DNA of 33,165 nucleotides from contig NZ_CANMKO010000017.1 in NCBI RefSeq assembly GCF_947498515.1, positions 1 to 33,165 on the forward strand. Direction: 5' to 3'. Below are positions 1 to 33,165 of the stretch, in pieces. Under the pieces are notes generated by a model. The model was not told the origin of the DNA and searched no databases. It saw only the letters and a list, made by a program, of their open reading frames with translations. The stretch is from an uncultured Pelagimonas sp. (GTDB lineage: Bacteria; Pseudomonadota; Alphaproteobacteria; Rhodobacterales; Rhodobacteraceae). Each line of letters starts with the position of its first letter. Positions within the stretch are counted from its first letter, which is position 1. The position numbers and the translations under genes are program-made.

Positions 1-366
1 CCAAAACCGCCCACATATCTCTTCAGATAGTCACTATGTCAAATAACGCGGAACCATAAAGCTCCAGAGACAAAATCAAACCATCCGCGCAAGTTACCCA
101 GCGCGCAACGCCTTGTTCTACCTCAATATTCCGTCTCAGCCCTTGGTTCGAAGCGTTGTGCTTGTCGCCGTGATGCAGTGTGCATCGTTCTGAGAAGTTG
201 GTCTATAAGGGTGTCTTTTCGGGGCCGCAAGCACTTTTTGAAAGTTTTTGCATTTTCTGGCGATTTATTTTGGAAACGCCCGTAACACGCTATTTCAACA
301 GGCGTTCACGACCGGGTTGGTTGCGAAGCGGCACTTTCATACCCCGCCCCGGCCTGTTTTCAGCCC
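1..366. other. Left-edge noncoding stretch
   Basis: I see no convincing gene here. All forward frames entering from the left edge stop within about 60 bases. A reverse-strand open frame of about 60 codons ends near base 25 but lacks an ATG, and a forward frame starting at 180 has no ribosome site or recognisable product and runs into the antisense of kdsA. This is the 3' flank of kdsA; I found no clear hairpin followed by a T-run for it. Confidence 0.5.
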
Positions 367-1218
367 TCACAGCCCCTTTGCTAGGGAATCGAAGGCGCGC
401 AGGTTGGCGATTAGGGCTCCCATCTGATCGACTGGGATCATGTTGGGCCCATCAGACGGCGCTGTATCGGGGTCTTGGTGGGTTTCGATGAACAAAGCCG
501 ACACGCCAACCGCACAGGCGGCGCGCGCCAAAACCGGGGCGAATTCGCGTTGGCCGCCCGATGTGGTGCCCTGTCCGCCCGGTTGCTGCACCGAATGCGT
601 CGCATCAAAGACGGTTGGGTAGCCGGTCGCCGCCATGGTCGGCAGGCCGCGAAAGTCCGACACAAGGGTGTTGTAGCCAAAGGACGTGCCGCGATCGCAG
701 AGCATGATGTTGTCATTGCCCGTGCTGGCGATTTTCTCGGCAACATTGCCCATGTCCCAAGGGGCTAGAAACTGCCCCTTTTTCACATTGATGGCTTTGC
801 CGGTTTCGCCCGCCGCCAATAACAGGTCGGTCTGGCGGCACAGAAAGGCCGGGATTTGTAGGATGTCACAGACCTCGGCCGCCGGGGCGCAATGGCTGGC
901 ATCATGGACATCGGTCAAAACCGGCACGCCGAACTCCTTGCCAATCTGGCCCAGGATTTTGAGCCCTTCATCCATGCCCAAGCCCCGCTGGGTGCTGATC
1001 GACGACCGGTTGGCCTTGTCATAGCTGGCCTTAAAGATGAAACGCGTGCCGGTGGGCGCACAGGCCTCGGCGATCTTTTCCGCCATCATCCGCGCATGAT
1101 CGAGGCTTTCAAGCTGGCACGGCCCGGTGATCAGGGAGATCGGGTTGGCACCGCCAATCGCGATGCCGCCAACCATCACGGTTTTGGTCTGGGTGGCTTT
1201 GGTCTCGGTGACGTTCAT
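367..1218 (-). CDS. kdsA: 3-deoxy-8-phosphooctulonate (Kdo-8-P) synthase
   Basis: This enzyme condenses phosphoenolpyruvate with arabinose-5-phosphate to give Kdo-8-phosphate, the precursor of Kdo in lipopolysaccharide and in many capsules; it is cytoplasmic. The 283 residues are the usual full length of the family. Visible family motifs are GPCQLES (about 32-38), [12 protein letters not shown] (about 62-73) and DGPNM near the C-terminus. The Cys in GPCQLES sits where metal-dependent family members carry their metal-binding Cys, while the metal-independent E. coli type has Asn, so I infer the metal-dependent class. It lies 198 bases downstream of a small exported protein on the same strand. 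Its presence on a replicon with surface-glycan genes suggests an additional copy serving a capsule rather than the housekeeping gene, but that is inference. The identification itself is secure. Confidence 0.95.
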
Positions 1219-1416
1219 CTTATAGGTCCTTCACAGCGTCTTGCGTTTCCTCAGAAACGGGCGGTCATTCGGCACCGCGAGGCAGCGTTTGCCTTGCATA
1301 ACGCGTTCGCCGTGCCGAATGAATCCATATTTACGCAAGGCGCTCGAGCACGGAATTGATGCGGGCGACGTCTTCGAGGCCCTAATGACACCCGGCTGGT
1401 ATTCCTATTGGGCGTC

Positions 1417-2109
1417 TCAAAACACCAAAACCAATCCGGTCGTCACATCCCAGCTTTGGTTGTTAAACCCTGTGATCGCTGCCCGCCATCGCGGTGTGGG
1501 TGCCCCAACCTTTGGGGGCAACAAGTCGACTTCAAACCGACCGCGCACATATAATGCCTGTGCTTCCCCCGTTGCTTTGACATCTAGGAGTGCCGATCTC
1601 AGGTGGGCATGAAAGCGGCTGTGGACCGCACCAACCGCCAAGGCCAATTGCCCCTGACGGGCTGATCCTTGCTTTTCTCTGGCGACCGCAGGTCCAAAGA
1701 CCAAAGTGCGCTGTAGCTCTAGCTCCCCCCACAAAGACCATGTATGCAACTTGATCTGTGTGGGATCGGTAAAAATGCCAAGCCCATCCTCAAGCCGGTA
1801 CGTCTGCCGCGCGTAGCTCAACGCCCCCCCCACCAGCAGCTCAACCTTCGGCCCAAAGGACAGAACCGGCTGGCTGATGCCAAGGCTGAGGCTCTGACCG
1901 CGTAAAAGGTTCAGCGCATCACCACGGTCCTGGTCTCCAAATACGAGCTCCGTTTGGTTCCCAAAGAATGCCTCGGATAGCGCCGCCTGGGCCGCATGTT
2001 CCGCATGGGCCGTGCCCGTCCCAATGCTCAGCTTCAAATCAGCCGCGAAACCCGGTTGCGCGAGGCCCGCCAGCGCCAACAGAAGCCACACACATGTACG
2101 CACCAACAT
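1417..2109 (-). CDS. Hypothetical exported, probably outer-membrane beta-barrel protein
   Basis: I do not recognise a named family. The frame extends to base 2163, but I prefer the ATG at 2109 because GGGGAAG lies about six bases upstream and a signal peptide then begins at once: a short basic start, a Leu/Ala-rich core (VWLLLALAGLA) and an AxA-like cleavage region ending GFAAD. The mature part, about 205 residues, alternates polar and hydrophobic residues in strand-like blocks and ends in a hydrophobic stretch with terminal Phe (GLVLVF), a common signature of outer-membrane barrels. No cysteine or catalytic motif stands out. It is divergent from the RTX gene across about 100 bases, so the two may share a control region. 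A role at the surface or in secretion is possible but not shown. Function unknown. Confidence 0.72.
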   Translation of the reverse strand: MLVRTCVWLLLALAGLAQPGFAADLKLSIGTGTAHAEHAAQAALSEAFFGNQTELVFGDQDRGDALNLLRGQSLSLGISQPVLSFGPKVELLVGGALSYARQTYRLEDGLGIFTDPTQIKLHTWSLWGELELQRTLVFGPAVAREKQGSARQGQLALAVGAVHSRFHAHLRSALLDVKATGEAQALYVRGRFEVDLLPPKVGAPTPRWRAAITGFNNQSWDVTTGLVLVF

Positions 2110-2212
2110 TTTCGGCTTCCCCAGCACCTTATCCGCAACAGATCCTATACTGACATTTAACAATGAAAAGAGTAGCTATAAGCAGAGCCAACCTTTTAAG
2201 AAGAGTATTTTC

Positions 2213-4534
2213 ATGTCGACAGTGACAACGACCCTCCCCAATATTGAAGCCGTTTACGACATTTTGCTCCAAGATGTCTCTCTTGATGTACTCTATCAGG
2301 ACGAGCTGACCGCATTCTCTGAAATCCTCGATACAACCGACCCGACCTTCACCACCCTGAGCGCCACAGAAGTGAGCATGTCCTTTGGCGACTATGACGT
2401 CACCGTCTCCGGGACGGGATTTGACCCGGTCGGCACCGCAGAGGAGCTTCTGGAAGCCTTGGACGGCTCCGTTGCGGATGGGTCGTTTTCGGAAATTACG
2501 GTTGATTATGACGGTGATGAAATCCTGAGCCTGGATTTTGATGCCACTGGCTATTGGTTCGAATCCGGGGATCTCGCTCTTGGGATTTTGGGAGACGGGC
2601 CACAATCCTTTGACGACATCTATGAAATCTCTGAGCTGTCTGTCGATTTCCAAGAGGCCTTTGAAAGCCTGGTTGAATTAGGGGAGCCCCTTACAGAGGA
2701 CATGGAAGATTACTTCCTCGATACCTATTCGCATGTCTCCCTGACCGGGTTCGGGTTATTCGATGGTGATGACCAGATCGGAAGCATCAGTGTCTCAAGC
2801 GATGAAATCGTTCTGAGATATAGCAGTCTGACCCTGACAATCGACGGCGCATTCCCGGCGTTGGATAACTTTGGGACCCTTGCGGTTCTGATGCTGAATG
2901 TCATCGCTGACGACGGTATTTATTTCGAAGGCTTTGACGGTCTGGGCCTGTCAGACCTCGACGGGGTCGAAGTGACCGGGGGGACACTAGAGGACGCCGA
3001 TGAAAATGTGCTCGCTAGCTTTGTATACTCGGATGACGAAACCCCAGATACGATTGTTGTGAATGGGGTGTCATATGGTGACATCTGGGTTGGAACCAAT
3101 CAGGCCGATAACGCCCTCCCATTCAATAGCCAAGACATGTTGATCATGGGTCTCGCTGGTAACGATACCCTTTCGGCTGATCTCGGGAATGATAACATTC
3201 TGGGCGGCCTTGGAGATGACGTCATACTGGGCTGGTACGGCGATGATACCCTGCTTGGAGAAGCCGGGAATGACTGGATGCTTGGCGAATATGGCAATGA
3301 TTCCCTGCTCGGTGGATCAGGCGATGACACCCTGCACGGTGCGGGCGATACCACGGATGAGCCCGGCAACGACACACTGCGTGGCGATACCGGGGATGAC
3401 GTCCTTTATGGCGGTGCCGGGAATGACTCCTTGCGGGGCGGCGATGACAATGACCAGATGCACGGTGGGGACGACAACGACACATTGCGCGGCGATGATG
3501 GCGACGATTATCTCTATGGTGATGCGGGCGACGATTCCTTGCGCGGCGGCGATGGGGATGACTCGCTAGAAGGTGGCGCGGGCGAAGACGTTATGCTCGG
3601 CGACACTGGCAACGACTATCTTGACGGTGAGGAGGGCAATGACTCCCTGCGTGGTGGAACCGGCAATGATACCCTGTTTGGTGGTGAAGCAAACGACACG
3701 CTGCGCGGCGATAGTGGCGATGACAGCCTGTCGGGCGATCTTGGCGATGACAGCCTGCGTGGGGATGCGGGCAATGACACATTGAATGGTGGCGACGGCG
3801 AGGACATCCTACGCGGCGGCGATGGTACAAACCTCTATGACGCCGGTAACGGCAATGACCGCGCCTATGGCGGCGATGATGCTGAGACCATCAATGGCGG
3901 CGAAGGCGATGACCTGCTGGTTGGCGGCGGCGGTGACGACCGCGTTAATGGCGGCGATGATGGCGACACGCTTTATGGCAATGACGGCGAAGACACTCTG
4001 AACGGCGAAGATGGAGACGATTGGACATCTGGCGGCGCGAATGACGACCTTTTGTTAGGGCGTGCCGGCGACGACACCATGCGCGGCTCCAGTGGGGATG
4101 ACCGGTTTTATGGCGGGGCGGACAATGATGTGTTGGCCGGCAACAACGGCAACGACACAATCAACGGCGGCTCCGGCAATGACCGGATGTTTGGCGGCAG
4201 CGGCAATGATGAGCTGATTGGCGGGGCCGGCACTGACCTCCTCAATGGTGGGTCCGGGGCAGATGTCTTTGTCTTTGACACGGCCACCGATAGCCCCCAT
4301 GGATCGGACCGCGATACCATCAGTGACTTTACCTCCGGCCAAGATATGATCGACCTATCCGGCTTTGCTGGCACTTTGACCTTTGTCAGCAGCTACACCG
4401 GAGCAGGCAATGAGGTGCGCTACAACAGCACCGTTGGCCGCCTTTACATTGACCTAGATGGCGACCCGTCATCGGAAGTTTCGATTGATCTCGGCGCGGG
4501 CACGGCCCTCGTCGAAAGCGACTTGATCCTTTAA
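2213..4534 (+). CDS. RTX (hemolysin-type) calcium-binding repeat protein, type I secretion substrate
   Basis: The predicted 773-residue acidic protein has three parts. Residues 1 to about 310 are Asp/Glu-rich, cysteine-free and beta-rich, and I cannot assign them to a family. Residues about 313 to 684 are dozens of glycine/aspartate nonapeptides of the GGxGxDxLx type, which fold into calcium-bound parallel beta-rolls outside the cell. The last 90 residues start ADVFVFD, continue DTISDFTSGQDMIDLSGF and end ESDLIL, which resembles the C-terminal type I secretion region of serralysin-like proteins. There is no N-terminal signal peptide, as expected for that route. I chose the ATG at 2213 because the upstream extension (from 2012) overlaps the divergent gene and has no RTX-like composition; only a weak AAGAAGAG precedes the ATG. 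No protease HExxH motif is visible, so an adhesin or biofilm-matrix role is likelier than an enzyme. No ABC exporter is in the window. Confidence 0.9.
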   Translation: MSTVTTTLPNIEAVYDILLQDVSLDVLYQDELTAFSEILDTTDPTFTTLSATEVSMSFGDYDVTVSGTGFDPVGTAEELLEALDGSVADGSFSEITVDYDGDEILSLDFDATGYWFESGDLALGILGDGPQSFDDIYEISELSVDFQEAFESLVELGEPLTEDMEDYFLDTYSHVSLTGFGLFDGDDQIGSISVSSDEIVLRYSSLTLTIDGAFPALDNFGTLAVLMLNVIADDGIYFEGFDGLGLSDLDGVEVTGGTLEDADENVLASFVYSDDETPDTIVVNGVSYGDIWVGTNQADNALPFNSQDMLIMGLAGNDTLSADLGNDNILGGLGDDVILGWYGDDTLLGEAGNDWMLGEYGNDSLLGGSGDDTLHGAGDTTDEPGNDTLRGDTGDDVLYGGAGNDSLRGGDDNDQMHGGDDNDTLRGDDGDDYLYGDAGDDSLRGGDGDDSLEGGAGEDVMLGDTGNDYLDGEEGNDSLRGGTGNDTLFGGEANDTLRGDSGDDSLSGDLGDDSLRGDAGNDTLNGGDGEDILRGGDGTNLYDAGNGNDRAYGGDDAETINGGEGDDLLVGGGGDDRVNGGDDGDTLYGNDGEDTLNGEDGDDWTSGGANDDLLLGRAGDDTMRGSSGDDRFYGGADNDVLAGNNGNDTINGGSGNDRMFGGSGNDELIGGAGTDLLNGGSGADVFVFDTATDSPHGSDRDTISDFTSGQDMIDLSGFAGTLTFVSSYTGAGNEVRYNSTVGRLYIDLDGDPSSEVSIDLGAGTALVESDLIL
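3149..4266 (+). repeat. RTX nonapeptide-coding tandem repeat tract
   Basis: About 1.1 kb of imperfect 27-base units coding the glycine/aspartate nonapeptides, rich in ggcgatgatgg-like strings. The tract produces long spurious open frames on both strands with low-complexity translations. The units are diverged rather than identical, so I see no recent expansion. Confidence 0.85.
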
Positions 4535-4551
4535 GGGCGTCACAAACCAAT

Positions 4552-4577
4552 CCCCTTGGTGCCATTGTGCCAAGGGG
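4552..4577 (+). terminator. Possible terminator hairpin after the RTX gene
   Basis: CCCCTTGG and CCAAGGGG form a perfect 8-bp stem around a 10-base loop, starting 17 bases after the RTX stop codon. No T-run follows, so it could equally be a Rho-dependent or mRNA-stabilising hairpin. It separates the RTX gene from the LicD-like gene. Confidence 0.5.
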
Positions 4578-4624
4578 CCAAAACGGCGATAAGCCATGCG
4601 ACTTGAACCAATGAAAAGGGCCGC

Positions 4625-5944
4625 ATGGTGCGTCGCCGGTTTTTTGATTTTCACCAGCGATATTTGGCGCGCTACACACAGCGCTTGCCATTGGGACTGC
4701 GCGGTCAGCTCGCCGGGCATTTGTTTCGCCGCACCCGCCATCCGGATTTTGGCTTCACCCATGCCCGCAGCCTGTGCGCGTCCGGCCGTTCCGATATAGC
4801 AGCCAAGCTTTATGGAAACGGTCAAGCCGTCACAGACCCGCTGTTTTCCACCCAATTGGAATCAGAAGGCCATGTTTCCGGCCCCTCTCAGGGCGTGTTT
4901 TTTGCACAGATCAGCTTTCTCGGGCTTCGGATTGGCGGCCAGATTTCTGGCCTTGGGTCCGCGCCGGTACAGCTGCAAATTGATCTTGATGACACGGTAT
5001 TACGGATTGAAACCCTATCTGTGCGCAACGGCACCGCCAGCTTTCGCATGATCCTAAGCCGCGAGGTGCTTGAGGCGTTTCCAACATCCGGATTGCTTCG
5101 GGCGCGCTTGATAGATGGAACCGATGGATCAATCTTGGCAACCCCCGAAGGCGGCATCGGCTGGCGAACCACGATGCCCCATGGGCAAGGCACCATCGAC
5201 AAGGTCATTTCTGAGAGAGGCAGCTTGGACAAAAAGGGGCGTTTCCGCCTAAACAGTGTCGAATTAGACGCACGGCAAACCGCCTACTTGGACCTCTATT
5301 CCGAACTCAAAGACGTCTATGCCCGCGAATTCAATCGCCCGCTTCTCATTCTCTATGGCACCCTGCTTGGCCAACTTCGTAGCGGTGATTTCATTCCCGG
5401 TGATGATGATTTTGATGTTGGATACCCAAGCTCAGAGACCACGCCCGAGGCCGTCAGGGGCGAAGCCATCTCCCAGATGAGCCGTTTGGCTGAGCTAGGC
5501 TATGTGATTGTGCTCAATGAGTTTGGCCGCCCCTTCCGCATTCGCGCCCGCGATGGGGCCGCTTGGGTGCATTTGGACAATCGACCCGTATTCGCCCCCC
5601 AACAGGGCGAGGTTTGGCTCCATAAACATGCGGCACTTGCGCTGGATTTGTCTCTGTTTTCTGAACCAGAGGCCGCCAAGATGCGTGGAATGGATGTGCT
5701 CCGCCCCCATCAGCCCGAACGCTTTCTAGAGGCCTATTACGGCGCAAATTGGCGCGTACCCGATCCCAGTTATAGCAATACCGGCCGCAGCCTACCCGAG
5801 AATGCCCGCAAAGCCCTGCATCAAATTTGCCTGAGTGATGCGCAACAACGTGACTTGGCTCAACGCTATCCCGGTCAGATCGTGCCAGTCCGCTATAGCC
5901 CGCTTTATCCGCTGGCTGACTATGCCGCCCGGATTGGGTTTTAG
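4625..5944 (+). CDS. LicD/fukutin-like phosphotransferase with an extra N-terminal domain
   Basis: The C-terminal half matches the LicD nucleotidyltransferase-fold family, whose members transfer phospho-substituents such as phosphocholine or ribitol/glycerol phosphate to glycans. The hallmark is at residues 244-265: YGTLLGQ, then the acidic metal-binding string GDDDFDVGY with Asp260-262 and Asp264. The late stretch FLEAYYGANWRVPDPSY (about 365-385) is also typical. The first 200 residues are not part of LicD: a basic start, then a strand-rich region of unknown function. AAAGGG lies about eight bases before the ATG. The gene ends with its stop overlapping by 4 bases the stop of the convergent glycosyltransferase-like gene. 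The substrate cannot be read from sequence; a phosphodiester substituent on the surface glycan is the natural inference. Confidence 0.82.
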   Translation: MVRRRFFDFHQRYLARYTQRLPLGLRGQLAGHLFRRTRHPDFGFTHARSLCASGRSDIAAKLYGNGQAVTDPLFSTQLESEGHVSGPSQGVFFAQISFLGLRIGGQISGLGSAPVQLQIDLDDTVLRIETLSVRNGTASFRMILSREVLEAFPTSGLLRARLIDGTDGSILATPEGGIGWRTTMPHGQGTIDKVISERGSLDKKGRFRLNSVELDARQTAYLDLYSELKDVYAREFNRPLLILYGTLLGQLRSGDFIPGDDDFDVGYPSSETTPEAVRGEAISQMSRLAELGYVIVLNEFGRPFRIRARDGAAWVHLDNRPVFAPQQGEVWLHKHAALALDLSLFSEPEAAKMRGMDVLRPHQPERFLEAYYGANWRVPDPSYSNTGRSLPENARKALHQICLSDAQQRDLAQRYPGQIVPVRYSPLYPLADYAARIGF

Positions 5945-7656
5945 TCGCTGCAACGCTCTTGATAGGCTGAAACAGTCTCACATAAGCAGTCGTAAAACCC
6001 GGACGCCGATGTCTCCCGAATCCAGGCCTTATGCTCGATTTGGCGGCGCACCACGGCGCTCCACGCCGCGTCATCTTGCAGCAAATCTGCGGCTTTACTG
6101 GCCAAGCCAGCCATGTCTTTGGCGTCAAACACGGTCTCCGCAGGTTGGCGCCCCGAGACGTCACTATCACGACATGTCAAAATCGGAATGCCCGTTCCCC
6201 GCGCCACAGCGGCGCCGCCGGATCCGCCGGTAAAGCCCGGAGGATGCACAAACAATGCCGCGCCCTGCACGCGCGTGGTGAATTCATCAAACGGCAAGAC
6301 CGGATGAACAACGATTTGACCGCTGTCCACCCGCTTGCCAATGCTGGGCATGTCACGCGCCAAAGCATCGGGATCGGCGGCCCCGATAAAATGCCAAACA
6401 CTGCCCGGCACCTTGTCCAGAATCGACAAAAGCGCCTCGATTGTACTGCGATCCTGTTGGGCCAGACGTTGGTTCATCCGCACACCGGTGATCGCCGACA
6501 CGATGATCTTGCTGTGACGCTTTTCCGGCTGCACCTCGGGTGGGGGTGGTTCGGTCTCGTCGGCGCGAATGGTTGGGTAGGGTTGGACACGTACCCGCGC
6601 CTGCCCCGGATCTCCGTCAATCGCATGGGGGCCACGGGCGATGATCATATCCAGTTTGGCATCTACTTGATTGTTGGATTGGATATAGAAAAACGCCGAG
6701 GGCAACTGATCAAACAAGGTATGGCGCACAAGGCGGCTTTCGTTTGAGAAAAAGCCACGATGACCGCCGCCATAAAGCATGACATCCGGCTTCAGCTCCA
6801 AAATCTTGCGGCAGCTCTCCAACACCCCACCAAGTCCGTAGCTGTCAAACATATGAAGATGGAAGCGGCTGCCGTAGAAATCCCCAAGGGCGGCGCGGGC
6901 TTGGGCCTGTGCCTCGGCGGTGCGACTTGGGGTAAACGCGTGGGCCAAAATCGGCGTTGTCACCACGAACCTCTCGCGGGTCACCACGATATGGGCGATG
7001 ATGTCGGGATCAAGCTCAAGCAGATTGCGACAGATGGTAAACAAAACCCGCGCATGGGTGTGCACATCGGAAATTTTCAAGACGTCCAAGCAGAGCACAA
7101 TGGTTTTGGGTCGGCTGGCTGGCATCCCTTGGCGCGCAATCCCATCTTCGCTTAGGGCGCGACGCAAATAGAGACTTGCGGCCTTCAATATCACCGGGTC
7201 ATTTTTCAAAATGCGGTGATCAGGCAGGCTTTCGATCACCCGACACACCTGCTCATCCCCGGCACGCCCCTGCCCATTGGCATAGAGCGCCAGAGCGTAT
7301 TGCGCGCGGGCCCGGCGCAATCCAGTCAGCGCGTAGCGGGTTTTGCGCAACGCATCTTCTTCGGGTTGGCCCGGTTGCGGTGATGTTAGGCTGGGTGGCA
7401 GCGTTGAGAGGTCTTTGTCATTGCGCTTGGGATGGCTCAACAGCGCCAAATGTTGCCAATGCCGCATGGCTTCGGGCCAATCCGCACGACGCTCGGCGGC
7501 CATCGCTTTTTGGCGCAGCCGCAGATCGCCCATACCAGGGCGCGCAGTCAGGTAAAGCAGCGCATCCAGAACGCGGGTCTTGATCTCAGGCGAGAGCGCA
7601 CGTTTGAGCCGGTTCGGGACAAACCGGCGATATGCTTTCAAGAGGTTGCGTTCCAT
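5941..7656 (-). CDS. Glycosyltransferase-like protein, shorter tandem paralog
   Basis: The 571-residue protein is probably a cytoplasmic GT-B-type glycosyltransferase. The N-terminal 170 residues are helical and TPR-like. The following region has a Rossmann-like strand (TIVLCLDVLKISDVHTHARV), a conserved YGGGHRGFFSNESRLVRH block and the closing segment PFDEFTTRV...GFTGGSGGAAVARG...SDVSGRQPAETVF, which looks like the nucleotide-sugar-binding half of GT-B enzymes. Long collinear stretches are near-identical to the gene immediately upstream, 29 bases away, so the two are a tandem duplication and probably one transcript. I chose ATG 7656 (AAGG about ten bases upstream). I cannot name the family, donor or acceptor. 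Glycosyltransferase is an inference from fold-like motifs and from the surface-polysaccharide neighbours. Confidence 0.68.
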   Translation of the reverse strand: MERNLLKAYRRFVPNRLKRALSPEIKTRVLDALLYLTARPGMGDLRLRQKAMAAERRADWPEAMRHWQHLALLSHPKRNDKDLSTLPPSLTSPQPGQPEEDALRKTRYALTGLRRARAQYALALYANGQGRAGDEQVCRVIESLPDHRILKNDPVILKAASLYLRRALSEDGIARQGMPASRPKTIVLCLDVLKISDVHTHARVLFTICRNLLELDPDIIAHIVVTRERFVVTTPILAHAFTPSRTAEAQAQARAALGDFYGSRFHLHMFDSYGLGGVLESCRKILELKPDVMLYGGGHRGFFSNESRLVRHTLFDQLPSAFFYIQSNNQVDAKLDMIIARGPHAIDGDPGQARVRVQPYPTIRADETEPPPPEVQPEKRHSKIIVSAITGVRMNQRLAQQDRSTIEALLSILDKVPGSVWHFIGAADPDALARDMPSIGKRVDSGQIVVHPVLPFDEFTTRVQGAALFVHPPGFTGGSGGAAVARGTGIPILTCRDSDVSGRQPAETVFDAKDMAGLASKAADLLQDDAAWSAVVRRQIEHKAWIRETSASGFYDCLCETVSAYQERCSD

Positions 7657-7685
7657 TCAGGTGCCTTGTGCCGACCAACCCGGCC

Positions 7686-10187
7686 TTAGCCAGTGGCGCC
7701 TTCTATGACGTCAGAGGCCCCGGAGTCGAGCACGGGGTTTCCCGTAGCAGGCAAATCCTTGCCTTGTCCCAGTCGCACCTGCCCCAAGCGCGCCGTTTCG
7801 GTCAGGCAATCATGAAAACCCTGAACAGAGGTCTCACGAATCCAATTCGTATGGGCGATCTGGCGCTCTGCAATGGCGCTCCAGCGGGCTGGGTCTTGCA
7901 AAAGGGTCACCGCCATATCGGCAAAGCCCGACATGTTCTCTAACTCAAACACCGTTTCAGGAGGTTGGCGCCCGGAGACATCCGAGTGGTTGAACGTCAG
8001 AATCGGAATCGCACCACGTCGCGCCACAGCGGCGCCACCAGAGCCACCCGTAAAGCCCGGAAGGTGCAGGAACAGGGCCGCATTACCAACCAAGGTGGTG
8101 AACTCATCAAAGGGCATCACCGTGTGCAAGGCGATTTGCCCCGCATCAACCCGGCGGGCAATTTCAGGGTTGGCTTTGCGCACCGCGGCAACGTCCTTGC
8201 AGCCGATAAAGTGCCAGATACTGCCCGGCACCCGATCCAGAACCGAAAAGACGTGATCCATTTCGGCGCTGTCCATTTCGCTCAGACGGACATCCATGCG
8301 CACGCCGGTGATCGCCGACACGATGGTCTTGCTTGCCGCTTTGCTCGGATCGATGGCCTTTTGTGCCTGATCCAACGCCTCTTCGACAATTGTCGGATAG
8401 GGTTGCACCCGCACGGTTGCAGCCCCCGCGTCGCCTTCGATTTCATGGGGGCCACGGGCGATGATCATGTCGAACTTGGGATCGACCTCATTGTTGGCCT
8501 GAATATACAAGAAGCCGGCCGGCACCAGATCGTACAACACATGGCGCACCAAACGGCTTTCGTTGGAAAACAGCCCCCGATGGCCGCCCCCATACAACAC
8601 AAGATCAGGGCGCAGGTTCAGGATATGCTTGGCCGCAGAGACCACGCCTTCGAGATTGGGTTCATGCAGATTATGCAGTTGGAACCGCGAGCCAAACAAA
8701 TCCCCAAGCGCCATCTTGGCCCGGTCGATCAAATCGCTATCCCGCTTGGGGTGGAACGAAGGTGACACAATCGGTGTGGTGACGGCGAAACGTTCATTGG
8801 TGATGACCACGTGCATCTCAAGATCCGGGTCATGGCGCAGCATATTGCGGCACATGGTGAAAATCACCCGGCTATGGGTGTGAACGTCCGAGACCTTGAG
8901 GATGTCCAATGCCAAGACCACCCGCCGCAACTTGCCCGGTTCAACCGGTTTTGGCGGGGCAAAAACCCCATCTTCACTCAAGGCATCCTGCACATAGGTC
9001 CGGGTGACCTCCAAAAGGCGCGGATCATATTTGAGCAAGCGCTGATCAGGCAGGCTTTCGACGATACGGGTCACCATTTCACGAAATTCGCGGGCGCGCC
9101 CCGCGGCCCGCGCCTCTAGTGCCAATTCGGCGCGAACCCCACGTAGAGAGGTGCGCGCATAGTTGGCTTTGCGGGCACGTTCTTCGGCATTTTCGGCAAT
9201 AATAGTGCCGCTTTTGGTCGAAACCGGGTTCATGATAGCGGCGTATAATTGCCACTGTTGGGCGGCGCCCCGCCAATCCCCACGGCTTTCGGAGGTGCGC
9301 GCCAAAATGGTCAGCGCCGCACTATTATCTTCCCAATGCTCAAAGGCAGGCATCATCACCCGTTCGGCATTTTCCATATGGCCTTGTTGTTGAAACTTCT
9401 GCGAAATGCGCAGGGTCAGCTTCCAAATTTGGGCCAGAGTTGGATCTGTCAGGTGGTCGCGGCGCGCTTCAAAGAACCGCCACCAATCATCCAATGTGCA
9501 CCAAACCTGATGATCGCCTCCATCCGGAACTGTCTCCAAGACCGCGACAAGAGAATGCAAGACCGCCTTGTAGAACAGGGGATATGCCGTTTGATAGTCC
9601 GGCCAATTGGCAAGAACGGGTTGCAGAGCAGAAAGCGCAATATGCTGACGGCCGGCGCGAATACGGTGCGCCGCCAATGAGGCATAGGCCTTGCGCAACC
9701 GTGCTGCCTGTTGATCTGGCAAAGCGGTGCAATCATGCCAGAAGCTTTGCAAGGCGGCGGCTTCTTGGCGCAAAACACGCCCGGTGGGGGCTCTTTGATC
9801 TGCAAATTTATCGGCCTCAAGGACAACCGCCGGCACATCTGCGAATGTTGGGCAAATTTCCGGTGCGAAAAAACCAACCTGTCGGCGCATGCGTGTCTCA
9901 AGCGTCGCCAGTTTCCCATAGGCTTTGACCGCTGGGACCGCTGAGTTTTTCTTGGCCTGAGCCGCCAGGGTTCCCCAAGCGTCCAGCGCCAGAGGCAAAT
10001 CGTTGCGCTCCTCGGCGTGCCAAGCAAGCGATTGCAACTGTTTGGGGTTGCCGCTGGCCCGCCCAATCAAAGCGCGATGAAAACCGCGTTCGGCCCGTCC
10101 GGTCGGATCTGCGTGCGTTATAACAGATGCCGTTCCGAAAACCGTTCGGCGCAGCATGGAACGGAAAGTCGTTTTCTTGGCGGCCAT
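7686..10187 (-). CDS. Glycosyltransferase-like protein, longer paralog with TPR-like N-terminal extension
   Basis: The frame is open to 10283, but the ATG at 10187 is preferred: AGGGA lies about nine bases upstream and the protein then begins MAAKKTTF, giving 833 residues. The C-terminal 450 residues align end to end with the downstream 571-residue protein, sharing SDVHTHSRV, VVITNERFAVTTPI, YGGGHRGLFSNESRLVRH, MIIARGPHEIEGD, VRVQPYPTI, GFTGGSGGAAVAR and SDVSGRQPPETVFE. The N-terminal 380 residues are helical repeats with Trp/Ala-rich spacing that suggests TPR units, about 260 residues longer than in the partner. Such TPR-glycosyltransferase arrangements occur in protein- or glycan-modifying enzymes, but the activity here is inferred. 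A weak minus-strand terminator upstream (10215-10240) suggests its own promoter, separate from the cyclase operon. Confidence 0.68.
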   Translation of the reverse strand: MAAKKTTFRSMLRRTVFGTASVITHADPTGRAERGFHRALIGRASGNPKQLQSLAWHAEERNDLPLALDAWGTLAAQAKKNSAVPAVKAYGKLATLETRMRRQVGFFAPEICPTFADVPAVVLEADKFADQRAPTGRVLRQEAAALQSFWHDCTALPDQQAARLRKAYASLAAHRIRAGRQHIALSALQPVLANWPDYQTAYPLFYKAVLHSLVAVLETVPDGGDHQVWCTLDDWWRFFEARRDHLTDPTLAQIWKLTLRISQKFQQQGHMENAERVMMPAFEHWEDNSAALTILARTSESRGDWRGAAQQWQLYAAIMNPVSTKSGTIIAENAEERARKANYARTSLRGVRAELALEARAAGRAREFREMVTRIVESLPDQRLLKYDPRLLEVTRTYVQDALSEDGVFAPPKPVEPGKLRRVVLALDILKVSDVHTHSRVIFTMCRNMLRHDPDLEMHVVITNERFAVTTPIVSPSFHPKRDSDLIDRAKMALGDLFGSRFQLHNLHEPNLEGVVSAAKHILNLRPDLVLYGGGHRGLFSNESRLVRHVLYDLVPAGFLYIQANNEVDPKFDMIIARGPHEIEGDAGAATVRVQPYPTIVEEALDQAQKAIDPSKAASKTIVSAITGVRMDVRLSEMDSAEMDHVFSVLDRVPGSIWHFIGCKDVAAVRKANPEIARRVDAGQIALHTVMPFDEFTTLVGNAALFLHLPGFTGGSGGAAVARRGAIPILTFNHSDVSGRQPPETVFELENMSGFADMAVTLLQDPARWSAIAERQIAHTNWIRETSVQGFHDCLTETARLGQVRLGQGKDLPATGNPVLDSGASDVIEGATG

Positions 10188-10214
10188 GTGACTGGTCCCT
10201 GAAATCAAAGTTGC

Positions 10215-10240
10215 AAAAAAACAGATACCATTGCGGTATC
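10215..10240 (-). terminator. Possible Rho-independent terminator of the minus-strand five-gene operon
   Basis: Read on the minus strand, GATACC-gcaat-GGTATC forms a 6-bp stem followed after TG by seven Ts. It lies 70 bases past the cyclase-family stop codon and upstream of the glycosyltransferase-like gene start. The stem is short, hence moderate confidence. Confidence 0.45.
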
Positions 10241-10242
10241 GC

Positions 10243-10286
10243 TGCACATGCAAAGTTCGGAGCGATGGTCCAACCGTGCACATGCA
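10243..10286. repeat. Two copies of TGCACATGCA
   Basis: The decamer TGCACATGCA occurs at 10243-10252 and 10277-10286, 34 bases apart start to start, in the gap between the cyclase-family gene and the glycosyltransferase-like gene. It differs from a perfect palindrome only in its two centre bases. The spacing is close to three helical turns, so a regulator binding site for the downstream pair is conceivable. Confidence 0.4.
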
Positions 10287-10309
10287 GCATAGAAAGTCGT
10301 GTTAAAAAA

Positions 10310-11332
10310 TCAAACCGTCGCGATCGGGGTCGCCGGGGATCCAACCGCCCCGGTCAAACGCAGCGGCGGGGCCGTCAGCAAGAAGCGGCTGCGACCCTGC
10401 GCTTCGAGCCATTCAGCAAGATCGCAGAGCTGCCACAGCTCGGCCAGCGGCACACCCAATTTAAACAGGCAATGCTCGTGTAGGGGAAGAATAGAGCCAC
10501 AATAGTCATCAGGTAGCGGATTGCCGGCCGCCTCAACCGCAATGTTATCCGAGATCAGCGCCGCGACGCCGCTATCGGTAATCCATTGCAACAAGCGCTT
10601 GTCATGGCCGTCAAGCACCGCGCAGGCCTTCTTGATCGCCGGGTCAGGGTTGCCCGCCCCCGCAAGGATCATCTTGTCGATCCCGGTCCAGAGCAACAGC
10701 ATGTCGCCCTCTTCCACGGTGATATTGTCGGCCTCCATCACCCGCATCAGATCGTCGTAAGACACGTCATGACGGGTGTCGCCAAAATGCTTGTGCAGGT
10801 TGATCAACACACCGCGCCCTTGCAGGCCGTGGGCCGCGAAATTCTCGATCCCCAGCTTGTGGGCACAGGTGACATGCCCGTTTTCGCCACTGTCCATGGT
10901 CAGATCTTCGCCAGCGCGGAACCCGTTGTAGTAGACCGGGACATCAACCCCGTCGCCCATCACATCAAAGTTCGAACCGCGATGCGCCAGCGCATCCCAT
11001 TGGGTCGAATATTGCGTATAAAGCAGCACCGCGTCATCGGCGGCGATATCCGGAAAGCGCGGATCGAATTCCTGCCAGTTATAGTTGAAATAGGGGGCAT
11101 CGTTGCGAATGACCGGGCGCAGCGCCGGTGGGAAGCGCACCGGAGACAGCACATTGCCCCCCGGCAGGTCCAGCGGCAGCGACAGGCAAAATGTTTTGCC
11201 GGTTTGTACCTCGGCGATGCCCTTTTTGACCTGCTCAGGGCCAATCAAGTTCAACCGGCCCAATTGATCATCCGGGCCCCAATCGCCCCAAGTTGATCCT
11301 TCGGGGCGGTTTGTCCAACGTGTCGTGCTCAT
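10310..11332 (-). CDS. Cyclase-family (kynurenine formamidase-like) metal-dependent hydrolase
   Basis: The 340-residue protein resembles the cyclase family (PF04199), which includes metal-dependent amidohydrolases such as kynurenine formamidase. The family's metal-binding HxGTHxDxPxH region appears as the variant QWDALAHRGSNFD (residues 111-123) followed by GDGVDVPVYYNG. This WDALAH form is common in the longer uncharacterised members. The ATG at 11332 overlaps the upstream lyase stop as ATGA, which fixes the start and suggests translational coupling; an in-frame upstream ATG at 11389 lies inside the lyase. It is the last gene of the five-gene minus-strand operon. Neighbouring lyase and ATP-grasp genes suggest it opens or closes an amide, imide or lactone of a small acid; that is inference. 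Family assignment is good, substrate unknown. Confidence 0.82.
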   Translation of the reverse strand: MSTTRWTNRPEGSTWGDWGPDDQLGRLNLIGPEQVKKGIAEVQTGKTFCLSLPLDLPGGNVLSPVRFPPALRPVIRNDAPYFNYNWQEFDPRFPDIAADDAVLLYTQYSTQWDALAHRGSNFDVMGDGVDVPVYYNGFRAGEDLTMDSGENGHVTCAHKLGIENFAAHGLQGRGVLINLHKHFGDTRHDVSYDDLMRVMEADNITVEEGDMLLLWTGIDKMILAGAGNPDPAIKKACAVLDGHDKRLLQWITDSGVAALISDNIAVEAAGNPLPDDYCGSILPLHEHCLFKLGVPLAELWQLCDLAEWLEAQGRSRFLLTAPPLRLTGAVGSPATPIATV

Positions 11333-12693
11333 GCGGTGAATCCTTGTGTTTTGGCGCGGTTCAAAACCGCATCCACCATCACGCCGCAAGACCCGGTATA
11401 ATTCCCCGGCTCAAGCAGGCGGTCGATGGTTTCTATGTCAAATTGGGCTGTAACAGTCTCGTTTTCGAGCAGGGCATCGCGCAGATGTCGCCCGCTGTCG
11501 ATGGCCGCTGCGGCGGCCCCGGTGACCACCTCATGCGCCGTGCCACGCCCCAAGATCGGGGCCAGGCCGGACATGACCGCCTCGGACATGATCAGCCCGC
11601 CGCCCATATCCAGATTGCGACGCATATTGGCCACGTCCACATCCAAGCCCTCAAGCATGGGGCGGGCCTGCATCAAGGCCCCGGAGGCCAAGAGAAATGC
11701 TTCGGGAATGACCATCCATTCCACTGGCATGGCGCTGATCCCACGCTCATGTTCTTGGATTTGGCTTTCCATCATCTGCGGCACCAAGGCGCGCAAACGG
11801 TTGGCAATGGCGATGATTTGCGGACAGGCGATGGGATTGCGTTTTTGCGGCATCGCCGATGAGGCGCCACGCCCCGGCACGTAAGGTTCGCGCACTTCGC
11901 TCACCTCAGAGCGCATCAACATGGCCACTTCGGTGCCAATCCGGCCTAGCAGACCGCCGACCTGACCCAGCCAGAAAATCATCTCGCCAAGACCATCGCG
12001 GCCCGTGTGCCAAGTGATGTCGGGATCGCGTAGGTCCAATTCGCGGGCCAGCGCTGCGCGCACTGCGGTGCCTTTGTCGCCCAGCGGGGCCAAAGTGCCA
12101 ACCGCGCCGCCAAATTGCACCGCAAAGGCGCGGTCCTTGATCTCGGGCAGTTTGGCGCGATGGCGCAAAGCCTCGTCAAGCCAACCGGCAGATTTATAGC
12201 CAAAGGTGATCGGCACCGCGTGCTGTTGGAACGTCCGCCCTGCCATGGGCGTGTTGCGATGATCCGCCGACAGTTTGACCAGCGCGGAAATCACCCCGTC
12301 AAGTTCGGCCTCGATCAAAGCCAGACCGGTGCGCATTTGCAGTACCAGCCCCGTGTCCAAGGCATCCTGAGTCGTCGCGCCCCAATGCACATAACGTGCA
12401 GCATGATCGGGACAGGCGGCGGTCAGCTGTTTGACCAGCGGCACAATGGCAAAGCCAACCTTTTCAAACATCACCCGCATCGCCGCCGGATCAAGATTGT
12501 CGGTGGTGGCCGCTGCGGTGATCGCCTCGGCCGCCTCAGATGGGATCACATCACAGCTGGCTTCGGCGCGCGCCAATGCGGCCTCAAAATCCAGCCAGGA
12601 TTGAAACCTGCCCATATCCGAGAAAATTTCCCGCATTGCGGGCGTGCTGAACTGGTCAGCGTAATAGGGGCTGTCAAAGAGCGTGGCGGGCAT
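11329..12693 (-). CDS. Fumarase/aspartase-superfamily lyase (PcaB/adenylosuccinate lyase-like)
   Basis: The 454-residue protein carries the three conserved regions of the superfamily: HWGATTQD (103-110), the QQHAVP segment with His158, and the signature GASSAMPQKRNP (276-287), whose flexible serine loop provides the catalytic base. The signature and length are closest to 3-carboxy-cis,cis-muconate cycloisomerase and related lyases. Members either eliminate fumarate from succinylated amines or add or remove small groups across C4 acids. No protocatechuate-pathway gene is nearby, so muconate chemistry is unlikely. The context (ATP-grasp 18 bases upstream, cyclase-family gene overlapping downstream) suggests a biosynthetic C-N or C-C lyase. 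GAGG lies about five bases before the ATG. Superfamily certain, reaction unknown. Confidence 0.88.
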   Translation of the reverse strand: MPATLFDSPYYADQFSTPAMREIFSDMGRFQSWLDFEAALARAEASCDVIPSEAAEAITAAATTDNLDPAAMRVMFEKVGFAIVPLVKQLTAACPDHAARYVHWGATTQDALDTGLVLQMRTGLALIEAELDGVISALVKLSADHRNTPMAGRTFQQHAVPITFGYKSAGWLDEALRHRAKLPEIKDRAFAVQFGGAVGTLAPLGDKGTAVRAALARELDLRDPDITWHTGRDGLGEMIFWLGQVGGLLGRIGTEVAMLMRSEVSEVREPYVPGRGASSAMPQKRNPIACPQIIAIANRLRALVPQMMESQIQEHERGISAMPVEWMVIPEAFLLASGALMQARPMLEGLDVDVANMRRNLDMGGGLIMSEAVMSGLAPILGRGTAHEVVTGAAAAAIDSGRHLRDALLENETVTAQFDIETIDRLLEPGNYTGSCGVMVDAVLNRAKTQGFTA

Positions 12694-12711
12694 GGGGGCC
12701 TCTTTTTTATG

Positions 12712-13980
12712 TTAGTCGGCTTCAGCCAGTTGGCCGAAAATATCCTTGCGCATGATCGCGTTGCCCTGCGTGTCATAGACTTCCATCTGATCAATCGCAG
12801 TGCGGGTCCGGGCAAAAACCGTTTCACGGTCTGGTCCAGTGACAAGAAACGCCCCCACGCGCGAACGGGTCGACATATCGTTGCCAATCTCCATACCCGC
12901 AGTTTTATAGGGAAGCATCCGGGCAATCGTGCCATTGTCGATCAAGGCATCAACACCTTCGACACGATCAAAGGTTCCGGGCTGGGCATAGACCGTGTTG
13001 GTCATCAGCCAAAGCCCCGATGGGTTCAGAGCCACCTGCACCGGGTTGCCAAGCCAGCTATCCAGCGAGGCTTCGATCGCGTCAAAGCCGCTGATCATCT
13101 TGGTCACGGCCGATCCCGTGCCCCCCGAGAGGCGCGGCGAAAATTCGATTAGGCTTATCCCGCTGTCATTCAAAAACGCCTGAACCAGCATCGGCACGTT
13201 ATCAAGCTCGAACGCCGCGGCGAGTTTCGAGAGGATCTCTTCGACCTCGTCCAAACGCTCTTCAAGCGGCCAAGGGGCGATCGATCCGGTCGATTGGATG
13301 ACCTTGTCGCGCGGCACATTGAGCATATCAAACTTGCGCCGCACCAGAACGATTTTCGCCCGGCCGTTTTCAACAAAGCAATCGATAGACAACTCGGCAC
13401 CTTCGACGAATTCCTCAACCACGGCCTGACGCACGCGGCTGATGGCAAAGGCGGTGGCAAGGTGCAGGCGCAGCGCCTCAAGGTCATCGACCCGGCGCAC
13501 CCCGGCCGATCCGTTGGAATCGGCTGGCTTCACCACCATGGGAAAGGTCAGATGCGCAATCCGCGCCTCAAGATCGGTGACGTCATCCTCGCCAAGGAAA
13601 ATATGCTGGGCCGTGGGAAGGTTGGCCTCGGCGAAACGGCCCTTCATGCCGCCTTTGTTGCCGATCAGCGATGCGGTCGCAAAGGAATAGGGATGCGGCA
13701 AGCCCAGCTCTTCAGAGACCTGAATGGCAACGACATTGGCTTGATCAACACAGGTGGCAATCACCAATTCGGCATTTTGCGCCCGGGCAACGCGGGCCAC
13801 GGCATCGGGGTGCAGCGTGCTTTCTTGCACATGCAGATCGGCATGCGGGGCCGCAGGCGGCGCATCAAGGTAATCCACCAACACCACACGCCAACCGCGC
13901 GCCTGCAACAGTTCGATCAGCCGAATATGCGGATTTGTACCGCCTAGGACCACTGCTGTGGGTTTCGTGTCACTTACCAT
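12712..13980 (-). CDS. ATP-grasp carboxylate-amine ligase-like protein (copy 1)
   Basis: The 422-residue protein begins with a Rossmann-like strand (VVLGGTNPH, 10-18), then an ATP-grasp domain: FPMVVKPADSNGSAGV with Lys151, EEFVEGAELSID (189-200) and the metal-binding end EFSPRLSGGTG (279-289). Such enzymes activate a carboxylate as acyl phosphate with ATP and join it to an amine. The usual ExNxR metal motif reads E-F-S-P-R here, a variation seen in some members. I use the ATG at 13980 (AAGAAG and AGG upstream); the frame is open to 14088 but that part overlaps the preceding gene and lacks family sequence. A clear paralog lies on the opposite strand at 24032-25294, sharing the N-terminal LGGxxPHI, DAPPAA, VEEFVEGxELSIDC and C-terminal SRSRV/GRSRV-like segments. 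Substrates unknown. Confidence 0.87.
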   Translation of the reverse strand: MVSDTKPTAVVLGGTNPHIRLIELLQARGWRVVLVDYLDAPPAAPHADLHVQESTLHPDAVARVARAQNAELVIATCVDQANVVAIQVSEELGLPHPYSFATASLIGNKGGMKGRFAEANLPTAQHIFLGEDDVTDLEARIAHLTFPMVVKPADSNGSAGVRRVDDLEALRLHLATAFAISRVRQAVVEEFVEGAELSIDCFVENGRAKIVLVRRKFDMLNVPRDKVIQSTGSIAPWPLEERLDEVEEILSKLAAAFELDNVPMLVQAFLNDSGISLIEFSPRLSGGTGSAVTKMISGFDAIEASLDSWLGNPVQVALNPSGLWLMTNTVYAQPGTFDRVEGVDALIDNGTIARMLPYKTAGMEIGNDMSTRSRVGAFLVTGPDRETVFARTRTAIDQMEVYDTQGNAIMRKDIFGQLAEAD

Positions 13981-14029
13981 CGGCCTGCATCTTCTTTGCT
14001 TACTCGTAGAACGGTTGGTCCGAACATTG

Positions 14030-15067
14030 TCAGTCCCGCTCCAGTGGCACAACATGGGTTGTTTGGGCAAGGGCATCGAGCTTGGCAATCACCGCATCTG
14101 ACAGCGGCACATGATCGCCCCGCCCCTGCATATAGCCAGCACCACGCTCTCCGGGGAGGAAAACCGCCCCCTCCGCCCCAGCATCCTTGGCCGCGGCAGA
14201 CAGATCGCGCATGCCGGTGTCATACTCGGCCTGCGGCATCATCTGGGCGATATCAATGGCGATCAGCATATGCCCACAGCGCGATGGCCCATCGGGGTTA
14301 TTAAGGTTGCGCGCCATGCCGCCCGAGGCCGAGCGCGTCATCAGCCCGGCCATGATATCCACCACAACCGACAGCCCATATCCCTTGGCCCCACCAACCG
14401 GTAACATCGACCCCGCCAATGCGGCAACCGGATCGCAGGTTGGTTCACCGGCCTCATCCAGCGCCCAGCCAAGCGGAATATCGTCGCCATTGGTGGCCGC
14501 CAGACGGATTTTGCCGCGCGCCGCCTGGCTTGTCGCCATATCAAGAATGACCGGGGCCATGCCATCCGGGGCCGGAAAGCCAAAGGCCATTGGATTGGTG
14601 CCAAACACCGCTTTGTGCCCGCCGGTCGGCGCGATGGCCGGGGCGGCATTGGCCAGAACAATGGCCGCCATGCCCGACTCAACCGCCCGCGCCGCCACAA
14701 AGGCCGCCGTGCCAAAGTTATGACTATGACGAATACCAACAAGGCCAATACCACAGGTTTTGGCCATCTTAACGGCGCGATCCATACCACGGATCGCCGC
14801 CACCTGACCAAAGCCATCCCCCGCATCAAGCAGCGCCATCGCCGGAGCGGATGACAATTCTCTCAGCGGGGTTTGCGCCTGCATCAGCCCCTTTTGGATA
14901 CGGTTCACATAGATCGGCATCCGACCCGCGCCATGGGTGCCTTTGCCATGGGTATGGGCAAAGCGGATCGAGTCGACAATCAGCGCAGCATCCTCGGCAG
15001 GAACCCCCTGCCCCAGCAACACATCCAAACAAAACCGCTCTAGCGCCGATAGCGCGATATCGGGCAT
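14030..15067 (-). CDS. Ldh-family (malate/L-sulfolactate/ureidoglycolate type) NAD(P)-dependent dehydrogenase
   Basis: The 345-residue protein belongs to the malate/L-lactate dehydrogenase family (PF02615), which interconverts 2-hydroxy acids and 2-oxo acids with NAD(P) and is unrelated to classical LDH. Visible signatures are THGAGRMPIY with His45 as probable catalytic residue, GIRHSHNFGTAAF (111-123), FGTNPMAFGFPA, DMATSQAARGKI and GGAKGYGLS near residue 220. The order in HSHNFG differs from the commoner SNHFG: His and Asn are swapped. It starts 3 bases after the U32-like gene stop, with AAGAAGGG inside that gene's end as ribosome site. Malate, ureidoglycolate or another 2-hydroxy acid are all possible substrates. 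The operon suggests biosynthesis rather than lactate use. Family assignment is firm. Confidence 0.9.
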   Translation of the reverse strand: MPDIALSALERFCLDVLLGQGVPAEDAALIVDSIRFAHTHGKGTHGAGRMPIYVNRIQKGLMQAQTPLRELSSAPAMALLDAGDGFGQVAAIRGMDRAVKMAKTCGIGLVGIRHSHNFGTAAFVAARAVESGMAAIVLANAAPAIAPTGGHKAVFGTNPMAFGFPAPDGMAPVILDMATSQAARGKIRLAATNGDDIPLGWALDEAGEPTCDPVAALAGSMLPVGGAKGYGLSVVVDIMAGLMTRSASGGMARNLNNPDGPSRCGHMLIAIDIAQMMPQAEYDTGMRDLSAAAKDAGAEGAVFLPGERGAGYMQGRGDHVPLSDAVIAKLDALAQTTHVVPLERD

Positions 15068-15070
15068 GGT

Positions 15071-15961
15071 TTAGCCCTTCTTAGGCGCAACAGTGACGGC
15101 TTCGGGGTAATATTCATCCAGCATCCGTTTGACCAATTTCACCTGCTTGGCGCGTTTGGCGGCATCGGCATCCGAACTGTCCCAGCTGTGGGTTTTGGCA
15201 ACGGACCCACCGGTCTTGAGGTAAATCGGCGCCGCGACACGGACCATTTCCGGCACTTCGTAATGGCGGATGAAGCCACCGGTCGAGGCCGGGTTTTCGG
15301 TATGCACATCCAACGGCAGATCAACCGCCTGACGGATGGCCGACAACATCTGCATCTGAATATCGCGGATCGGATTGAATGTATTGGCCCCGATCTGCGC
15401 CAGCATGGCCGCCGCGCAAGGATTGCCGTGACCGGTATGGGCCGACACCTTGAAGCGCACATCAGCCGGGAGTTCGCCCGCCTTGCGCATTTCATTCATC
15501 AACCACAGGCTGCCTTCGTCATAGACAAGAAAGGATCTCACCCCAAGCGCCACACCGCGGTGCACCTCTTCGACGGCGCGGATCACTTGTTCTTGGCCAC
15601 GCAGGCGATAGCCCATGCGCACCCCTTCGGGGGTGTTGACCGAGGCGCTGGTATCGGTGGTGGCGCGTGGCCCGATCGACAAGACCAGCTCAACCGCAGC
15701 ATCCCGGGCCATATCGACCATTTGGGTGATTTCACTATCCAACAGGGTCATGACCCCTTTGGTCTGGGTCACACGGTGCACCGGCACGCCGTTTTTCTCG
15801 ACCGCCTCAAGAAGCGCCGCCATGGCGCTTGGCCCTTGGATACCCGGCACTTCGAACCGGTATTGCGCTCCATCCTCAAAGCGTTTTTCCGATGTCGGAA
15901 GATCATAACAATCGCCCGTCGGCAGGCCCATTTTCGAAAGAAAATCTTTGGTTTTCTGCAT
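15071..15961 (-). CDS. TIM-barrel-like protein resembling U32-family peptidases
   Basis: The 296-residue protein has barrel-like alternation of strands and helices, with conserved-looking blocks VELVLSIGPRATTDTSAS, SFLVYDEGSLWLMNEMR, SAHTGHGNPCAAAM, LDVHTENPASTGGFIRHYE and APIYLKTGGS. The wording is closest to proteins annotated as U32 peptidases, a group of which several members are now known to act on RNA or cofactor precursors rather than on proteins. I do not see the diagnostic U32 signature clearly, so the call is tentative. It is the first gene of the minus-strand operon, translated from ATG 15961 after GAGAG, and its promoter must lie in the 320-base divergent region shared with rmlA. 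The His/Asp/Glu-rich conserved blocks suggest a metal- or acid-binding pocket. Function unknown; an enzyme acting on a small acid fits its neighbours. Confidence 0.6.
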   Translation of the reverse strand: MQKTKDFLSKMGLPTGDCYDLPTSEKRFEDGAQYRFEVPGIQGPSAMAALLEAVEKNGVPVHRVTQTKGVMTLLDSEITQMVDMARDAAVELVLSIGPRATTDTSASVNTPEGVRMGYRLRGQEQVIRAVEEVHRGVALGVRSFLVYDEGSLWLMNEMRKAGELPADVRFKVSAHTGHGNPCAAAMLAQIGANTFNPIRDIQMQMLSAIRQAVDLPLDVHTENPASTGGFIRHYEVPEMVRVAAPIYLKTGGSVAKTHSWDSSDADAAKRAKQVKLVKRMLDEYYPEAVTVAPKKG

Positions 15962-16282
15962 GCGTGCTCTCTATTTTTAAACAGGCCAAAATGCGCAGTG
16001 TCGGGGCGTCTCACCCCCCTGCAAAATTCGAGCGGACATTAGAAGCGCCCGTAAAAGGTGTCAACGTGACCCCTGATCAGCAAAAGCTTGCCGAACAACG
16101 ACCCTGTGGGCAAAATTTGCCCCCATAACGCCCTCATTGAAACCACAGCGACGTGCAAAGGCTAGGTCAGGTATTCACGCATGGTTGAATTGTCTGCTTG
16201 GCTGTACCAAAAGCACCACAAGGGTAAAATACCGTCTTTGCCCGGTATAGGTCAAAGATGTTTATAAGGACTGTGTCGCGCT
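15962..16282. promoter_or_regulatory. Divergent intergenic control region between the two biosynthetic operons
   Basis: This 321-base gap separates the start codons of the U32-like gene (minus) and rmlA (plus), so promoters for both operons should lie here. No open frame in it is credible. AT-richer segments are at about 15965-15990 and 16195-16265. I could not fix an unambiguous -35/-10 pair on either strand. An inverted repeat at 16229-16248 sits just before rmlA. Confidence 0.65.
16229..16248 (+). promoter_or_regulatory. Inverted repeat in the rmlA leader
   Basis: ATACCG and CGGTAT are perfect inverted 6-bp arms around eight bases (TCTTTGCC), ending 34 bases before the rmlA ATG. It could be an operator or a leader hairpin; chance occurrence is not excluded. 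Confidence 0.3.
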
Positions 16283-17173
16283 ATGAGCCCAACAAATCGT
16301 CGCAAAGGGATCATCCTCGCCGGAGGGTCTGGCACCCGGCTCCACCCCGTGACCAAGGGTGTGTCCAAACAACTGTTGCCGGTCCATGACAAGCCGATGA
16401 TCTATCATCCGCTTAGCGTCTTGATGCTGGCTGGGATGCAAGACATCCTGATCATCTCGACCCCCGATGACATGCCGCAATACAAGCGCCTTTTGGGCGA
16501 TGGCAGTGAATTTGGCATTCGTCTGCAATACGCCATTCAGCCCAGCCCCGATGGCTTGGCCCAGGCCTTTATCATTGGGGAAGAGTTCATCGGAGAAGAC
16601 CCGGTTTGCTTGGTTCTAGGGGATAATATCTTTTACGGCCCCGGCTTTACCCAGCTGCTCCTCCAAGCCTCGGCACGTGAATTGGGGGCCACGGTCTTTG
16701 CCTATCAGGTCCATGACCCCGAACGCTTTGGTGTCGTCGAATTTGACGCCAACCGCCGTGTTCTTTCGGTCGAAGAAAAGCCGCAGAAACCCAAAAGCAA
16801 TTTTGCCATCACGGGCCTCTATTTCTATGACAACCGCGTGGTTGAAATCGCCAAGGGGGTCAAACCCTCGGAACGGGGCGAAGTTGAAATCACCGACGTC
16901 AATCGTGCCTATCTGGAATCGAGTGACCTCTATGTGCAGCTGTTGGGCCGGGGCTATGCCTGGCTTGATACCGGCACCCATCAATCCTTGCTCGAAGCCT
17001 CGTCCTTTGTGTCGACGGTCGAAGCCCGACAGGGCTATAAAATCGCCTGTCTCGAAGAAATTGCCTATCTCAAGAAGTGGATCAACCGCGATCAACTTTT
17101 GGAACAGGCTGACGCACTGAAAAAAACCGCTTATGGTCAGTATCTATACGATCTGGCGAAGGAAGAGAAATGA
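16283..17173 (+). CDS. rmlA: Glucose-1-phosphate thymidylyltransferase
   Basis: RmlA joins glucose-1-phosphate and dTTP to give dTDP-glucose, the first step to dTDP-rhamnose and dTDP-amino sugars. The 296 residues match the family length. The nucleotide-binding signature [12 protein letters not shown] is at 9-20, followed by [11 protein letters not shown] (29-39), and VLGDNIFYG and [20 protein letters not shown] are in the expected order. AAGGA lies about 12 bases upstream of the ATG. It leads the nine-gene plus-strand operon and its stop overlaps the next start as ATGA. rmlC and rmlB lie 15 kb away on the same strand, so this rmlA is detached from that operon and most likely feeds the aminotransferase that follows it. 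Identification is secure. Confidence 0.96.
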
Positions 17174-18315
17174 CTGACAAGAAAATCCATGTCACACAGC
17201 CTTTTCTGCCCCCCATCGAAGAGTTCCTGCCCTATGTTCAGGAAATCTGGAACAACCGTTACCTGACCAATGGTGGCCCGCTACATCAGCGGCTTGAACG
17301 TGAGTTGGCCGATTATCTGGGTGTGGAGCATCTGGCGCTGTTCAACAATGGCACCATCGCGCTGATTGCGGCCTTGCAGGCCTTTGATCTCAAGGGCGAA
17401 GTCATCACCACGCCGTTTTCCTTTGTCGCCACCACCAATGCGCTGATCTGGCACAAGAACACCCCGGTTTTTGTCGACATCGACCCGGTGACCGCCAACC
17501 TTGACCCGGCCAAGATCGAGGCGGCGATCACCCCACGCACCAGCGCCATCTTGCCGGTGCATTGCTATGGCAACCCGTGTGACATGGAGGCGATCCGCGA
17601 CATCGCAGATCGTCACGGGCTCAAGGTGATCTATGATGCAGCCCATGCCTTTGGCGTTCATAACGACGAGGGTTCCGTCTTGGCGCGCGGGGATCTTTCG
17701 ACGCTTTCCTTGCATGCCACCAAGGTCTTCAACACCTTTGAAGGCGGCGCGATCATCTGCCGGGACGCGGAGATGAAACAGCATATCGATGAGCTGAAGA
17801 ACTTTGGCATCGTCGATGAGCTTACCGTCAAAGTGCCCGGCTCTAACGGCAAGATGAGCGAAATCCACGCCGCTATGGGGCTGGCGCAGCTCAATCATAT
17901 CGACGCTTGCATTGCACGCCGGGGCGAGATTGACGCGGCCTATCGCACGGCACTGGCCGATCTGCCTGGGTTGATCGCTTTGCCCAAATTGAACCAGACC
18001 CGGTCAAACTATGCCTATTTCCCCATTCTGGTGGGCGATGAATACCCGCTGGATCGCGATGGGCTTTATGATCAGCTGCGCGAGGTCAACATCCTGACCC
18101 GGCGCTATTTCTATCCGCTGCTGTCGGATTTGCCGATGTATGCCGATCTGCCCTCGGCTGATCCGGCCAATCTGCCCATTGCCGGCGATATGGCTCGGCG
18201 TGTGCTGTGTCTGCCGATTTTCCCCGATATGAGCGATGATGATCTTGCCCGGATCATTGAGGCCGTGCAGGCCCCGGTCAAAGCCGGCCAACCCGCCATG
18301 CAGCCCGCGCAATAA
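17170..18315 (+). CDS. DegT/DnrJ/EryC1-family sugar-nucleotide aminotransferase
   Basis: This is a PLP-dependent enzyme that converts a keto group on a nucleotide-activated deoxysugar to an amine. The 381 residues show the family order: HVTQPFLPP at the start, [59 protein letters not shown] and [14 protein letters not shown], where Lys185 is the predicted Schiff-base residue. The start and SLHATK region are most like VioA/FdtB/QdtB-type enzymes acting on dTDP-keto-6-deoxyhexoses. With rmlA directly upstream and rmlB on the same replicon, dTDP-4-amino-4,6-dideoxyglucose is a reasonable product, but 3- versus 4-amination and sugar configuration cannot be told from sequence. It overlaps rmlA by four bases. 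Confidence 0.92.
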
Positions 18316-18333
18316 GCCAAGAAAGACAAGCCC

Positions 18334-19506
18334 ATGCAACATAACCTTGTCAGTGACCCCGATATCTTTTTCCGGGCTCCTCAAAGCTTTAACCGTTTTT
18401 CGGATCGCCAATTCCTGCGCTACTGTCTGGGCGGTACGCTGTATATGCCGTCAACCCGCGCCGTGATGGATAAGATTGTCGCGCGCCAGATGCCGGATGT
18501 GCTGTCCATGGTCATGTGTTTCGAAGACGCGATCCGCGCCGAAGATCTGGGCGCGGGCGAGGCCAATGTCATTCAACAGCTGGGGTATCTGGCCGAACAG
18601 GTCCGCACCGGCGCGCTGAGCAATGACGATGTGCCGCTGATTTTCCTGCGGGTGCGATCCACCGAACAGTTCCATAGCTTTGCCGAGAAACTGACGCCTG
18701 AGCTCGCCGATATCCTGACCGGGTTTGTGTTCCCCAAGTTTTATTCCAACAATGCGCTGGATTATCTGGACCTGCTGGCAAGCTTGAACCGGAAATTCGA
18801 CACACCGCTTTATGGGATGCCAATTTTGGAAGGGCGCGCCATCGCCTTTCGTGAAACCCGCAATGCCGAACTGACGGCCTTGCTGGGGATTTTGCGCGAC
18901 TATCACCAATACATCCTGAACATCCGCGTTGGCGGCACCGATTTCTCGTCTTTCTTTGGCGTGCGCCGCGGGATTGGCTCGTCGATCTATGACATCTTGC
19001 CGGTGCGCGATGCGCTGGCCGATATTCTGAACTTCTTTGGCCGTGCCGAAGAGGATTACATCGTCTCGGCCCCGGTCTGGGAATACTTCCTCGCCTATAA
19101 ACGTGACGATCTGGAAAAGGTCATGCAGATCGATCTGAACCGGGCGCTGCGCACCAATACCGCCATTCTAAATGATGCGATTGATGGGCTCTTGCGCGAG
19201 GTCGCGCTCGACAAGGCCAATGGCTTTACCGGAAAAACCGTGATCCACCCATCGCATCTGCGCTATGTGAATGCCATGCAGGCGGTGACACGCGAAGAAT
19301 ACGAAGACGCCTGCCAGATTTTGGACACCTCGGGCGGGGTGATCAAATCGACCAAGTCGAACAAGATGAACGAAATCAACCCGCATCGCAGCTGGGCCCG
19401 GCGTATCAGCGCCATGGCCGATGCTTATGGTGTGGTGGAAGACGAGCGTAAGATGCTGGCGCTGTTCCGCGCCGGTCTCGAACCACAAATGAGCGCTGCC
19501 GAATGA
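18334..19506 (+). CDS. CitE-like C-C bond lyase (HpcH/HpaI superfamily, PF15617-type)
   Basis: The 390-residue protein is a TIM-barrel lyase of the citrate lyase beta-like group. Family-like blocks are GGTLYMPSTR (33-42), MVMCFEDAI (59-67) with its acidic metal or substrate residues, LNIRVGGTDFSSFFGVRRG (about 197-212), PVWEYF and TGKTVIHPSHLRYV. This arrangement, and the length, fit the PF15617 C-C_Bond_Lyase family better than classical CitE. PF15617 proteins are known from tellurite-resistance (ter) biosynthetic clusters, where they occur with ATP-grasp enzymes. The same pairing occurs here without any ter gene in view. CitE-type enzymes split or form 2-hydroxy-acid thioesters or acids. 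It lies 18 bases after the aminotransferase and overlaps the next gene as ATGA. Reaction unknown. Confidence 0.82.
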   Translation: MQHNLVSDPDIFFRAPQSFNRFSDRQFLRYCLGGTLYMPSTRAVMDKIVARQMPDVLSMVMCFEDAIRAEDLGAGEANVIQQLGYLAEQVRTGALSNDDVPLIFLRVRSTEQFHSFAEKLTPELADILTGFVFPKFYSNNALDYLDLLASLNRKFDTPLYGMPILEGRAIAFRETRNAELTALLGILRDYHQYILNIRVGGTDFSSFFGVRRGIGSSIYDILPVRDALADILNFFGRAEEDYIVSAPVWEYFLAYKRDDLEKVMQIDLNRALRTNTAILNDAIDGLLREVALDKANGFTGKTVIHPSHLRYVNAMQAVTREEYEDACQILDTSGGVIKSTKSNKMNEINPHRSWARRISAMADAYGVVEDERKMLALFRAGLEPQMSAAE

Positions 19507-20876
19507 CCATGACAACAGCGGAAACCGCCGTTGGTTCCCTTTCTGATACGGACCGTCTGTTGGACGGGCTTATGGTGCTGGCCGACACACCGCTGTCACC
19601 GGTTTTGGCCGCCACAGCGCGGTTGCGGTTTTTGGATTGGATGGGCTGCGTTCTGGCCGGGGCGGCCAGCGAAGAAAAACGCATTGCCCATATGCTTGCC
19701 AATGGCGGTGACGGCCCTGCCCCGGTGGTGGGGACCGGGCGCAGCAGCGCGCCCTTAACCGCGGCCTTGATCAACGGCATGTTGTCCCATGTGGTCGAGC
19801 TCGATGATGGTCATCGCTATGGCATCACCCATGCGGGCGGCCCGCTTATTGCCGCACTTTTGGCCATCGGGCACGATCCCCGCATGACACCTGAGAGTTT
19901 TCTCAAAGGGATAGTGGTCGGATACGAAGCCGCCCTGCGCGTGGCCATTGCCTGCCAACCCGACGCCAAGCTGCGCGGTTGGCATGGGTCGGGGGTGTTT
20001 GGTGTGATCGGTGCCGCTGTGGGTGTCGGCGCGGCGCTGGGATTCGACCGGGTGAAAATGAACGCAGGCTTAGCGGCGGCCTGCACTTCGGCCTCGGGGA
20101 TGGTCAAAGCCTTTTCCGCCGGGTCCGAATTGAAACCTTATAATGCTGGGCAACCTGCCCTGACCGGTTTGGCCGCCGCGATCACCGCCGATGCGGGATT
20201 TCCGGGTCCGAGAGGTATTCTCGATGGCGATCACGGCTTGGTCCAGATGGTGCGCGGAACACCGGCGGACCCGGCGGCTTTTGTTGTTCAGGCCCCCTAT
20301 TGTGTCGAAACCGTTTATCTCAAACCCTATGCCTCCTGCCGCTATTGTCATGCCCCGGTCGAGGCGGTGCTGAATCTACGGGCTCGGCACGGCGTTCAGG
20401 CCAAGGACGTGCGCGAGATTCGCGTCGATACCTATAAGCTCGCGGTTCATAAACATGATCACCGCGAGATCGACGGCCCCTATTCGGCGCGCCTTGGCAT
20501 CCCCTATTGTGTGGGGGCCGCACTGGCGCGCGGAGAAACCGGCATGGCGGCCTTTGCCCCCGAGGCTTTGGCAGACGCAGACACTCTGCGGATCATGCGC
20601 GCCACCTATGTCTTTGAGGACCCCGATCTAACGGCGCTTGTCCCGGCGCGCCGCGCCGCGCGCCTTGCCATGACCCTGGTTGATGGCACCGTGATCGCGG
20701 ACCAAGTTGACCTGCCACGCGGGGAGCCAGAAGTCCCGCTAACCGCCGATGATCTACAGGCCAAATTCACCGATCTGGCACAATTTGCCGGGATGGACGG
20801 TGAACGTGCAAAAGCCCTTGCTGCGCAGATTCTATCCCCCCAAGCCGACCTGCGGGCCTTGGCAACTGCGCTATGA
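19503..20876 (+). CDS. MmgE/PrpD-family protein (2-methylcitrate dehydratase-like)
   Basis: The 457-residue protein matches the MmgE/PrpD family, whose known members dehydrate 2-methylcitrate or isomerise/decarboxylate related acids such as cis-aconitate. Signatures include FLDWMGCVLAGA near residue 45, HVVELDDGHRYGITHAGGP (about 97-115), GVIGAAVGVGAALG, KPYASCRYCHAPVEAVL and the late FTDLAQFAGM. Family length is usual. Propionate-catabolism partners (prpB, prpC) are absent, and the gene is overlapped by ATGA junctions on both sides, first with the CitE-like gene and then with the glycosyltransferase fusion. It therefore belongs to this operon's own pathway, where a dehydration step on a hydroxy-polycarboxylic acid fits the neighbouring C-C lyase. 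The true substrate is unknown. Confidence 0.9.
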   Translation: MTMTTAETAVGSLSDTDRLLDGLMVLADTPLSPVLAATARLRFLDWMGCVLAGAASEEKRIAHMLANGGDGPAPVVGTGRSSAPLTAALINGMLSHVVELDDGHRYGITHAGGPLIAALLAIGHDPRMTPESFLKGIVVGYEAALRVAIACQPDAKLRGWHGSGVFGVIGAAVGVGAALGFDRVKMNAGLAAACTSASGMVKAFSAGSELKPYNAGQPALTGLAAAITADAGFPGPRGILDGDHGLVQMVRGTPADPAAFVVQAPYCVETVYLKPYASCRYCHAPVEAVLNLRARHGVQAKDVREIRVDTYKLAVHKHDHREIDGPYSARLGIPYCVGAALARGETGMAAFAPEALADADTLRIMRATYVFEDPDLTALVPARRAARLAMTLVDGTVIADQVDLPRGEPEVPLTADDLQAKFTDLAQFAGMDGERAKALAAQILSPQADLRALATAL

Positions 20877-23182
20877 CCACCTTGAACACACAAAATCCAA
20901 CAGACCCGGTCTCAAGCGGTTTCCTTGACCGGCGCGCTGCAAACCGCGCGCTCAGAAACAAGACCATCCCTGCCATCAACGGTTGGTCGGCCATCGAAAC
21001 CGCAGGGACCCGCAGCGCCGCGTTTCGCCCACTGATTGAACAGCTGTTGCAAAACAATCAAATCGAAACGGCGGTCGACCTGCTGCACCGTGCCAGCCGA
21101 CACATGCCGCTTTCCAAACCCTACAGCCTGCGGCAATTGCAAAGTGTCGCCACTTGGTTGGCCCGCGAAGGGCATTTGAGCGACGCTCTGGCGATCCTGC
21201 GAAAATCCGTCAACGCAGATCCTCAAGACCCCGTGCGCCGGACGCAGTACATCAACTTTCTCTACCTGTTCCAGATTGTCGACCCCGCCGAGATTCCCCG
21301 GCTTGTCAGGTTTCTGGATGAAGGCTTGCCGCCTTTGGCCATTAGCCGTGCCACCGAGCTTATCTTGTCGGCCGCAGCCTCCCCCGATCAGGCAAAGAAT
21401 GGCGTGAAACGCGCTTTGCAAGCCGCAGAAAAAACCACGGCATTGCCTCAACTCTTGGCGATGCTCGCAGAGCATTACGCCAGCACAGGGCAGTCTGATA
21501 GGTTAGAGGCCTTGCTGGCGCGTTTTCGCCGCCTCTTTTCCACTCAGGACAAAGCGTTCTTCGCTGCTCCGCAATTGGCCGCGCTGGCCCGGGCCGAAAA
21601 CCGGGTTCCACCCACCCAAATCGCCCAGGCTACCGTGGTCCTGCATCAGCTCGAAGACGGGCAAGAGGCGCTGTTTGCCTTGTTCCGCGACCCAAATATC
21701 CGGATTGCCGTGGTGGGCAATTCCCCCAATGCTTTGGGGGCTGGCAAGGGGGCCGAGATCGACGACCATGACGTGGTGATCCGCTTCAACCGGTTCTCCT
21801 TGGATTCGCAATATCACGCCGATTTAGGTCAAAAGACCGACGTGGTGGTGCAAACGATCTCGACCTTCCAAGGTCATGCCCACCCGCGTAAGGCAGCCCT
21901 CCTCCAAGCCCTAGAGGGCTCACCGCACCGTTTTCTCTGGAAAGCGGGACCACCGGAACTCGACCCGAACCTTGACGTGCTCAAAGAATTCATCGCCAAC
22001 GGCGTGCGTCTGGCCAGTATGGCAGGTCAAGACTATCATCAATTGAATCTGCTGCTGCGCTCGTCCAGCAGCTCCGGCATCCAAATTCTGTGGACGCTGT
22101 TTCAACTGCGCGGCTCTCTGGACAATGTTGGTACCTATGGGTTTTCCTTTGTGGATCAGGTCGGCACAGACCGCGCCCCGTCAAATTATTTCCGCAACGC
22201 CGCCCCCAGTTTTGGCAACAATTGGCCCGGCGAGGCCCAGCTTCTGAGAGAACTCAAAGCAGGGACACAACCCGACGAGCTGCCCGACAAGCGCACCGCC
22301 ACAACAGCCAGCTTTTCCCCCCGAAGCGATTTCCGACCGCTGCGCCTGCGTCTGATCGGCGACCATTCCGACTATCATTGCGGCTGTCAGGCGGTGATGA
22401 ACTATCTCACGGCATTGATGAAACGCTATGGTGTGCTGGTCGAGGATGACAGCTACGATATTTTGGTGGCCAATGGTGAAGGCTCAATGCATCGCAATCG
22501 CCGCAACCATATTCAGAAAATGGAAGCGCTGCGCGCGGCCCTTGATGCGGGCAAGCGTGCCATGCTGATCAACACGGTCTGGCAAGAAAACGATGCGCGG
22601 TTTGATGATGTGCTTGGGCAGCTGTCTTTCATCTCGGCGCGTGAACCTCGCAGCCAACAAGAGTTGATCCGCAATCACGGAGTCGAAGCACAGATGTTTC
22701 TGGATTGCTCCTACTGGGCCAGTATCTCCAAGCCTGATCGGGTGGAGGATTTCACCGGAAAGACCGTGCTGACAGATTTCTATTCGCAAGAGTTCAACGC
22801 CTTTGTAAAGATCACCAGCGGATCTCTGTCCCGGAAAAGCGCCTATATCTCGCTGGCAGACTTTGACTGGCCGGGGCTGGTTCATAGCCTGCGCAGCGCC
22901 AGATTGTTGGTCACCGGGCGACATCACGCCTTCTTTGCGGCCTGCCGTGCAGAGATTCCCTTTGTTGTGGTGCCCGGCAACACGCATAAGATCGAGGCGG
23001 TGATCGAGGCCTCGGGTGTGGATATTCCAATCTGCCGTGATCCGTCCCAACTGGACGAGGCGATGGCCTGGGCTCGGGCCAACCGCCCCCGGTATCAGGC
23101 TCTGTTCCGCTGGATGCGCGCGCAACCCAAACTCGCTTTTCCGGGCCACACTCTATTTCGCAACATGGCGCAGGTGTCATGA
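20873..23182 (+). CDS. Three-part protein: helical-repeat region, GT29 sialyltransferase-like domain, polysaccharide pyruvyltransferase-like domain
   Basis: The 769-residue protein has three segments. Residues 1 to about 260 are TPR-like helices. Residues about 276-430 hold sialyltransferase-like motifs: IAVVGNSPNALGAGKGAEID followed by HDVVIRFNRF and DLGQKTD resembles the L motif of GT29, and SSSSSGIQILWTLFQLRG with VGTYGFSF resembles the S motif. Residues about 490-735 look like the polysaccharide pyruvyltransferase family (PF04230): LIGDHSDYHCGCQAV, VANGEGSMH, SAREPRSQQEL, VTGRHHAFFAA and GNTHKIEAVIE. It could transfer both a sugar (perhaps Kdo or a nonulosonate) and a ketal-pyruvate or related group. 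Neither activity is proven; some PF04230 proteins are glycosyltransferases instead. The start is fixed by the ATGA overlap with the PrpD-like gene. Cytoplasmic; no membrane segment seen. Confidence 0.78.
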   Translation: MTTLNTQNPTDPVSSGFLDRRAANRALRNKTIPAINGWSAIETAGTRSAAFRPLIEQLLQNNQIETAVDLLHRASRHMPLSKPYSLRQLQSVATWLAREGHLSDALAILRKSVNADPQDPVRRTQYINFLYLFQIVDPAEIPRLVRFLDEGLPPLAISRATELILSAAASPDQAKNGVKRALQAAEKTTALPQLLAMLAEHYASTGQSDRLEALLARFRRLFSTQDKAFFAAPQLAALARAENRVPPTQIAQATVVLHQLEDGQEALFALFRDPNIRIAVVGNSPNALGAGKGAEIDDHDVVIRFNRFSLDSQYHADLGQKTDVVVQTISTFQGHAHPRKAALLQALEGSPHRFLWKAGPPELDPNLDVLKEFIANGVRLASMAGQDYHQLNLLLRSSSSSGIQILWTLFQLRGSLDNVGTYGFSFVDQVGTDRAPSNYFRNAAPSFGNNWPGEAQLLRELKAGTQPDELPDKRTATTASFSPRSDFRPLRLRLIGDHSDYHCGCQAVMNYLTALMKRYGVLVEDDSYDILVANGEGSMHRNRRNHIQKMEALRAALDAGKRAMLINTVWQENDARFDDVLGQLSFISAREPRSQQELIRNHGVEAQMFLDCSYWASISKPDRVEDFTGKTVLTDFYSQEFNAFVKITSGSLSRKSAYISLADFDWPGLVHSLRSARLLVTGRHHAFFAACRAEIPFVVVPGNTHKIEAVIEASGVDIPICRDPSQLDEAMAWARANRPRYQALFRWMRAQPKLAFPGHTLFRNMAQVS

Positions 23183-23249
23183 TGTGCTGTTATTTACCCC
23201 ACGCGCCAGTCCATCCCACCCTGCGCGTCCCTCATAAGGTGCCACTTCG

Positions 23250-24002
23250 ATGACACATGCCCCCACCACCGTTGCGATCATGCAGCCTTATGTCTTTCCC
23301 TATCTAGGGTATTACCAGTTGGCTCATACGGCTGATCACTTCGTCTTTTATGACGATGTGCAATTCATGAAAGGCGGTTGGGTCAACCGCAACAGAATTT
23401 CCAACCAAGGCAAGCCGCTGATCTTCACCATTCCGGCGCGCGGCGTGTCTTCGAGCGCGCGGATCATGGATATCGGATGCGGCGTGGACGCGAAGTTTCA
23501 AAAGAAATTCCTGCGCCAGCTCGAACAGGAATACCGCAAAGCCCCCCATGTTGAGGCGGTTGTCGACCTTGTCGCCAAAACCCTCTCTGGCCCCCATGAG
23601 GGCAATATGTCCAAACTGGCCATCGCCTCGGTGCGCAATGTCTTTGACTATCTCGACCTGCCCCTGAGCGATCAGGTGTCCTCACTCGATCATCCCCGCG
23701 CCGATATCAAAGGCTCGGAACGGGTGATTGCCGTGACCAAAGCCCTTGGCGGTCAGCGCTATGTCAACCTGCCCGGCGGCGTGTCCTTGTATTCGACAGA
23801 TGAGTTTGCCCAATCCGGCATTGATCTGAAGTTCATTCAGGATCAAAGCGCCCCCTACACACAGTTCAACCACCCGTTTATTCCCCGGCTCTCGATCATT
23901 GATGTGATGATGCATAATTCCCCCGACAGGCTGCGTGTGATGTTGGACCAAGTTGCTCTCCGGAGCGCCGACGACATGGGCACGCCCGAGAGCGACGATT
24001 GA
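23250..24002 (+). CDS. WbqC-family protein
   Basis: The 250-residue protein matches the WbqC family (PF08889), found in O-antigen and other glycan clusters and proposed to act in amino-sugar modification. The N-terminal signature is clear: VAIMQPYVFPYLGYYQLA (8-25), then DHFVFYDDVQFMKGGWVNRNRI, followed by a central LPGGVSLYSTDEFAQSGI and a closing HPFIPRLSIIDVMMHN. AAGGTG lies about ten bases before the ATG, after a 67-base gap from the fusion gene. WbqC members often sit beside DegT aminotransferases and ATP-grasp genes, as here, which supports a step in making or modifying an amino sugar. The biochemical reaction is not established for the family, so I assign none. Confidence 0.9.
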   Translation: MTHAPTTVAIMQPYVFPYLGYYQLAHTADHFVFYDDVQFMKGGWVNRNRISNQGKPLIFTIPARGVSSSARIMDIGCGVDAKFQKKFLRQLEQEYRKAPHVEAVVDLVAKTLSGPHEGNMSKLAIASVRNVFDYLDLPLSDQVSSLDHPRADIKGSERVIAVTKALGGQRYVNLPGGVSLYSTDEFAQSGIDLKFIQDQSAPYTQFNHPFIPRLSIIDVMMHNSPDRLRVMLDQVALRSADDMGTPESDD

Positions 24003-24031
24003 TAGGCCCGCCAGCCACAAGGACTTTTCTG

Positions 24032-25294
24032 ATGACCAACCGCCCCACGTCTCAACCCGTCGCCCTTGTTCTGGGTGGCGTCAGCCCGCATATCGCGGTG
24101 ATTGAACGTCTAAAATCGCTCGGCTACTGGACGGCCCTTGCCGACTACAAAGACGCCCCCCCCGCAGCAGACTATGCCGATGAGCACCTGCAAATCAGCA
24201 CATTGGATGCAGAGGCGGTGGAACAGGCGGCGCGTGATTTGAACGCCCAGGCGGTGATCAGCGTCTGCCTTGACCAACCCTTGCCTATCTTGGCTCAGGT
24301 GCGTCAGGCGCTTGGGATCGCCTCCCCTCTGACCCCTGTGGCGGCGCATCGGCTCACCAATAAGGACGCGATGAAACAGGTGCTGCGCGAGGGCGGCGTT
24401 GATACGGCGAAATGGATCATTGCCGATCGCCCAGAGGCGGTGAACACCGATGGCTTGCGCTTTCCTGTGGTGGCCAAACCGGTTGGTGGCACCGGATCGC
24501 TTGGCGTTGTTTTTGCGGCGGATGAGGCCGCGTTGACCGAACAGCTCGACCAAAGCTTTGCCATGGCGCGCGGTGGCGATGTTTTGGTTGAGGAATTTGT
24601 CGAGGGCATGGAGCTGTCGATTGACTGCATCGTGATCGAGGGAAAAACCCATGTGCTTTTGGCGCGCGAACGCCACAAGACATGGTTCTCGGAGGGGCGC
24701 GAAGCCACCTGTCATGCCACCCTCGCCCCGGCGCGACAGACGCCCGAGATTGAAACCTTGATGCAGGAACAGGCCGAGGCCTGTGCCCGCGCCTTTGAGT
24801 TGTCGGACGGGCCGATGCTGATCCAATCGATCCTGACACAAGACGGCCGCTTGGTGGTGCTTGAGGTTGCGGGTCGCATTGGCGGTGGCCCCGGTGCCAA
24901 CCGTGTGGTCGAACTTGTCACCGGCTTTGATTATGTCGGGGCCTCGATTGATCAACAATTGGGCCGGGCTGTGGCCTTTGAGACCAATCCCGATTCACGG
25001 GTGTTTTCCGCCAATAATGCCTATGCCTCGGAAGGGGTCTTTGACCGCGTCACCGGCATGGATGCGCTCTTGGCCGACGGATTGGTCGAGGAGCATTACA
25101 TCTATCGCATGCAAGGCGAAGACATCTCGGATCACCTCTCTGGGCGCAGCCGCGTCACGGCTTTTGTTGTCGCCGCTGAAACCCACGACGCTCTCCGCGA
25201 TCGGCTGGTGCAGATCTATGATCGTTTGGACATTCTAGACACATCAGGCCGGTCTATCCTGCGCCGCGACATTGGATTGCATCACGACCTATAG
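24032..25294 (+). CDS. ATP-grasp carboxylate-amine ligase-like protein (copy 2)
   Basis: The start is the ATG at 24032, with AAGGA about nine bases upstream; the frame runs back to 23999 but without a ribosome site. The 420-residue protein has the N-terminal LVLGGVSPHIAVIE strand, an ATP-binding loop VVAKPVGGTGSLGVVF (about 145-160), LVEEFVEGMELSIDC (about 185-200) and the metal-binding end LEVAGRIGGGPGANRVVEL (about 275-293). As in copy 1 the canonical ExNxR Asn is replaced, here by Ala. It is clearly related to copy 1 at 12712-13980 over the whole length, including the C-terminal FDRVTGMDALL and SGRSRV segments. Predicted to form an amide between a carboxylic acid and an amine using ATP; substrate unknown. 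It lies 29 bases after the WbqC-like gene. Confidence 0.88.
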   Translation: MTNRPTSQPVALVLGGVSPHIAVIERLKSLGYWTALADYKDAPPAADYADEHLQISTLDAEAVEQAARDLNAQAVISVCLDQPLPILAQVRQALGIASPLTPVAAHRLTNKDAMKQVLREGGVDTAKWIIADRPEAVNTDGLRFPVVAKPVGGTGSLGVVFAADEAALTEQLDQSFAMARGGDVLVEEFVEGMELSIDCIVIEGKTHVLLARERHKTWFSEGREATCHATLAPARQTPEIETLMQEQAEACARAFELSDGPMLIQSILTQDGRLVVLEVAGRIGGGPGANRVVELVTGFDYVGASIDQQLGRAVAFETNPDSRVFSANNAYASEGVFDRVTGMDALLADGLVEEHYIYRMQGEDISDHLSGRSRVTAFVVAAETHDALRDRLVQIYDRLDILDTSGRSILRRDIGLHHDL

Positions 25295-25416
25295 CCCCAA
25301 GATACAATCTGCGGCTTTGGTTCTCTTTTCTTTTTCACTCAACTGTGGTGTTTTTGAAAACAACGAGAGACGCGCATCGCCTCTCATCCACGATAACAAA
25401 GGTGGCTCAGGTCCCC

Positions 25417-26499
25417 ATGACAGCAAAAGCACCCTCCCCCTATCGCGGTCTCCCGGACACGGCCTATTGGCGCAGCGGCGTCGCCAACCGTCCACAGTTT
25501 TCGACCGAGGGCCTGTACACGCCCCGATTTCGCATTTCGCGCAAGGCCAAGATTGTCACCGCCGGGTCCTGTTTTGCCCAACATGTTGGCCGCACGCTAA
25601 AGAATGCCGGGTTTCGGATCATGGATGGCGAACGCGGTCCCAATGTGCCGGATTCGGTGCTCCAGCGGTTTGGCTATAACCTGTATTCGGCCCGTTATGG
25701 CAACGTCTATACCACCCGGCAAATGGCCCAGCTTTTGGCCGAAGCTTTTGATGGTTTTGAGCCCACCGATGCGATCTGGGAAAAGGATGGTCGCTTCTAT
25801 GATGCGCTGCGCCCGTCGGTGGAACCCGATGGCCTACCCAGCCCCGAAGATGTGCGCCGCCATCGCCAAAGCCATCTGGCTGCGGTCCGCGAGCTGTTCA
25901 GCACTCTGGATGTCTTTGTCTTTACCTTTGGGCTAACCGAGGCCTGGATGTCGCAAGATGGCAGCACCGTTTACCCGACCGCCCCCGGCACCATTGCCGG
26001 AGACTATGACGAGACGCGCTACAAGTTTCACAACTTTCGCTACAACGAGGTGCTCAACGATTTTCGCGCCGTGCGCAAACGGATCAGGGCCTTTAATCCG
26101 CGGGCCAAATTCTTGGTCACGGTATCGCCTGTCCCGCTGACCGCGACGGCGACCGGCCAACATGTCGAAGTCGCCTCAAGTTATTCCAAATCGGTGCTGC
26201 GGTCGGTTTGTGGCGCGCTCTATGAAGATTATCATAAAGACGTGGATTATTTCCCATCTTACGAAGTCATCACCTCGCAAACTGCACGCGGCGAAAACTT
26301 TGCCCCCAATATGCGTTCGGTCACGCCCGACGGGGTCCAGCGCGCCATGAGCCTGTTCATGCAAGCCCATGACCCAGATGGCAAAGTGGCCCCCAAGAAG
26401 ACAGGCCCGAAGCCAAAGCTCAAGGCGCCCCCAAAACCAGAGCAAATCGAAGACGACGTTGTCTGCGAAGAAGCCCTGCTAGAGGCGTTTTCCAAATGA
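25417..26499 (+). CDS. GSCFA-family protein (SGNH-fold, probable esterase/acyltransferase)
   Basis: The 360-residue protein contains the defining motif of the GSCFA family (PF08885): TAGSCFAQHVG, with GSCFA at residues 50-54, where Ser51 is the predicted nucleophile position of the SGNH-type fold. Later family-like blocks are VFTFGLTEAWM, YPTAPGTIAGD, FRYNEVLNDF and LVTVSPVPL. The C-terminal 40 residues form a Lys/Pro-rich linker and an acidic tail. ATG 25417 is chosen over the in-frame ATG at 25345 because CAGG precedes it and the upstream part is low-complexity. A 122-base AT-richer gap precedes it, the longest inside the plus-strand operon, so an internal promoter is possible. Function is unproven; acyl substituent transfer or removal on the glycan is inferred. 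Confidence 0.88.
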   Translation: MTAKAPSPYRGLPDTAYWRSGVANRPQFSTEGLYTPRFRISRKAKIVTAGSCFAQHVGRTLKNAGFRIMDGERGPNVPDSVLQRFGYNLYSARYGNVYTTRQMAQLLAEAFDGFEPTDAIWEKDGRFYDALRPSVEPDGLPSPEDVRRHRQSHLAAVRELFSTLDVFVFTFGLTEAWMSQDGSTVYPTAPGTIAGDYDETRYKFHNFRYNEVLNDFRAVRKRIRAFNPRAKFLVTVSPVPLTATATGQHVEVASSYSKSVLRSVCGALYEDYHKDVDYFPSYEVITSQTARGENFAPNMRSVTPDGVQRAMSLFMQAHDPDGKVAPKKTGPKPKLKAPPKPEQIEDDVVCEEALLEAFSK

Positions 26500-27290
26500 A
26501 CCCACGTATCACATTGGTCGGGAATTCCCATGTCGCCGCCCTGCGGCGTGGATGGGATCACATCAAAGACGGCTTTGACGTCGATCTACAGTTCTTTGCT
26601 GCGAACTCCACTCTGTATGGTCAACTTGAGCTATCGAAAGATAAGCAATTTGGCATGCATGACCTCCAGAAATACCACCCCCGCCATGTCTCCTTTCTCA
26701 AGGACCACTTCGGTGATGTCACGGTGGATCTCTCCTCATCCGATGCGGTGGTCTTGGTGGGGACTGGAATCCGGGCCAAAGACTTTGTTCGCAACTTAAG
26801 CCGGTTCAGCATTGATGGTATTCGTGACATCGAAGGGTTGCCCCCGATGTCGCGTGAGGCCTTTGATAGCTTTGCCCCAAGCATATACCAAAAAGGGCCC
26901 TTGCCCGAGTATTGGATGAACTGGTCGGGACCGCGCGTCTATATCTTAGTCCCCCCCATCCCAAGCGTTCACTGCCCCATTGAGGACAAGCGTTACAAGG
27001 TCTGGGCTCAGTTTGGCCAGACGGCTCAAAACAACATCGGCTTCTTGCAGCACTATCATGACATTGTGCGCGCCGAACTCGCCACCCAGAACGTCCATCT
27101 TATCTCCCAGCCATGGGATATCTTGTCCGAAAACGGGCTGACCCGTGCCCAATACCATGACGGGGCTAAACGGTTGGATGAAACCTTGGCGGACTATGCG
27201 GATGACTATCACCATATGAACCCGACCTATGGCGCAAAGGTTCTACGTCATGTTTTGCAAACCGTGCAAACCGACTGTGTGCCCGCCTAA
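26496..27290 (+). CDS. SGNH/GDSL-like hydrolase or acyltransferase
   Basis: The 264-residue protein begins with a strand and the block VGNSHVAALRRGW (8-20), where Ser11 is in the place of the GDS nucleophile of SGNH enzymes. The end, ADDYHHMNPTYGAKVL (235-250), holds the Asp-x-x-His pair typical of the last catalytic block (Asp237, His239/His240). The middle has strand VVLVGTGI and YILVPPIP. It has no signal peptide or membrane helix, so it is probably cytoplasmic. It overlaps the GSCFA gene as ATGA, so both are expected to be made together; the two are distant members of the same fold group. A role in O-acylation or deacylation of the polysaccharide is plausible but inferred. Last gene of the operon, convergent with repA across 22 bases. 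Confidence 0.7.
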   Translation: MNPRITLVGNSHVAALRRGWDHIKDGFDVDLQFFAANSTLYGQLELSKDKQFGMHDLQKYHPRHVSFLKDHFGDVTVDLSSSDAVVLVGTGIRAKDFVRNLSRFSIDGIRDIEGLPPMSREAFDSFAPSIYQKGPLPEYWMNWSGPRVYILVPPIPSVHCPIEDKRYKVWAQFGQTAQNNIGFLQHYHDIVRAELATQNVHLISQPWDILSENGLTRAQYHDGAKRLDETLADYADDYHHMNPTYGAKVLRHVLQTVQTDCVPA

Positions 27291-27312
27291 AGGGCGGCAC
27301 AAGAGCAGAGAG

Positions 27313-28341
27313 TTAGCGGCCCGCGTCTTGCGTGATGCGCACCTTGATAAAGCCCAAGAACGCCGCGCCCGGACTACGCAGAGCTGGCCGACCTGAGCGA
27401 TGCCAATAAGAGCGCCATTCGGCCTCAAGCCCGTAGACATCCCACCCCGGGGCCAAGTCGCGGGCTTGCTCCATGGTGCGGGTGCTTAGAATGGGTCCGG
27501 CCTCTTGGCCCGGTTCCACAACCACATCGCGCGGCGTAAAGCGCATGAGGTCGCCGGGCTGTTCTTCGATCTGATAGCCCGGCAGATGATCCGCCGCGAT
27601 CATATCGCGCATCATTTTGCGAAACACCCGGCGGGGACTGGCCGAGCCGGATTTCTTCAACAACGTGTCCACCGAAATGGTCCAGCCCGCTTGGCGCCCG
27701 CAATGTTTGCGTGCCAATTCATACACCCGCCGTTCCAAAGGTTTGCGCAGGCGGAAATAATCGCGTGACAGGGTCAGCACCGATTTGGCCTGAATGGCGC
27801 GAAACAACCAATCGCTAATCGTGACCTGAACGTTGACCATCCGCCCGCCCTTGCTGCGGCGCTCAATCTGCCAACTTTCAATCAGACCAAACCCGGTGGT
27901 GACCTCGCGCCCGCCGGTTTCAATATTGGTGGTGATGCGGGTGCCGGCCAACCGCTCAAACGCGTCACGCAGGCGCTTGTAGCCATCGCCGCTGGTTTCG
28001 CGGTTTGTCGCCACCAACAAATCATGCGCCCGCAAAACCAAAGTCCGGGCCACCACCCGCCCGGAATTCAATCCGGCGATCAGCTGGCTGATACAATAGA
28101 TCAGGATGTCCTTGTCATGGATCGTCGCCAGACCGCGCACCGATGGTGTCACGGTGATTTCAACATCATTATGGGAATACGACAAAATGCGTTTGTCAGG
28201 CCGGGTCGAGAGCGAAAAGATCGGATGTTCCATCGTGGCCAGATCATCTTTGGGCAGCGCATCAAAGATGTCGCATACAAAGAAGTCACCCGTCGGATGC
28301 CGGTCGGGCAAAAGCCCGGAACCTATGGAGAGGTCTGCCAT
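27313..28341 (-). CDS. repA: Plasmid replication initiator RepA (RPA family)
   Basis: The protein matches the alphaproteobacterial RPA replication initiators (PF10134): FFVCDIFDALPKDD, DKRILSYSHNDVEITVTPSVRGLATIHDKDILIY, LRAHDLLVATNR, YKRLRDAFERLAGT, and a winged-helix-like RLRKPLERRVYELARKHCG followed by VDTLLKKSGSASPRRVFRKM. It binds the origin and starts replication of this replicon. I prefer the ATG at 28341 (342 residues), which has GAGG about eight bases upstream; an in-frame TTG at 28419 would add 26 residues but has a poor ribosome site. Three iterons and a DnaA box lie immediately upstream, so RepA probably also represses its own promoter. Divergent from parA. In roseobacters this type defines the RepA plasmid groups; sub-group cannot be set by eye. 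Confidence 0.92.
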   Translation of the reverse strand: MADLSIGSGLLPDRHPTGDFFVCDIFDALPKDDLATMEHPIFSLSTRPDKRILSYSHNDVEITVTPSVRGLATIHDKDILIYCISQLIAGLNSGRVVARTLVLRAHDLLVATNRETSGDGYKRLRDAFERLAGTRITTNIETGGREVTTGFGLIESWQIERRSKGGRMVNVQVTISDWLFRAIQAKSVLTLSRDYFRLRKPLERRVYELARKHCGRQAGWTISVDTLLKKSGSASPRRVFRKMMRDMIAADHLPGYQIEEQPGDLMRFTPRDVVVEPGQEAGPILSTRTMEQARDLAPGWDVYGLEAEWRSYWHRSGRPALRSPGAAFLGFIKVRITQDAGR

Positions 28342-28464
28342 CTCTCGTGCCTCATTCTGCCCCCAGATCTCATCGTCTGGTTTTGACTGCTCATGTTGTT
28401 CTGCGCATTGACCGGTCAAATCCGGACACGGCAGAATCGTGTTTTCATTTACACCAACCTAGAA

Positions 28465-28473
28465 TTATCCACA
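28465..28473 (+). promoter_or_regulatory. DnaA box TTATCCACA
   Basis: A perfect match to the consensus TTATNCACA, the host DnaA binding site. It lies 32 bases from the first iteron, a usual arrangement in iteron plasmid origins. Confidence 0.75.
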
Positions 28474-28504
28474 GGCCGCGTCCACCACTCTGCCCAATTC
28501 TCAA

Positions 28505-28570
28505 CGTGGGTTCAGAGTCGCTTTAGCGTGGGTTTAGAGTCGCCCTATCGTGGGATCAGAGTCACCTTGT
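28505..28570 (+). repeat. Three tandem 22-bp iterons
   Basis: Three directly adjacent copies with exact 22-base period, starting at 28505, 28527 and 28549. Each begins CGTGGG, then two to four variable bases and AGAGTC followed by G/A-C-C/T. The period of about two helical turns places copies on the same DNA face, as for initiator-binding iterons. They are the likely RepA binding sites controlling initiation and copy number. Confidence 0.85.
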
Positions 28571-28745
28571 CAAAATTTGATCCAGAAAAAGAAGTAAATT
28601 CAGAGGGGTAGGATGCACAGATACATCCCCTAACTAAGAATATAACAGATTCATAACTAAAAGAAATTTGTCAGCCGCCGATTTTCCTCGGATTGACGCC
28701 TTGATTTTGCTTAGAAAAGATATGGATGTTCGCAAATACGTTGCG

Positions 28746-28785
28746 TGTGACGTGTTTTCCGGTACACTGTCCAAAAGGCGTCACA
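28746..28785. promoter_or_regulatory. Inverted repeat upstream of parA, possible par operator
   Basis: TGTGACG (28746-28752) and CGTCACA (28779-28785) are perfect 7-bp inverted arms 26 bases apart, with a second nested pair GGCGT/ACGCC around 28777-28793. They lie 31 bases before the parA ATG, where ParA-type autorepression of the par promoter is commonly exerted. Confidence 0.4.
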
Positions 28786-28816
28786 TAAACGCCAAATCAA
28801 CCAATAAGAGCAGTAT

Positions 28817-30217
28817 ATGACAAAGGCAGACAATCGCCCCCCTTATTTTGACATCGATCCAGATATTGCTTTGGCCGACCTTGGCGATCCCATGGCCACA
28901 GCCGATTTCAAAAGCATCTCCGAGGCCTGCGCACGTGGGCGCACCGACCTGTCTTCTCGGGGGCATGACGAAAGCGGGCACAAGCAGCTGCGACTGTTTT
29001 CCACCTGGGAAATCTGCCGCTATCTGATCCCGGTGGCCCAGGCACATTTCCGGCGGGTGCTGCGCCAAAACCCCGACCTGCCTCAGGGGCGTTCCGAAAC
29101 CGAAGGCGGCGCCAAATGGTTTTCGCTTGATGAGGTGCTCAAACTGCGCGGGCATTTCGCCGAGGCCGGGGCCAAAGGCCGGAGTTACAAACCCTACCGT
29201 CCCAAAGACCTGCCGGCGAAAATCGTGTCGGTTGCCAATTTCAAGGGTGGCGTTGGCAAGACATCCACCGCCGCGCACCTGGCCATGTCTGCGGCACTGG
29301 ATGGCTATCGCGTGTTGGTCATTGACCTCGACAGTCAGGGGTCGATGACCTCGATCTTTGGCGGTGAAGTTCAGGACGAATGGAAAACCATCTTTCCACT
29401 GCTGGCCGGTCATTACGCCCGCCACCTGCGCAGCACCAACCAAGGTCGGATTGATCGCGGCGAAGCCCCGATCCCGCTGGATGAAACGCTTAGCGATGCG
29501 GTTGATGTCAGCGCCAGCGATCTAATCCAGAAAACCCATTGGCCCAATATTGATCTGATTGGCGCTCAGCTGAACCTCTATTGGGCCGAATTTCAAATCC
29601 CGGTCTGGCGGATGCAAGCGCGTGGTTGGAAGCTTTGGGATGCGTTGACCGATAGCCTTGAGGCCGAAGGTGTTCTGGATGACTATGACATCGTCTTCCT
29701 CGATACGCCCCCTGCCCTTGGCTACCTGACCATCAATGGGTTGGCGGCGGCGGATATCCTTTTGGTGCCACTTGGAGCCTCGTTTCTAGAGTTCGATAGC
29801 ACGGGGCGGTTTTTCGATATGCTGCACGCCACCTTTGCCAGCATCGAAGAGGGCGAGAACATCGCCGCGCGCGCCTTGGGCCATGATGAGCTGGCCTTTG
29901 AATGGGATGCGGTGCGTGCGGTGATCACCCGCTATGATGACGCCCAACAGGCCGAGCTTGGCGGGTTGATGCAGGCCTATTTGGGCCGGGTCCTGTCACC
30001 GCATCGCCAAAACTTTACCGCGCTGATTGGTCAGGCGGGCGAACAGGTGAATGGCATCTACGAGGCGGATTACCGCGACTTCAACCGCGAGACCTATGCC
30101 CGCGGGCGTGAAACCTTTGATGCCACCTATGCGGCGTTCAAATCCCTTTTGATGGGGATCTGGCGGCGCGAAGAGCTTGAGGCACAGGCCTCTGCCAAAC
30201 CGAAGGAGGCTGTTTGA
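28817..30217 (+). CDS. parA: Plasmid partition ATPase ParA
   Basis: The 466-residue protein is a type Ia ParA: an N-terminal region of about 130 residues with a helix-turn-helix-like part (FSTWEICRYLIPVAQAHFRRVL) for DNA binding and autoregulation, then the deviant Walker A motif KGGVGKT at 143-149, preceded by the strand VSVANF. The Walker B-like VLVIDLDSQGS and the DTPPALGYLTINGLAAADILLVPLG block follow. ParA binds the nucleoid and moves the ParB-parS complex, so daughters receive the plasmid. AAGAG lies a few bases upstream of the ATG. The stop overlaps the parB ATG by one base, so the two are coupled. Divergent from repA across the origin. Identification is secure. Confidence 0.95.
   Translation: MTKADNRPPYFDIDPDIALADLGDPMATADFKSISEACARGRTDLSSRGHDESGHKQLRLFSTWEICRYLIPVAQAHFRRVLRQNPDLPQGRSETEGGAKWFSLDEVLKLRGHFAEAGAKGRSYKPYRPKDLPAKIVSVANFKGGVGKTSTAAHLAMSAALDGYRVLVIDLDSQGSMTSIFGGEVQDEWKTIFPLLAGHYARHLRSTNQGRIDRGEAPIPLDETLSDAVDVSASDLIQKTHWPNIDLIGAQLNLYWAEFQIPVWRMQARGWKLWDALTDSLEAEGVLDDYDIVFLDTPPALGYLTINGLAAADILLVPLGASFLEFDSTGRFFDMLHATFASIEEGENIAARALGHDELAFEWDAVRAVITRYDDAQQAELGGLMQAYLGRVLSPHRQNFTALIGQAGEQVNGIYEADYRDFNRETYARGRETFDATYAAFKSLLMGIWRREELEAQASAKPKEAV
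30203..30209 (+). promoter_or_regulatory. Strong ribosome binding site of parB
   Basis: AAGGAGG inside the end of parA, seven bases before the ATG at 30217 and only four before an in-frame TTG at 30214; it therefore decides for the ATG. Confidence 0.7.
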
Positions 30218-31218
30218 TGGCTCGCCGCAAGCGTTTGACCCCGCCCCGCCCCGACCTTCTAGAGGTCGAGACAACCCCCGTCACCGCCGGCCCACTTTCG
30301 GCGCCACCCATCGCACAGGTTGCCGCCGAAGCCGCCTCAACCGCAGCCCTACAAGCCCTCTCGGATGAGATGACCCGTGCCCGTGAAGCCGGGCGTTTCA
30401 TTGAGGCCCTGCCCTTGGAGGCCGTCGACGCAAGCTATCTTGTGCGCGACCGCCTAGGGGTGAGTGGCGAGGAGCAAGAGGCCTTGGTCGCCTCGCTTAA
30501 GGCGCGAGGTCAGCAAACACCAATCGAGGTGGTTGCCCTTGGGGAGGGTCGTTATGGCCTGATCGCAGGATGGCGCCGCCTGATGGCCTTGCGACAGCTG
30601 TTTGAGGAAACCGGTGATGCCCGCTTCGCCAAAGTCGAGGCCCGCGTCACCCGGCCCGGAGAGACCGCAGAAGCCTACCGCGCCATGGTCGAAGAAAACG
30701 AAATCCGCGTCGGGTTAAGCCATTACGAGCGGGCGCGCATCGCGGTCAAAGCTGTCGAAGAGGGGGTCTATCCCCATGACCGAGCGGCGCTAGATAGTCT
30801 CTATTCAAGCGCAAGCCGGGCCAAAAAATCCAAGATCAGATCGTTTGTAAGTCTGGTCCGCCACCTTGATGGCACGTTGCGATATCCCACGGCCATCGGA
30901 GAGCGCTTGGGTCTTAGTCTGGTCAAGCGTTTGTCAGAGCATCGGGATTTTTCGGCGCATGTGATTCAGGTGCTGAAACGCGAAAACCCCGCCGATTCAG
31001 AGGCTGAACAAACCGCGTTAAAACAGTCTCTATCAGCCAAGACAGAGACGAAAAAACGCCCGGAGAGCCGCCCGAAAACCGAAGAGCAAAGGCAAGACGC
31101 GATTGCAGTGCATTGGTCAGACAAATCCAAGGAAATTCGACTGTCAGGCGTCGGGGTCGATGCGGAACTTGCAAAGGAATTGAAGGCTTGGATAGAAAGT
31201 AGATCCTGCCGGTCTTAA
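30217..31218 (+). CDS. parB: Plasmid partition protein ParB
   Basis: The 333-residue protein has the ParB order: a disordered start, the N-terminal nuclease/CTPase-like fold with SLKARGQQTPIEV and GLIAGWRRLMALRQL (ParB box-like regions, about residues 95-130), the VEENEIRVGLSHYERARIAVKAV segment, a helix-turn-helix-like DNA-binding stretch (SLYSSASRAKKSKIRSFVSLVRHL) and a Lys/Glu-rich C-terminus for dimerisation. It binds parS and interacts with ParA. The start ATG 30217 overlaps the parA stop as TGATG and follows a strong AAGGAGG. An 18-bp palindrome, a likely parS, lies 25 bases after its stop. Confidence 0.94.
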   Translation: MARRKRLTPPRPDLLEVETTPVTAGPLSAPPIAQVAAEAASTAALQALSDEMTRAREAGRFIEALPLEAVDASYLVRDRLGVSGEEQEALVASLKARGQQTPIEVVALGEGRYGLIAGWRRLMALRQLFEETGDARFAKVEARVTRPGETAEAYRAMVEENEIRVGLSHYERARIAVKAVEEGVYPHDRAALDSLYSSASRAKKSKIRSFVSLVRHLDGTLRYPTAIGERLGLSLVKRLSEHRDFSAHVIQVLKRENPADSEAEQTALKQSLSAKTETKKRPESRPKTEEQRQDAIAVHWSDKSKEIRLSGVGVDAELAKELKAWIESRSCRS

Positions 31219-31242
31219 TAAAATCAAATGGTTACGTGATAA

Positions 31243-31260
31243 TGTTTCGCGCGCGAAACA
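31243..31260. promoter_or_regulatory. parS: Candidate parS centromere site
   Basis: TGTTTCGCGCGCGAAACA is a perfect 18-bp palindrome directly downstream of parB. Its arms (TGTTTC/GAAACA) match those of the well-known chromosomal parS family (consensus TGTTTCACGTGAAACA), with a CG-rich centre replacing CACGTG-type bases. Only one copy is seen in the window. Function is inferred from form and place. Confidence 0.72.
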
Positions 31261-31262
31261 CA

Positions 31263-31290
31263 AAGGGCCCCACAAATTGGCGGGGCCCTT
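31263..31290. terminator. Bidirectional terminator hairpin after parB
   Basis: AAGGGCCCC (31263-31271) and GGGGCCCTT (31282-31290) form a perfect 9-bp stem with a 10-base loop, followed by GTTTGTCT on the plus strand. It lies between the convergent parB and DUF2793 genes and could serve both. Confidence 0.78.
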
Positions 31291-31305
31291 GTTTGTCTGC
31301 CGGTA

Positions 31306-32274
31306 TCAATAGGTATTTAGGAAGGTGTAGGCATAGCGCCGCAAGCTTCCATAGCGGTTTTCAATTTGTAGTTCACCGGCCCGTACCGCAAGGGATGTGT
31401 ATTCATCTGTCCCGCTGGTGCCCGTGAGTGTGTCGGTGTTGAGATTGTCCATGCGCGATCCGGCGGCCAATGTGTGCAACAACATTGATGGGCCTGTATC
31501 AAAAGAGAAGAGACCGCTATGGGGGGCCTGCGGGTATAGTGGATCGACTAGATTGATCGCAAACATGCCACCGGCACTTGGGGTTGGGACGTAGCCAACG
31601 GAATCCCCGGCAATATCAATGCTTCCAGACATCAAACAGGGGGCCGTCACTGCGCCGTCGCTGCCGCGCAAAGTAAGGGCGTCCTTGAAAGAGGAGCCGT
31701 CGCTGCTGACGCGAAAATGAAAGTCCTCATCCCCTGTCAGGCCAATTTCTGCACGTCCAGACCAGTTGGATTGAAACACCATCGACGCCGTATTTGTTGG
31801 CCCGGCTTTGTTGATCGTTAGGCGATGATCGCTGCCAGCATGGGTTAGCAAGGCCGCATCCGACGCAACGGCTAAGCGGTTGGTGGCATCTGAAGTTGTA
31901 CCAACCCCGACCCCCTCAAGGTTTTGCAACTCCGGCATGATCGGCAGCCAAACACCGGCGGAATAAACCTTGAGCTCCGAGGCCTGCATATCCCAGGCGC
32001 GCCAGCCATCCTTTGGGGCTAGAAAGGTCCAGGCATTGGTGTTGTAAACTGCCAATTGTCCCCCCTGCCCTGCCCAAACCCCGGTCGGAGCAAGGCCCAA
32101 GGCATGAATCTCACCATCTTCGGGAGCTGGCGGAGCTTCGGAGGCGTTAAAGCTTTGAACGGCCATCTGCACCAAGGTGTCCAGCTGGCGCAGGGCCTCG
32201 TTATGAGTGACATGTTTCTGAGCCTGAGACGGTAACAGGTAAGGAAGCGACAGGTTGGCGGAAAGGTCAGGCAT
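31306..32274 (-). CDS. DUF2793-domain protein
   Basis: The 322-residue protein begins with the DUF2793 (PF10983) signature: LSLPYLLPSQAQKHVTHNEALRQLD (8-32), then the GQGGQLAVYNTNAWTFLAPKDGWRAWDMQ block. The family is common in Rhodobacterales, often near phage-tail or gene-transfer-agent-like genes, and its role is unknown. The remaining 200 residues are Ser/Thr/Asn/Gly-rich and strand-like, reminiscent of phage tail-fibre or surface adhesin stalks. The ATG at 32274 is chosen, with CTGGAG eight bases upstream; the frame is open to 32421, but that part lacks the family pattern. No signal peptide. It is convergent with parB and divergent from rmlC across about 270 bases, which should hold the promoters of both. 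No other phage gene is in view. Confidence 0.82.
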   Translation of the reverse strand: MPDLSANLSLPYLLPSQAQKHVTHNEALRQLDTLVQMAVQSFNASEAPPAPEDGEIHALGLAPTGVWAGQGGQLAVYNTNAWTFLAPKDGWRAWDMQASELKVYSAGVWLPIMPELQNLEGVGVGTTSDATNRLAVASDAALLTHAGSDHRLTINKAGPTNTASMVFQSNWSGRAEIGLTGDEDFHFRVSSDGSSFKDALTLRGSDGAVTAPCLMSGSIDIAGDSVGYVPTPSAGGMFAINLVDPLYPQAPHSGLFSFDTGPSMLLHTLAAGSRMDNLNTDTLTGTSGTDEYTSLAVRAGELQIENRYGSLRRYAYTFLNTY

Positions 32275-32547
32275 GTGAAACTCCAGCTTGCTGTAAGGGG
32301 CCGTGATCATGGGCGGGTTGCCCGTTGATTGACCAATAGCAATGCAAGTCTTATCGGTTTCCAAACCCACCGTACGTTGCCCTTTGTGCGTTAACAAAAC
32401 GCCGGGACGGATAAGTGTCATGAAAAAACCTTGGCGCGATCACAAAAGCACCCGTCTGCGTTGATGTCTGGCAATAAGATTGGCAAGGTCGCGGCTCACG
32501 CTATTTCGCGTTTGTTTCGGCCGGTAACGACAGAAGTGTAAACGACC

Positions 32548-33117
32548 ATGTTGATAGAACAGACATCCTTGCCGGGAGTATTGCTCCTGACACCTAAACG
32601 TTTTGGCGATACGCGTGGCTTTTTCGCAGAAAGCTGGAACCGTCGCACTCTGGAACAGGCCGGTGTGCATCTCCCTGAATTTGTCCAAGATAACTATTCT
32701 CTGTCTCATGGGGCGGGGACTCTGCGCGGGCTGCATTTTCAGGCCCCTCCCCATGCACAGGGCAAGCTGGTGCGTTGTGGACGCGGTGCGTTTTATGATG
32801 TTGCGGTGGATATTCGCCGCGGGTCACCAACCTATGGGCAATGGGTTGGCTATGAACTGTCTTTTGAAAATGCTCGCCAATTGTGGATACCGCCGGGGTT
32901 CCTGCATGGCTTTGTCACCAAACGCTTTGACACTGAGATCCTGTACAAATGCACCGACTACTATGCGCCCGAATGTGATGGCGCGGTGCATTGGGACAGT
33001 CTGGGGATTGATTGGATCGGTGAGGGGCGGTTAGAGACCGCTCCGCTCTTGTCAGACAAGGATGCCGGCGCAATTGCCTTCAAGGACTTCGAGAGTCCGT
33101 TTGATTGGGAAGGCTAA
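32548..33117 (+). CDS. rmlC: dTDP-4-dehydrorhamnose 3,5-epimerase
   Basis: RmlC epimerises dTDP-4-keto-6-deoxyglucose at C3 and C5, the step that commits to dTDP-L-rhamnose. The 189 residues match the cupin-fold family. Visible are FGDTRGFFAESWNRR (19-33), DNYSLSHGAGTLRGLHFQ (48-65) with His63 as predicted catalytic base, QGKLVRC, VDIRRGSPTYGQW, IPPGFLHGFV and YKCTDYY. No good ribosome site precedes the ATG; only a purine-poor leader is seen. The next gene begins 3 bases after its stop, so an rml operon runs off the right edge. Rhamnose is the usual product but L-rhamnose use in this organism's glycan is not shown here. Confidence 0.95.
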   Translation: MLIEQTSLPGVLLLTPKRFGDTRGFFAESWNRRTLEQAGVHLPEFVQDNYSLSHGAGTLRGLHFQAPPHAQGKLVRCGRGAFYDVAVDIRRGSPTYGQWVGYELSFENARQLWIPPGFLHGFVTKRFDTEILYKCTDYYAPECDGAVHWDSLGIDWIGEGRLETAPLLSDKDAGAIAFKDFESPFDWEG

Positions 33118-33120
33118 GAG

Positions 33121-33165
33121 ATGAAGATATTGGTAACGGGTGGTGCAGGTTTTATTGGGTCTGCG
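33121..33165 (+). CDS. rmlB: dTDP-glucose 4,6-dehydratase, 5' fragment
   Basis: Only the first 15 codons are in the window: MKILVTGGAGFIGSA, the Rossmann glycine-rich start (GxxGxxG) typical of RmlB. RmlD starts differently (a GKTGQ-type motif), so rmlB is preferred. It would remove water from dTDP-glucose to give the 4-keto-6-deoxy sugar needed both by rmlC and by the aminotransferase at 17170. The gene starts 3 bases after the rmlC stop and continues past the right edge. Confidence 0.75.
   Translation, partial: MKILVTGGAGFIGSA

Follow-up and report, generated by a model that had tools for sequence, protein, structure and literature searches.

An orphan enzyme (P0001) recurs in bacteria of several phyla together with a CitE-like lyase, a PrpD-family enzyme and a fumarase, and this core is followed by one of two exits that were never found in the same locus. 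The window, i.e. the whole stretch of 33,165 nucleotides analysed here from an uncultured Pelagimonas sp., carries the core in a divergent gene cluster with the exit of the dehydrogenase type. We tentatively favour, at slightly less than even confidence, a cassette, carried on a plasmid, that provides the surface polysaccharide with an acylated amino sugar. RmlA, an RmlB encoded on another contig (C23) and a DegT-family aminotransferase would yield a dTDP-4-amino-4,6-dideoxyhexose, most likely viosamine (dTDP-4-amino-4,6-dideoxyglucose). A 2-oxo acid, the presumed hinge of the pathway, would be formed by the core, whose four functions are P0001, the CitE-like lyase, PrpD and a step of fumarase type; in the window, a class-II lyase with a cyclase-family hydrolase would perform this last step. 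In the presumed direction of flow, an Ldh_2 enzyme would reduce the 2-oxo acid, and the resulting 2-hydroxy acid would be linked by an ATP-grasp ligase, putatively as an amide, to the amino sugar or to the glycan under construction.

Organisation of the gene cluster

The fourteen genes listed in a preliminary description of this DNA are real: five ORFs on the minus strand (15961 down to 10310) and nine on the plus strand (16283-27290) flank a divergent gap of exactly 321 bases (15962-16282). Pfam and NCBIfam agreed on RmlA, DegT, Ldh_2, Lyase_1 with ADSL_C, Cyclase, C-C_Bond_Lyase PF15617, MmgE/PrpD, two ATP-grasp proteins, WbqC and GSCFA, and the two ATP-grasp proteins are paralogous as had been claimed. 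The features are:

5941..7656, minus: paralogue (53 %) of the 7686..10283 protein; GT41 match at E 0.19 only
7686..10283, minus: TPR protein, perhaps a glycan-transfer enzyme; weak TPR match only
10310..11389, minus: cyclase-family metal hydrolase, proposed lactone or amide hydrolase (PF04199, E 5e-12; likely start near 11332)
11329..12693, minus: class-II lyase, carboxymuconate cycloisomerase/adenylosuccinate lyase branch (PF00206, PF10397)
12712..14088, minus: ATP-grasp ligase 1, LAL_C2-type C-terminus (PF13535, PF18603; likely start near 13980)
14030..15067, minus: Ldh_2-family 2-hydroxyacid dehydrogenase, proposed 2-oxo acid reductase (PF02615, E 2.3e-97)
15071..15961, minus: P0001, orphan predicted TIM-barrel enzyme, without family match (AF2 pLDDT 84.6; 61 loci)
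15962..16282, no strand: 321-base divergent intergenic region, no regulatory element recognised
16283..17173, plus: RmlA, glucose-1-phosphate thymidylyltransferase (TIGR01207, 501.8 bits, cut-off of 360.65 passed)
17170..18315, plus: DegT-family sugar aminotransferase, DesI-like (DesI best in NCBIfam, below cut-off)
18334..19506, plus: CitE-like C-C bond lyase (PF15617, 365 bits)
19503..20876, plus: MmgE/PrpD-family dehydratase or epimerase (nearest solved relatives IDS-epimerase and IRG1)
20873..23182, plus: tail gene, TPR, GT29-like motif and polysaccharide pyruvyl-transferase domain
23250..24002, plus: tail gene, WbqC family (PF08889)
23999..25294, plus: tail gene, ATP-grasp ligase 2 (37 % identical to ligase 1; likely start near 24032)
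25345..26499, plus: tail gene, GSCFA family (PF08885, E 6.5e-52)
26496..27290, plus: tail gene, SGNH-like protein (PF19040, E 0.0013, below cut-off)
32548..33117, plus: RmlC

The start coordinates of the ATP-grasp and cyclase genes were taken from the longest ORFs, and likelier starts are the internal ATGs at about 13980 (ligase 1), 24032 (ligase 2) and 11332 (cyclase). As a single fixed unit the fourteen genes did not hold: the tail of five genes varies, a pair of genes on the left had been omitted, and ligase 1 is missing in one of three roseobacter relatives. The minus operon probably extends through the omitted pair (7686-10283 and 5941-7656), with gaps of 26 and 29 bases. Homologues of this pair follow the cyclase gene in two of the three relatives (L006 and L007), whereas L008 has an rmlB match there; the 7686..10283 protein has a 62-67 % identical neighbour in two of the three. 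In neither L005 (with about 16.8 kb in view) nor L007 (with 3.6 kb) is PrpD followed by the tail genes, and L008 ends ahead of their position. Of 394 genomes of the family, two have a match of E <= 1e-20 to the 20873..23182 gene, one of them being its own. A 38 % relative of WbqC lies close to the core in L112. A reading frame resembling the SGNH-like gene was seen by eye on contig C23.

The intergenic region is weakly conserved (51 % mean column identity over four roseobacter sequences). It holds one promoter-like site against 0.6 expected and two terminator-like sites against 1.0; a common regulatory motif was sought in the gap and none was found. An RPA-type replication gene, ParA, rmlA, rmlC and polysaccharide genes are carried in the window, which the RPA and ParA genes and the relatives suggest to be a roseobacter plasmid. 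A blastn comparison of the cluster to plasmids returned nothing beyond 38-base rfbA matches, and Rfam gave no match in the window.

Sugar genes and the proposed acid-forming enzymes

The viosamine-type sugar proposed earlier stood in part: DesI (dTDP-4-dehydro-6-deoxyglucose aminotransferase) is the best NCBIfam match of DegT, yet with 294 bits the cut-off of 650 was not reached; the best PDB match was 2po3, named '4-dehydrase'. For RmlB, the best match in the genome scored 328.6 bits against a cut-off of 365.1, in a gene cut by the end of contig C23, on which ABC-type polysaccharide export genes were recognised by eye besides rmlB. The dTDP-sugar genes are tied to the core since the L005 contig has rmlB and rmlC and L008 has rmlB directly after the cyclase gene. 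The PrpD-family enzyme was rejected as a 2-methylcitrate dehydratase proper, its sole NCBIfam match (NF042438) scoring 32 against 950 bits.

Among solved proteins, Ldh_2 is nearest to malate/lactate and sulfolactate dehydrogenases. In NCBIfam, sulfolactate dehydrogenase was best, under its cut-off. The lyase had been called fumarase/aspartase-type, which is right for the superfamily and wrong for the branch, the best scores being those of carboxymuconate cycloisomerase and adenylosuccinate lyase. Further matches were 3c8t, 1re5 and Tad1; no open-licence paper was found on this lyase in tellurium-resistance operons. An assignment as PcaB (carboxymuconate cycloisomerase) failed at 486.9 versus 595 (PRK09053), 347.6 versus 355.75 and 249.4 versus 371. 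One relative of the cyclase adjoins genes for muconolactone isomerase and enol-lactonase.

Lyase and cyclase occur together in all three roseobacter relatives, which have no fumarase pair, and in 0 of the 59 other loci. Class I fumarase (PF05681) had no match in the genome of the window, as expected if lyase and cyclase replace the fumarase step. On the strength of the three relatives, we propose that the class-II lyase may stand in for the Fe-S fumarase pair.

P0001 and the conserved core

P0001, the first gene on the minus strand, had been given no family name in the preliminary description. No other part of the cassette is as conserved among relatives. At E 0.001 neither Pfam nor NCBIfam returned a family for it, and the best PDB chain reached only E 0.17. 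A TIM barrel was predicted by AF2 from an alignment of 44 rows with a pLDDT of 84.6; a model without alignment (pLDDT 44) was left unused. A Foldseek search gave PrpB among its matches, at a TM of about 0.45 similar to other barrels. K171 and K249 are invariant in all 13 alignment rows; a DERA-like role for them was dropped, as the strand positions disagree with those of DERA. Membership in Peptidase U32 was rejected, PF01136 scoring 11.4 bits against a gathering score of 22.4 (E 0.19). U32 is the annotation of two distant P0001 relatives, and a weak profile match (E 1.9e-5) lies on a gene of L090 that is U32 by eye; hhalign of P0001 with one U32 sequence from the genome of the window returned nothing.

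A scan of genome contigs for P0001, with exact peptide patterns that pick up close relatives only, identified 61 loci at 69-85 % identity: two Rhodobacterales and 59 others, mostly MAGs of anaerobes. The core was also present in gut bacteria, and Tritonibacter scottomollicae DSM 25328 carries it naturally; within the family of the window, P0001 had matches in 2 of 394 genomes, its own counted. Among the 59 non-roseobacter loci, P0001 was accompanied by the CitE-like lyase in 57, by the Fe-S fumarase pair in 53 and by PrpD in 48; the pair is missing in six and PrpD in eleven, some of these contigs being short. Seven genes from the rest of the window (DAHP synthase, orf1417, RTX, RepA, ParA, ParB, DUF2793), which do not belong to the cluster, had matches in none of the 59. 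Within 9 kb of P0001 in 62 loci, the CitE-like lyase was present in 59, FumB in 53, FumA in 52 and PrpD in 47. L005 and L006 are halves of one contig, the L005 half holding the CitE-like lyase, PrpD and part of DegT; 59 and 47 of 62 are thus slight undercounts, since the partner genes of L006 sit in L005. Loci were counted by tblastn, as a simple ORF caller was wrong on GC-rich loci, and Fisher's p on these counts takes no account of relatedness. Independence of the two arms, named beforehand as grounds for giving up the idea of one pathway, was not seen for the core. The minus-arm P0001 recurs with the CitE-like lyase and PrpD of the plus arm and with the fumarase pair, and therefore the cores of both arms belong to one pathway.

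In a sister clade of P0001 (11 loci), malic enzyme was found in all 11 loci, Fum genes in seven and Ldh_2 in six; the Ldh_2 family occurs in 3 of the 59 non-roseobacter core loci. Some sister loci also have genes like TRAP or tricarboxylate transporters. This clade could be the same segment run catabolically. The transporters of these two types, the LysR-like genes, a Kps-type exporter, a ManC-like gene and the U32 gene of L090 were named by eye from translations, without family search.

Two exclusive exits

A ThDP decarboxylase (Ppd) and/or an aldo-keto reductase (AKR) was the exit in 34 of the 62 loci (exit A), a 2HDH or Ldh_2 dehydrogenase, the type seen in the window, in 25; three had neither and none had both. 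The known relatives of the first enzymes of both exits act on 2-oxo or 2-hydroxy acids. Six of six exit-A decarboxylases scanned exceeded the cut-off for phosphonopyruvate decarboxylase (312.5 bits), five with 406-412 bits and the sixth with 384. An ATP-grasp gene lay within 9 kb in 23 of the 25 dehydrogenase-type loci versus 4 of 34 exit-A loci, and DegT in 20 of 25 versus 8 of 34. ATP-grasp proteins of 20-28 % identity were found near exit-A cores, of the AGr1 type in 4 of 34 and of the AGr2 type in 9 of 34. The exit label switches 11 times along the P0001 tree, at least seven times forced by well-supported branches, which suggests a single trunk with two exits that can replace each other. 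With labels shuffled on the tree about 20 changes were needed and 0 of 500 shufflings were as low as 11; besides being swapped, the exits are therefore in part inherited.

The earlier outline of an acid activated with ATP and attached to a viosamine-type sugar was partly supported: it is the dehydrogenase exit that ATP-grasp and DegT accompany, and the conserved core has to be added. Ligase 1 was found neither in the operon of L008 nor, at E 1e-20, in its genome (a MAG, perhaps incomplete), and because of this our confidence in the acyl-amino-sugar reading was lowered.

Alternative interpretations

The same absence raised the weight of a catabolic role, in which the core degrades an organic acid and the sugar genes are incidental neighbours or supply carbon. 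Polysaccharide markers (PssT, Wzx, RmlA/B/C, DegT, sugar-transfer ATP-grasp) were found in 18 of the 34 exit-A loci and none of them in 16, and five exit-A loci have a LysR-like gene; the core therefore need not serve glycans everywhere. The malic enzyme of the sister clade, at some loci with the transporter-like genes, points the same way. Against it, the dehydrogenase exit goes with ATP-grasp and a DegT of about 50 % identity, RmlA and DegT share a gene run with the CitE-like lyase and PrpD, and no transporter gene was recognised by Pfam in the cassette of the window, so that we consider catabolism unlikely here. Still less probable is a chemistry of C-N in place of C-O bonds, with PrpD as an imino-acid epimerase and the lyase adding an amine to fumarate, which would give an iminodisuccinate-type or N-carboxyalkyl amino acid for ligation by ATP-grasp. 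The nearest solved relative of PrpD is indeed IDS-epimerase (2hp0/2hp3), and the lyase superfamily is one of C-N lyases; however, the former match is weak (115 bits), and among the 59 non-roseobacter loci the lyase was found in none and the Fe-S fumarase pair, which is known for hydration, in 53.

P0001 might also be a new source of phosphonopyruvate or sulfopyruvate, decarboxylated in exit A or reduced to phosphono- or sulfolactate in the window. The decarboxylase scores and the best NCBIfam match of Ldh_2 would fit, yet PEP mutase passed its cut-off in only 2 of 18 exit-A genomes examined and matched more weakly in two more; many of the 18 are MAGs and maybe incomplete. We regard this route as very unlikely, as it has no role for the steps of the CitE-like lyase, PrpD and fumarase, and malic enzyme and fumarase in the sister clade point to carboxylates. 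A chance gathering of separate polysaccharide and acid genes on an accessory plasmid would agree with the variable tail and with the rarity of P0001 in the family. For the five tail genes it is possible; for the core it is already hard to hold, given the CitE-like lyase beside P0001 in 57 of 59 loci and the non-cluster genes in none, and as an account of the whole it is barely credible.

Significance and comparison with known systems

Acid decorations of amino sugars are known surface chemistry, and solving the trunk reaction may uncover a new glycan substituent. As roseobacters share the trunk with anaerobes from several phyla, the annotation of dozens of loci would profit from a single solved reaction. 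Searches of the open-licence literature did not find a four-function trunk built on a conserved orphan enzyme, nor anything joining viosamine, WbqC, O-antigen and ATP-grasp in the pairs or triples sought. A more far-reaching proposal, which we hold to be doubtful, is that P0001 represents a new family of 2-oxo-acid enzymes (a C-C lyase/aldolase or a new phosphonopyruvate source) and forms with CitE-like lyase, PrpD and fumarase an undescribed methylcitrate-like trunk with two exchanged exits, one decarboxylating and reducing to an alcohol, the other reducing to a hydroxy acid that is ligated to amino sugars. Aerobic roseobacters would have acquired the cassette and swapped the oxygen-sensitive fumarase for a class-II lyase and a lactone hydrolase. 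If true, this replacement of the Fe-S pair is a clear adaptation of a pathway to oxygen.

Iminodisuccinate degradation pairs IDS-epimerase with a C-N lyase and thereby resembles the PrpD-family and fumarase/aspartase-superfamily pair of the window, but it differs from the relatives, where 53 of 59 non-roseobacter loci have the Fe-S fumarase pair and none the lyase. The 2-methylcitrate cycle (PrpC-PrpD-aconitase-PrpB) shares the PrpD family and, presumably, the order of condensation, dehydration, rehydration and cleavage to a 2-oxo acid. The core of the window would employ the CitE-like lyase for citrate synthase and fumarase or the class-II lyase for aconitase; by sequence, P0001 does not match PrpB. 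Comparable to the acyl-amino-sugar reading is the N-acylated perosamine of Vibrio cholerae O1, whose acyl group is a 2-hydroxy acid; the gene families of that pathway are not known to be those of the P0001 core. According to the passages of PMC3441752 concerned with the tetronate genes VC0248-VC0252, dedicated genes provide a hydroxy acid with which a 4-amino-4,6-dideoxyhexose in a surface glycan is acylated, as is proposed for the window with another sugar.

Gene cluster and surroundings

The window spans the complete contig C17 (33165 bases) of a draft genome. The gene list of the divergent cluster and the 321-base gap between positions 15961 and 16283 of the window were upheld on re-analysis. 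The 14-gene cluster of the preliminary description is real, but its borders needed correction. The five last plus-strand genes, placed after PrpD, do not follow this gene in the roseobacter contig half L005 or in Tritonibacter scottomollicae (L007) and are therefore seen as outside the conserved unit. Beyond the RPA-type replication gene after the cluster lie ParA-like and RmlC genes. Contig C23 of the same genome ends in an rmlB match that is cut off there; further C23 frames resemble, by eye, ABC-type polysaccharide export, glycerol-phosphate cytidylyltransferase and CDP-glycerol transferase. Features of the window are:

1417-4534, region with the RTX repeat protein (2012-4534, Pfam) and an unassigned frame that overlaps it
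5941-10283, two large paralogous proteins, 53 % identical, without clear family, present in two of three roseobacter relatives
15071-15961 (-), orphan protein P0001, first minus-strand gene
20873-23182, TPR, GT29 sialyltransferase-like motif and pyruvyl-transferase domain in a single protein
27313-28419, RPA-type replication gene
31306-32421, DUF2793 gene near the replication genes

The orphan protein P0001

No Pfam or NCBIfam model matched P0001 at E 0.001, and among PDB sequences nothing was better than E 0.17. The AF2 model from a 44-row alignment is a TIM barrel (pLDDT 84.6, pTM 0.85). Its top Foldseek match was the class II aldolase YdjI (E 1.3e-7, TM 0.49), with ALAD, class II FBP aldolases, a U32 protein and 2-methylisocitrate lyase of similar quality; these matches indicate a barrel but no function. 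P0001 was present in two of 394 genomes drawn from the family, own genome included, and a profile search of 398 genomes of the phylum found solely the own one. Scanning a GTDB-species collection yielded 61 loci (69-85 % identity): T. scottomollicae, one Rhodobacteraceae MAG (L008) and 59 others, assigned by their titles to Bacillota, Bacteroidota, Fibrobacterota, Lentisphaerota or to no group. Most are MAGs, many with rumen, omasum or faeces in the title. In the P0001 tree, the four roseobacter proteins form a single clade within a well-supported group of 22, the rest of which are anaerobe sequences.

Conserved core

Window and gut proteins were compared to the loci by tblastn and scored within 9 kb of P0001. 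The CitE-like lyase was present in 59 of 62 loci, FumB in 53, FumA in 52 and PrpD in 47; over whole non-roseobacter loci the lyase reached 57/59, FumA with FumB 53/59 and PrpD 48/59. One representative per fumarase subunit was confirmed by Pfam (PF05681, PF05683). P0001 and the lyase gene share a strand in 57 of 59 loci having both, and are divergent in L007, L008 and L005/L006, as in the window. An extra core set (L112), obtained from a genome draw rather than the pattern scan, is surrounded by WbqC, DegT, RmlA and RmlB. The best plasmid relative of the lyase (51.8 %; L073, 7959-9113), from Brevibacillus, is accompanied by phosphoribosyltransferase and StiP-type genes, a stress-cassette context.

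The roseobacter loci gave no fumarase match, and PF05681 had no match in the window's genome. A class-II lyase and a cyclase-family gene occur in all three roseobacter relatives and in none of the 59 other loci. We infer a core with an exchanged fumarase step, in which lyase and cyclase-family hydrolase would perform the net hydration in place of FumAB. One cyclase relative, in Sulfitobacter indolifex, accompanies muconolactone isomerase, enol-lactonase and 3-keto-5-aminohexanoate cleavage genes; three others read lie beside TRAP, tricarboxylate or amino-acid transport genes. L008 lacks ATP-grasp ligase 1 between Ldh_2 and lyase (no match in its genome at E 1e-20), and rmlB, not a counterpart of the TPR gene at 7686-10283, follows the cyclase. 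The RmlA of T. scottomollicae matched as three pieces (L007, 7294-7981; 47-60 % identity), which suggests a broken or mis-assembled gene.

Two exclusive exits

A ThDP decarboxylase (Ppd) and/or an aldo-keto reductase (AKR), here exit A, were present in 34 of 62 loci (both 30, Ppd only 3, AKR only 1), a 2-hydroxyacid dehydrogenase in 25 (19 2HDH, 6 Ldh_2); three loci had neither and none had both. When 60 of the 63 proteins in the P0001 tree are labelled by exit, the label changes 11 times, at least seven changes being forced by well-supported branches, versus about 20 in shuffles; thus exits were partly inherited and repeatedly swapped. ATP-grasp relatives occur in 23/25 dehydrogenase loci (median identity 37.5 %) versus 4/34 exit-A loci (22-26 %), DegT in 20/25 (median 51.5 %) versus 8/34 (median 32 %). 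The window belongs to the dehydrogenase, ATP-grasp and DegT type. Five exit-A operons (L014, L017, L022, L055, L056) carry a LysR-like gene, named by eye, and some lie away from polysaccharide genes.

The proposed route, in which a small acid is made, activated and attached to an amino sugar, was partly supported. In its sharpened form it comprises a conserved core that includes an orphan enzyme, two exclusive exits, and a roseobacter version in which the fumarase step is proposed to be exchanged. The core is not tied to glycans everywhere, since 16 of 34 exit-A loci gave no match to any polysaccharide marker sought. The exit-A decarboxylase scores over the phosphonopyruvate decarboxylase cut-off; PEP mutase did so for its own in only two of the 18 exit-A genomes examined (of 34). 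Either the decarboxylase uses another 2-oxo acid or P0001 is a previously unknown phosphonopyruvate source.

Wider superfamily

The L015 genome is a Mediterraneibacter, hence Bacillota; of 348 genomes of this phylum, 28 had a superfamily match at E 1e-15, centre included. Twenty loci of this draw were read: one core set (L112), 11 of a sister clade and eight more distant, joined by four plasmid records. Sister-clade loci carry malic enzyme (11/11, Pfam-checked in L117, the others assigned by clustering), Fum genes (7/11) and Ldh_2 (6/11). In L118-L120, the P0001 relative and malic enzyme lie beside a D-glutamate cyclase-like gene, whose PF14336 assignment was checked in L120. An Enterobacter chuandaensis plasmid (L072, 6898-16861) combines kinase, P0001 relative (32 %), 2HDH and aminotransferase with a haem-oxygenase-like enzyme, M14 and MFS genes and may represent a small-molecule cluster. 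Neighbours of the other distant relatives include sugar ABC transport genes in both Thermomicrobium and Streptomyces, joined by MR/MLE genes in the former and alcohol dehydrogenase in the latter. Further examples are aldehyde dehydrogenase (Nonomuraea), E1-type dehydrogenase and 2HDH (L115), and ketopantoate hydroxymethyltransferase and glutamate dehydrogenase (L131). Because several of these neighbours handle 2-oxo or 2-hydroxy acids, a 2-oxo acid is proposed as the hinge.
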